DNA from: Halichondria panicea | Lineage: Eukaryota > Porifera > Demospongiae > Suberitida > Halichondriidae | Length of the DNA stretch: 64,000 nucleotides | Reading direction: 5' to 3' | Assembly (NCBI RefSeq): GCF_963675165.1 | Contig: NC_087391.1 | Coordinates: forward strand, 1,073,001-1,137,000 | Shown here: one piece after another, positions 1 to 64,000 of the stretch | How positions within the stretch are numbered: position 1 is the first letter of the stretch | Layout: every line of letters begins with the position of its first letter | Position numbers and translations under genes: made by a program | Notes under the pieces: generated by a model | What the model saw: only the letters and a program-made list of their open reading frames with translations | What the model was told of the DNA's origin: nothing | The model's database searches: none

Positions 1-102
1 ATTGACTCATTAGTAGTGTGTCTTTACTGATAGCGTAATATGAGCAATTGTTACATCATCAAAGTGTCATTTTTGAATAGTCAGAAATGAATCAACTACG
101 TA

Positions 103-142
103 TCACACACACACACACACACACACGCACATGCACACACAC
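103..142. repeat. CA microsatellite
   Basis: Run of about 20 CA units, slightly interrupted near its right end, just downstream of the last exon of gene A. The remaining bases 1-242 are AT-rich and show no gene. Confidence 0.95.
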
Positions 143-242
143 TAATATCTACATTTATTTTGACTAAATGCCCGAAAACAATTTATTAGAACCATTCATT
201 AGTTTGTCTGTGTATAGCTATAAGTTGTTTGATGTACGTAGT

Positions 243-3177
243 TTACACTTGAATATAATCGTATTCCGTTTGCTTCTTTTTTCTTGTTGGGCCCAGACCA
301 TCGTTCTCATAGTAGTCAGCTTCAATATTAGTAGCATTGGTTGCACTGTACACAGGGTTCTGATTCATTTCAATGGGTGTGTCCACAGGCTCGTGCTGGT
401 GGGTGTGGTTCATTTCCATGACTCCTGTAACTTCCTTATCTGTATGGATTATTAGCGTAAACGGTCAGTCAGCTGCAAGGCTGTTTCTAAGACTTTCAAA
501 GGTATAGTTACTGAATGGTTGACTATAGTAATTATGGCTTATAACCAACCAATGCCGATCGAGGGCGTAGCCTGAGGCTGAGGTCAGTTATAAGCCATAA
601 TCTAGGCAACCATGCAGTACTGCAAAATAGCAAAATGGTTCATTTTAACATCAATGGAGACAGTCAAGCTTGCTCTCACAGCCCCTTCTGCCTCCGAATA
701 TGCAGTTAGACCAGTTACAGCTGTCAGGTATGAGAGCTAGCTACTTCTCCAATGGGCCAAGCAGCTTGGTTTTTTGTTGGAAGCCATAAACTTTGACCAG
801 ACCAGCCCACTAATTATTAGTGGCTGCCGTTTTGCACTCCACAAGTTTATCAATCAACAATACTACCTGTACTCCTATACATGCTTCTGAGCCACAGCCG
901 GCCTTGACTATAGAAAGCATAGAGCAAGTGCATTGTTTCATACCTCATGAACATGTAATAAGTAGCTTAGACATCTAGCTAGCTCAGCACAAAACAGAGT
1001 CTACACAAACTTTCATTGCGTCTGTATTGCTATTTTGCTATATGTATGTATACAAATGGTTAGCAAATCTTGCTGTAGGAAGTAAAAATATGATCCCTGG
1101 AAGTAAAATATGGCTCATACTCACTGGACATCACCTGGAATACAGAGTGAATCAGTAAATAAACCATGAAAAAAGCATGAAAAAGCGCTCTGTGAGAACC
1201 TCTAGCTACTTCACGACAATCAAGATTCGTTTCCAATTGATACCTACTATCAGGGAGCATGTGATTCAGTAATGGGGGTAGCTCTGAGATGTATGCATTG
1301 GACAGAATAAGTTTCCCGGGATTTTGTGGGAGTTATGAAGAGATACACGGATGGTCCCAGAGCCACTACTTATACTTCATTGTAAAACATCACGTGAATC
1401 ACCAATCCCTCTCTACACTATCTATGGGCCCAGGAAGTTCATGGTCAATTATGGCTTCATTTAATATGCTTTATGTGGTTGACAAGTATGCCAGAGACTT
1501 CTGCATGTATATACTTTTAGCTGGTTGAATTGAAGCTTAATTATCAGATAATAGATAGAAGCGCTTTTTAACATGAAATTCATATAATTTCAGTGAAGTA
1601 TATCAAAGTTATGACAACATTAATAAAGGTCAACCTCAACACAGGTTGACTTGACTATATAGACTTTAGTACATGTGTCTAGTGTTTCACCTGTAGTAGT
1701 GGCAGTACTGATGTCTTGGTTACCACTCTTTTTGATACGGACTGTAAGTAGGATGAGGAACACGGCCATTACTAGAATGATAAGCAGCAAAACTCCACCC
1801 ACTCCTCCAGTGATACCACCCACCACTCCCACACTTAGTGAAGAGTCTGTAGTAGAAATAAGTACACTCTGTGTGTTGACTATAGTATTGTATAGCACTC
1901 ACTAGGTTCACATTTACTGCCAGTGAATCCAGACAGACAAGTGGTACATCTTGTGGATATGTTTTGTCCTAGGAGACATACTGTACATCCACTATTAATA
2001 TCATAGCCAAACAAACAGCTTAAGCAGTTGGTGGTTAGAGCATAATTATCCACACACTTAGTACAGTTTGTTTTAGGATCGAAGTTATTGTCACACACTA
2101 GAGAGCCATTAGCTTGACATGTCGCCACCCGTGGATTGTTCTGAGGTGTGGTGGTACAGTCAGGTCCACAGAAACCAGGAAGACAGGCTGTGCAATTGGA
2201 GATTGGGTCATAGTTGTAGAGGCAGTCGTTGCAGGCTACAAGAGGTGAAGGGTCTAATCGGTTATCAGTACATGTTAGAGTGCCATCAGCTTGACATGTC
2301 GCCACTCGTGGATTGTTCTGAGGTGTGGTGGTACAGTCAGGTCCACAGAAACCAGGAGAGCACTCGACTCTGAAACTCATGGTCATGTGAGATACGTCGT
2401 GGTATCCAGTGAACGTCATCTCCTCTGTAAAGTCTGCTCCAAGTTGGAGGTTGTCCAGGTTAATCAACAGACTGTCTATTATGTTCGGGAGTCGACTATC
2501 CACAGCTTCTATGAAGAACTATATTTGTCCCTGAAGAAATCATAATTGCACTCTTTACCCTCAATGCATGACTAAACAACTCACTGTCCACATTGTTCCT
2601 GACACCACTGGTAGAGGGTTGGCTGCTACACCCAGGAAACCTAGTGGGCCTTGGGGAAATGTTGTGCTCACTTGGGGGAATGGGCAAACAGAGTTGGGTG
2701 AGGTTGGACAGTTTGTGAAGAAGTAATTAGTAGGACTGCCAGGATTGAGTATATTGGAGGGTCTTGTCTCCAGTGATGCAGCGAATGGTCTAATGGTCCA
2801 ACGGAACCTGGTGTCACAACTCTCCTCTCCTGTGTTGTCACAGTTGGTGTTTCTAAGTGGTAGATCATCACAGCACACTGGTACTAGCAGGTCAGCACTT
2901 GGTACACTACATTCAGCACACAATCCGGTTGGGTTGGTGTAGTTGATGAAGTTGACTGTCAGTATGAACTGAGCTCTCGCCTGTATAGCCAATGTTGACT
3001 AACAATGAATTATGACAGTTATAGAGGTGCATACCTATAGTGCACAGCTTCAAATATAGTTCATGCAGGTAGAGATGACTCTATACACTAATATTCTGTT
3101 CGTATACAACTCACTGATGTGAAACTTGTACATACACAGACTGCCAAACTCCAAAGTAGTACAATCTTAGCCTTCAT
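243..3177 (-). CDS. Delta-like gene A (MNNL/DSL type I membrane protein, tail type A)
   Basis: Five exons, in transcription order 3177-3115, 2980-2585, 2530-1903, 1846-1691 and 439-243; total 1440 nt, 479 residues. Exon 1 is a signal peptide ([16 protein letters not shown]). Exon 2 and the start of exon 3 match the Notch-ligand MNNL domain ([11 protein letters not shown], paired [11 protein letters not shown]). Exon 3 then has the DSL-like core [14 protein letters not shown], followed by a second FCGPDC copy about 55 residues on, and four to five CxxC modules. Exon 4 is one Gly-rich transmembrane helix with RIKKSG stop-transfer. The tail has NPVY, YYEND and ends in YDYIQV. Oddity: codon 4 of exon 3 is TAG (2519-2521) where paralogues have CAG. 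The same change makes a new in-frame AG acceptor that would splice it out. The last intron is long (1.25 kb). It is probably a cell-surface Notch-ligand-like protein; function is inferred from domains only. Confidence 0.72.
440..1690. other. Last intron of gene A
   Basis: A 1.25-kb intron between the transmembrane and tail exons. It holds a perfect 15-bp inverted repeat (531-545 and 587-601, ATTATGGCTTATAAC) around a 41-bp loop, the trace of a small foldback element. Short open stretches here have no recognisable coding content. Confidence 0.6.
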
Positions 3178-3255
3178 GTTGAGGGGTAGCTGTGTTGACT
3201 TTTAGGATGTTAATTATGTGACATCACTAACCACAAATATGTGTACTAAGGTAGT

Positions 3256-3720
3256 TATGCCTCGAGGCGTAGCCGCACGTGGGATACGGTAAAGCTGACT
3301 GTGTGTGTGTGTGTGTGTCTGTGTGTCTGTTCCAACTGTAACTGCTCAATGGTTGCAATGTGACGAAAAATAACAGAGGCTTCTAGCCACGTTCTCTTGG
3401 ATTTAGATTCGTGGATTAGCAAACTAAAGCTTCTTTCTCGAGTTATGGCTAGTTTGACTCACATTGAAGGCTGTTGCAGTCTCTTCAGAATCTTTCATAG
3501 CATCATCTGTTCGCACACACTTTCTATTCAACACATGAGTTAGCCTTGCACTAAAGCGCTAGCTTTTTATTAGCTACAAGAGTCAGAAAAGATCTGTTAA
3601 AACAGCTAGCTATAGTAGCCATTGTGAACTTGATCTCTTTGGACACACCCTTTAATTATTCCTATGGATGCAATGCGCATGCGCGCTCCTCCCCACATGT
3701 TGGAGAATCCAGTGGCAGAA
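3256..3720. repeat. Dispersed repeat, TATGCCTCG family, copy 1
   Basis: Starts TTATGCCTCGAGGCGTAGCC, continues through a GT-rich stretch and a segment with CTCGAGTTATGGCTAG, and ends near TGCGCATGCGC. The same segments recur in opposite orientation at about 39790-40246 and, more diverged, at 49942-50547 and 58136-58710. No coding capacity is seen, so it is probably a non-autonomous transposon. Confidence 0.6.
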
Positions 3721-4426
3721 TCAACTTACTTATTCATGTTCTTTTTCTTGAGGTCCTGGTATAGCGGTAAGCCACAAAACAAATATAGACTAGATTCATG
3801 TACACAAGTCTTTTCTTCTCAGAATTAAAATTAATATAGATAGATACACACTTTCTGCTTGTTTATAATTATACTATACTGTCTGTGCTATACTACTGTT
3901 TGCATGTGCTTAATTCTCTCTTACTCTGTGCCTTTGACAAACTCACAGTATACACTATTAACTGTGGACACCCCTTTTTTGTGAAATAATCAAAGCACAT
4001 TGCAAATTATTTACCTCTTCTATATTAAACACTCTAATACTTTTGAGCAAAAGCAAAAACATGGCGAGAGGCATTAGCAAGCGCACGCTTGCAACACTCG
4101 TGTGTTAAGTAATTGTCATTTGTTGCATGTTTTTCTGCACAAGTGATAGAAATGCAATGACAGCACGTACAGACAAAAACGATTACTGTAGTGCTAGAAA
4201 TTAATGCGTGATACTAACGAGGCCTGTACAATTCCCATTGAAATTGCGGCGTCAAAAAATAAGATAATTGCATAGCATAACGTTTTTGTAACCTTAAAAT
4301 TGACCAAAAAACATGCTTGCTTTTATTTCCATTATTTCCATGCAGCACTTTGGTATCATGACATAAAAGGTGGTATAGTGTAATACATGTAAAGTGTAAA
4401 CAAAATGATCAGACCAACAATGGCTG

Positions 4427-4720
4427 ACTAGCTATTCATTTTATGTGTCCACTATAGGCTATAATATAGTTGCTTTCCGATACCGCGAGCGAGTATAATT
4501 ATATCATTACTAAGCAATTTCTATTTCGCTACTAGTAGGTAGCTTGTCTGTCTAATGTTTTGTATAGTAATTATAACCTGTCAGATGGTGGTGGCTAATT
4601 AACCTCCACTGACAAGTATTGACGTGGCCCATTAGCTTGTGTCTTTACTAATAGTAGCATAATATGAGTACATCACATCATACCGTATTAGTATAGAATG
4701 TTCTGCGAGCATCAAACATT
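4427..4720. repeat. Downstream block of tail-A genes, copy near gene B
   Basis: Begins CTGACTAGCTATTCATTTTA and runs through AGGTAGCTTGTCTGTC and CAGATGGTGGTGG. Copies lie at 9416-9527 plus 10394-10580 (split), 15480-15800, 20694-20950 and 40775-40990. It marks the tandem duplication unit rather than a mobile element. Confidence 0.65.
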
Positions 4721-5016
4721 TGCGAACTTTGCGATGGTTGATCAAATATCACAACAATAAAATTCACAAAACTTAAATTATTACTAGTAAATACATACGA
4801 TCCTTGCCAGAACGCAATAGTTAGATCGCAAAGGATCAAATTTTCTGCTGATTTGGCTCATTCGCGATCGCAAAATATTGGTAGTCTTTCAAAGTATGAT
4901 CATGTAATCTCAGAAATGAATCAATTACGTAATCACCCACACACTGATTGGTAGTTTGTAGAACCATTCTCTGTGTAAATAAAAATTAATAAGCTATAAG
5001 TTTAGTAGTACAGTTT

Positions 5017-7604
5017 TTACACTTGAATATAATCATATTCCGGTTGCTGCTCATTTCTTGTTGGGCTCAGACCATCGTTCTCATAGTAGTCAGCTTCAAT
5101 ATTAGTAGCATTGGTTGCACTGTGCACAGGGTTCTGATTCATTTGAATGGGTGTGTCCACAGTCTCGTACTGGTGGGTGTGGTTAGCTTCATGGTCCATA
5201 GTTGGTGTTTCAGTTGTACTCATACTGTACACGGGATTTTGATTCATTTCTATGACTTCTGTAGCTTCCCTCTCTGCATGTATGGAGTTAAAGCTTAAAA
5301 GTGGCCGTCAGACTGTATATAGCTATATATAGTACATGTGACAATGCTTCAACACTACTGCATCTAGTCATACATTAGTTTACACATGACCGATTTGTGC
5401 AGCATGTACGTATACATGTAGTAACTCGAACTGTAATCTTACTCTGCTTTTGTTGGCAGTCATCTACAGCATGCATAATTATACTGATTAGCTAGATGTG
5501 TCTAGTGCTTCACCTGTAGTAGTGGCAGTACTGATGTCTTGGTTACCACTCTTTCTGATACGGACTGTAAGTAGGATGAGGAGCACGGCCATTACTAGAA
5601 TGATGAGCAGCAAAACTCCAGCGATACCACCCACCAATCCCACACTTAGTGAAGAGTCTGTAGTAGAAATAAGTACACTCTGTGTAGACTATATAGGTTG
5701 ATTAGCACTCACCAGGTTCACAGTTACTGCCAGTGAATCCAGACAGACAGGTCGTACATCTTGTGGATATGTTTCGTCCAGATAAACACACTGCACAGTC
5801 ACGGTTACTATCATAGCCTAACAGGCAGCTTGAGCATTTAATGTTCAGATCGTAGTTAGCCACACACTCAGTGCATGTAGGATTGAAGTTATCCAAGCAT
5901 GTTTGACAGAGTGTTGCTGGGTCCCCTCCTGGTAGAGCACACACACTGCAGTCTGCATCAGTGAACCTGTCTGGTTGTAGGCAGAGGGAGCAGTTGGTAA
6001 CTGGGTCTCTGTTGGGTAGACAACTAGTGCAGTCCGAGGTGATGTCCCAGCCTGGTAGACACTGGGTGCAGTTGGTAGAGGGATCTCTGTTGGGTAGACA
6101 CTGGGTGCAGTCAGTAGAGGAATCTCTGTTGGGTAGGCACTGGGTGCAGTCGGTCGAGGGATCTCTATTGGGTAGGCACTGGGTGCAGTTGGTAGAGGGA
6201 TCTCTGTTGGGTAGGCACTGGGTGCAGTTGGTAGAGGGATCTCTGTTGAGTAGACACTGGGTGCAGTCGGTAGAGGGATCTCTGTTGGGTAGACACTGGG
6301 TGCAGTTGGTAGAGGGATCTCTGTTGGGTAGGCACTGGGTGCAGTCGGTAGAGGGATCTCTGTTGGGTAGACATTGAGTGCAGTTTGTTAGTGTATCATA
6401 AAACTTAAGACAGGCTGTGCAATTGGTGGTTGGGTCATAGTTGGTCTGTACGCAAGTGGAGCAGCCAGTGGTAATATCCAGGTTGTAGAGGCAGTCGCTG
6501 CAGGCTACAAGAGGTGAAGGGTCTAATCGATTATCAGTACATGTTAGAGTGCCATCAGCTTGACATGTCGCCACTTGTGGATTTTTCTGAGGTGTGGTGG
6601 TACAGTCAGGTCCACAGAAACCAGGAGAGCACTCGACTCTGAAACTCATGGTCATGTGAGATATGTTGTGGAATCCAGTGAACGTCATCTCCTCTGTGAA
6701 GTCTGCTCCAAGTTGGAGGTTGTCCAGGTTAATCAACAGACTGTCTATTACGTTTGGGAGTCCAGTATCAATGGCTTCAATGAAGAACTGAATTTGTCCC
6801 TGTATACAACATATATTGTATAGTGGGAAATTTTCGTGAGGTGCACAATTTAGCTTTTTTTTAGGGCAGAGCAGTTATCAAAACTGGCATTAACTCCCAC
6901 GCACGGATATTTCACATGCAAAGCTATTGGTGAGTGTGGTTTCCAAATAGCGAAAATTTGCACCTGCGAAAATTTCCCATTATACGGTATTATAGTTAAA
7001 AACGTGTAATTTGATAGGTGAAATGAAAATCAACTTACTGTCCAGAAAGGAAAATCTGGTTTTGAAACAGGTAGAGGATTGGGTGTTACTCCCAGCAGTG
7101 CTGCTGGACCTTGACCGAATGTTGTGCTCATTTCACTGAATGGGCAAGTGCTGGGGGATATTGTACAGTCTGTGAAGAAGTAGGGAGGGTTGACAGGATT
7201 ATTTAGAGGTCTTGTCTCTAGTGATGCACCGAATGGTCTGATGGTCCAACGGAACCTGGTGTCACATCTCTCCTCTCCTGTGTTGTTACAGTTGGTGTTT
7301 CTGAATGGCCGATCATTGCAGCACACTGGTATTAACTGGTCAGCACTTCTCACACTACTCAGTGGAAATAAACGTTCAGCATACAATCCGGTTGGGTTGG
7401 TGTAGTTGACCAAGTTGACTGTCAGTACAAAATCAGTTCTTACCTGTAGTAATATTAGTGAAGTGTATAGTAGCTTACGATAGCTAGTGGCCTTCTATTC
7501 AGTGTGATATGCCCTACATTAATATGTTACTCATAACTCACTGATGTGAAACTTGTACACACACAGACTGCCAAACTCCAAAGTAGTACGATGTTAGCCT
7601 TCAT
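5017..7604 (-). CDS. Delta-like gene B (tail type A, eight CxxC modules)
   Basis: Exons 7604-7542, 7443-7039, 6799-5713, 5657-5514 and 5273-5017; 1956 nt, 651 residues, no frame breaks. Signal peptide at residues 1-21; MNNL-like domain at about 22-185; DSL-like motif at about 208-250 with Cys 213 in FRVEC followed by GFCGPDC. Then come spacer CxxC repeats and eight near-identical 13-residue modules ([13 protein letters not shown]), and an EGF-like end [13 protein letters not shown]. The transmembrane exon lacks the Gly-Gly-Val-Gly stretch of A, C and H. The tail carries two NPV[YH] motifs, YETV, YYEND and a C-terminal YDYIQV. The last residues (I-Q-V) also fit a class II PDZ ligand. Intron 2 contains a foldback element shared with C and H. 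This is the best-preserved member of the left tail-A group. Confidence 0.82.
6040..6400 (-). repeat. 39-bp coding minisatellite in gene B
   Basis: Eight tandem 39-bp units encode the 13-residue module [13 protein letters not shown]. Units differ mainly at the last codon (Asn or Asp), which makes or removes an N-C-T glycosylation sequon. The units stay open in other frames and on the other strand. Confidence 0.9.
6817..6990. mobile_element. Foldback element, GTATAGCGGG family, in gene B intron 2
   Basis: Left end GTATAGTGGGAAATTTTCG, right end CGAAAATTTCCCATTATACGG. Inverted termini and an internal segment with no coding capacity indicate a MITE. The same position is occupied in genes C and H. 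Confidence 0.75.
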
Positions 7605-8136
7605 GTTGAACCTATAGCCTGAGGCGTAGCATTGTGTTGACCTTCCAGTTGTGTCGTACACTAATCACATGACAACACTAGCCACAATTGTTTATCTAGA
7701 GGTGCTTTACCATCATAGTGTTAGGATTAGGGTTTCAATTTTAATTGCGTTGAAGGCCATTATGCAGACTCTTTAGACTTTTGCGTATTGATATGACTAC
7801 TTAGTAATTATATCTCTGCACTACAGAGGCGTAGGAAGCAATTTTGCATTGGTTAGGCAAAAAAGGGGGGCAAATACGCCCTTGTTATTACTATGAACTT
7901 TGAACTCCATCATAGTTGTGATGTCATCAGATTCTAAATAGTGCCAATTTTTTTAGTAGCGAATTTAGCTAAACGTAGACAAGAGACTACTGGTAGACTA
8001 CATCTATAAAGACATGCTAGAAATATTGGTCAGGCATTTGCCTGGGCTGCCCCCCCTGCTCCTACGCCACTGCACTAGAAGGCTATACCATTAGTCAAGA
8101 TCAGCAGCAAGAGTGAGAAAAAACCAGCAAAGCTGC

Positions 8137-8201
8137 TAGTCTCGCGAGCAGCCGTCGAAGGGGGAAGATCCTTCCCCCTTCGACGGCTGCTCGCGAGACT
8201 A
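8137..8201. mobile_element. 65-bp perfect hairpin insertion with 9-bp target duplication
   Basis: Two perfect 31-bp arms (TAGTCTCGCGAGCAGCC...) flank a 3-bp loop. CAAAGCTGC is repeated directly on both sides (8128-8136 and 8202-8210). The paralogous spacer at about 20068-20076 has a single CAAAGCTGC and no hairpin, which is an empty site. A 9-bp duplication fits Mutator-like elements, but the family assignment is only a suggestion. Confidence 0.88.
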
Positions 8202-9279
8202 CAAAGCTGCATGAACTGGCAACCATTAAGAATTGTGGATTTTGAACTTTTGGTATCCTTTTTAGTGACGATCATGGTCGATTATCCATTCCCTGCATGC
8301 AAATCTAAAAAGTACTGTGGATAAGAATTGTATACTGTTATTTAATAAGGTCAGACCGCATAATTATCCTGATTTGAATTTTGCGCCATCCAAAAAAAGT
8401 TGGTGTGGTGGGTGGGTGGGTGGGGCTAATTCTGAGCATGCGCATTAAACTGGGTGGGATTAGAAGAATTATATAAAAGAGAGAACTGAGAGATTTGTTG
8501 TTGTGAATTGTAGGGAAAGCTCCAACTGCAACTCAACGATGTAACTGTCTCAAGAGAATAACTATTTAGATCGATAGGATCCAGTAAATTCCATAGTCAT
8601 GCAATCCTATTGTAGTAGTTTTAGAGGTTCTGCTCCTTTTGGAAACTTTCTGGCAGTAGAACCAGCTCTATGTGGATATGAAAATAATACCTGCAGATAA
8701 GCACTCAGGTCTACATTTTCTGTTGTAATTTGAGACACTCGACTAGGTCGAACTTGAGGTCTAAAGAGTGGGAGCACATTGAGTTTGATAAGGCGAGTCT
8801 TGTAGTCTGTAGTTCTGCTGTATAGTTCTACTGTAATTATCCGAGGGTTGCCCTTGCCCTTCTAGTTTGGATAGTGTGATTGTGCCAGGGCAATCTATAG
8901 CTTCTTCTTCTTTATTGTGACTTGGACTAAAACATTCCTTCTGATGACATGAAGGGATCTGTAGGATTTTTCAATTTTGGCATGTCAGAAGTATTGCTGT
9001 GAGTTGTCCAGGATCTGGGATAGGTTCCTTCTTTGCCCAGGTCCTTTTGACAAGGGCTATTATTAGATACAGTAGTACTCTAGCCTTTCATGATTCATCT
9101 TGTAGAGCTAACTTCTACATACTGTTCTGTAGTTTCACACACTGCTTTGCCTCTAGTTCCTGGTAAATACGATCCAAGTACTGTGTCACAGTTTGTGGGA
9201 GGACAGATATTGCGGTTTACTCTTGCCCACGCTCAATTAAATTTGGCTACGTCAGTAGCAGATCACAAGACTTAACGGG

Positions 9280-9402
9280 GCAGGCCTTCCTTTTTCTTAG
9301 TGGCTTCCTTTTTTCTTTCTTTGCTCCAATTATTCCCGTATATGGTGTTAACATTGTGACAAACAACAGAAAACAAATTATAACTGAAAAAGGAAGGCCT
9401 GC
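9280..9402. mobile_element. Small inverted-repeat element
   Basis: Perfect 17-bp inverted termini GCAGGCCTTCCTTTTTC / GAAAAAGGAAGGCCTGC around a 89-bp AT-rich core. MITE-like, non-coding. Confidence 0.65.
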
Positions 9403-9527
9403 GAAGGAGGCTAAGTAATGGCTGACTAGCTATTCATTTTATGTGTCCCACTAGGCTATAATATAGTTGCTTTCCTATACCACGAGCGAGTATATAATTA
9501 TCATTACTAAGCAATTTCTATTTCGCT

Positions 9528-10393
9528 ACGTTATAGTTAGAACATGGGCAAGAGGTATCTACTGTATGTGATATAGTGTCGGTCCCAAAGCTCGAGGGCT
9601 TTAGCCCGAGGGATAAGGGACACTATAACCATAGATACCGAATGCACATGTTCTAACTGATTTAGATCCCAAAACCTATTGGCTACTAGAAAGGCACTAG
9701 CTTAGCAACAGTCAACCTATATAAACAGCCAACCTAGCAACTGCATCATTATTCTATTGAAAACTAATAATTATCTGAAGTTGGTATCTCTGTGTCTCTA
9801 CTAAATCTGTGGTCTCTATTCAAGTCAATCCTGTTCCTCCACCTCAGTTTGATGGACAAAATTATAGTCCTAGCTCCACCCACAAAACGGAAACATCACC
9901 AGTTTTGCAGCAAACAAGCCCAGCACACTTCTCAAGAAACGAGCGGCTCGTACTACTCCTCACAAAGCGAAAGGAAGACACCTAAGCTATAATTTGCAGC
10001 AAACAAGCCCAGCAAACGAGCGGCTCCTATACTACTCTTGAACAAAGCGAAAGGAACTTTAAGAAAAAGCCAAAGCTAGAATCCCAGCACTTCCATACAT
10101 CCAGCTCCTCCCCCATGCAGCCTTGCAGCAAAAAGCACAGCACACTGCCCAAAAAACGAGCGTCTCCTACTACTCTCGAACAAAGCCAAAAAAAGAAACT
10201 AGAGCTTCTCTCTTTCATTCTAGTTCTGTTATTATATTACTAGACAAAGTATTAATGTTTATGTTATTACATGTGTATCTTCTTGTAAATCACAATACAA
10301 TGTACAATGTTGTAGTTTGTAGCCCAGAGCAATCTATAGTACCGGTACTATAGCTCATAGTTCCCTGCTAAATACACTCAAATGGGATCTAAT
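9528..10393. mobile_element. About 0.87-kb insertion splitting the downstream block of gene C
   Basis: The block copies near genes B and D read continuously from TTTCGCTAC or TTTTGCTAC to TAATAGGTAGC or TAGTAGGTAGC. Here the two halves are separated. The inserted DNA begins with an imperfect inverted repeat (9536-9657, ends GTTAGAACATG), carries a three-unit minisatellite, and ends after a perfect 18-bp palindrome TATAGTACCGGTACTATA near 10334-10351. No transposase is seen. Confidence 0.6.
9900..10205. repeat. Three-copy minisatellite of about 100 bp
   Basis: Three imperfect units each contain TTGCAGCAAACAAGCCCAGC (or a close variant), AACGAGCGGCTC and AACAAAGCGAAAGGAA. Open frames through it look like by-products of the repeat. 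Confidence 0.65.
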
Positions 10394-11223
10394 AATAGGT
10401 AGCTTGTCTGTCCAATGTTAATTATAATCTGTCAGATGGTGGTTGTAGCTAATTAACCTCCACTGACCAGTATTGAAATGTGGTTGTGATTAGCCCATTA
10501 GTGTGTCTTTACTAATATTAGCGTAATATGAGTAATTTTTACATCACATCATAGTTATTAATTGTATAGTCTTTCAAAGTATGATCATGTAATCTCAGAA
10601 ATGAATCAATTACGTAATCACCCACACACTGATATGGTAGTTCAGTGTAGAACCATTCTGTCTGTATAGCTATAAGTTGTAGTATTACAGTTGTTCACAC
10701 TTGAATATAATCATATTCCCGTCGCTGCTCATTTCTTGTTGGGCCCAGACCAGTGGTTTCACTGTACACAGGGTTCTGATTCATTTCAATGGGTGTGTCC
10801 ACAGTCTCGTACTGGTGGGTGTGGTTAGCTTCATGATCCGTAGTGTGTGTTTTAGTTGTACTCGTACTATACACGGGATTTTGATTCATTTCCATAACTT
10901 CTGTAACTTCTTTATCTGTATACGTATGGATTATTAAGTTTAAAGCGATCAGTCAGCTGACTACTACATGTATACAGGACCAGTTCAGAGGAGGTACGAA
11001 ACGCTGCCTCTTGCAGAGGCAATTAGCCTAATCAAGGCACACGTGTTGTACCTCCTCTGGGGCCAGTTCTAGTACTTAAAAAATGAAGGGGACCTAGCGT
11101 TAAATAGTATTGGAATGGCGATAACTTTAGTTCCGTTGGTTAGCTTATAGAGAGAGATCTAGGTCTTTTAGTAAACTTTATATTTTGGACCTGTTTTAAC
11201 AAAATACCATGGGCTATATATTA

Positions 11224-11336
11224 GTTAATGTACAGTGTAGAGGGGTTTATGACTGTAAACCTCCCGACCACGAGGGCATAGCCCGAGTGAAAGGTGTGGT
11301 TTACTGTCATAAACCCCGAGGCACTGTGCATTAATT
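11224..11336. mobile_element. Imperfect palindrome (MITE-like)
   Basis: Arms of about 36 bp (TTAATGTACAGTGTAGAGGG... and its near reverse complement ending CACTGTGCATTAA) around a core with CGAGGGC...GCCCGAG. Similar in style to 9536-9657. Non-coding. Confidence 0.6.
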
Positions 11337-11508
11337 GATATATGTCCCATCTGATTGGCTGGCTGGTTGCTATGCATCCAGCCTATATATAAGCTTGCAT
11401 GACTACCACATAGCAACACTATTCAAACAAGAAGACAACTAGGAAAAGAGAGCTCGTCCACACCAGGGCTCCTGTCCACACTCAAATCTTGCGCAGCCTG
11501 GACAAAAT

Positions 11509-11835
11509 ATGAGCAGCCAGCCCCTCCCTCCAAGCGAACGGTACAGAGCCACTCCCCCTCTCTGTTCAATTAGTCAGCCCCTCCCTCCACTTACTGTGCA
11601 GCAAGAAGAAACAACACAGCTAGCTCTAGACAGGCTGACCAGCTCTCTTCAGCCATGCCAGGCTAGTAGGCAAGCAAAGGTAAGCTTAAAATAGCCACTC
11701 CTATAATATTATTAAAATGGCTTCTTTTTCTTTGCTGAACAGGCCCAGTGCAGTGCGTGCAGTCAGTCAGTAGTACTAGTGCTAGTGAGCAAAAAGCTCA
11801 GCCTGAGCCCAAGCCCTCTCCCAGAGTGTCTCTAA
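11509..11835 (+). CDS. Possible two-exon small reading frame of unknown function
   Basis: I do not recognise this. Exon 11509-11679 (57 codons, start MSSQPLPPSERYR) ends at AAG/gtaagc. An acceptor at 11741-11742 (gaacag) continues the frame for 30 codons to TAA at 11833-11835, giving 87 residues rich in Ser, Pro and Leu. It lies antisense within the last intron of gene C, next to foldback elements. The Pro/Ser-rich, low-complexity content and lack of any motif mean it may be a chance frame or part of a transposon. Confidence 0.2.
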
Positions 11836-12112
11836 AGCAGCTCCTCACACAGCAGAATTTTTAATGAACTAGTCCACAGACTACACCCTCTGTCTCTATG
11901 TTTTCATTTATGACATTTGTTTCTCATGCGCAAGACATTGCATTCATCTTCATTCATCGAAAACACCATTACATTTTTATTTTTGCTGCATATGCTTGAG
12001 GTGCCAATTTATGAGCCATATTTTCCCTTGTAGCCCTGAGGTGCCAATTTATGACAGTTAAACCCCACTAGACTACATGGCAAAAGTGTAGTAGGTGGGA
12101 AATATGTATAGC

Positions 12113-12360
12113 CAGGAGCCCATAAATATGAGAAGGAGCGGCTGACTATGGGGATCACGTTTCATAAGTGGCTATGACTGCATTTCCATATATGCAGAAT
12201 CACTAAGTGGTTGAATCCCTACACGTGTTATACACAATACAGGGCTGCGGTTTGCAAGCACTTGGTCGCTTCCATAAAATAAACCGCAGTTTCGAAACGT
12301 GATCGGATCCCCGAGTGTACGTTGAAGTTAGCCGCTCCTTCTCTTATTTATGGGCTCCTG
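12113..12360. mobile_element. MITE, CAGGAGCCCATAAAT family, copy 1
   Basis: Inverted termini of about 30 bp (CAGGAGCCCATAAATATGAG...GCTCCTG) flanked by GTATAGC and ATATAGC, a 7-bp duplication with one mismatch. It lies in the last intron of gene C. A second copy in opposite orientation is at 14987-15242. Confidence 0.8.
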
Positions 12361-12559
12361 ATATAGCCTATGGTCTTTTCCCAAAAATAGGAAATAATGG
12401 CCTGTACGTTCCAAATTTAAACTATCTGAACGGGCTCCTTCTAAGCTTTCAGAAAAATCAAAAAATCGTACCATCAGAACTCTAGATACAGAGCCAATGA
12501 CTATATATGTATAGCGTTAAATAGAGCAGTGCTATTTTATAGCCAGCTAGGGTTACATC

Positions 12560-13055
12560 TAGGATTAAAAGTTTGAGGGGGAATTAAGGTTTGGGCGCGC
12601 GTAAGCACACCGCAATAGGTTTGGCTACTCCCATATTTGTTGACCACACCCTGCTAGTGTATCATGAATAGTACAGTGTAGGTCTAGTTTATTGCACATC
12701 ATAGACAGTACTAATGTTTATTCTACAACATTTTGGGGGGGAAAGGTGTACCAGGGGCGGATCCAGGAATCTGAATAGGGGATACTTTACTCAGTACTAT
12801 AGGTGTGGCCATGATAATGTAACAGTAGCTACCTGCTATCCAGTGAGTTAGTAGCTAGCTCTAGATTCTATCCTTCAGGCTTGTCATCAAGGCCAGGGGG
12901 TGCTCAAGCCCCTAAAGCTCCCCACTGGATCTGCCACTGTTACCCCTGCCCCCCCTCCCACTAGTTGAAACCCTGCCAGTGTAATCTTGTGTGTATTTTA
13001 TTGATCTGCCACTGTTCACCCCTGCCCCCCCCCCCCCACTAGATGAAACCCTGCC
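12560..13055. repeat. Degenerate repeat related to the CAGGGTTTCAT family
   Basis: Contains GGCGCGCGTAAGCACACCGC and ATTTTGGGGGGG, matching the interior of the element at 62223-62441, and ACTAGATGAAACCCTG twice (about 12960 and 13035) in a local duplication with poly-C runs. Non-coding, inside the last intron of gene C. Confidence 0.5.
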
Positions 13056-14016
13056 AGTGTAATCTTGCGTGTATTTTATTCTGGACACATTATCAATATA
13101 ACAATTTCTGAAACCATTATGCATAGCTAGTGCATGTATCTAGTGCTTCACCTGTAGTAGTGGCAGTACTGATGTCTTGGTTACCACTCTTTCTGATACG
13201 GACTGTAAGTAGGATGAGGAGCACGGCCATTACTAGAATGATGAGCAACAAAGCTCCACCCACTCCTCCAGCGATACCACCCACCACTCCCATACTAAGT
13301 AAAGAGTCTGTAGTAGAAATAAGTATACACTTGTGTAGAATATAGTATTGTATAGCACTTACCAGGTTCACATTTACTGCCAGTGAATCCAGACAGACAA
13401 TTAGTGGTACATCTTGTGGATATGTTTTATCCTAGGAGACATACTGTACATCCACTATTAATATCATAGCCAAACAGACAGCTTAAGCAGTTGGTGGTTA
13501 GAGCATAATTATCCACACACTTGGTACAGTTTGTTTTAGGGTCGAAGTTATTGTTACACACTAGAGAGCCATCAGCTTGACATGTCGCCACCCGTGGATT
13601 GTTCTGAGGTGTGGTGGTACAGTTAGGTCCACAGAAACCAGGAAGACAGGCTGTGCAATTGGAGACTGGGTCATAGTTGTAGAGGCAGTCGTTGCAGGCT
13701 ACAAGAGGTGAAGGGTCTAATCGGTTGTCAGTACACATTAGAGTGCCATTAGTTTGACATGTCGCCACTCGTGGATTGTTCTGAGGTGTGGTGGTACAGT
13801 CAGATCCACAGAAACCAGGAGAGCACTCGACTCTGAAACTCATGGTCATGTGAGATACGTTGTGGTATCCAGTGAACGTCATCTCCTCTGTGAAGTCTGC
13901 TCCAAGTTGGAGTTTGTCCAGGTTAATCAACAGACTGTCTATTATGTTTGGGAGTCCACTGTCCACAGCTTCTATAAAGAACTGAAGTTGTCCCTGTATA
14001 CAACATAATTTTATAA

Positions 14017-14200
14017 GGTATAGCAGGAAATTTTCGTGGGGTGAAAAATGTCGCTTTTTTCGAGGGCAGAGCAATTAATGCGAAAATTAAAACTGGCATT
14101 AACTCCCACGCACCGATATTTCACATGCTAAGCTATTGGTGGGTGTGGTTTCCTGGCATTGAACCGCAAATATTAGAACCCACGAACATTTTTGCTGAGG
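14017..14200. mobile_element. Foldback element, GTATAGCGGG family, in gene C intron 2
   Basis: Left end GTATAGCAGGAAATTTTCG is clear. The right end is decayed. The same insertion site as in genes B and H shows it predates their duplication. Confidence 0.65.
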
Positions 14201-14986
14201 GCTCTGGAGCCAAATAGTTAGAAACCTTTTAATAATTGGTAGGTGAAATGAAAATTAACTTACTGTCCACAAAGTAAAATCTGAAACAGGTAGAGGATTG
14301 GGTGTTACTCCCAGTAGTGCTGTTGGACCTTGACCAAATGTTGTGTTCATTTCACTGAATGGGCAAGTGCTGGGGGACATTAGACAGTCTGTGAAGAAGT
14401 AGGGAGGGTTTTCAGCATTGGGTATAGCGGAGGGTCTTGCCTCCAGAGATGCACTGAATGGTCTGATGGTCCAACGGAACCTGGTATCACATCTCCCCTC
14501 TCCTGTGTTGTTACAGTTGCCAACTTTGAATGGCCAATCATCACAACACACTGGTACTAAATGGTCAGCACTTCCTACATCACTCAGTGGAATAGCACAT
14601 TCAGCACACAGTCCGGTTGGGTTGGTATAGTTGATAAAGTTGACTGTCAGTATGAACTCAGCTCTCACCTGTATAGCCAGTGTTGACTAACAGTGAATTA
14701 TGATAGTTATAGAGGTGCATACCTATAGTGCACAGCCTCAAATATAAAGCATGTATAGAGAATACTTTATACACTAATATGCTGTTCGTATATAACTCAC
14801 TGATGTGAAGCTTGTACACACACAGACTGCCAAACTCCAAAGTAGTACAATCTTAGCCTTCATGTTGAGGGGTAGCAGTGTTGACTTTTAGGATGTTAAT
14901 TATGTGACATCACTAACAACAAATATGTGTACTAAGGTTGCACCCAAAACGATTACGGTATAGTGCTAGAAATTAATGTGTGATAC

Positions 14987-15242
14987 CAGGAGCCCATAAA
15001 TAAGAGAAGGAGCGGCTAACTTCAACGTATACTCGGGGATCACATCTCGTAATTGCCGGTGAAACCGCACTTCCTTGTTTGGAAGCGACTAAGTGCTTGC
15101 AAACCGCAGCCCTGTATTGTGTATAACACGTGTAGGGATTCAACCACTTAAGTGAATCTGCATATATGGAAATGCGGTCATAACCACTTACGAAACGTGA
15201 TCCCCGTAGTCAGCCGCTCCTTCTCTTATTTATGGACTCCTG
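14987..15242. mobile_element. MITE, CAGGAGCCCATAAAT family, copy 2
   Basis: CAGGAGCCCATAAATAAGAG ... ATGGACTCCTG, flanked on both sides by GTGATAC (14980-14986 and 15243-15249). The related spacers at about 4207 and 40370 read GCGTGATACTAAC with no insertion, giving an empty site. Confidence 0.85.
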
Positions 15243-15479
15243 GTGATACTAACTAATGCTATTTATTCCTGTACAATCACCATTGAAATCGCGACTTCAG
15301 GAAATAAGGTAATTGCATCGCATAACGTTTTTGTAACCTTAAAATTGACCAAAACGCATTATTTTATGCTCGTATAATTATATATATTTCCAGTGCAGCA
15401 CTTCGGTATCATGACATAAAAAGTGGTGCATGTAGTGTAATACATGTGAAGTGTAAATAAATGACACAAGACTATAGTA

Positions 15480-15800
15480 ATGGCTGACTAGCTATTCATT
15501 TTATGTGTCCACTATAGGCTATAATATAGTTGCTTTCCTATACCACGAGCGAGTATAATTATATCATTACTAAGCAATTTCTATTTTGCTACTAATAGGT
15601 AGCTTGTTTGTCCAATGTTAATTATAATCTGTCAGATGGTGGTTGCTAATGAACCATCACCGACCAGTATTGACAGGTGGTTGTGATTAGCCCATTAGTG
15701 TGTCTTTACTAATAGTAGCGTAATATGAGCAATTGTTACATCACATCATAGTCTTTCAAAGTATGATCATGTAATCTCATATGAATCAATTACGTAATCA
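15480..15800. repeat. Downstream block of tail-A genes, copy near gene D
   Basis: Uninterrupted copy of the block described at 4427, ending in the CACACTGATATGGTAGTTCAGT stretch into which the 1.36-kb element at 15833 has inserted. Confidence 0.65.
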
Positions 15801-15832
15801 CCCATACCCACACACTGATATGGTAGTTCAGT

Positions 15833-17195
15833 CAGAGATAAAGTAAGGAAAGGGATTGGCAACGGTCGAAAAAATGTGACTATCCGTGATGCACTACGTC
15901 ATCGACTTTTTTCATCTTTTGTAGCCTCCATTTATAGCTAAAAGTAAAAAAAAACATGCTTAAGAAAATCAAAATCAAGAATTTATGCAGCCTAGTTGAT
16001 CAAGAATGTTTAAGACAACTCTACATCTCCCTTGTGAGATCAAAACTGGAATATGCTGCCCCTGTTTGGGATCCACACCAAAAAACAAATTCTCACAAAA
16101 TAGAAAAAGTACAAAAGTTTGCCCTTAATCTGCACAAAACTTTGGAATATGGACTACGACTCCCTATTAGATACTGTGGACCTACCGTCCCTTTCTACAA
16201 GAAGATTGTACCTGAAGCTATCATACCTTTACCAGGTAATAAATGGTAACTTTAAATTCCCTGATCCACCACTGGAAAGAAGAGTATGCCCTCTCAATCT
16301 AAGAAGAGCACTATAAATATACAGTTTGAAAGACCAATTTGCAGAACAAATGCATATGCGAACTCTTTTTTCCCAAAAGCAATATCTGTGTGGAATGAAT
16401 TACCACTAGAGCTGCAGGAAAGTACATCGATTTTGTCATTTAAGAGAAATGTACTCTGTCACTTGCATTAGTATAATATTAGTCTTTATTTTTAATTTGT
16501 ACTCGCTATTGTAAGTAATATATACAGGGCACACATTAGGTTAGCGTAATATGCTACTAGTGTATCCATGCATTTTGCAGAATTATTATAAAAAAAACAA
16601 AACAAAAAAAAACAGAGACACAACAAAACAAGATATGTCGGTAAAACATCATAGGCTTACAGCAGGCTTCTTAAAAGGGGCACAAACTAATATAACACTT
16701 TCTCGTCTTTTACAGCCTCCATTTTAGCATTTTATATAGGATTCTCAACTGGCTCTGACAGGTGTTCTAGCTGACTGCTACTATAATACTTCACTAAACA
16801 CTTTCACTTCACTTTGTGTATGCAGGCCAGTTCGTCAACATAGACACAAATAAGCAGGATCTGTAGGCAAAACATCATTTGGCTACGGCAGTGCTTCTTA
16901 AAAGGGGGCATAGACCAATAATAACTAGTTTTCAAGCTCTAGAGCACCACAGTCAATTCTTCCACGCTTGGACTTCACTTTAAATAAAGCACAGGACACG
17001 TGTAGCCTTACTATACGCAATTCTAAAGTCTCATGAGACTAATAACTAACTAAAAGTAATATTACTTCATTTCGCGGGCGTTGTGCCGGGAAATAATGCG
17101 CATCAAGGATGATTGAGAGGAAATCAATATGAAATCAATGTGAAATGATCACGTGAGTTACTCCCGTTGCCAATCCCTCTATTACTCTATCTCTG
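15833..17195. mobile_element. 1363-bp terminal-inverted-repeat element with 7-bp target duplication
   Basis: Ends CAGAGATAAAGTAAGGAAAG and its near-complement CTCTATTACTCTATCTCTG form inverted repeats of about 32 bp. GTTCAGT is present on both sides (15826-15832, 17196-17202). The matching position after gene C (about 10632-10650) has one uninterrupted GTTCAGTGTAGAACC. The inside holds a LINE reverse-transcriptase fragment and a pair of related segments around 16620-16690 and 16850-16930 (AAACATCAT...CTTCTTAAAAGGGG). No transposase is seen, so it is non-autonomous. Confidence 0.8.
15955..16471 (+). mobile_element. Fragment of a non-LTR retrotransposon (LINE) reverse transcriptase C-terminus
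   Basis: Shows the conserved tail of LINE polymerases: LVRSKLEYAAPVWDPHQ with a following IEKVQKFAL, then in another frame TVDLPSLSTRRLYLKLSYLY, and finally FFPKAISVWNELP with a closing SILSFKRNV and a stop. The three pieces lie in different frames, so it is dead. Only the last 170 or so residues of the family are present. It sits inside the inverted-repeat element. Confidence 0.85.
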
Positions 17196-18279
17196 GTTCA
17201 GTGTAGAACCACTGTATAAATAAGCTATAAGTTGTAGCATTACAGTTATTCACACTTGAATATAATTGTATTCCGGTTGCTGCTCATTTCTTGTTGGGCC
17301 CAGACCATCGTTCTCATAGTAGTCAGCTTCAATATTAGTAGCATTGGTTGCGCTGTACACAGGGTTCTGATTCATTTCAATGGGTGTGTCCACAGTCTCG
17401 TACTGGTGGGTGTGGTTAGCTTCATAGTCCGTAGTTGGTGTTTCAGTTGTACTCATACTGTACACGGGATTTTGATTCATTTCTATGATTTCTGTAACTT
17501 CCCTATCTGCATGTATGGAGTTAAAGCTTAAAAGTGACCAGTCAGACTGTATAGCTATATAGTACATGTGACAATGCTTCAACACTACTGCATCTAGTCA
17601 TACATTAGTTTACACATGACTGATTTGTGCAGCATGCATGTATTAACTCGAACTGTAATGTATAAACTCTGCTTTGTTTGCAGCATAAGTTATCTACAGG
17701 ATACTGATTAGCTAGTGCATGTGTCTATATATAGTGCTTAACCTGCACCAGTGGCAGTACTGATGTCTTGGTTACCACTCTTTCTGATATGGACTGTGAG
17801 TAGGAGCACGGCCATTACTAGAATGATGAGCAGCAAAACTCCACCCACTCCTCCAGCGATACCACCCACCACTCCCACACTTAGGGAAGAGTCTGTAGTA
17901 GAAATAAGTACACTCTGTGTAGACTATAGTATTGTATAGCACTCACCAGGTTCACAGTTACTGCCAGTGAATCCAGACAGACAAGTGGTACATCTTGTGG
18001 ATATGTTTCGTCCTAGGAGGCATACTGTACATCCACTTTTAATATCATAGCCAAACAAACAGAATGAGCATTTCATGTTTAGATCGTAGTTAGCCACACA
18101 CTCAGTGCAGGTAGGATTAAAGTTATCCAAGCATGTTTGACAGAGTGTTGCTGGGTCCCCTCCTGGTAGAGCACACACACTGCAGTCTGTATCAGTGAAC
18201 CTGTCTGGTTGTAGACAGAGGGAGCAGTTGGTGACTGGGTCTCTGTTGGGTAGGCAACTAGTACAGTCTGAGGTGATGT

Positions 18280-18625
18280 CCCAGCCTGGTAGGCACTGGA
18301 TGCAGTTGGTAGAGGGATTTCTGTTGGGTAGGCACTGGGTGCAGTTGGTAGAGGGATCTCTGTTGGGTAGACACTGAGTGCAGTTGATAGAGGAATCTCT
18401 GTTGGGTAGACACTGGATGCAGTTGGTATAGGGATCTCTGTTGGGTAGGCACTGGGTGCAGTTGGTAGAGGGATCTCTGTTGGGTAGACACTGAGTGCAG
18501 TTGGTAGAGAGATCTCCGTTGGGTAGGCACTGTGTGCAGTTGGTAGAGGGGTCTCTGTTGGGTAGACACTGGATGCAGTTGGTAGAGAGATCTCTGTTGG
18601 GTAGACATTGAGTGCAGTTTGTTAG
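18280..18625 (-). repeat. 39-bp coding minisatellite in gene D
   Basis: Eight units encode variants of [13 protein letters not shown], with more substitutions than gene B (NGDLSTN, NRDPYTN, NRDSSIN). Confidence 0.88.
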
Positions 18626-19458
18626 TGTATCATAAAAGTTAAGACAGGCTGTGCAGTTGGTGATTGGGTCATAGTTGGTCTGTACGCAAGTGGAGCAGCC
18701 TGTAGTAATATCCAGGTTGTAGAGGCAGTCGTTGCACGCTACAAGAGGTGAAGGGTCAAATCGATTGTCAGTACATGTTAGAGTGCCATCAGCTTGACAT
18801 GTCGCCACTTGTGGATTGTTTTACAGCCAGGTCCACAGAAACCAGGAGAGCACTCGACTCTGAAACTCATGGTTAATGTGAGATATGTTGTGGTATCCAG
18901 TGAACGTCATCTCCTCTGTGAAGTTTGCTCCAAGTTGGAGGTTGTCCAGGTCAATCAACAGACTGTCTATTATGTTCGGGAGTCCACTATCCATGGCTTC
19001 TATGAAGAACTGAATTCGCCCCTATAATTGTATATTAAAAATGGTAGGTGAAATGAACATAAACCTACTGTCCATATAGTAAAATCTGTGCTTGAGACAG
19101 GCAGAGGATTGGGTACTACTCCCAGTAGTGCTGCTGGACCTTGACCGAATGTTGTGCTTATTTCATTGAATGGGCAAGTGCTGGGGGACATTGCACAGTC
19201 TGTGAAGAAGTACCCCATGCTGGGTCTTGTCTCTAGTGTAGTACCGAATGGTCTGAGGGTCCAACGGAACCTGGTGTCACATCTACCCTCTCCTGTGTTG
19301 TCACAGTTTCCAAAGTTAAATGGTAGTTCATCACAGCACACTGGTATTGTCTCTGTAGGATGACATTCAGCACACTGTCCGGTTGGGTTGGTGTAGTTGA
19401 CCAAGTTGACTGTCAGTACAAAATCAGCTCTTACCTGTAGTAATAATAGTGAAGTGTA

Positions 19459-19663
19459 TACCGTATAGCGGGTAATTTTCGTGGGGTAAAATATTCGTTA
19501 TTTTCGTGGGCAGGCTGACCTCCACGAAATTTTATCGTAGGCGTGGCTTATCTGAACGTAGGAATGCCGTGCAGCCACGAGACTAAACAAAATTTTTACT
19601 TACGAAAACTACCGTTTCTCGAGTTGAACGATTTTTTACCCCACGAAACTTACCCGCTATACG
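19459..19663. mobile_element. Foldback element, GTATAGCGGG family, in gene D intron 1
   Basis: TACCGTATAGCGGGTAATTT at the left and AAACTTACCCGCTATACG at the right form clear inverted termini. It lies between the signal-peptide and MNNL exons, a different site from B, C and H. Confidence 0.8.
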
Positions 19664-19801
19664 TTAGTAGCTTACGATAGCTAGTGGCCTTCTATTCAGT
19701 GTAATATGCCCTACATTAATATGTTACTCCTAACTCACTGATGTGAAGCTTGTACACACACAGACTGCCAAACTCCAAAGCAGTACAATCTTAGCCTTCA
19801 T

Positions 19802-21008
19802 CTTGAGCCTATAGCCTGAGGCGTAGCATGTTTACCTTCCAGTTGTGTCATACACTAATCACGTGACAGCACTAGCCACAATTGTTTATACTAGAGGTGC
19901 TTTACCAGCATAGTGTTAGGATCATAGGGTTTCAAATTTAATTGCGTTGAAGGCCATTATGCAGACTCTTTAGATTTTTGCGTATTGATATAACTACTTA
20001 GTAATTAGCTCTGTACTGCACTAGAAGGCTATACCATTAGCCAGCAGCAAGAGTGATAAAAAAACCGCAAAGCTGCATGAACTGGTGGCAACCATTGGAT
20101 TTTAAACTTTCGGCATCCCTTTTAGCAACGGTCATGGTCGATCATCCATTCCCTGCATGCAAATTAATATATAAAGTACTGTGAATAAGAATTGTATAAT
20201 AAGGCCAGACCGCCTTGATTATCCTGGTTTGAAATTTGCGTCATCTGAAAAAGTTGGTGTGGTGGGTGGGTAGGTGGGGCTAATTCTGAGCATGCGCATT
20301 AAACATCAGGGTGGGATTAGAAGAATTATATAAAAGAGAGAACTGCAAGTACTGATGTTGTGAATTGTAGAGAGAGCTCCTAACTGCAACTCAACGATGA
20401 AACTGTCTCAAGAATAGCTATTTTGTTCAATGAACTTTTGTTAGTTTTTTCGAGGTGAAAGTTCAATGCCATTGTCATTATTTTACCAAATGTTGGCTAA
20501 AAATCCGTGAAACAATCCCCATTGAATTCGCAGCGTTAGGAAATAACATAATTGCATCATGTATAATAATTATGTTGTAACTTTAAAATTAACCAAAACG
20601 TATTGTTTTATGCTCGTTTATTTCCAACACGACATAAAAAGTGGTGTAGCTAGTATATACATGCGAAGTGTAAATAAATGACACAAGACTAGTAATGGCT
20701 GACTAGCTATTCATTTATGTGTCCTCTATAGGCTATAATATAGTTGCTTTCCGATACTGCGAGCGAGTATATATCATTACTAAGCAATTTCTATTTCGCT
20801 ACTAATAGGTAGCTTGTCTGTCTAATGTTTTGTATAGTAATTATAATCTGTCAGATGGTGGTGGCTAATTAACCTCCACTGACCTGTATTGACATGTGGT
20901 TGTGATTGGCCCATTAGTGTGTCTTTACTAATAGTCGCGTCATGCATAGTAGTCAGCCATTTTCAGCATTGGTAGTATTATAGTGTTATTATAGTTGCCT
21001 GTATACTG
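19802..21008. other. Spacer between genes D and E
   Basis: No gene recognised. The left half is a paralogue of 7605-8560, including the plus-strand TATATAAAAGAG motif at about 20328 and the empty site for the 65-bp hairpin. From 20694 to 20950 it carries the downstream block seen after other genes; from there it matches 40775-41560 beside gene I. Confidence 0.5.
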
Positions 21009-21152
21009 AATGGCCGATCATCACAGCACTGGTACTAATTGCATGGTCAGCACTTGTCACTTGGTTCAATGTAGTCTCACATTCAGCACACAGTTCGGTT
21101 GGGTTGGTATAGTTGATAAAGTTCACCGTTAGTACAAAATCAGCTCTCACCT
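21009..21152 (-). pseudogene. Truncated MNNL exon fragment next to gene E
   Basis: Encodes the first 40 or so residues of a paralogous exon 2 ([21 protein letters not shown]) and then decays; signal-peptide and downstream exons are absent. The same fragment sits at 41011-41148 beside gene I, so it was copied along with the neighbouring DNA. Confidence 0.8.
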
Positions 21153-21163
21153 GTATTATATAG

Positions 21164-21364
21164 CAGGGTTTCATACAGAGGGGGGGGCCTGGGATTTCCC
21201 ACCCCCAGCCAAAATCCCCCCCCCCTAGAAATCTGAAAAATTATGTTATAACAAACACAAAGACCAAATTGCACCTCAGATAACCATTCCTCAAAAATTT
21301 TCCGGGGAGGACCCCCATGCAGACCCCCCTTAATTAAACGTTTCCCCATCTGTATGAAACCCTG
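21164..21364. mobile_element. MITE, CAGGGTTTCAT family, copy 1
   Basis: CAGGGTTTCATACAGA at the left and TCTGTATGAAACCCTG at the right are perfect 16-bp inverted repeats. The core is rich in G and C runs. A related copy at 41161-41446 is longer by about 85 bp. Confidence 0.85.
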
Positions 21365-21482
21365 CATGTGTAGTCATTATTTTAACTGTATAGTTATTGG
21401 TAAATGTTATTATCGCGTGGTAAACAGATGAGGTGCTTATAGTGCGTGTGTTCTTTCTAGTGCATGCATAGTATTGTCATTT

Positions 21483-24418
21483 TCAAGGTATTACGTAGTC
21501 ATACACTAAAGATTGTTCATAAGAGGGGTCTCCATTTTGCTCAGTTTGGTTGCCATGGTCTGCTGCTACGTTACTGTACACTAGATTAGGCTTCAGCTCA
21601 ATACCACCAGTTGTGGTGTGCTGTCTCGTGTCAGGAGTGCCCGGTCTCACCCCATACACTTTATTCTCTACCACCTCAATGTTCGCTGGGTCTGTGTGGG
21701 AGGGGATATTCAGTACATACATGTAGACGTCATTTGCTGTATATCTAGTAGTTAATGAATTGTACCATGCATGTGCGTAAGTAGTTTATACATCAAGGGG
21801 ACTCTGTCTGATTTCTTTTGGTGTAAGTAAATGCTAATTACCGTATATGCTAGATCAGAGGCCGTTCTTATAAAGGCCACTCTCAAATAGTAGCCTCCTT
21901 TGCTAGCAAAATGAAAGATTTAGTAGCCGCTCTCAAATAGTAGCCTCAGTGAACTTTGACTCTAGCATTTCTGCACGTGGCAGCCATATTAATACTAGCA
22001 GCTAGCTACATGTAGCTATAGGTAGCAGCTTGTTAGTGCTTCATAAAGACTTTTTCATGGCAGAGTTCGAGTTTATGCAGGTGAAAGAACTTTTGATGAC
22101 AAAAAAGTTGTTAAATTAGCTGGGGCTACTAAACACCACTCTTGAACAGTGGCCTCTCTCGAATTGTAGCCTCCTCTTCCATCAAAATGAAACATTTAGT
22201 AGCCACGGCCTCTGATCAAGCATATACGGTAATTAATGTCAGGGCATACTTATGTCGAATGATTTTTCTTTTCCTCTTGTTTTGATGTAGACCCCCAGTA
22301 TAGCAATGGTCATCACTAGTGTGAGTATCACAAACAGTAGCACACCGATCACGCCTCCAAAGGTGGCACTTATCTCAGATGGCACTGACAGATCTGCAAG
22401 TGTATAGCATATACATGTAGCGTATATAGCATCAAGAGTTCATAATAAAAGAGAGAGAATATCGTACGTATATATAGCATGCATCAGATATGTATTCGGA
22501 AAGTAACGTGATTTTTTGCCTGAAACGCTTGATCGAAATGACAATTTGGCAATTACAATGTGTTTGCTGCCTCGAGGCAAGTGGTGGCTCCTGGCACTCA
22601 GATCGGTCAGTTACCAAGCAGGAAGTCGCGTTACTTTCCAAATACATCTGATGCAAGGTAATGCTACGTTCGAGACCGTCTCTCTTTTATTGTGAACTCT
22701 TGATACGTATAGTGTTCATTGTGTTATCTTACATAAACCTCCACCTTTTGTTGCTTGTAATTTCTATACTCAAATTGTGGTCAGTGAAGTACCATGCACA
22801 TGCTCATTTGAGGGAGGCCACAATTTCTGCGTATTTATCGTGCATGGTACTCACCTAGTAGGCAGTTTTCTCCCAAGTAACCAGGGATACAGGTGGTGCA
22901 GTCTGTGGAGATGTTCCTCCCAGTGAGACACACACTGCAGTCATAGTTACTGTCCCAACCAGGCACACAAGTGGAGCAGCTGGAACCAAGATCACGATTA
23001 CCTATGCAATCAGAGCAATTTGTGTTAGGGTCAAAGTTAGTGGCCAAGCATGTTTGACAGAGTGTTGCTGGGTCCCCTCCTGGTAGAGCACACACACTGC
23101 AGTCTGCATCAGTGAACCTGTCTGGTTGTAGGCAGAGGGAGCAGTTGGTGACTGGGTCTCTGTTGGGTAGGCAACTAGTACAGTCTGAGGTAATGTCCCA
23201 GCCTGGTAGACACTGGGTGCAGTTGGTAGAGGCATCTCTGTTGGGTAGGCAACTAGTACAGTTCGAGGTGATGTCCCTGCCTGGTAGACACTGGATGCAG
23301 TTGGTAGAGGGGTCTCTGTTGGGTAGACACTGGCAGTTGGTAGAGGGAGCATGAACTGCAATTGGTTGAGGGATCTCTGTTAGGTAGACATTGTGTGCAA
23401 TTTTTTGCCATGTCGTAACCAAGCAGACAGCTCATACAGTTTTCGTTTTTGTTGAAATTTGGCTTAGCACAAGTTTCACAGTTTGTATCCATGTTGAAAT
23501 TTGAGTCCAAGCAGCTGTTGCAGCTTGCCTCAGGGTCTAGTCTGTCATTGATACAAGTTATGGAACCATCAGCTCGACATTCAGCCACTTGTGGATTGTT
23601 CTGAGATGTGGTTAAACAAACAGGTCCACAGAAACCAGGAGAGCACATGACTCTAAAACTCATAGTCATGTGAGATATGTTGTGGAATCCATTGAACGTC
23701 ATCTCCTCTGTGAAGTCTGCTCCAAGTTGGAGGTTGTCCAGGTCAATCAACAGACTGTCTATTATGTTCGGTAGTCCACTATCAATGGCTTCTATGAAGA
23801 ACTGAATCCTTCCCTGTGTAATAAATAAATAAGCAATTCCAACCACTCAGTGCTTAACTTACTGTCCATGCAGTCGTTTTTGGTATTACTGGTAGAGGAT
23901 TGGCTGCTACCCCGACGAAACCTGTTGGACCTTGACCAAATGTTGTGCTCATTTCACTGAATGGGCAAGTACTTCCTGACAGGCCATTACAGTTAGTGAA
24001 GGAATATGGAGGTGTAGGGGCATTGGGTACACTAACAGGTCTTGTCTCCAGTGATGCACCGAATGGTCTGATGGTCCAACGGAACCTGGTGTCACATCTC
24101 CCGTCTCCTGTGTTGTCACAGTTGGTGTTTCTGAATGGTTGATCATCACAGCACACTGGTACTAAGTTGTCAGCACTTGCCACATTACTCAGTGGAACAG
24201 CACATTCAGCACACAATCCGGTTGGGTTGGTGTAGTTGATAAAATTGACCGTCAGTACATATTCAGCTCTCACAGCAGTCTGCAGTAATGTAGAGTATTG
24301 TGGTTGTCCATTGAATTACATGCATTACATGCAATGTATTATAATTATGCAGTCCATTGCAGTAACTTACAGAAAATAGAGCAACTGCAATGATCACAAT
24401 TAGTGTTGTTTTAGCCAT
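21483..24418 (-). pseudogene. Delta-like gene E (tail type B, frameshifted copy related to gene M)
   Basis: Exons 24418-24371, 24279-23863, 23813-22855, 22393-22250 and 21736-21483. The signal peptide [20 protein letters not shown]-like exon and first half of exon 3 are nearly identical to gene M. Within the CxxC repeats a deletion of 92 bp relative to M (at about 23348) shifts the frame, so membrane and tail exons are lost from the reading frame. The last CxxC modules ([12 protein letters not shown]) resemble gene H. The membrane exon ([16 protein letters not shown]) and tail match gene I. The tail has two ITIM-like sites, LVYSNV and LVYDYV. It is a mosaic and currently broken gene. A CCAAT-type motif (ATTGG on the minus strand, about 24508) lies upstream. 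Confidence 0.75.
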
Positions 24419-25044
24419 TCTTTACAGAAGCCTATAGACCTAGCTATCTCTCTGCTCTCTGTTCTAGCCTTGTTTGTTTGTCACTGTGGTTCATGAAACT
24501 TTAAGCAGCCAATAAGGTGTGGCTCAATTAATTTTCGATCACTTAGTGGTCGAGACCATACATATTTTATGCCAACTGCTGTAGACTACACCTGTTTTTG
24601 TCATGTATACGAGAACAACGAGAGAAACTGACAACCGACAGGTGTAGGGGCATTGGGTACTAACAGGTCTTAGTAGTGATATAGCTACATATGTTAATAC
24701 TCATATCCCTAGTGTTTAAATACGTGATTGTAGTACACAGTTGACTTAATTAAGGTGCTTACATTGTCTCTTTTATTGTAACAGTTAATATAACTACAAT
24801 GCGATGTGTACTCATGAAATTACATAATGTGAAAATCAGGTTGATAGCCACTTGGACAATACAATTATAGTGTGCAGTTTCTGAGTTTTAACATAATGAC
24901 TTAAGTAGCATAAGAAGTGTGATATATATACATACAAACACAGTACATAACATGTGCACAGTTGTGATAGTGTGTTTCAGTTACTGGTGTGTCCTCTTAA
25001 AGTATTTAGTAGCACTACGTGCATGTAGCATGTATGCAGTCATT
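24419..25044. other. Spacer between genes E and F with duplication breakpoint
   Basis: Positions 24419-24640 are nearly identical to 57162-57380 upstream of gene M, so E and M share their promoter region. At 24641-24675 there is a 35-bp stray copy of exon-2 sequence (AGGTGTAGGGGCATTGGGTA...) matching 24010-24046. After it the sequence switches to one matching 46780-47000 beside gene K. Confidence 0.7.
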
Positions 25045-27124
25045 TTAAGATATCACATAGTCATAGACAGAAGATTGTTCGTTTTCATTCTCCTCTGGCT
25101 GGTTCCCATGATCTGCTGCCTCGTTACTACACACTAGGTTCAACTCAATACCACCAGTTGTAGTCCTGCCAGGAGTGCCCACTCCATACCCTGTATTCTC
25201 TACCACCTCAATGTCCGCTGTGTCTGTGTGGGAGGGGATATTCAGTACATGTATTTGCTGTACAATTAATTCTTGCAGTATTAATGCTTATGTAGTTTAC
25301 GCATCAATTAAGGGGACCAAACTCCTATGTAATTATACACGTTGTAAGTGAAAGTAGTTTGATCCCCAGGGCATACCTATGTTGAATGAGTTTTCTTTTC
25401 CTCTTGTTTTGATGTAGACCCCCAGTATAGCAATGATCATTACTAGTGTGAGTATCACAAGTAGTAGCACACCGATCACGCCTCCAGAGATGGCACTTAT
25501 CTCAGATGGCACTGATAGATTTGCAGGTGTAGGGTAAGTATATCATTCATTGTGCTATCACAAACCTCCAAACGTGTTGTTGGTGTGTGCTTGTAATTTC
25601 TGGTGTGTTTGTGTACTTTTAAATAAAATTGATCATGCAGTGTATTCTTTTGAGACTAGTCCTTTAAAATGACATTTTACATTACGAAAAGTAGTATTTG
25701 AGGCAGGCCACAATATAAAATATACTTTACTCACCTAGTACGCATTCTTCTCCCGAGTAACCAGGGATACAGGTGGTGCAGTCTGTAGACATGTTCCTCC
25801 CAGTGAGACACACACTGCAGTCATAGTTACTGTCCCAACCAGGCACACAAGTGGAGCAATCTGTACTTTCATCGTAGTTATCTTTACAGGTACAATTTTT
25901 GTTTGGGTCTTTCCCGGGAGAAAGGCATGTTTGACAGAGTGTTGCTGGGTCCCCTCCTGGTAGAGCACACACACTGCAATCTGTATCAGTGAACCTGTCT
26001 GGTTGTAGGCAGAGGGAGCAGTTGGTGACTGGGTCTCTGTTGGGTAGGCAACTAGTGCAGTCCGAGGTGATATCCCAGCCTGATAGACACTGGGTGCAGT
26101 TGGTAGAGTAATTTCTGTTAGGTAGACACTGTGTGCAGTTTTTTAGTTTATCAAATAAGTTAAGACAAGCTGTGCAGTTGGTGGTTGGGTCATAGTTGGT
26201 CTGTACGCAAGTGGAGCAGTCTGTAGTAATATCCAGGTTGTAGAGGCAGTCGTTGCAAGCTACAAGAGGTGAAGGGTCAAATCTGTTTTCAGTACATGTT
26301 AGAGTGCCATTAGTTTGACATGTCGCCACTCGTGGATTGTTCTGAGGTGTGGTAGTACAGTGAGGTCCACAGAAACCAGGAGAGCATTTGACTCTGAAAC
26401 TCATGGTCATGTGAGATATGTTGTGGAATCCAGTGAACGTCATCTCCTCAGTGAAGTCTGCTCCAAGTTGGAGGTTGTCCAGGTCAATCAACAGACTGTC
26501 TATTATGTTCGGGAGTCCACTATCCACGGCTTCTATAAGAAACTGAATCTGCCCCTACATGCATGCATGCATGTATATAAATAATTATAAATGGTAGGTG
26601 AATTGAACGTGAACTTACTGTCCATACAGTAAAATGTGTGCTTGAAACAGGTAGAGGATTGGGTGCTACTCCCAGTAGTGCTGTTGGACCTTGACCGAAT
26701 GTTGTGCTCATTTCATTGAATGGGCAAGTGCTGGTGGACATTGTACAGTCTTTAAAGAAGTAGGGAGGGTTGTCAGCATTGGGTATGCTGGGGGGTCTTG
26801 TCTCCAGTGATGCACCGAATGGTCTGATGATCCAACGGAACCTGGTGTCACATCTCTCCTCTCCTGTGTTGTTACAGTTGCCAAATTTTAATGGTTGTTC
26901 ATCACAGCACACTGGTATTGTGTCTGTAGGATGGCTTGTATTCAGAGGTCTCTGACATTCAGCACACAGTCCGGTTGGGTTGGTGTAGTTGATCAACTTG
27001 ACTGTCAGTATGAACTCACTTGTTACTGCTCCCTGTGTATACATGTACATATACAATTGTTCTTTACCGTAAAATATTCACTTACAAAGAGACTCAGAAG
27101 AATAAGTGCTAGTAACTTTTCCAT
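25045..27124 (-). CDS. Delta-like gene F (tail type B)
   Basis: Exons 27124-27086, 27032-26619, 26554-25735, 25511-25377 and 25271-25045; 1635 nt, 544 residues, frame open. Signal peptide [17 protein letters not shown]-like exon starting [14 protein letters not shown]-like core [14 protein letters not shown]; a single variable CxxC module (CLPNRNYSTNC), then a short C-terminal set ending [13 protein letters not shown]. The usual acceptor of the membrane exon is mutated (CAG to CAA). The next AG, 9 bases on, keeps frame and is used in this model. The start of the tail exon (25271) is also inferred from phase. The first ITIM-like tyrosine of the tail is Cys (NLVCSN); the terminal SVYDYV site remains. 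A TATA-like AT run lies about 35 bp upstream of the start codon. Confidence 0.72.
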
Positions 27125-27394
27125 ATATGTAGCTTGTTAGTTTCTCACACGCTATTATATATAAATGTGTCAGTATAATAGTGATACCATTTATACTATA
27201 AGTGTGAAGGATCAGGCTCGTACTCCATGTATATATAACTCAGTTGCTTACGTTGTCTCTTTCATTGTTGACATAAACTTCAATGCACTGCATGTATGTA
27301 TCAAGATTCCATGCACTGTTGACTGTATTCATTAAAATAGAGCCATAAGTCTTATGATAGCTGTCAAGTTGTGTTTGCTATGTAAGTTCCTGCA

Positions 27395-27640
27395 TGAGTT
27401 TTGGTTGGGTTTGTGTAGTTGATGAAATTCACTGACAGCATGCACACACCTATATATATCAATATGCACCTATATATATCGATATATAGTTACGCTACAC
27501 TTTTGCGTGGGCTTTTACATAGGTGAAAGACAACTCACTGATGTGTAATGTGCACATATATATACAGATGTTCTAGCTCCAAAGCAGTACAACGTAATCT
27601 TCATGCCAGTCCTATATATAGCTATACATGCGTAGTACAC
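27395..27640 (-). pseudogene. Relic of MNNL and signal-peptide exons
   Basis: TTGGTTGGGTTTGTGTAGTTGATG at about 27401-27424 is the start of an MNNL exon, and 27535-27605 matches a tail-A-class signal-peptide exon (CTCCAAAGCAGTACAACGTAATC). The rest of the gene is gone. The same pair of remnants recurs at 51385-51600, ahead of the very similar tail of gene L. Confidence 0.7.
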
Positions 27641-27874
27641 TCAGTGACACCTCTTACTAATCATGTGATATCACCAACCACTCTATATAGTTGGATTCAA
27701 AACTGCTGCTTATGATTCAGTTACAGCTTGTTTGTACAATGTCTAATATAGATGTACGTGCAGTAATGTTGTGTATTTGTAATTAAAGTGCATAGTTGGT
27801 ATTTCAGTTACTGCACACGGTGTGTCCTCAAAGAGCAATATAAAACAACTTATATAGTTACTATGCAGTCGTTT

Positions 27875-30492
27875 TTAAGATATGTAGGAATAGACAGAAG
27901 ATTGTTCATCAATTTTGTCTTCGTTTTGCTCAGTCTGTTTGCCGGAGTCTGCTGCTACATCACTATACCCTAGGTCCAGCTCAATACCACCAGTTGTAGT
28001 CCTGCCAGGAGTGCCCACTCCATACCCTGTATTCTCTACCACCTCAATGGCTGTTTCTGTGTGGGTGGATATTTAGTACGTTGAGTTTTCCATTTCATTA
28101 TTGCCTGAATTTCTCTTATGCCATGTAAATTGTATATATAATATACATGTTGTAAGTGAAAGTATAGTTTGCTTATTAATTGGTGCCCCATGGTATACCT
28201 ATGTCCAATGAGTTCTCTTTTCCTCTTGTTTTGATATATACCCCCAGTATAGCAATGATCATTACTAGTGTGAGTATCACGAGCAGTAGCACACCAATCA
28301 CACCTCCAGAGGTGGCACTTATCTCAGATGGCACTGACAGATCTGCAAGTGTATAAATAGCATAGCACATTATTATTTATTTTGTGATTGTGTGTACTCT
28401 GGAAAGTATGCATAATTATACCTATGAGAGGTGAATAGTGCCAAAAGAAAACGAATTTGCTGTGTTAGGAGGCGGCGGTGTTTACTTGGTGGCGGCAAAA
28501 ATGAATATAGATGAGGTTAGAACCACTTGACCTTAGCTAATAGAGAAATAGACCTTAGCTAATAGAGAAACAGAGGGTGCTCCTGTGCTAGCCTCGAGAC
28601 CATTCGCAGCCTGATATCAGGTCAGCGCTAGAGCAACTGTCTGTACTGGTGATAACTTTAATTAGTTAAAGGTCAAGTGGTCCAACATTATCTTATTCAA
28701 TATATTCGAGGTTAAGCCGCCTCCACCAAGTAAACAACCGCCGTAATCTCGAGGTTAAGCCGCCGCCACCGTAGATTGAGTCAACAAACGCCTCCGCCAC
28801 ATTCGAAGTTAAGCCACCGCCAGCAAGTAAACACCCGCCTCCTAAAAACATCCTCCTTTTGGCACTACTCACCCCTCATATATACCGTATGTCCAAATTG
28901 TGATCAGTGTTTTCTAACTTTCATTGAGACTATAATTTTGTATGACTCTAAAATGGTAATCTTTATGATGGCTTATAACAATATGAAAGCCTCTTATTTG
29001 AGGTAGGCCACAATTTGAGCATACATCATGGTACTCACCTAGTAGGCACTCTTCTCCCGAGTAACCAGGGATACAGGTGGTGCAGTCTGTGGACATGTTC
29101 CTCCCAGTGAGACACACACTGCAGTCATAGTTACTGTCCCAACCAGGCACACAAGTGGAGCAATCTGTACTTTCATCATAGTTGTCTTTACAGGTACAAT
29201 TGTTGTTCGGGTCTCTCCCAGAAGAAAGGCATGTTTGACAGAGTGTTGCTGGGTCCCCTCCTGATAGAACACACACACTGCAGTCTGTATCAGTGAACCT
29301 GTCTGGTTGTAGGCAGAGGGAGCAGTTGGTGACTGGATCTCTGTTGGGTAGGCAACTAGTACAGTCTGAGGTGATGTCCCAGCTTGGTAGGCACTGAGTG
29401 CAGTTGGTAGAGGGATCTCTGTTGGGTAGGCACTGGGTGCAGTTGGTAGAGGGATCTCTGTTGGGTAGGCACTGGGTGCAGTTTGTTAGTTTATCATAAA
29501 ATTCCAACAAACATGATGTACAGCCATTGAGAGGATTGAAAGTAGAGTCCAAGCATGAAGCACAGTTTGTGTTTGGGTCATACATGTAGCTTGTGTCACA
29601 GGCTGTGCAATTAGTGGTTGTGTCCAGGTTGTAGAGGCAGTCGTTGCAGGCTACAAGAGGTGAAGGGTCTAATCGATTATCAGTACATGTTAGAGTGCCA
29701 TTAGCTCGACATTCGGCCACTCGTGGATTGTTCTGAGGTGTGGTGGTACAGTGAGGTCCACAGAAACCAGGAGAGCACTCGACTCTAAAACTCATGGTCA
29801 TGTGAGATATGTTGTGGAATCCAGTGAACGTCATCTCCTCTGTGAAGTCTGCTCCAAGTTGGAGGTTGTCCAGGTCAATCAACAGACTGTCTATTATGTT
29901 CGGGAGTCCACTATCCAATGCTTCTATGAAGAACTGAATTTGCCCCTATATAAAATATTTAAAAATGGTAGGTGAATTGAACGTGAACTTACTGTCCACA
30001 CAATAGAATCTGTTTTTGAAACACGTAAAGGATTGTCTGTTACTCCCAGTAGTGCTGTTGGACCTTGACCGAATGTTGTGCTCATTTCACTGAATGGGCA
30101 AGTGCTGGGGGACATTGTACAGTCTGTGAAGAAGTAGGGAGGGTTGGCAGCATTGGGTATACTGGGGGGTCTTGCCTCCAGTGATGCACCGAATGGTCTG
30201 ATGGTCCAACGGAACCTGGTGTCACATCTCTCCTCTCCTGTGTTGTCACAGTTGCCAGATTTGAAAGGTAGTTCATCACAGCACACTGGTATTGTGTTTG
30301 TAGGATAGCTTGTATTCAGCGGTCTCTGACATTCAGCACACAGTCCGCTTGGGTTGGTGTAGTTTACCAAGTTGACTGTCAGTATGAACTCACTTGTTAC
30401 TGCTCCCTGTGTATACATAATTATATACATACAGCCGTAAAATATTCACTTACAAAGAGACTCAGAAGAATAAGTGCTAGTAACTTTTCCAT
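27875..30492 (-). CDS. Delta-like gene G (tail type B)
   Basis: Exons 30492-30454, 30406-29993, 29945-29039, 28342-28199 and 28056-27875; 1686 nt, 561 residues. The signal peptide is of the MEKLL class; MNNL-like domain; DSL-like core [14 protein letters not shown]; CxxC series with two exact [13 protein letters not shown] modules and the end [13 protein letters not shown]. Membrane helix [20 protein letters not shown]. The tail model uses an acceptor deeper in the exon than in E or I because an upstream stop and a 2-bp loss rule out the usual one, so that end is uncertain. The tail holds DLGYSDV and SSVYSYI, both fitting the ITIM consensus. The intron before the membrane exon carries a 445-bp inverted-repeat element (28429-28873). 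Confidence 0.72.
28429..28873. mobile_element. Inverted-repeat element in gene G intron 3
   Basis: GAGGTGAATAGTGCCAAAAG at the left and CTTTTGGCACTACTCACCCC at the right are inverted ends. Inside are several GGCGGCGG / CCGCCGCC and AGTAAACA / TGTTTACT pairs. No open frame. Confidence 0.7.
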
Positions 30493-30824
30493 AGCTAGCT
30501 TGTTAGATTCTCGCACGCTATTGTTAAGTGTGTCAGTAGTGGTGATAGCATTTATATACTAGTTTATGCTCGTACCCCATTTGTATGTATAACTTGTTGA
30601 CTTAAATTGCCCTCTTTCATTGTTGACATAAACTGCAATGCACTGAATGTTTTTGTGCCAAAGTCTATGGTAGCTGTCTGCATGTGTTTGCTAGTGTGTA
30701 TTATTATGTAGTTTCCTTGAGTTCTGATCATATGCTGCATGATTATTATAAAAATGTAATACAAACACAAATCACAACAAACTTAGTTACACATTCAGAT
30801 TGTAGTTTCTGTACATATATAGGT

Positions 30825-31020
30825 CTTCTCTATTCTCCTGCTCTCTGGCTCTCTTTTTCCTTACAGCTCAGTGCTATCCCCGTTCAATTCTTTCCTGAGC
30901 TCTACCACTCCTCTGCTGTCTCCATAGGTGGTATGGGTCTCGCTCCATTTTTGTCCAGCTCATAGTCTTCTGCATGCATGCATGTGTACAGTGATGTAAT
31001 ACATAGCCTGAAAGCTTCAC
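30825..31020 (-). pseudogene. Stray tail-type-C exon, frameshifted
   Basis: Matches the last exon of gene M (54825-55004): [10 protein letters not shown] is readable, then a deletion shifts the frame and gives an early stop. The upstream exons that should precede it are missing. Flanking DNA (30650-30830) also matches that around 54660-54830, so a whole gene-M-like gene has been truncated here. Confidence 0.8.
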
Positions 31021-31042
31021 TTACTGTGTTTTATCAGGTCAG

Positions 31043-31870
31043 GTCGATATCCAGTAATATTGCTGGTGGGATCCCCAGCCGATACAGGTAAGATTTAATT
31101 TTATGTTTGCTAAATTAAGCTACCACGTTATAATCTTAGAATCTGAAAGTGCTAAGGTATGTTGGAGATAAAAAGAAATCTGAGTGGGGCAAGCACTGGA
31201 TCACCAAAGGATTTGACAGTGAGTTCAGTTTTAATACAGTCATTATGATTGTGTATGCGTAGTAATGATCGATAAACCTGTTTCTTAATCACATTTACGT
31301 ACAGGTTTGGAGCTGGTGCTTCAGAATACGGCTGGGAAGTATTGTGTGGGGGATGAGGTGAGTGTTTACAATGGCCACTTTACCTTTGCTCTCTTGGCAG
31401 GGTCTCCGTGGGGAACAAGGTACGGTGGACCCCTCGTCTCATCAAGGTACTCGATAATGGCCAGCTGGGTGGGTGAGGGGATGAATGTGAGTGATAGTAA
31501 TAAATGAGCAGTTAACGTACAGACTCTGTGAGGACTAGTCCGTCTATCTCCAAGGTAAGTACCACACACTGAGGGTTCAAAGCTTTGTACGAGTCTGTAA
31601 ACTGTCAAAAAAGTCTCATAATTAACATAAATCATAATTACTAATTACCTGCTGTCCACCATCTTTCACCAGATGAACAGCCTTGTACTCGTACTCTATA
31701 CCTTTTAGCGCAAGAGCTGCACTGAACAAGATAACATTGAAACAGGGGCCGTGGGCTTGACCATGTCTAGGGGGTGGACCAGTAATTATTAGGTAGCTAG
31801 ACTGTTAACCCTCTCACCAAATCTCACTCTCCAGGAGCAGGAGCTGGGGTCAAACAAGTGGAGGATGGGC
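31043..31870. pseudogene. GSTZ1: Scrambled partial copy of GSTZ1
   Basis: Exons equal to 6-8 of the neighbouring gene lie on the plus strand (31043-31087 ISSNIAGG; about 31142-31217 VGDKKKSEWGKHWITKGFD; about 31305-31357 LELVLQNTAGKYCVGDE). Exons equal to 2-5 lie on the minus strand (31385-31470 LAIIEYLDETRG; about 31526-31600 LEIDGLVLTES; about 31648-31718 ALKGIEYEYKAVHLV; about 31828-31865 SSCSWRVRF). The exon-6 copy is 45 nt instead of 43 and so shifts frame. The last two exons are missing. It is a duplicated copy broken by a local inversion and is not functional. Confidence 0.85.
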
Positions 31871-32274
31871 TGGAGAGGGGTGAACGGGTGCATGTAGGGT
31901 CTATGTACGTCAGACCATGCTAGTACATGAATGTGTGTTTACTATTGACTGATCATGAGCATTTATAGTTCTTACTAGATTCTAGTTGTAAACTATTGAT
32001 ACATTCATTATACCCTGATAGTTTAAGCGGCCATCTTCTATGTCTCTCACACCTTCCTTGCAGTGTCACTGTGGATTTCAAGAGGTGTTCCAAGGATCTC
32101 TAACCTATCTTTAGAGCTTTATTGCTGACTCAATGAACAATCATGATCACGATTAGTTTCCTTACATTCTTGATTTTGTTCACAATTGACTCACATTCAC
32201 AACATCACAACATATTAAAACCTTAAAATGTCAAAAATAATAATATATGGACAGTCAGTATAGTCAGTCACTAG

Positions 32275-33897
32275 TTATGTCTTTGGAGGTGTGTCCGGCT
32301 GGTTGTCAGGGTGTGACTTGTGATAGGCCTCCAGAGTCTCCAAGGCAGAGCACACTCTAGTGATGGTCGGGTACACACTCATCTCAACTTTGAATCTAGC
32401 TAGGGGAGGGGGGGGGGGTGAGGTGAAAAGGATAAAATAAAAGGTTGTGTAAAGCAGCTAGCAGATACTATTCATAGATGGTAGCAATTGAAATATTGGA
32501 GCTATAGCTATAGATCTACATCGATCACTATAGAATCCAAGTGCAAGGAATATTGAATTTCGTGTACATAATTACCTGTTAGCATTGTAGAGCTGTGGTA
32601 CTAGACAGAGGTCAGCCATCGTCACCTGAGAGAGGTGCTACATGTAGTCGTTGGTTACTAATATACAGACTCACCTCATCCCCCACACAGTACTTCCCTG
32701 CCGTTTTCTGAAGCACCAGCTCCAAACCTGTGAAAATGATGAACACTACTTTAGAAAGAAATCCTACTACACAGAAATAGTATAGCGTATGGTATAACCT
32801 ATCACAACCAAATACACAAGCTGCAACTGTTCCTAGAAATTGCTTAACCAGTATTACATTATAGCGAGGTGAGACGACAAAGTTACAAAAAGGACTACAA
32901 GGACCTTTTGAAATAAGAGCAAACCATTTATCAACATGCAAGCAATTGTATACATTAGAGAACCACCATACTGTCAAATCCTTTGGTGATCCAGTGCTTG
33001 CCCCACTCAAATTTCTTTTCATCCCCAACATACTTGAGCACCCTCAGGTTCTGAAATTGCAAATCCAATATAAACAGCAGGAGCAGATTATTTTACACCT
33101 GTATTGGCTGAATCCCAGCAGCAATGTTGTTGGATATCGACCTGACATGAGAAATGAATATCGATCATTAAATAATGTAAGACAACAGTATACATTCCAA
33201 TGAATGGTCACCTCACCCGTGCTCTCTTGGCAGGGTCTCCGTGGGGAACGAGGTACGGTGGGCCTCTCGTCTCATCAAGGTACTCGATAATGGCCAGCTG
33301 GGTGGGTGAGGGGATGAACGTGATATAGTATAAATGAGCAGTTAACGTACAGACTCTGTGAGGACTAGTCCGTCTATCTCCAAGGTAGGCACCACACACT
33401 GAGGGTTCAAAGCTTTGTAGGAGTCTGCAAACTGAACGATAATGAAAAATCAACAAACACAGACGTCTAAATTTGTTTGGATGATCGTAAACACACCTGT
33501 TGTCCGCCATCTTGTACCAGATGAACAGGTTTGTACTCGTACTCGATACCTTTCAGTGCAAGAGCTGCAAGCGCAAGAAGACGTACACAAATATCAATGG
33601 ACGACTGAGTTAATTAGCAACGAATATACTACGGATCTCACCAAATCTCACTCTCCAGGAGCAGGAGCTTCTGTAGTAAGAGTGGAGGATGGGCTGCATG
33701 AGGGGGTGGGGTGCATGAGGTTGCTGTCAAAGACAGAGGATATATTCTACAGTGCAGTCATAGATACTATAAGTAATTTATAATATCTATGATGCAGTGT
33801 TGGCCTGGGTGGATGAGGCGTGCCAAAGGTAGCTGTGGGTTCCTAGCTTATGGATGAACTTGGTTTTTACTTGTTAACTCACAGTTTCAGCTGCCAT
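32275..33897 (-). CDS. GSTZ1: Maleylacetoacetate isomerase / glutathione transferase zeta
   Basis: Ten exons: 33897-33883, 33693-33642, 33564-33497, 33431-33351, 33297-33212, 33141-33099, 33050-32972, 32727-32675, 32625-32576 and 32395-32275. They total 648 nt and 215 residues, the usual size for the family, with every splice phase consistent. The zeta signature SSCSWRVR lies at residues 14-21, with the catalytic Ser14-Ser15-Cys16 in the same positions as in known GSTZ1. Thioredoxin-like N-terminal domain through LAIIEYLDETRG; helical C-terminal domain with ISNNIAAGIQPIQ, EWGKHWITKGFD and TMADLCLVPQLYNANRF. The family isomerises maleylacetoacetate to fumarylacetoacetate in tyrosine breakdown using glutathione, in cytosol and mitochondria. 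It lies head-to-head with POMT2 and downstream of its own broken copy. Confidence 0.95.
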
Positions 33898-34182
33898 CTC
33901 TTCAGAAGTGCCTAGGCGCCTCTCAACAGCAAAAGGGTCTTGTTCAAGTTATGAAATGTTTGCTCCTTACGTTGTAATAAAAAAAAATTGGGTTTCAGAT
34001 TGTGTGCGGCTAGTCAACGAGACGGGCTAAAGTAGCCACATGGCTGTAAATAGACCCTGCCACACCTCTGTTTTCTGATCAGAAAGATAACTGAAAGTCA
34101 TTTAGAGACCATCTATCAAGTCAAGCTTCAACACAGCCACAACCTCATACAAATCATTACCTACCCCCTAGCAACCATCTCT
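33898..34182. promoter_or_regulatory. Shared region between divergent GSTZ1 and POMT2 starts
   Basis: Only 285 bp separate the two start codons, so both promoters and 5' leaders must lie here or overlap. No clear TATA box is seen. Assignment as a bidirectional promoter is inferred from layout. Confidence 0.45.
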
Positions 34183-37100
34183 ATGGCATCCCCTGAAGAG
34201 AGAGAGCCTCAGAGTGAAGACTATCACTCGAACTCGGATTCCCCTGTTACCAAGACTCCGGACCTGGGAGTACCGTCTTCCTCACATTACTGTGGTCGTC
34301 TCTATAGCTCTCCATTAAATGACTCAGATGTGGCCTACTATGTTGGACTGGCTGTCATCACTCTGGCGTCCATAGCAACTAGACTGTATAAAATAGACGA
34401 GCCGTACCATGTAGCGTAAGTCACCCTCACAATAAGTATTTGGAATTTGTTGATTGATATTCAGCTAGGCTGTGTAGAAAGGTTGTATTACTCAATTGAG
34501 ACTATAGAATATTCCACAATGATTATATACCAGTAATGGTTCTGTATGGTTTATGGTTTGGTGATATATTTTCCACACACTTTCCACACACTTTCCACAC
34601 ACTTTAGGTGGGATGAGACCCACTTTGGTAAGCACGCCAGCTGGTACATTCAAGGAAGGTTCTTCTTTGATGTCCACCCTCCACTGGGAAAGGTGAGCCA
34701 TGGTTTGCTTAGGGTAGTGGTGTGTGGAGCTTGTTGTAAATAGATGATTACGACAGGAAATGCCAATGATACTTTCATGATCAAGGTGATACTTTACCCA
34801 TACATGTCTCCCCCTCTGAATCAACTGTCTGTCTGTACATGCTGTATGTATGCACAATTAGTGGCTTAACTCTTGTGAGAAGAATGTTACAGTACTGACA
34901 ATTCCGTTCCCACATAATTTTATTATGAATATTCAAGTCTTGTTGCTGCTACACTTTCATAGTTTATCGTATGTAGCCCATAATTGTTTTTAATTCCTCT
35001 TGCTTGTAATTCTCACGCAATAGCTGGTCATAGTTATTGTAATGTGCCACTGCTATACTACATTGCCATAGCTACTACTGTATGTACTTTCTGGGCCAAA
35101 CAGATTATGTAGTAATAATTATGTCTTTTTGTTGGCCTTACACTACACAACCAATCTTTACTCTTGCCCCCCTCTCCCCCACCACCAGTTGATTATAGCG
35201 GTAGCTGGAGTGCTCACTGGCTACAACGGTTCCTTTGAGTTTGAGGAGCCAGGGCAGCAGTACAAGGACACTCCTTACGTCGGCATGAGAGTGGTACGTG
35301 CATACACTCTGTGTACAGCATTAGAGCGTGTTTGAAACTATCTCTGAATATTGGTTTCACTGGTATGTTACTAGTTAGAGGCCGAGTATTTATAATACTC
35401 TCGTAGATTAGGTGATAACAAGGTGTGGGTGTAATCACTGCCGTAGGTTGAGTTTGGAATGTTGTAATCGTATATACCTATATTTATGTACATTTCTAAG
35501 TGATGTGTACGTAAGCATTGATCATAATACCTAAGTCTTCATAGTCACCACCGTATTTGTACTCCCCCTGTGCAGGCGTGTGCTGTGTTGGGCCTCCTAG
35601 TAGTGCCCCTAGGCTATCTCACAGTCTGGGAGCTGGTCCGCTCGACCACAGCTGCTCTATTGGCCGGTGTCATGCTTCTCTGTGAAACGGGCACTCTAGT
35701 ACTCTCACAGTACATACTTTTAGACCCTCCATTGATCTTCTTTATCATGGCCGCCTCTTTCTGTACGGCAAGATTTATCAACTGTAGAAACGAGTGAGTC
35801 ACTCTCTCTATCCTCTGTGCTAATTATTGACTGCTTGTCTTCTCTTGCTACTACAGACCATTTGATATGGAGTGGTGGTACTGGCTGTCACTCTCAGGGA
35901 TGTTCATAGGATGTGCCTTCAGGTGAGCCCCGGTTCTTTTGCCTTAATTATTCATTGACCCTTTTTATGCATAAACTTTTAGGGAGAACCTTTTTGTTCA
36001 TGTAAACATATGCTACACACTGATATTTTTTGTCTAAAGCTAGCCTTTCTTCCTTCTTTACGGCCTGTAATCAAGGCTAGTCCATTGTATTGTTTGTAAT
36101 ACTCCTTTTTCTCTGTTCTAGTGTAAAGTGGGTGGGGCTGTTTGTGATTGCTCTGGTTGGCCTGACGACACTCAAGGACCTCTGGGACCTCTGGGGAGAC
36201 CTCACCCTTACAATGGTGAGTGGGTGCATGTCACTATCGTAGGAAGTCTAATGAATTTAGAGCGCCACAAATAGAACTGAGGAGGTTATGACTTCATGAG
36301 CTTTAGTTGATGCTTCATTTAAAGTGCCGGCCTCATATAAATTATAGGGGAAAATTGTTGATCACTGATTCTTATATGCCAAATCGAAGATGTTGAAGGT
36401 ACTGGGGCAACAGTGTGATTATTAAAACTATTCTAGAATGGCGCCTTTATTATCAGTGTAAAAAGAGTGACCCGGCCATATTAAGTTTTGGTTTGGTACT
36501 GTATTGAGCGTAGTGCAGTGGCTGTAAGAAAGAGATGGCCTGCTAACCTGAAACACATGCTACGGAGACTTTGAGGGCTTATTTAACTTAGCTGCATTAT
36601 AGAGGGTTAGTTAAGCCTCGGTTTGTCTCGTTTAGTCTTCTCGTTTTTTTGCTGCCTTCTATTTGTGTTTTGACTACTACTATGTGAGAAAATTAAGGCC
36701 TGAGAACGAGGCTAGTAGACCCCCAGTATAGTCAATATAGATTAAATCACTGGTAATAAAACAGTAAACATGTTTATTCTTGTTTCTGTATACATAAAGC
36801 TCTAAGTTGTTTGATAGTTTCACACTTGAATATAATCGTATTCCGGTTGCTGCTCATTTCTTGTTGGGCCCAGACCATCGTTCTTATAGTAGCCAGCTTC
36901 AATATTGGTTGCACTGTGCACAGGGTTCTGATTCATTTCAATGGGTGTGTCCACAGTCTCGTACTGGTGGGTGTGGTTAGCTTCAGTGTTCTTCCCGTAG
37001 ACTATGTTAGCACGTGTTTGTATGGCTTCAAGGTCCGTAGTTGGTGTTTCAGTTGCACTCATACTGTACACGGGATTTTGATTCATTTCCATAACTTCTG

Positions 37101-40100
37101 TAACTTCTTGATCTGTATGGAGTTAAACCTATAGTGGTCAGACTAGTATACCGTATAGCGGGTATATTTTGAGGGTATAAATTTTCGCGGATGGACCATT
37201 ACAAAGGATTTCGCGGATTTTATTTTCGTGGTCTGAGTTCCAGCCTTTTGGCGCATGCGCACATCAACATGCAGCTGTACCTCCACACCGTTAGCCTCGA
37301 ATTCATAATACTGAACACGCCTACTATTATAAATTTTCGTGGGTATAAATTTTCGCGGTACAGGCTCAATCCGCGAAAACCGCGAACATTTATACCCTCG
37401 AAATATACCTGCTATACAGTATGTGATCATAGTTTGAGCAGTGATATATGTATATATATACTCGTGTATTTTTTTGGGTCAATGACAATTTCTGAAGCCA
37501 TTATGTAGCAAGTGCATAGCTAGTGCATGTGTCTAGTGCTTCACCTGTAGTAGTAGCAGTACTGATGTCATGGTTACCACTCTTTCTGATACGGACTGTA
37601 AGTAGGATGAGGAGCACGGCCATTACTAGAATGATGAGCAGCAAAACTCCACCCACTCCTCCAGCGATACCACCCACCACTCCCACACTTAGTGAAGAGT
37701 CTGTAGTAGAAATAAGTACACTCTGTGTAGACTATAGTATTGTATAGCACTCACCAGGTTCACAGTTACTGCCAGTGAATCCAGACAGACAGGTGGTACA
37801 TCTTGTGGATATGTTTCGTCCAGATAAACACACTGTACAGTCACTGCTGCTATCATATCCAGGCAGACAAGTAGAGCAGCTGGAGCTGAGATCACGATTA
37901 CTTATGCATTCAGAGCAATTTATGTTAGGGTCAAAGTTAGTGGCCAAGCATGTTTGACAGAGTGTTGTTGGGTCTCCTCCTGGTAGAGCACACACACTGC
38001 AGTCTGTATCAGTGAACCTATCTGGTTGTAGGCAGAGGGAGCAGTTGGTGACTGGGTCTCTGTTGGGTAGGCAACTAGTACAGTCCAAGGTGATGTCCCA
38101 GCCTGGTAGACACTGGGTGCAGTTGGTAGAGGGATCTCTGTTGGGTAGACACTGAGTGCAGTCGGTAGAGGGATCTCTGTTGGGTAGGCACTGGATGCAA
38201 TTTGTTAGTGTAGCAAATACGTTAAGACAGGCTGTGCAGTTAGTAGTTGGGTCATAGTTGGTCTGTACACAAGTGGAGCAGTCTGTAGTAATATCCAGGT
38301 TGTAGAGGCAGTCGCTGCAGGCTACAAGAGGTGAAGGGTCTAATCGGTTATCAGTACATGTTAGAGTGCCATCAGCTTGACATGTTGCCACTCGTGGATT
38401 GTTCTGAGGTGTGGTGGTACAGTCAGGTCCACAGAAACCAGGAGAGCACTCGACTCTGAAACTCATGGTCATGTCGAATATGTTGTGGTATCCAGTGAAC
38501 GTCATCTCCTCTGTGAAGTCCGCTCCAAGTTGGAGGTTGCCCAGGTTAATCAACAGACTGTCTATTATGTTTGGGAGTCTAGTATCAATGGCTTCAATGA
38601 AGAACTGAATTTGTCCCTGTATACAACATATATTGCATGTATAGTGGGAAATTTTCGTGAGGTGCACAATTTCGCTTTTTTAGGGCAGAGCAGTTATCAA
38701 AACTGGCGTTAACTCCCATGCACGGATATTTCACATGCAAAGCTATTGGTGAGTGTGGTTTCCAAATACTGAAAATTTGCACCTGCGAAAATTTCCCATT
38801 TACGGTATTAGTTAAAAACGTGTAATTTGATAGGTGAAATGAAAATCAACTTACTGTCCAGAAAGGAAAATTTGTTTTTGAAACAAGTAGAGGATTGGGT
38901 GTTACTCCCAGTAGTGCTGTTAGACCTTGACCGAATGCTGTGCTCATTTCACTGAATGGCAAGTACTTGGGGATATTGAACAGTCTGTGAAGAAGTAGGG
39001 AGGGTTGGCAGCATTTTGTGTAGTGACAGGTCTTGTCTCCAGTGATGCACCGAATAGTCTGATGGTCCAACGGAACCTGGTGTCACATCTCTCCTCTCCT
39101 GTGTTGTCACAGTTGATGTTTCTGAGTGGTAGATCATCACAGCACACTGGTACTAGCAGGTCAGCACTTGTCACACTACTCAGTGAAACAGCACATTCAG
39201 CACACAGTCCGGTTGGGTTGGTGTAGTTGACCAAGTTGACTGTCAGTATGAACTCAGCTTTCACCTGTATAGCCAGTGTTGACTAACAGTGAATTATGAT
39301 AGTTATAGAGGTGCATGCATATATACCTATAGTGCACATCCTCAAATATAGTTCATGCAGGTAGAGAAGACTCTATACACTAATATGCTGTTCGTATATA
39401 ACTCACCGATGGGAAACTTGTACACACACAGACTGCCAAACTCCAAAGTAGTACAACCTTAGCCTTCATGTTGAGCTGTGTTGAGTTGAACTTTCAGGAA
39501 TGTTAATAATTATGTGACATCACTAACCAGAAAATGTGTGTAACTAGTGTTCAAGCTGGCGCTGTGCTAATGCCTCTCGCCATGTTTTTGCTTTCGCTCA
39601 CAAGTATTAGAAAGGTTAATAATTTGCAATAATTATGATTTCAAATTGACAGAATAGGTGTTAGCAATTGATTAAACACAGTAACGAATAATATAAATTG
39701 AGTAATTATCAGAAAAGGTTGGTTTGTGGCTTACCTGGACATCAACAAAGCTGATTCTCTGCAAAATGGATTCTCTTACACGTGGTATTAAGCGCGCATG
39801 CGCATTAGATCTACATCCAGGAATAGGGGTGTGTCTGAAGTTCAATCAATAATGGCTACTAAAATAGCTAGCTTCTTTAGCAGCTCTTTCTAACTCTTGT
39901 TGCCAACAAAAAGCTAGCGCTTAAGTGCAAGGCTAACTCATAAGTTGAATAGAAAGTTTGTGCGAACAGATGATGCTATGAAAGATTCTGAAGAGACTGC
40001 AACAGCCTTCAATGTGAGTCAAACTAGCCATAACTCGAGAAAGAAGCTTTAGTTTGCTAATCCACGAATCAAAATCCAAGAGAACGTGGCTAGAAGCCTA

Positions 40101-43100
40101 TAGAAGCTATTAGTTTTCGTCGCATTGTAACCGTTGAGCAGTTATAGCTGGAATACACACACACACAGACAGACAGACAGACACACACACACACAGTCAG
40201 CTTTACCGTATCCCTCGTGCGGCTACGCCTCGAGGCATAATAAGATAGTGTCTAAAGTAGGGTTTCAAATTTTGTTGCATGTTTTTCTGCACAAGTGATA
40301 GGAATGCGATCACATGCACGTACAGACAAAAACGATCACGGTAGTGCTAGAAATTAATGCGTGATACTAACTAATGCTATTTATGCCTTTGAGGCCTACA
40401 ATCCTCATTGAAATCGCGGCATCAGGAAATAAGATAATTGCATCGCATAACATTTTTGCCTTATTTTATGCTTGCATAATTATACCGTATAATGCGAATT
40501 TTCAAGGCACTTATATTTCGTGGAATGGTCTCTAAAAGCATGTCGGTGCACAATGTTCGTGGAATGACTGCTTACCGGAAGCCATGCCTTTAATCCTTTG
40601 TACGTTATAGCAGATAATGTTAAAGAACAATTTTCGTGGATTTAATTCCCATGAAATCAGCGAAAATTTCGCACTATACGGTAATATATTTCCATGCAGC
40701 ACTTACGATATATCATGACATAAAAAGTGGTGTAGTGTAATACGGGTAAATAAATGACACAAGATCAGTAATGACTGACTAGCTATATTCATTTTATATG
40801 TCCAGGCAATTTCTATTTCGCTATTAGCTTGTCTGTCCAATGTAATTATAATCTGTCAGATGGTGGTGGCTAATTAACCTCCACTGACCAGTATTGACAT
40901 GTGGTTGTGATTGGCCCATTAGTGTGTGTTTACTATAGTCGCATCATGCATAATAGTCAGCTATTTTCAGCATTGGTAGTATTATAGTGTTATTATAGTT
41001 GCCTGTATACTGAATGGCCGATCATCACAGCACTGATACTAATTGCATGGTCAGCACTTGTCACTTGGTTCAATGTAGTCTCACATTCAGCACACAGTCC
41101 AGTTGGGTTGGTATATAAAGTTGACCGTTAGTAAAATCAGCTCTCACCTGTATTATATAGCAGGGTTTCATACAGAGGGGGGGGCCCTGGGATTTCCCAC
41201 CCCCAGCCAAAATTCCCCCCCCCCCCTAGAAATCTGAAAAATTATGATGTCATAATAACAAAATGTATGGCTTTTCTCCTTAAAATGTCTACAATCTCAA
41301 TAATCGAACTAGACTCGTAAATTTTATGGTTTAAAGCACACAAAAAACCCAAATTGCACCTCAGATAACCATTCCTCAAAAATTTTCCCGGGGAGGACCC
41401 CCAGACCCCCCTCAATTAAACGTTTTCCCATCTGTATGAAACCCTGTGTAGTCATTATTTTAACTGTACAGTTATTGGTAAATGTTATTATCGCATGGTA
41501 AACAGATGAGGTGCTTATAGTGCGTGTGTTCTTTCTAGTGCATGCATAGTATTGTCATTTTCAAGGTATTACGTAGTCATACACTAAAGATTGTTCATAA
41601 GGGTCTCCATTTTGCTCAGTTTGGTTGCCATGGTCTGCTGCTATGTTACTGTACACTAGATTAGGCTTCAGCTCAATACCACCAGTTGTGGTGCGCTGTC
41701 TCGTGTCAGGAGTGCCCGGTCTCACCCCATACACTGTATTCTCTACCACCTCAATGGCTGGATCTGTGTGGGAGGGGATATTCAGTACATGTATTGTATA
41801 CACTAGCTTACACATCAATTGCTGACTTTACTGTACAGTAGTCACTGAATTGTGCCATGTACGTAAGTAGTTTATACATCTACAATGTATATAGGGAAGT
41901 GATTTCTTGTGGTGTTAATTAACAGTAGTTTGCTAATTAATTAACGTCAGGCCGGCATACCTATGTCAAATGAGTTTTCTTTTCCTCTTGTTTTGATGTA
42001 GACCCCCAGTATAGCAATGGTCATCACTAGTGTGAGTATCACAAACAGTAGCACACCGATCACGCCTCCAGAGGTGGCATTTATCTCAGATGGCACTGAC
42101 AGATCTGCAATTAAGTGTATATAGCATAAAATTATACAGTAATACATGTATTCATCGTGTTAGCTTAAACCTCCAAAAGTGTTGTTTTGTTTGCTTGTAA
42201 TTGTTTGTTGTGTTAGACTAAGCCTCTATATATATATAGGTTAGATCGCATTAATACAAAAGCTTTCTTTTGTTTGAGGCAGGCCACAATTTAACAGTAT
42301 ACTCGCCTAGTCTGCATTCTTCTCCCGAGTAACCAGGGATACAGGTGGTGCAGTCTGTGGACATGTTCCTCCCAGTGAGACATACACTGCAGTCATAGTT
42401 ACTGTCCCAACCAGGCACACAAGTGGAGCAATCTGTACTTTCATCGTAGTTATATTTACATGTACAATTGTTGTTCGGGTCTTTCCAGTGAGAAAGGCAT
42501 GTTTGACAGAGTGCTGCTGGGTCCCCTCCCAGTAGAGCACACACACTGCAGTCTGTATCAGTGAACCTGTCTGGTTGTAGGCAGAGGGAGCAGTTGGTGA
42601 CTGGGTCTCTGTTGGGTAGGCAACTAATACAGTCTGAGGTAATGTCCCAGCCTGGTAAACACTGGGTGCAGTTGGTAGAGGGATCTCTGTTAGGTAGACA
42701 CTGGGTGCAGTTGGTAGAGGGATCTCTGTTGGGTAGACACTGGGTGCAGTTGGTAGAGGAATCTCTGTTGGGTAGGCACTGGGTGCAACTGGTAGAGGAA
42801 TCTCTGTTGGATAGGCAACTAGTACAGTCCGATGTGATGTCCCAACCTGGTAGACACTGGATGCAGTTGGTAGAGGGATCTCTGTTCTGTAGACACTGGG
42901 TGCAGTTAGTAGAGGGATCTCTGTTGGGTAGGCACTGGGTGCAGTCGGTAGAGGGATCTCTGTTGGGTAGACACTGGGTGCAGTCGGTAGAGGGATCTCT
43001 GTTGGGTAGACACTGGGTGCAGTTGGTAGAGGGATCTCTGTTGGGTAGGCACTGAGTGCAGTTGGTAGAGGGATCTCTGTTGGGTAGGCACTGAGTGCAG

Positions 43101-46100
43101 TTTGTCTGTAGGTCGTAGAAGTCCAACAAACAGAATGTACAGTCTTCAAGACAGTTGAAGTTTGTGTCCATACATGATGTACAGTTGGTAGTTGGGTCAT
43201 AGTTGGCATCCAAACAGGTAGAACAGCCTGTAGTAATATCCAGGTTGTAGAGGCAGTCGTTGCAGGCTACAAGAGGTGAAGGGTCTAATCGGTTGTCAGT
43301 ACACGTTAGAGTGCCATCAGCTTGACATGTTGCCACTCGTGGATTGTTCTGAGGTGTTGTGGTACAGTCAGGTCCACAGAAACCAGGAGAGCACTCGACT
43401 CTAAAACTCGTGGTCATGTGAGATATGCTGTGGTATCCAGTGAACGTCATCTCCTCTGTGAAGTCTGCTCCAAGTTGGAGGTTGTCCAGGTCAATCAACA
43501 GACTGTCTATTATGTTCGGGAGTCCACTATCAATGGCTTCTATAAAGAACTGTAACCGTCCCTATATATAGAAGCAGGTAAAAAAATGTCAAAAACACAC
43601 ACCACGAAGAAAAATGAGAACTTACCGTCCACACAGTAAAATTTGTTTTTGAAACAGGTAGAGGATTGGGTGTTATTCCCAGTAGTGCTGTTGGACTTTG
43701 ACTGAATGTTATGCTCATTTCACTGAATGGGCAAGTGCTGGGGGACATTAAACAGTCTGTGAAGAAGTAGGGAGGGTTGTCAGCATTGGGTACACTAACA
43801 GGTCTTGTCTCCAGTGATGCACCGAATGGTCTGATGGTCCAACGGAACCTGGTGTCACATCTCTCCTCTCCTGTGTTGTTACAGTTAGTGTTTGTGAGTG
43901 GTCGATCATCACAGCACACTGGTACTAGCTGGTCAGCACTTGCCACACTACTCAGTGGAGCAGCACATTCAGCACATAGTCCGGTTGGGTTGGTGTAGTT
44001 TACCAAGTTGACTGTCAGTATGAACTCACTTGTTACTGCTCCCTGTGCATGTATATATACACACACATATACAATAATCATATTACGTAATGAAGGGTAA
44101 AAACATCACTCACGAAGAGACTCAGAAGAACAAATGCTAGTAACTTTTCCATATCTGTATACTAGTTGGACAATTGCAGGTCATGGGAGCTATTATGGTT
44201 TTGATTGTAGGTGTGTCAGTACTGCATCTGGCTATGAATAGACATACATATTCATGCCTCTGTATCCCATGTGTATACATTCATTAGTTGACATATAGGT
44301 TGAAGTTGTTTTATATGTGAATCTTGTAGCATTAGCTATCTATGCACTAAGACCCAGGGCCTAAACTAACTCTTGGAACTTAACAGTTTGTTAATAAATA
44401 CCCATGCAGGGCATGCTATGTCGAATAAACATGTATGTAGCTGTTTTGATGTGTATACCCCAGCATATATAATAGTAATGATCATTACCATATAGTAATC
44501 ACAGTGGCAATAATATTATACATGTACAAGTGCTTTTGTCTGTTACATAACTAAGCTGTTTCTTTCAGTACACTTTGCATGACTACATAATCAGTTCTGG
44601 TCGCTGCTCATTTCGTGTTGGGCCCAGATCCTCACCCTTGTATATATACATGAATAGACATACATTCATGCCTCTGTATCCCATGTGTATACATATTAGT
44701 TGACATAGTTGTTTTATATGTGAATCTTGTAACATTAGCTATCTATGCACTAAGGCCTAAGACCTGAACTAACTCTTGTATGGTCAGTTTGCAATTTAAC
44801 TAATAATGCCCCAGGGAATGCATATATTCTGTGTTGAATAAACCTCCTATATATATGCATGTAGCTGTTTTGATGTGTATACCCCAGCATAATTATATAT
44901 AGCAATGATCATTACCATAGTAATCACAATGGATTATATAGTACAGTATAATTATACAAGTGCTTTTGTCTGTTACATAACTAAGCTGTTTCTTTCGGTA
45001 CACTTTGCATGACTACATAGTCGGGTTCTGGTTGCTGCTCATTTCGTGTTGGGTCCAGATCCTCACCCTCATATATATGGTAATCATTTTCAACAATGGT
45101 AGTAGGAGGGGTTGCAATGCACACAGGCTCATAATGTTGGGTGTGGTTAGCTTCAGTGTTCACTTCGTTGAGTGTGTTTGTGCGTAACTGCATGACTTCA
45201 TAGCTCATGGTTAGTGTTTCAGTGACTTCAGTGACTTCGACTGTGTTCTTACTGTACCCAAGATTTCGACTCATTTCTATGACTTCTGGAACTGTTTTAT
45301 CTGCATGGATTTTTTAAAGCTAGTTAGACTAATATATACATGTGATTATATACGCGTAGCCTAAGCAGTGTTATAGTCACAGCTTACTTTTCCTGACTGT
45401 GAAAGCCATTAATAGGATGATGAGCAGGAAAGCTCCACCCACTCCTCCAGCGACACTACCCACCAGTGCTAAATCGAGTGAAGATTCTGTAATAGAAATA
45501 AGTACATTTCATGGTTGACTATAGTATTGTATAGCACTCACCAGGTTCACAGTTACTGCCAGTGAATCCAGGCAGACAGGTGGTACATCTTGTGGATATG
45601 TTTCGTCCAAACAGACAAGACGTGCAGTTGGTAGTTAGATCGTAGTTATCCACACACCTAGTACAGCTTGTGGTAGGCTCAAAGTTGTCATAGCAAGTTA
45701 GAGTGCCATTAGCTTGACATTCGGCCACTCGTGGATTGTTCTGAGATGTGGTGGTACAGTCAGGTCCACAGAAACCAGGAAGACAGGCTGTGCAATTGGA
45801 GACTGGGTCATAGTTGTAGAGGCAGTCGCGGCAGGCTACAGGAGGTGAAGGGTCTAATCGGTTGTCAGTACATGTTAGAGTGCCATCAGTTTGACATGTC
45901 GCCACTCGTGGATTGTTCTGAGGTGTGGTAGTACAGTGAGGTCCACAGAAACCAGGAGAGCATTTGACTCTGAAACTCATGATCATGTGAGATACGTTGT
46001 AGAATCCAGTGAATGTCATCTCCTCTGTTAAGTCTGCTCCAAGTTGGAGGTTGTCCAGGTTAATCAACAGACTGTCTATTATGTTCGGGAGTCCACTGTC

Positions 46101-49100
46101 CACAGCTTCTATATGGAACTGAATCCGCCCCTATATAGGAGCAGATAAAAATGTTATAAACCACTCTATGAAATAAAACATGGACTTACTGTCCATGGAT
46201 TTTTGCTTGAAACAGGTAGAGGATTGGGTGTTACTCCCAGTAGTGCTGCTGGACCTTGACCGAATGTTGTGCTCATTTCACTGAGTGGGCAAGTGCTGGG
46301 GGACATTGCACAGTCTGTGAAGAAGTACCCCATACTGGGTCTTGTCTCCAATGATGCACCGAATGGTCTGATGGTCCAACGGAACCTGGTGTCACATCTC
46401 CCCTCTCCTGTGTTGTCACAGTTGATATTTGTGAATGGTAGATCATCACAGCACACTGGTGGTGGTAGCTTGTCAGCACTTGCTACATCACTCAGTGGAA
46501 CAGCACATTCAGCACACAGTCCGGTTGGGTTGGTGTAGTTGACCAAGTTGACTGTCAGTATGAACTCACTTGTTACTGCTCCCTGCATGTATATACAAAC
46601 ATATACAATTATAGTCATTCTTTAAATTTAGTTCACTCACGAAGAGACTCAGAAGAACAAGTGCTAGTAACTTTTCCATAGCTATAGCCTGTTATACAAC
46701 ACTCACATGCATGCCATGCGAGCTATTGTTTTAATTTTAGATACATGTGGCAGTAGTGATCGATATAGCTACATATGGACCTGTTAGTACTCGTATCCCT
46801 ATAGTGTTTAAATACGTGATGGTAGTACTCAGTTGACTTAAGGAGCTTACATTGTCTCTTTCATTGTTAAGATAACCACAATGCGATGTGTACTCATGAA
46901 ATTACATAATGCGAAAATCAAGTTTCAATGATAGCCACTTGGACAATACAATTATAGTGTACATTTCCTGAGATTTTAACACTATTACATAAGAGTGTAC
47001 GTGATATATATACAAACACAGTTATGTAACATGTGCATGGTTGTGATAGTGTATTTTAGTTACTGTTCTCTGAAAGTATAATAAGTATTAGAGTCATTTT
47101 AATTAGATATCACATAGTCATAAACAGAAGATTGTTCGTCTTCATAATTTTTCTCATTTTGGTTGCCATGATCTGCTGCCTTGTCACTATACACTAACTC
47201 AATGCCACCGGCTGTAGTCCTGCCAGGAGTGCCCACTCCATACCCTGTATTCTCTACCACCTCAATGTCCGCTGTGTCTGTGTGGGAGGGGATTTTCAGT
47301 ACATGTATTTGATAGTTTGCTGTAAGATTAATTCTTACAGTATTAATGCCATGTAGTTTACGCATAAAAGTGACCAAACTCTTGTGTAATCATACATTTT
47401 AAGTGAAAGTATAGTTTGATGCCCCAGGGCGTACCTATGTTGAATGTGTTTTCTTTTCCTCTTGTTTTGATGTAGACCCCCAGTATGGCAATGGTCATCA
47501 CTAGTGCGAGTATCACAAACAGTAGCACACCGATCACGCCTCCAAAGGTGGCAGATGACACTGACAGATCTGCAATTGTATATGGCATAGTTATATAGTA
47601 TTCATTGTGCTATCACAAACCTACAATATAGTGTTGGGTGTGTTTGCTTGTAATTTCTTGTTGTTAGTGTACTTTTAATGTATATATAATTCTTAATTGT
47701 GGCCAGTTTCTTTTGTAGACTAAGCCTCTAAAATAAGACACTATACATTACGGTGCTCACCTAGTATGCACTCTTCTCCCGAGTAACCAGGGATACAGGT
47801 GGTGCATTTGGTGGAGATGTTCCTCCCAGTGAGACACACACTGCAGTCATAGTTACTATCCCAACCAGGCACACAAGTGGAGCAATCTGTACTTTTATCG
47901 TAGTTATCTTTACATTCGTTCGGGTCTTTCCCGGGAGAAAGGCATGTTTGACAGAGTGTTGCTGGGTCCCCTCCTGGTAGAGCACACACACTGCAGTCTG
48001 TATCAGTGAACCTGTTTGGTTGTAGACAGAGGGAGCAGTTAGTGATTGGGTCTCTGTTGGGTAGGCAACTAGTACAGTCCAAGGTGATGTCCCAGCCTGG
48101 TAGACACTGAGTGCAGTTGGTAGAGGGATCTCTGTTGGGTAGGCACTGGATGCAGTTGGTAGAGGGGTCTCTGTTGAGTAGACACTGGGTGTAGTTTGTT
48201 AGTGTATCAAATAAGTTAAAACAGGCTGTGCAGTTGATGGTTGGGTCATAGTTGGTCTGTACGCAAGTGGAGCAGCCAGTAGTAATATCCCGGCTGTAGA
48301 GGCAGTCGTTGCAGGCTACAAGAGGTGAAGGGTCTAATCGGTTATCAGTACATGTTAGAGTGCCATCAGCTTGACATGTCGCCACTCGTGGATTGTTCTG
48401 AGGTGTTGTGGTACAGTCAGGTCCACAGAAACCGGGAGAGCACTCGACTCTGAAACTCATGGTCATGTGAGATATGTTGTGGAATCCAGTGAACGTCATC
48501 TCCTCTGTGAAGTCTGCTCCAAGTTGGAGGTTGTCCAGGTCAATCAACAGACTGTCTATTATGTTCGGTAGTCCACTATCAACGGCTGCTATGAAGAACT
48601 GAATCCGCCCCTATAGAAGGCAGGTAAAATCAAACCACTCCATGAAAAAAACATTAACTTACTGTCCATGCATTAAAAGTTGTGCTTGAAACAGGTAGAG
48701 GATTGAGTGTTACCCCCAGTAGTGCTGTTGGACCTTGACCGAATGTTGTGCTCATTTCATTGAATAGGCAAGTGCTGGGGGACATTGTACAGTCTGTGAA
48801 GCTGTACCCCATACTGGGTCTTGTCTCTTGTGATGCACCAAATAGTCTGATGGTCCAACGGAACCTGGTGTCACATCTCTCCTCTCCTGTGTTGTCACAG
48901 TTGCCAGATTTGAATGGTAGTTCATCACAGCACACTGGTATTGTGTCTGTAGGATGGCTTGTATTCAGCGGTCTCTGACATTCAGCACACAGTCCGGTTG
49001 GGTTGGTGTAGTTAACCAAGTTGACTGTCAGTATGAACTCACTTGTTACTGTTCCCTGTGTACACATACACATAAATGCATTTTACAGTAAAATATTCAC

Positions 49101-52100
49101 TTACGAAGAGACTCAGAAGAATAAGTGCTAGTAACTTTTCCATAGCTATAGCTATAGTCAGACTATACTGATATGATTTTGGGTGTGTGTTTTTTTATAG
49201 TGGTGTTTCAGTTGCATGCATTTCTATAATTATAGTAAATTTAAGACATGCATAATTATTCATGTGCTTGTATATCCCATGCATGCATGTGTATAACTCA
49301 GTTGACTTTCATTGTCTCTTTCATTGTTGACATAAACTGCAATGCACTGTATTGAGCCATAAGTTTTTTGATAGCTTTCTGTGTTTGATAGTGTGTATAT
49401 AATAAGTTCCTGCATGAGTTCTGATCACATACTGCATGATCATTATAAGTTGCGTAATAACGTAATATACAAGCTTTTGTTGCCCAGTGAGTGGGCAGAT
49501 CAAAGCAATCCAGTGCTCTGTATATATGGCATGTTGCATCACTACCATAGCAACCATATATTGCATGCACTGCATTATATGGCATAATGCACTGGGATTA
49601 TAATTATGCACTTGCACTGTGTGTAAATGCAGAGAAAGAAATCTACTTATGGGACTTTTTTTTAGTGATCATGCACAGCTCCGACTGGAAGAGACTTGGC
49701 ACATCCAAATGTTCGCTGGTTAGTAGTCCCATAGCCACCTATTGGGGTGTGTGCAGTTATTTAGAATCTATCTCGTTTTGTTCGTGCATTATAAGTACTT
49801 TTAGCTGACAATTATTGACGTTTGACGAAATTCGGTAGCTTACTGTACTCGCCTAGTCTGCACTCTTCTCCCGAGTAACCATGGATACAGGTGGTGCAGT
49901 CTGTGGACATGTTCCTCCCAGTGAGACACACACTGCAGTCATAATGAAAGCACCGCGGGTGCATGCTGATGCCTCGGTGGAGGTGCCAAAGCTACATAAC
50001 ATAAAGCTACTAATAGCGTTTATACACACATTATATCATTATTATCATGAATATTAATGTTGATGAACATTTTTGCATTGATTAATTTTGCTGCATGCAG
50101 GCAGAATCCAGACTCAAAGAGTGGGTAATGATCGACCATGATTGTTGTTAAAAACGATTGATACCAAAACCTAATGCCAAATTAATGGCTGCATAAGTAG
50201 AGCTTTGCAGCTCTCTTCTCACTCTTGCAGCTACCAATAGCTAGCTAGCTTTCTAGTGCAGAGCTATACCTACTATATAAGTAGAGTATATAGCAACACT
50301 CCATAGACAAGTTTTGCTACGCACTCTTCTGAAAAGGCTGCAATGGGATTCTAAGTAGGTATAACTCGAGAACGAAGCATTATTTGCAAATCCACAAATT
50401 AAACAAGTGAACATGACTAGAAGCCTATAGAAACTCTTACTTGCACTCGATTGATCATTGAGCAGCTGTAGCAGTCTACACAGACACACAGACACACAAA
50501 CACACTACCGTATACCTCGCTTGCGCATGTGCACCGAGGCATAATTACTGTCCCAACCAATCTGTACTTTTATCGTAGTTTTCTTTGCTGGTACACATAC
50601 ACACATGCATATACAACAGTCATTCTTTACAGGTAAGTATTCACTTACGAAGAGACTCAGAAGAAAAGATGTTAGTCCATATAACTAGCCAGATTCTTAC
50701 AGATGTCACGGGGGCTATATATACTGCTTTGATTTGGGTGTGTCAGTATCTAGTATAGTGCATGTTCAGTATAGAGATTATGAATATAGATAATTATTCA
50801 TGTGCTTATATCCCAGCTCGACTCATGTGGGCACACCAACAGCTGATTTGTTCACTGCTTGTACTCTATGTCCAGTAGTGAGTTCATGCATGTATATAAC
50901 TCAGTTGACTTTGAAGTGCTTATTATTATATATAATTATTTTCTCTTTCATGTTGATTTAAACTGCAATGCAGAGTCTCTAATATGATATCATTTTAACT
51001 CTGTGTTTGCTATAGTGTGCAGTTCTTCAGTTCTATATAGTCAGTCGCATAAGAATATACTGTAAAAAACACAGTTCACCACAAGCTTAGATATTCACAC
51101 TCAGATTGTAGTTTCTGCATGTATACCGTATAGCGGGAAATTTTCGCGGGTGCACATTTTCGCTGTTTGACTGGAGAGCCCCATTCGCATTTCAATGCCA
51201 GGAAACCACACGCACTAATAGCTTTGCATGTGAAATACTTGTGCGTGGGAGTTTTAATTTTCACATCAACTGCGCTGCCCTTGAAAAATGCGAAATTGTG
51301 TACCTCATGAACATTTTTTAAGTATATTATTTCTTCACATTTGGCTGGCTTGCATGATCGTGGTCACATTTCTCAATACAGTATTGACGTTCAGCACACA
51401 GTCTGGTTGGGTTGGTGTAGTTGATGAAATTCACTGACAGCATGCACACACCTATAAATATGTATCAAATATATAGTTACGCTACACTTTTGTATGGGCT
51501 TTTACATAGGTGAAAGACAACTCACTGATGTGAAACGTGCGTGCACAGATTTCCTATCTCCAAAGCAAAACAACGTAATCTTCATGCCAGGCCTATATAC
51601 CTATACAGCTATACATGCATAGTACGCTCTCACCTCTTATTAATCATATCATGTGACATCACCAACCACTCTATGATAGTTCGAATTCAAAACTGCTGCT
51701 TATGATTCAGTTATACAACTTATTGTACAATGTCTATACTATATAGATGCATGTACATGCACACATGCAGTGATGTTGTGTATTCGTAATTAAGGTGCGT
51801 GGTTGCATGGTTTCAATTACTGCACATGATGTGTCCTCAAAGAGCATTATAAAAACAACGTATTACAGTTACTATATGCAGTCGTTTTTAAGATATGTAG
51901 GAATAAACAGAAGATTCTTCATCAATTTTGTATTCGTTTTGCTCAGGCTGTTTGCCAGGGTATGCTGCTACATTACTATACCCTAGGTCCAGCTCAATGC
52001 CAGCGGTTGTAGTCGTGTCAGGAGTGCCCACTCCATACCCTGTATTCTCTACCACCTCAAAGTCCGCTGTGTCTGTGTGGGAGGGGATATTTAGTACATG

Positions 52101-55100
52101 TATAATTACTGTTTGCTGTACATTTCATTATTGCAGTAGGTACTGAATTGCTAAGTAAGTTAATGCATCAAAGGGACCAAACTCTTGTATACATGTTGAA
52201 GTGAAAGTATAGTTTGCTAATAATATTATTGATGCCCCAGGGTATACGTACCTGTGTTTTCTTTTCCTCTTGTTTTGATGTAGACCCCCAGTATGGCAAT
52301 GGTCATCACTAGTGTGAGTATCACAAACAGTAGCACACCGATCACGCCTCCAAAGGTGGCAGATGACACTGATAGATCTGCAAGTGTATATAGCATAGCA
52401 TATTATTACCTGAGGCGTGTGGGTGGCCACGGGTATAGTAGTCCGTTGGTTTATTTGTTTGTCTGTGTGTGACATGTGAGTCTATACTCACCTGGATGCC
52501 ATAGCACTGCGTTTACAGCATGGATGCCTCCACACAACAAGTTATTAGTTTAATAGTGGCAGATTTTGATTAAAGCTTCGTCGTCGTATAAAAGCGAGCA
52601 AAAGCTAAGAAGCTAACTTGCCTCTACACGCGACCTTTATTCGAGGTAGATCTACAATTTGCAGCTGAAGTGTTTCTTTCCGGTCTCTCTTTGTTGCTTC
52701 TTTAACTGAACACTCCTCTGGTTTTTATAGATATATTTTATCTCCCTCACAGCCGAGGGTTAGCACTTCAGTGCTCTAGTTATTTTGTGTTTTTATAGAA
52801 GTGTGTACTCTGGAAAGTATAGATGTACTATATGCTCAAATTGTGGCCAGTGTATTCTTGAGACTATAATTTTTATGTGACTCTAAAATTCATGATGGCT
52901 TATAACAATACGAAAGCCTCTTTATTTGATGTAGGCCACACTTTGAGCATATATCATGGTATACTCACCTAGTAGGCAGTCTTCTCCCGAGTAACCAGGG
53001 ATACAGGTGGTGCAGTTGGTGGAGATGTTCCTTCCAGTGAGACACACACTGCAGTCATAGTTACTGTCCCAACCAGGCACACAAGTGGAGCAATCTGTAC
53101 TTTCATCGTAGTTATCTTTACAGGTACAATTGTTGTTCGGGTCTTTCCCGGGAGAAAGGCATGTTTGACAGAGTGTTGCTGGGTCCCCTCCTGGTAGAGC
53201 ACACACACTGCAGTCTGTATCAGTAAACCTGTCTGGTTGTAGGCAGAGGGAGCAGTTGGTGACTGGGTCTCTGTTGGGTAGGCAACTAGTACAGTCCGAG
53301 GTGATGTCCCAGCCTGGTAAACACTGGGTGCAGTTGGTAGAGGGATCTCTGTTCGGTAGACACTGAGTGCAGTTGGTAGAGGAATCTCTGTTGGGTAGAC
53401 ACTGAGTGCAGTTTGTTGTGGGGTCAAAATTGTCATAGCAAGTTAGACTACCATCAGCTCGACATTCGACCACTCTGGGATCAGTTATATTTGTTGTGGT
53501 ACAGTTAGGTCCACAGAAACCAGGAGAGCACTCGACTCTGAAACTCATGGTCATGTGAGATATGTTGTGGAATCCAGTGAACGTCATCTCCTCTGTGAAG
53601 TCTGCTCCAAGTTGGAGGTTGTCCAGGTCAATCAACAGACTGTCTATTATATTCGGGAGTCCAGTATCCACAGCTTCTATGAAGAACTGAATCCGTCCCT
53701 ACAGAAAAATTTCAAAAACCACCACATGGAGAAAAGCATAATCTTACCGTCCACGTAATAAAATCTGTTCCAAAAACAGGTAGAGGATTTTCTGTTACTC
53801 CCAGTAGTGCTGTTGGACCTTGACCGAATGTTGTGTTCATTTCACTGAATGGGCAAGTGCTGTGGAAACTGTTACAGTTGGTAAAAAAGTAGGGAGGGTT
53901 GACAGCATTGGGTATACTGGGGGGTCTTGTCTCTAGTGATGCACCGAATGGTCTGATGATCCAACGGAACCTGGTGTCACATCTCTCCTCTCCTGTGTTG
54001 TCACAGGTGGTGTTTCTGAGTGGTAGATCATCGCAGCACACTGGTACTAACTGGTCAGCATTTGCTACATCACTCAGTGGAACAGCACATTCAGCACACA
54101 GTCCGGTTGGGTTGGTGTAGTTGACCAAGTTGACTGTCAGTATGAACTCACTTGTTACTGTTCCCTGTGTAACATATATACACATACACATGCACATACA
54201 ATAGTCATTCTTTACAGTAAATATTCACTTACGAAGAGACTCAGAAGAATAAGTGCTAGTAAATTTTCCATATAGTTAGCTATTCTCATGCACACGCTAT
54301 ATTGTATAAGTGTGTCCGTAGTGGTGATAGCTGCATTTATAGATACTGTAATGTGAATAGAAATGTTCATGCTTGCACCCCATGCATGCATGTGTAGTTA
54401 TCTTAAATTGCTTTCATTGTTGTTTCTTTCATTTTTAACTGAAACTGCACAGTAAAAAAACAGATTCGTTATAATAACATAAAACATCTCAAATAAAATG
54501 CATCATTTGAAATTTAATGTAGAAATGACATAAATTTCTGTCATTTCTACATTAAATTTCAAATGATGCATTTTATTTGAGATGTTTTATGTTATTATAA
54601 CGAATCTGTTTTTACTGTGTGAAACTGCAATACACTGTCTTAAACTAGTGCCATACATTTTATGGTACATTTTATGATAGCTGTCTGCATGTGTTTGCTA
54701 TAGTGTGTGTAGTTTCTGCGTTATATGATTATTAAGTCGTATATAAGAACGCATACAATATACAAACACAGTACACAACAAGCTTATAGTTACACATTCA
54801 GATTGTAGTTTCTGTACGTATAGCCTATTCTTCTGCTCTCTGGCTCTCTTTTTCCTCCTTCTGCTCAGTGCTCTCCCCGTTTAATTCTTCGCTGAGCTCC
54901 ACCACTCCTCTGCTGTCTCCAATGGTGACATGAGTCTTTGCTGCTGCTCCATTCTTGTCCAGCTCATAGTCTTCTGTGTGTGTAACACTGATGTAATACA
55001 TAGTCTGAAAGCTTCACCTGCTGTTAGCAGGAAAGTTCCACCCACTATAATAATACTAGCTGCATAAACATGCATGGGTTTGTGTAAACAGAGTCATGTG

Positions 55101-58100
55101 ATTGTTAAGGTTTACCGGGAGTGTACATGCACCTTAATTGAAACCTTTATAGACCTGCCAAAAATGTATTACCTCCCCTTGACAGTTATTCCTAATAAGC
55201 CACATTGTATTGCTACGTACATAGATATAGGTACACATGTATGCATCCCCTGTATACGTATATACCTGTGTTTTTATTACGATTATTGTACCTGATCTCT
55301 GGTAGGATTCTCTCCTGTAACAACACACCAGTAAGGTGACCATGATAGCCAGTGTTATGACCACAAACAATAGGACGCCGATAACAGTACCATAGGCAGC
55401 ATTCAACTTGACTGTGTCTACAGGTGGAGGGGCTGGGAGACAAAACATGTTTTTAGCAACAGGAAAAAATAGATTATTAATTTAGTGTATTCTCACCTCT
55501 TAATGCTATTAGTACGCATTCTTCTCCCGAGTAACCAGGGATACAGGTGGTGCAGTCTGTGGACATGTTCCTCCCAGTGAGACACACACTGCAGTCATAG
55601 TTACTGTCCCAACCAGGCACACAAGTGGAGCAATCTGTACTTTCATCGTAGTTATCTTTACAGGTACAATTGTTGTTCGGGTCTTTCCCGGGAGAAAGGC
55701 ATGTTTGACAGAGTGTTGCTGGGTCTCCTCCTGGTAGAGCACACACACTGCAGTCTGTATCAGTGAACCTGTCTGGTTGTAGGCAGAGGGAGCAGTTGGT
55801 GACTGGGTCTCTGTTGGGTAGGCAACTAATACAGTCTGAGGTAATGTCCCAGCCTGGTAGACACTGGGTGCAGTTGGTAGAGGCATCTCTGTTGGGTAGG
55901 CAACTAGTACAGTTCGAGGTGATGTCCCTGCCTGGTAGACACTGGATGCAGTTGGTAGAGGGGTCTCTGTTGGGTAGACACTGGCAGTTGGTAGAGGGAT
56001 CTCTGTTGGGTAGACATTGAGTGCAGTTTGTCTGTAGGTCTCTGTTAGGCATACAACTAGCACAATTTGAAAGGATACCCCAGTTGGGGAAGCATGAACT
56101 GCAATTGGTTGAGGGATCTCTGTTAGGTAGACATTGTGTGCAATTTTTTGCCATGTCGTAACCAAGCAGACAGCTCATACAGTTTTCGTTTTTGTTGAAA
56201 TTTGGCTTAGCACAAGTTTCACAGTTTGTATCCATGTTGAAATTTGAGTCCAAGCAGCTGTTGCAGCTTGCCTCAGGGTCTAGTCTGTCATTGATACAAG
56301 TTATGGAACCATCAGCTCGACATTCGGCCACTTGTGGATTGTTCTGAAGTGTGGTGGTACAGTCAGGTCCACAGAAACCAGGAGAGCACTCGACTCTAAA
56401 GCTCATGGTCATGTGAGATATGTTGTGGAATCCATTGAACGTCATCTCCTCTGTGAAGTCTGCTCCAAGTTGGAGGTTGTCCAGGTCAATCAACAGACTG
56501 TCTATTATGTTCGGTAGTCCACTATCAATGGCTTCTATGAAGAACTGTATCCTTCCCTGTGTAATAAATAAATAAGCAATTCCAACCACTCAGTGCTTAA
56601 CTTACTGTCCATGCAGTCGTTTTTGGTATTACTGGTAGAGGATTGGCTGCTACCCCGAGGAAACCTGTTGGACCTTGACCAAATGTTGTGCTCATTTCAC
56701 TGAATGGGCAAGTACTTCCTGACAGGCCATTACAGTTAGTGAAGGAATATGGAGGTGTAGGGGCATTGGGTACACTAACAGGTCTTGTCTCCAGTGATGC
56801 ACCGAATGGTCTGATGGTCCAACGGAACCTGGTGTCACATCTCCCGTCTCCTGTGTTGTCACAGTTGGTGTTTCTGAATGGTTGATCATCACAGCACACT
56901 GGTACTAAATTGTCAGCACTTGCCACATTACTCAGTGGAACAGCACATTCAGCACACAGTCCGGTTGGGTTGGTGTAGTTGATAAAATTGACCGTTAGTA
57001 CATATTCAGCTCTCACAGCAGTCTGCAGTAATGTAGAGTATTGTGGTTGTCCATTGAATTACATGCATTACATGCAATGTATTATAATTATGCAGTCCAT
57101 TACAGTAACTTACAGAAAATAGAGCAACTGCAATGATCACAATTAGTGTTGTTTTAGCCATTCTTTACAGAAGCCTATAGCTACCTCTCTGCTCTCTGTT
57201 CTAGCCTTGTTTGTTTGTCACTGTGGTTCATGAAACTTTAAGCAGCCAATAAGGTGTGGCTCAATTAATTTTCGATCACTTAGTGGTCGAGACCATACAT
57301 ATTTTATGCCAACTGCTGTAGACTACACCTGTTTTTGTCATGTATACAAGAACAACGAGAGAAACTGACAACCGACACCGATCGGTTTACACAATGCGCA
57401 CCCTTTCAAATGTATTGTTGTCCACAGTCTAATTATTCATGGATGTCTAAGTACGTCTGCAATGCATACCAATCATGCCAATAGAAAGAAAATCTTATAT
57501 TTTTGTGGCTTTTACCATTGAATGAGTAATTTTAAAGTTCCTCTTTTGTTTAGTATTTATTACATGTTCACGTGTAGGCAGGAACCATGCAACCAGGAAC
57601 CATGCAATCATTCTTTCATTAGTTACGTATCCCCGTTGCACATACCACATTCTCCATGCCAACAAACTACTAAACTACAAATTTAGACCCTCTTACATGT
57701 ACGTACATGTTGGACCATAGCCAAGCAAAACCTCTTGTATAATTAAAATTAACTTTTCTTACAGAAGGTGATTGCTCAGCACTTCCTTGCCAGAGTACTC
57801 TGTCTGATCATATGGCCAGCTGTCATCTACATGACTATCTTTGCTTTCCATCTCATGGTGCTTAGCAACAGTGGCAATGGAGATGGGTTCTTCTCATCTG
57901 AGTTCCAGTCCATGTTGGTAGGGAATGAGCTCTACGATCACAAGGTCCCGGAGTGTGAGTTTGGTTAATTATTTATTAATAATAATCATTATTATGTAAT
58001 ACCCACAAGTCAGTCATAAACAAGTCATACAACAGTCATAAACAAATGAAACATACACAACAAATGTGTATTGCATATTGAGTACCTAGTACTTCAATAG

Positions 58101-60381
58101 TAGCAGCTAGTACAATCTCTGCAGTTTGTATGATTATGCCTCAGTGTGCGCATGCGCAAGTGATTTATAATTATGGTAGTATGTTTGTGTGTGTAGACTG
58201 CTACAGCTGCTCAAGAATCAATGAAGTGCAAGTATCAGTTTCTATAGGCTTCTAGATATGTTTTAATTTGTGGCTTTGCAAAATAATGCTTTGTTCTCGA
58301 GTTATGCCTACTTGGAATGTTTTTGCAGCCTTTTCAGAAGAGTTTGTAGCAAAACTTGTCCATGGAGTGTTGCTACTCTACTTAGTAGTTAGCTCTGCAC
58401 TAGAGAACGCTAGCTATTGGTAGCTGCAAGAGTGAGAAGAGAGCTTATACTGATGCAGCAGCAATTAATTTTAGACTTTGTACTTTTGGCATCCTTTTTG
58501 GCATCACAATCATGGTCGGTCATTTCCTATTCTTTTGAGTTACCCTGTGATTACAGTAGCCTGCATGCAGATAAGAACATTATGATATATGTGTGTACGT
58601 GTATCAGCAATAGCTAGTAGCTTTATGTTATGTAGCTTTGACACATCCACCGAGGCATCAGCACCCGCACACAACACACCACACGGTGCCACCGCTTTCA
58701 TTATAGTAGGAATAAGTGAGGTACCCACAATGACAGTAATATGTCTCTGTTAGGTCAGCATCAATTAAGCCTGCATGCCATTTAAGTTATGTGCACGTAT
58801 ATGGGGATGGGCTGTGGTACGTTTATTTAAGGTAGCTGTATATATAGCATCCAATGGTGTTGTGCATAATTGCAGTATACTGTGTGGGTGGCTTGCATGT
58901 CTAGTGCATAGGTGGGTATGTTTTGGCGTGACCCTGCACGGCTGTATATCCCAACCCTTGGGTGTGACTGTGTGTGCATAGTCATAAGTCTGAAGGGCGT
59001 ACATGCCATGTATAAGTGTAGTAGCACGGTGGTGCTGATCAGAGGAGGTCCAACATGCGTGCATGAATCACTACAAGTGCAGTGTATTGGCCTGGATGTT
59101 ATCACGTGACCGCAAAGTGCACTGAAGTTGTAGTGATTCGTGCACACATGTCTGACCTCCTCTGCATGGGTGCTGATACTTTCAGCACTTGTTTGAAGAG
59201 GAGGTACGACAACGACATGCACGATTAATAGTCTAATTATTAGCTGACTCAGCATTAATAAACCTAAGCCTGGACTACTATGCCCGTGGCTGCCCATGCG
59301 CCTCGTGTAATGAAGTAAGGAGGTACAGTTTAAGATGATGCTGGTAGCCAAAGAAAGTGCTATACTAACTACACGTGAACAGAATGTAATTACAGTTCTC
59401 TATCGAGTCTAATCGGTCCTCTGTCTTACTCACATTCCATCATCACCTCACGTACAGTTGTTGCGTACGGCTCAGTGGTCACGCTCAAGAACAACCGAGG
59501 GGGAGGTGGTCTCCTCCACTCACACTCACACCTATACCCAGAGGAGTACGGAAATATACAGCAACAACAGGTCTGGTAAAGGGGTCTGGTAAAGGGTCAT
59601 TTTGATTATATTCTGAATTTCATGTGTTTACAACTAGCTTTTACGTTAAGTGATCATTTTTGGGGTCTGATAAAGGGTCATTTGATTAAATTTTAAGATT
59701 TAGTATTTATGTCCACAACTAGCTTTTTATGTTAGTGATCATTTTTTGGTCTGGTAAAGGGTCACTAATATCATTGGTGGGAAATGACCTGTTTGTAATG
59801 CATGTCTTGTTAGATGCTTCTTACCATATTTGATATCCCCACCCACCACTGCAGGTCACAGCGTACACTCATAAGGACGATAACAACAGGTGGCTCGTCA
59901 AGAGGCACAATCATACAGAGCCAGGTCAGCAGAAACTGTCACTTATCGTACCTCCTTTACGGGTGTGCCCATACTGGTAACTAACCACCTCTAGACAAAA
60001 ATAGCCATCGAGGCCATACTGTATAGCGGGTATATTTTGAGGGTGTAAACTTTCGCAGAATGACCGTTAAAAAGGTTTTCACGGAATAGCAGCCTTTCTG
60101 CAGCATGCATGCATGCAATATTAAATTCATGGCTATAAATGTTCGCAGTAGACGCTTGATCAGCGAAAACCACGAACATACCCTCGAAATATACCCGCTA
60201 AGTTACGGTAAGAGAGGCAAATTTTTATGTTCAATTGAGATTGAGAATTGAAAATAGCTACCACTTTGAAAATTCTGCATCACTACGAGCTTTACTAAAA
60301 CTTACGAAGGGTGGTGGGGTAGATACATTTCAGCTGGTGGCATTGCTCTTCTCATCACTAACCTCCTCCCCCACACTAATT

Positions 60382-60429
<48 letters not shown>

Positions 60430-63323
60430 GAGGAGGATGGACAGACGGTGCTAACTCACGGAGACTGGGTGGTCCTGGAGCACACAACGTGAGCTAGTAG
60501 CGAATGAACTAATTGTACTTGATGGTCTGTAAGTTTAGATCAAAGAGATGGGTTGGCCCGTTAAAACCAAACACTGTATAGAGTGGAATTTCAATGTAAA
60601 GGTTTTGTTCTTGTGTGTCTCAGACTAATGCATTTACATAATACATCAAAAGATGAAGGACAAATCTTGAACTTAATGGTGCCCAAGCACTTACCCGCAA
60701 AGGACTCCCCCATCGTCCGGGTACGTTCTTTGTTGCCTCCTCATCAGCTGACTGCCTCGTGCATTAAGCGCACAGACACAATGTTGTTGTCTCGCACGCA
60801 ATGGTCCGGTGAAGATACCCTTGTGACTAACAGCTGTCTAGCGTGTGTGTTGTTTTAGATCTAGACTGATCAGATATCGTGCTTAATGTCCCATGTGCCG
60901 TGTTGTGTTCTGAAGTATGTCACTGTAATGAGCAATTACTGTGGCATCACAATTCACAAAATGCCATTTTTAAGCTCTCATTAGTTGTACATGTACGTAT
61001 GGAAATTTCTAATTCGTAAAGAAATTGCTTTTAATTGTGTTTGTCGGTTTTGTTTGGGGTGGCTAATTAATTATATCAGCTCTTAAATGTAAGAATTTAC
61101 TCCTCCTAATGTAAATAACTGGTGCCCCACGTAAACCCTTGAGCAGATTTGGCACCTCCTAGCTCTTAAGCTAGAATTCCGAGTAAAGTACTCGGTATTT
61201 TGGGCACTTGCGTTCGTCAGTTAATGAGTGTGTTGGCCAGTGTATTGTGATCTGGTGAGAAGTACATGGCACAAGCTTTGAGCGTATCACATGACTGAGC
61301 TACTGCAGTCTCAGTGTCTATGGGTGGTGTAGAGCTGAGGAGCCTCATACTCTGCATTTGGAAATGTTATTTTTAGCCATGCCAAATCTAGTAGCTGGGT
61401 ATACATGTACTGTGGTTTGTGTTTGTGTGTTTCCCCCTGTGATTCCCTCTGGGTATTCTACCGACGAGTATGCCTATGTTTGGAAGTGGGATGACCGAGT
61501 GGTTTCATATTAATCATATTAACATAATCGTTAATTATGACTACATAACTTGAGTTCATGTACCATATTTGGGTAATTTTATTGTCCTATATGGAACTAT
61601 AATCTGCTACATGTAGCAGTTCTGAACCTGTAACTATGACATCATAATGTATTATTGCCTTTATTTCTAGGACCCAGCGTAACCTACACAGCCATGCCCT
61701 CAAGGCACCCATGACTGCCACACACTATCAGGTCACCTGCTATGGAGAGGTGCGTGTATGACGCACTTACAAGTATGACCTGTTCTGTTGTGTGAACATT
61801 GTATGTGACTTAGTGGAGTCCAGTTAATTTACTCTTTGAATATGATGACATGTCATGTGAGCTCACAGGATGGCGCTGGTGATGCTAACGATGTGTGGGA
61901 GGTGGAGGTGGTGGGCGGTGTGAGTGGTGACCCTGTGAGGACTGTGGCGTCAAAGATACGCCTAAGGCACGTCAATGTCGGCTGCTACCTCCACTCCCAC
62001 AGCACACAGCTGCCAAAATGGTGAGTATTATTTTAAAATGTACGTGTTCTATATCAGGTTTCGAATGCATTCTCTCACATATATATCGCAATCTGAAAAA
62101 AAAGCATGCATGCTCATGCAATTTCCCGTACTTTGCATTCAATTCGCAATAGTAGAAACACAGTCAGGCTTGTACAGTGTCGATCCAATAACTGTCATCG
62201 TTGGATGCATACAGGATACTACCAGGGTTTCATTTAGTGTTTTGGGGGGAAGGTTAGGTGCGCGTAAACACACCGCAAAATGTTTGACCACACATCCTAT
62301 TACATGCTAGTGCATCTAGTTACATTTTGCACATCATAGACAGTACTATTATATGTGGTGATGTCATTATTCTACAAAGTTTGAGGGGAAGCTGAGCATT
62401 TGGGGGGGGGGGGGGGGGGTCACCCATTAGATGAAACCCTGACTACCTGCCTGTGCTAGGGTCAACCATGATGCTTACAAGTGCTAATGCTAAAGAAGTT
62501 CTGCCTATGATAGCTAGGGTAGAATCCCGTCAGCCATTGGTGTATGCTTACAAGTGCTAAGGAAGTGTGCTTCCTAGGGTAGCCTGTGATACGATCAGCC
62601 ATTGGCACATGCATGGTTACAAGTTCTAAGGAAGTACTGCCTATAATAGCTAGGGTAGCCTGTGATAGGGTCAGCCGGTACATGCACATGCTTACAGAGC
62701 TAAGGAAGTTCTGCCTATGATAGCTAGGGTAGAATCCCGTCATCCATTGGTATATGCTTACAAGTGCTAAGGAAGTGTACTGCCTTTGATAGCTAGAGTA
62801 GCCTGTGATAGGGTCGGCCATTGGTATATGCTTACAAGTGCTAAGGAAGCATTAGAATAAATATCCCATATATATCCCAAAAGAGGATATGATCGCTATA
62901 CACATACCCAGCATTACACGAGATGAGATAACAGTGGCATGACCACCACTGTAGCCATCTCTAATGTCCGCTAACGTGGTTGATGTCACTCCTAACTTCA
63001 TGATTTCCTGCTCATGTTGTTACGACATAGTAATTTTAGTGATTGTGTGTGTTCAAGGTTCAAGGTGTGTGTACTACATAGTTGTATCTATGCAGGGGGT
63101 GGGAGCAGCTGGAGGTCACATGCAACCCTCGACGACTCGACAAGAACAACCTCTGGAACGTGGAGGGAAACCTCAATGATGCAAGTGAGTGGGGGTGCCT
63201 AGCTGTCATGTGACGTCATGTGACATCATGTGACTTTCCCATCCAGTGCCGATGGTGTCATTTGACTTCTACAAGCCCTCGTTTCTGTCACGGTTCCTTG
63301 AGTCCCACATTGTCATGGCAGAG
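34183..63323 (+). CDS. POMT2: Protein O-mannosyltransferase 2, incomplete at the right edge
   Basis: Fourteen exons seen: 34183-34415, 34608-34692, 35189-35293, 35576-35793, 35857-35922, 36122-36215, 57765-57954, 59458-59570, 59855-59924, 60431-60488, 61671-61749, 61869-62020, 63096-63184 and 63247-63323. They give 543 codons with matching phases. The enzyme transfers mannose from dolichol-phosphate-mannose to Ser/Thr in the ER membrane, normally as a POMT1-POMT2 complex. First helix at about residues 50-65; luminal loop WDETHFGK with the catalytic Asp-Glu pair, then [11 protein letters not shown]; further helices through exons 3-7; HFMVL-like [18 protein letters not shown]; then the MIR domain ([42 protein letters not shown]). 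Exons matching the C-terminal helices lie beyond 64000. Intron 6 is 21.5 kb and houses genes H to M on the other strand. All other introns seen are under 2 kb. Confidence 0.95.
37148..37419. mobile_element. Foldback element, GTATAGCGGG family, in gene H intron 4
   Basis: TACCGTATAGCGGGTATATT at the left, CTCGAAATATACCTGCTATA at the right, with inner inverted segments TAAATTTTCGCGG / CCGCGAACATTTATACCC. Closest in sequence to the copy at 60017. Confidence 0.8.
38640..38808. mobile_element. Foldback element, GTATAGCGGG family, in gene H intron 2
   Basis: TATAGTGGGAAATTTTCGTG and CGAAAATTTCCCATTTACGG ends. It is nearly the same sequence and position as 6817-6990 in gene B. Confidence 0.78.
39790..40246. 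repeat. Dispersed repeat, TATGCCTCG family, copy 2 (inverted)
   Basis: Reverse-orientation match to 3256-3720, ending GGCTACGCCTCGAGGCATAA after a CA/GA-rich microsatellite. Similarity is high over several hundred bases. Confidence 0.65.
40492..40683. mobile_element. Foldback element, GTATAGCGGG family, diverged
   Basis: TACCGTATAATGCGAATTTT and AAAATTTCGCACTATACGGTA termini. It has the same outer TACCGTATA motif as the other copies but a different inner sequence. Confidence 0.7.
41011..41148 (-). pseudogene. Truncated MNNL exon fragment next to gene I
   Basis: Counterpart of the fragment at 21009-21152, with small further deletions (the TTGATAAAG stretch is shortened). Confidence 0.78.
41161..41446. 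mobile_element. MITE, CAGGGTTTCAT family, copy 2
   Basis: CAGGGTTTCATACAGA ... TCTGTATGAAACCCTG, the same insertion point as the 21164 copy, with about 85 extra internal bases (41244-41330) that the other copy has lost. Confidence 0.85.
41561..44152 (-). CDS. Delta-like gene I (tail type B, ten CxxC modules)
   Basis: Exons 44152-44114, 44042-43626, 43561-42307, 42104-41961 and 41802-41561; 2097 nt, 698 residues, the longest member, frame open. Signal peptide [17 protein letters not shown]-like domain; DSL-like core [14 protein letters not shown]; six [12 protein letters not shown] modules, one [11 protein letters not shown] spacer, four more modules, another spacer, then the common C-terminal set ending [13 protein letters not shown]. 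The donor after exon 3 is GC (CTAG/GCGAGT) where paralogues have GT. Membrane helix [16 protein letters not shown]. The tail carries LVYSNI and LVYDYV, two ITIM-like sites 24-25 residues apart. It lies inside POMT2 intron 6. Confidence 0.82.
42640..43105 (-). repeat. 39-bp coding minisatellite in gene I
   Basis: Ten units in blocks of four and six, separated by the [14 protein letters not shown] spacer that in other genes occurs once at the end. This suggests duplication of a whole repeat block. Confidence 0.9.
44228..45065. repeat. Tandem duplication of about 420 bp covering the tail-D 3' end
   Basis: Two copies (about 44228-44645 and 44646-45065) share GAATAGACATACAT...TGCCTCTGTATCCCATGTG, TTTTGATGTGTATACCCCAGC and the end of the tail-D exon. 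The outer copy encodes only the last 20 or so tail residues and is a fragment. Confidence 0.75.
44981..46679 (-). CDS. Delta-like gene J (chimeric, tail type D)
   Basis: Exons 46679-46641, 46582-46190, 46130-45542, 45486-45388 and 45300-44981; 1440 nt, 479 residues, frame open. Signal peptide and MNNL exon are of the MEKLL/GAVTSEF class found with tail B. From exon 3 on it resembles the tail-A class: duplicated DSL-like core (FCGPHC then FCGPDC, as in A and C), end [18 protein letters not shown] and a Gly-rich membrane exon. It has no 13-residue minisatellite. The membrane exon is short (99 nt). The tail is unique: YEVM and YVVM (YxxM, the PI3-kinase SH2 consensus), NLGYSKN, and a piece [10 protein letters not shown] shared with tail A, but no YDYIQV end. 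The upstream 46580-46680 region matches K and L. Confidence 0.8.
46680..47098. other. Spacer between genes J and K
   Basis: No gene. It is homologous to 24676-25044 beside gene F (GTGTTTAAATACGTGAT, GATAGCCACTTGGACAATAC), marking F and K as duplicates. Confidence 0.6.
47099..49143 (-). CDS. Delta-like gene K (tail type B)
   Basis: Exons 49143-49105, 49055-48663, 48610-47761, 47569-47435 and 47319-47099; 1638 nt, 545 residues, frame open. Signal peptide of the MEKLL class, MNNL-like domain with GTVTSEF start, DSL-like core [14 protein letters not shown], two minisatellite modules. One CxxC pair has lost a cysteine (TNYTQC, Tyr for Cys), leaving an odd number in that region. The conserved FFIEA has become FFIAA. 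Membrane exon short by three codons (SVSSATFGG). The tail ends [10 protein letters not shown], with one ITIM-like site; the other is LVYSDK and does not fit. It lies in POMT2 intron 6. Confidence 0.8.
49856..50690 (-). pseudogene. Gene relic interrupted by a dispersed repeat
   Basis: 49856-49943 is the end of a CxxC exon (ACTCGCCTAGTCTGC..., the same GC donor as gene I). At the CAGTCATA motif a 0.6-kb repeat is inserted, and the exon resumes at about 50546 (ACTGTCCCAACC, then ATCTGTACTTTTATCG). It then runs directly into the first-intron sequence and a decayed signal-peptide exon (50645-50680). MNNL, DSL, membrane and tail exons are missing. Confidence 0.8.
49943..50545. mobile_element. Dispersed repeat, TATGCCTCG family, copy 3 (inverted), inside a relic exon
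   Basis: Runs from ATGAAAGCACCGCGGGTGC to GTGCACCGAGGCATAATT. The interrupted exon defines both ends to within a few bases because the paralogous exons are continuous. A full-length relative in opposite orientation is at 58136-58710. Non-coding, about 600 bp. Confidence 0.75.
51124..51315. mobile_element. Foldback element, GTATAGCGGG family
   Basis: Left end TACCGTATAGCGGGAAATTT intact, right end decayed (ATGCGAAATTGTGTACC). The interior resembles copies in genes B, C and H. Confidence 0.65.
51385..51600 (-). pseudogene. Relic of MNNL and signal-peptide exons
   Basis: 51388-51435 is the start of an MNNL exon (TTCAGCACACAGTCTGGTTG) and 51520-51595 a signal-peptide exon remnant. It matches 27395-27640 beside gene G. 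Confidence 0.7.
51888..54271 (-). CDS. Delta-like gene L (tail type B)
   Basis: Exons 54271-54233, 54164-53748, 53698-52969, 52377-52252 and 52108-51888; 1533 nt, 510 residues, frame open. Signal peptide MEKLL class; MNNL-like domain; DSL-like core [14 protein letters not shown], then a divergent linker [10 protein letters not shown] in place of QNNPRVATC; two to three minisatellite modules; end [13 protein letters not shown]. The membrane exon lacks nine bases before the donor. The tail acceptor is chosen to keep phase. The tail has DLGYSNV and SSVYSYI, both ITIM-like, as in gene G. Intron 3 (52378-52968) holds a non-coding stretch with a TATAAAAGC motif and no recognised gene. Confidence 0.78.
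54448..54619. mobile_element. 172-bp near-perfect palindrome with 8-bp target duplication
   Basis: Arms of about 80 bp (CACAGTAAAAAAACAGATTC ... and complement ending TTTTTACTGTG) with an 8-base loop. TGAAACTG flanks it on both sides (54440-54447, 54620-54627). Arms differ only in the length of one A/T run. An 8-bp duplication suits a hAT-type MITE. It lies between genes L and M. Confidence 0.9.
54825..57161 (-). CDS. Delta-like gene M (tail type C)
   Basis: Exons 57161-57114, 57022-56606, 56556-55497, 55432-55266 and 55004-54825; 1872 nt, 623 residues, frame open. Signal peptide [20 protein letters not shown]-like domain starting [14 protein letters not shown]-like core [14 protein letters not shown], divergent CxxC modules ([35 protein letters not shown]), several minisatellite-type modules, and the tail-B-class end [13 protein letters not shown]. 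The membrane exon is its own type ([20 protein letters not shown], then [12 protein letters not shown]). The last intron is phase 0, not 1. The tail reads [17 protein letters not shown] and ends in a Glu/Lys-rich stretch; it has no ITIM or NPxY. The 5' half and promoter match gene E almost exactly. Last gene before POMT2 exon 7. Confidence 0.82.
57162..57764. other. Upstream region of gene M and end of POMT2 intron 6
   Basis: 57162-57380 matches the upstream region of gene E, with a CCAAT-type motif (minus-strand ATTGG near 57247). 57381-57764 shows no gene; it ends in the polypyrimidine tract and acceptor of POMT2 exon 7. Confidence 0.55.
58136..58710. repeat. Dispersed repeat, TATGCCTCG family, copy 4
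   Basis: Starts TATGCCTCAGTGTGCGCATG and ends CACCGCTTTCATTATAG. It is the most complete copy, opposite in orientation to 49943-50545, inside POMT2 intron 7. No coding potential is recognised. Confidence 0.7.
59041..59163. mobile_element. Inverted-repeat element in POMT2 intron 7
   Basis: Arms of 36 bp (AGAGGAGGTCCAACATGCGT... and its near-complement ending TGACCTCCTCT) with about five mismatches around a 51-bp core. A related GAGGAGGTAC...GTACCTCCTC pair is at about 10988-11057. Confidence 0.7.
59571..59765. repeat. Tandem repeat at the donor of POMT2 exon 8
   Basis: Units of about 90-100 bp begin GGTCTGGTAAAGGGTCA and contain CAACTAGCTTTT and AGTGATCATTTTT. The repeat starts immediately at the exon edge, so the donor GTCTGG is its first bases and several GTAAAG decoys follow. 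Confidence 0.75.
60017..60209. mobile_element. Foldback element, GTATAGCGGG family, in POMT2 intron 9
   Basis: ACTGTATAGCGGGTATATTT and CCCTCGAAATATACCCGCTA ends. It resembles the copy at 37148. Confidence 0.78.
60383..60424. repeat. CA microsatellite directly before POMT2 exon 10
   Basis: About 21 CA units end only 6 bases before the acceptor (acttgcag/AGG at 60430/60431), replacing the usual pyrimidine tract. Confidence 0.95.
62223..62441. mobile_element. MITE, CAGGGTTTCAT family, copy 3
   Basis: CAGGGTTTCATTTAG ... TTAGATGAAACCCTG with ACTAC on both sides. Contains a 19-20 base G run at about 62401-62419. Lies in POMT2 intron 12. Confidence 0.75.
62467..62850. repeat. Minisatellite of about 75-bp units in POMT2 intron 12
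   Basis: Five full units and a partial sixth contain GCTTACAAGTGCTAAGGAAG, GATAGCTAGGGTAG and CAGCCATTGGT. Two sub-types (AGAATCCCGTC and AGCCTGTGATAGGGTC) alternate partly. The open frame through it is a by-product. Confidence 0.85.
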
Positions 63324-64000
63324 GTGAGATTACACTAGTTGACCTCTAGTACAGCTGGGGGCCTATTATAGAGGGATTGGGAACTATGAATATCCCATTG
63401 CTATCCCTTAAAAGTTTGCTGTTGGTGTATTTTGGAGGGGCAACAAGACTAGTAGGGAGTGTGTGAGGGATGAGCCTGTGATCAGTGCAGCTGCCAAGCC
63501 AACAAATTTGGTGCAAGGAGCTGCTACACCTACTGTATATATATATAGCTGTGTTGATATAATTATTCCACTTAGTGGTTGGGCTAATCATTCGGTGTAG
63601 AGACAGTGGGAGAGAAGGTGGTGCCTCCGGGGGAGATGTAGATTAAGTTGTGGTACATATAATGACATTGTTTACAATAGGTACACCTACTAATGTGCTG
63701 TCATGAATTTGGCCATGGCCCCTGAGAATTATAACCTTATGTGGAGACCTTGGCACTCTGTGTGCTGATATATACTGTATTATTATCAGTGGGGCCATCT
63801 CTAACAATGCCTGTAGGCGTGCTGATGTCATAATTTAATGTGTATTCAGTGAAACCTTCCAATTCTAGGCACGCTTGTATCAGAACAATAAATTTGTCTT
63901 TGATAGATATTCTATTATTAACCGGCACTACTTTTACAACGAGTGGGTGTGTTTCCTGCCGCAAAATATTCACAGGATGTGGAGTTTAATGCCGGTAATG
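63324..64000. other. POMT2 intron 14, unfinished
   Basis: No exon matching the POMT2 C-terminal helices is found. An AT-rich open stretch near 63740-63973 is readable on both strands but shows no motif I recognise. The next POMT2 exon probably lies beyond the window. Confidence 0.45.

Follow-up and report, generated by a model that had tools for sequence, protein, structure and literature searches.

The type-B cytoplasmic tails in an array of DSL-related genes of the sponge Halichondria panicea may well act as phosphotyrosine docking tails and send signals into the cell bearing the protein, a reading to which we give about even chances. In this reading, type B is one kind among four or more exchangeable cytoplasmic cassettes borne by the DSL-related type I membrane proteins of a large tandem family. 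The paired sites, the upstream LVYSN[VI] or LGYS[DN]V and the C-terminal VY[DS]Y[VI], would be phosphorylated by a Src-type kinase, and SH2 proteins would then dock on them, with SHP2 as first candidate and Grb2-type adaptors as second; phosphorylation, docking and the inhibitory sign of the tails are what we infer. The window (the whole stretch of 64,000 nucleotides analysed) carries 13 of 43 close paralogous loci, and the following type-B tails were found in it:

21486..21692, minus strand: coding part of the type-B tail exon of gene E, with LVYSNV (21567-21584) and LVYDYV (21492-21509); gene E is frameshifted upstream
25048..25224, minus strand: gene F type-B tail, with LVCSNE (25120-25137, site 1 lost) and SVYDYV (25054-25071)
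27878..28057, minus strand: gene G type-B tail, with LGYSDV (27956-27973) and SVYSYI (27881-27898); model intact
41564..41764, minus strand: gene I type-B tail, with LVYSNI (41642-41659) and LVYDYV (41570-41587); model intact
47102..47278, minus strand: gene K type-B tail, with LVYSDK (47180-47197) and SVYDYV (47111-47128); model intact
51891..52073, minus strand: gene L type-B tail, with LGYSNV (51969-51986) and SVYSYI (51894-51911); model intact

All the motifs that a sequence-only reading had quoted for these six genes are present. Searching the tails for the ITIM consensus [SILV]xYxx[ILV] returned at least one site in 6/6 and two sites in 4/6: the near-C-terminal one (site 2) is retained throughout, and the upstream one (site 1) is also present as a full motif in E, G, I and L. 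The two tyrosines are 25 residues apart in E, G and L and 24 in I, in agreement with the roughly 25 residues given earlier for E and I. Genes F and K had been said to keep only SVYDYV, and this held: site 1 of F combines the replacement of Tyr by Cys with Glu at +3, and that of K retains its Tyr and has lost the hydrophobic residue at +3. At this position of site 1 the six genes between them show V, I, E or K. Position -2 is L or S at 12/12 sites, counting the two broken ones. The tails end in VIP, VIS, YIS or ISN. An ITAM reading was rejected because ITAM tyrosines lie 9-12 residues apart, not 24-25. Since the DSL-related exon of gene E is frameshifted, the count of both sites in intact genes is three of five (G, I and L) rather than four of six. 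Site 1 is optional, being lost in two of the five type-B genes with intact models, and the core of the tail probably lies in its C-terminal Y-x-Y-[VI] box.

When each type-B tail was shuffled 20,000 times, at least one ITIM arose by chance in 13-21% of the shuffles per tail, and a pair 18-32 residues apart in 0.14-0.58%. We roughly estimate the effective surprise of the pairing at about 2%, because the six tails are paralogous, amounting to one or two events, and any of four tail kinds could have drawn attention. Seven more type-B tail exons lie beyond the window, behind type-A genes at C15:1277900-1318006; site 2 is missing from all seven and the frame is broken in two, and site 1 is retained in five of these probably dead exons.

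The type-B tails fit true last exons, joined in phase 1 from the donor of the transmembrane exon to an acceptor ending in CACACAG. Stop-free five-exon models were obtained for F, G, K, I and L, all with a signal peptide and a transmembrane exon. The model of F is intact, with an in-frame alternative transmembrane acceptor, and that of I includes one GC donor. Five of the 13 genes in the window (A, C, D, E and H) are broken. Upstream of the tails, the exons are:

28199..28342, minus strand: type-B transmembrane exon, gene G, phase 1 end
F 25377-25511, I 41961-42104, K 47435-47569, L 52252-52377: type-B transmembrane exons of the other genes, phase 1 end
29039..29945, minus strand: DSL-related and CxxC-repeat exon, gene G; homology to DSL ligands remote
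F 25735-26554, I 42307-43561, K 47761-48610, L 52969-53698: DSL-related and CxxC-repeat exons of the other genes
29993..30406, minus strand: MNNL-related exon, gene G
F 26619-27032, I 43626-44042, K 48663-49055, L 53748-54164: MNNL-related exons of the other genes
23253..23813, minus strand: DSL-related exon of gene E, frameshifted; its open frame stops early and the repeats run on at 22835-23431 in a different frame

Four tail kinds (A, B, C and D) are each joined to transmembrane exons via phase-1 introns, the junctions having been read in one to six genes per kind. Other tails in the window are:

5020..5286, minus strand: type-A tail of gene B, with NPVY, YETV and C-terminal YDYIQV
246-449, 10698-10922, 17253-17519, 36823-37122: other type-A tails
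44984-45313: variant type-A tail, gene J
55293..55430, minus strand: gene M, a transmembrane exon different from that of E; the tail after it was read by eye at 54825-54973

The tail of gene M has one Tyr and no ITIM, while its ectodomain resembles that of the frameshifted gene E, so the array bears the mark of paired receptors, namely tandem genes that resemble each other in the ectodomain and differ in the signalling tail. The ectodomain tree requires 10-11 changes of tail kind (the minimum possible being 4), and the tail labels are more clustered on it than when shuffled (mean 18.0, as low in 1/200); tail kind tracks ectodomain phylogeny only partly. The tails also differ in their motifs, counted in 38 of the 39 assigned A, B and D tails, excluding D gene g6 with its broken frame; the C14 and C12 tails were taken from open frames with guessed starts. 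The ITIM form is found in 6/6 B, 2/19 A and 1/13 D tails, NPxY in 18/19 A and 11/13 D, and a Y[DSN]Y[VI] box in 6/6 B, 17/19 A and 11/13 D. Most type-A tails terminate in [IV]Q[VI], a possible class II PDZ C-terminus. The D tails, with 20-32 Tyr across 325-462 residues, NPIY, YEEI, YSKL, YDTA and proline-rich stretches, look like phosphotyrosine platforms. Tyr content is 6.4-9.1% in one tail each of A, B and D, compared with 1.5-2.2% in five type-B ectodomains.

The rate comparison that had been suggested as a check, tyrosines against the rest of the tail, did not single out the type-B sites at a significant level: pN was 0.041 in the Tyr columns and 0.148 in the rest (P=0.14, with 4 Tyr columns and broken-gene tails included), and by site P was 0.23 for site 2 and 0.51 for site 1. 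Type-A tyrosines are no slower and are under no detectable constraint (0.142 vs 0.122, P=0.72). In type D, the 23 Tyr columns are slower (pN 0.045) than the 334 others (0.106, P=0.0016); Phe, Lys and Pro columns are slow there too (0.023, 0.064 and 0.072). The replacement columns of site 2 (L/S, D/S, V/I) all stay within the consensus, and synonymous changes adjoin them. This codon test omitted gene g6 and alignment columns filled in less than half of the rows; it kept the tails of the broken genes A, C, D, E and H and the cut-off S4 tail, which may dilute constraint, and the first tail codon of gene E was entered with G though its transmembrane exon ends in A (one column).

A plain uptake signal would fit the type-B motif about as well as an ITIM. 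It is possible, but less likely than not, that AP-2 reads the type-B tyrosines in their unphosphorylated form as YxxPhi internalisation signals, equivalent to NPxY in type A, with the ITIM match at -2 being incidental. Uptake is known to be how Notch ligands exert their pull on Notch, every intact type-B ITIM site also fits YxxPhi, and YxxPhi occurs in 38/38 A, B and D tails (19/19, 6/6 and 13/13); the genome has 16 matches to adaptor mu-homology exons (PF00928). For AP-2, Val is a weak residue at +3, and AP-2 reading would leave unexplained both L or S at -2 of all the type-B sites and the conserved D-tail tyrosines, which are mostly not in YxxPhi (YDTA, YDEA, YDVA). Four of five Amphimedon Deltas are predicted adaptor-complex binders in the cited part of Richards and Degnan (2012, PMC3482393), as uptake would have it. 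The classical lysine/ubiquitin route was rejected as sole explanation on the lysine count of the B tails (0-2).

An inhibitory receptor of the ITIM kind calls for an SH2-domain phosphatase in the same species, and an SHP2 orthologue was found in L022. Its spliced protein matches PTPN11 (6wu8) with E 1.1e-191, SFLCRPS and SYLVRAS align with the two SH2 arginine motifs, and HCSAGIGRTG is retained. SHP2 occurs across animals, so its presence is weak evidence. YSN fits pYxN, the motif of Grb2-type adaptors; site 1 could then be an adaptor site, making the type-B tail activating or scaffolding instead of inhibitory. YSN is present in E, I and L, D tails contain VY[TM]NT and the SHP2 of this genome ends in YSNTSGN, but G and K have YSD, F lacks the site 1 Tyr, and the spacing and -2 residues match ITIM, which leaves this alternative improbable. 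The suggestion in the sequence-only reading that the tails signal into the bearing cell thus stands in part: the ITIM form mainly confined to type B, the SHP2 orthologue and the platform-like D tails speak for it, and the fit of the sites to the ubiquitous YxxPhi, the rate comparison in types B and A and the survival of site 1 in probably dead exons speak against it.

Those exons, which lack site 2, together with the share of broken genes, would also suit an array in birth-and-death flux in which the ITIM form is a functionless by-product of decay from type-A-like tails (NPVY minus its proline). The type-B tail of gene I aligns with A tails with the tyrosines roughly in register (BLAST E 3.7e-4); against six A tails, 0-6 of 1000 shuffles were as good for five and 225 for the sixth, and in two A tails a change of P to L at -2 creates the ITIM LEYDYI. 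However, hhalign gave E 0.037 and a probability of 1.4% for A-B homology, for 17 of the 18 pairs with G, K and L at least 74 of 1000 shuffles were as good, and the aligners disagree on which A tyrosine corresponds to site 1. Descent of type B from type A is suggestive only on these alignments, and with site 2 kept by every type-B tail in the window we regard decay as unlikely.

The description of the genes as Delta-like holds as remote homology and not as Pfam membership: neither MNNL nor DSL rises above cut-off in G and L. The ectodomain of G alone scores 8 bits against the DSL cut-off of 24.2, with MNNL absent, and none of the 29 MNNL matches in the genome falls in the window. The C14 gene, a positive control in Pfam (MNNL 4.7e-12, DSL 9.7e-11), aligns by hhalign with six family ectodomains over 193 columns (probability 96, E 4.5e-9); judged on this profile alignment, the family ectodomain is remotely homologous to a Pfam-recognised DSL ligand. 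The six DSL cysteines are incomplete in G and L, where the Cys of C14 NTFC is absent (TTTP, TTTN), and both have an additional Cys at FCG. CxxC repeats stand where recognisable EGF would be; no EGF family exceeded its cut-off in G and L, the best being EGF_PEAR1L with 15.5 bits against 37.5, in L. The ectodomain profile gave a single match to solved structures (E 9.2), taken as chance. Ectodomain pN/pS was computed on 38/39 MNNL and 37/39 DSL pieces, those without stops.

Should the tails dock SH2 proteins, an early-branching animal would have Delta-related proteins that are not just ligands but receptors too. To our knowledge, sponge recognition receptors are poorly known, and the array offers a testable candidate family. 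A wider proposal, which we hold as rather doubtful, is a non-immunoglobulin paired-receptor system derived from Delta: in some 43 loci a single recognition ectodomain, whose MNNL loop evolves fast, would be combined by phase-1 exon exchange with tails that are inhibitory (by the ITIM pair), of the NPxY/YxxPhi kind, or long phosphotyrosine tails resembling scaffolds, and the proteins would serve to recognise self and non-self or other cells instead of activating Notch. The vertebrate paired receptors KIR and SIRP have like ectodomains, different tails and tandem arrays. Genes E and M resemble them in sharing an ectodomain type with unlike tails in a tandem array, although the folds differ and gene E is broken.

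The earlier remark that classical Notch ligands lack known ITIMs calls for correction, as Pintar et al. (2007, Figure 9 legend, PMC1965462) list ITIM and ITSM among motifs predicted for the tails of human Notch ligands. The cited passages of that paper also list in-silico SH2 sites (subtypes include SH-PTP2) and tyrosine sorting signals; a predicted ITIM is common to those tails and type B, whereas paired spacing and a gene array are absent from these passages. Likewise, the cited portions of Richards and Degnan (2012, PMC3482393) give predicted SH2, PTB, adaptor and PDZ sites for the Deltas of sponges, along with the suggestion that the cell bearing the ligand undergoes reciprocal events. As far as these passages go, predicted ITIMs have already been published for Notch ligands, and SH2/PTB/adaptor motifs for sponge Deltas; our literature search, by title and abstract start, did not return paired ITIMs in DSL genes, from which we do not claim their absence from print. 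According to the same portions (PMC3482393), the Amphimedon queenslandica Deltas share with this family an MNNL/DSL-type ectodomain and divergent tails with predicted docking motifs, but number five genes against 43 close loci here; unlike them, the present family has a DSL too divergent for Pfam (G, L), CxxC repeats standing in for recognisable EGF, interchangeable tail exons and paired ITIM-form sites. The Botryllus fester co-receptors and Hydractinia allorecognition candidates are, in the cited part of PMC12065747, receptors in clusters, with ITIM or hemITAM/ITAM motifs in their tails, and the fester co-receptors also have a core YxxI/L/V motif that varies among loci. The latter differ from this family in their immunoglobulin/sushi ectodomains, and polymorphism and a role in fusion/rejection have been shown in those animals (PMC12065747). 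If our reading is true, multigene receptors with switchable tyrosine tails, as in Botryllus and Hydractinia with their other ectodomains, would have evolved again on a Notch-ligand scaffold.

The 13 DSL-related genes of the window (C15:1073001-1137000), which sits in a 131-Mb genome, all lie on the minus strand, consist of MNNL-related, DSL-related plus CxxC-repeat, transmembrane (TM) and tail exons, and match in order the letters A to M of the sequence-only reading. A search for signal-peptide exons located one in some of the genes. The TM exon ends in ATAG/GTATG or a variant and the tail starts after CACACAG, in phase 1. Type-B tails, one of four kinds of tail exon (A to D), thus begin with D or E; in gene E the residue read with its own TM exon is N. 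Stop-free models were obtained for genes F (528 aa), G (561), K (531), I (685) and L (498), that of F needing its TM acceptor shifted 9 bases inwards, as the usual AG is AA there. Gene I has a GC donor (CTAG/GCGAGT) following its DSL-related exon (window 42305-42306). Gene E carries a frameshift in the DSL-related exon and A, C, D and H also contain a stop or frame break (5/13 broken with E); neither was found in the exons read of B, J and M. The copy number of the CxxC repeats ([13 protein letters not shown]) differs greatly from gene to gene, for example at window 42578-43123, 5978-6442 and 18212-18718, and an exon of one gene near C15:2198186 stays open for 862 residues.

A genome search identified 43 places at least 70% identical to the DSL-related segment, second pieces inside one gene being excluded, 41 on the contig of the window (C15) and 2 on C6. 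The tail kind was assigned at 40 of these (A 19, B 6, C 1, D 14), and in the genes read all four kinds are joined by a phase-1 intron. On a tree of the MNNL and DSL pieces (39 rows, bootstrap not yet settled) the tail labels take 10-11 changes, the minimum being 4, and if only the branches with strong support are counted, no fewer than 3 changes remain necessary in B and 2 apiece in A and D; yet their clustering exceeds that of shuffled labels, which average 18.0 changes and come as low in 1 of 200 trials. This suggests that tail kind tracks the ectodomain only partly, a pattern that gene conversion among ectodomains could also produce. Genes E and M have about 1.9 kb in common, with 91-94% DNA identity over a stretch that starts ahead of the signal peptide and runs through the DSL-related exon; the match does not extend into the TM and tail exons, which differ.

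Common ectodomain exons and introns of genes E and M:
window 22856-24640, minus strand, gene E
window 55510-57377, minus strand, gene M

The 14 type-D genes, related to each other, lie at C15:2186001-2305000; their 13 readable tails (325-462 residues) hold 20-32 tyrosines (NPIY, YEEI, YSKL, YDTA) and proline-rich stretches.

Genes G and L fall under the Pfam cut-off for both MNNL and DSL (8 bits for DSL with the G ectodomain alone, cut-off 24.2), and the 29 MNNL matches in the genome all lie outside the window. A more typical Delta-like gene on C14 exceeds both cut-offs, and six ectodomains of the family, compared with it by profile, gave E 4.5e-9 over 193 columns. In the DSL region of G and L one DSL cysteine is gone and another gained. 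These results relate the family to DSL ligands, but Notch binding is not to be assumed. Matches to LNR (PF00066) at two places in the genome indicate that a Notch-like receptor may exist. Alignment columns 24-37 of the MNNL-related exon (38 genes) have a pN/pS of 1.14 vs 0.32-0.72 in the four other stretches, a comparison that is no formal test of positive selection, and would suit a recognition surface. These columns evolve fast, vary in length and have alternative versions scattered over genes.

The ITIM-like motifs ([SILV]xYxx[ILV]) reported from the sequence-only reading for the type-B tails (genes E, F, G, I, K and L) are all present. At the upstream site 1, gene F has lost both the tyrosine (to Cys) and the +3 residue (to Glu), and gene K keeps the tyrosine with Lys at +3. 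When each tail was shuffled 20,000 times, at least one ITIM arose in 13-21% of shuffles, so that a lone motif is unremarkable, and a pair 18-32 residues apart in 0.14-0.58%; such a pair is modestly unlikely by chance. Being paralogues, the six tails amount to one or two events. The proposed comparison of rates at the tyrosines with the rest of the tail, for which codons were counted by a Nei-Gojobori type method and columns permuted, gave no significant difference in type B (6 tails; four Tyr columns, pN 0.041 vs 0.148, P=0.14). Type A (19 tails) gave 0.142 vs 0.122 for seven Tyr columns (P=0.72) and type D (13 tails) 0.045 vs 0.106 for 23 (P=0.0016), Phe, Lys and Pro columns of type D being slow too. 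At the C-terminal site 2 of type B the tyrosine is present in 6/6 and the three columns with replacements all stay within the consensus, and site 1 has V, I, E or K at +3; Fisher tests of synonymous vs replacement states gave P=0.23 and P=0.51, respectively.

Seven further type-B tail exons, outside the window, adjoin type-A genes at C15:1277900-1318006, and no type-B TM exon was found around them. All lack site 2, two have broken frames, and LVYSNI is kept in 5/7, so that retention of site 1 alone is no sign of selection. In two of them an inserted repeat-like stretch forms the end. The seven are possibly relics or, since a pattern match shows all 7/7 with an acceptor-like AG at the matching register, alternative last exons.

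What sets type B apart is the ITIM consensus (6/6 tails; A 2/19, D 1/13) and the lack of NPxY (0/6; A 18/19, D 11/13). The AP-2 uptake signal YxxPhi occurs in A 19/19, B 6/6 and D 13/13, and the gene M tail has no YxxPhi, ITIM or NPxY. As a Y[DSN]Y[VI] box is found in A 17/19, B 6/6 and D 11/13, the feature common to these unlike tails is a tyrosine box, not the ITIM. The older state may have been a tyrosine-rich tail; the C14 gene has YSKI, YENI and YTTI among others, and another of the more typical Delta-like genes, on C12, has NPAY, NPDY and LYTSV.

On C3, two SH2 matches are followed by a PTP match within one gene; its spliced protein matches PTPN11 (6wu8) with E 1.1e-191, with SFLCRPS, SYLVRAS and HCSAGIGRTG in place. 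The genome also has PF00928 exons, so a reader is present for both SH2 docking and AP-2 uptake. Tyrosine-phosphatase domain exons are very numerous and clustered on C4, with at least 176 matches genome-wide among 150 of 361 candidates scored. Signalling into the cell bearing the type-B tails, as proposed along with the motifs, is a reasonable reading with about an even chance of being right; an inhibitory sign and use of SHP2 are putative and unproven. Its main rival, AP-2 uptake through the same tyrosines, we consider rather unlikely; the two probabilities overlap, since a single tyrosine can serve both.

We regard as new the scale of the family and the joining of a DSL-related ectodomain to tail cassettes that are exchangeable. 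Sites predicted in human Notch-ligand tails include ITIM, ITSM and SH2, the last of SH-PTP2 type (Pintar 2007, Figure 9 legend, PMC1965462). In the Amphimedon Deltas, SH2, PTB, adaptor and PDZ sites are predicted in the tails, and it is suggested that reciprocal events may take place in the cell that signals (Richards and Degnan 2012, PMC3482393). A review (PMC12065747) mentions ITIM/ITAM in Hydractinia allorecognition candidates and, in Botryllus fester co-receptors, ITIM, hemITAM or core YxxI/L/V motifs, alternative splicing swapping the motifs at the oligomorphic loci.
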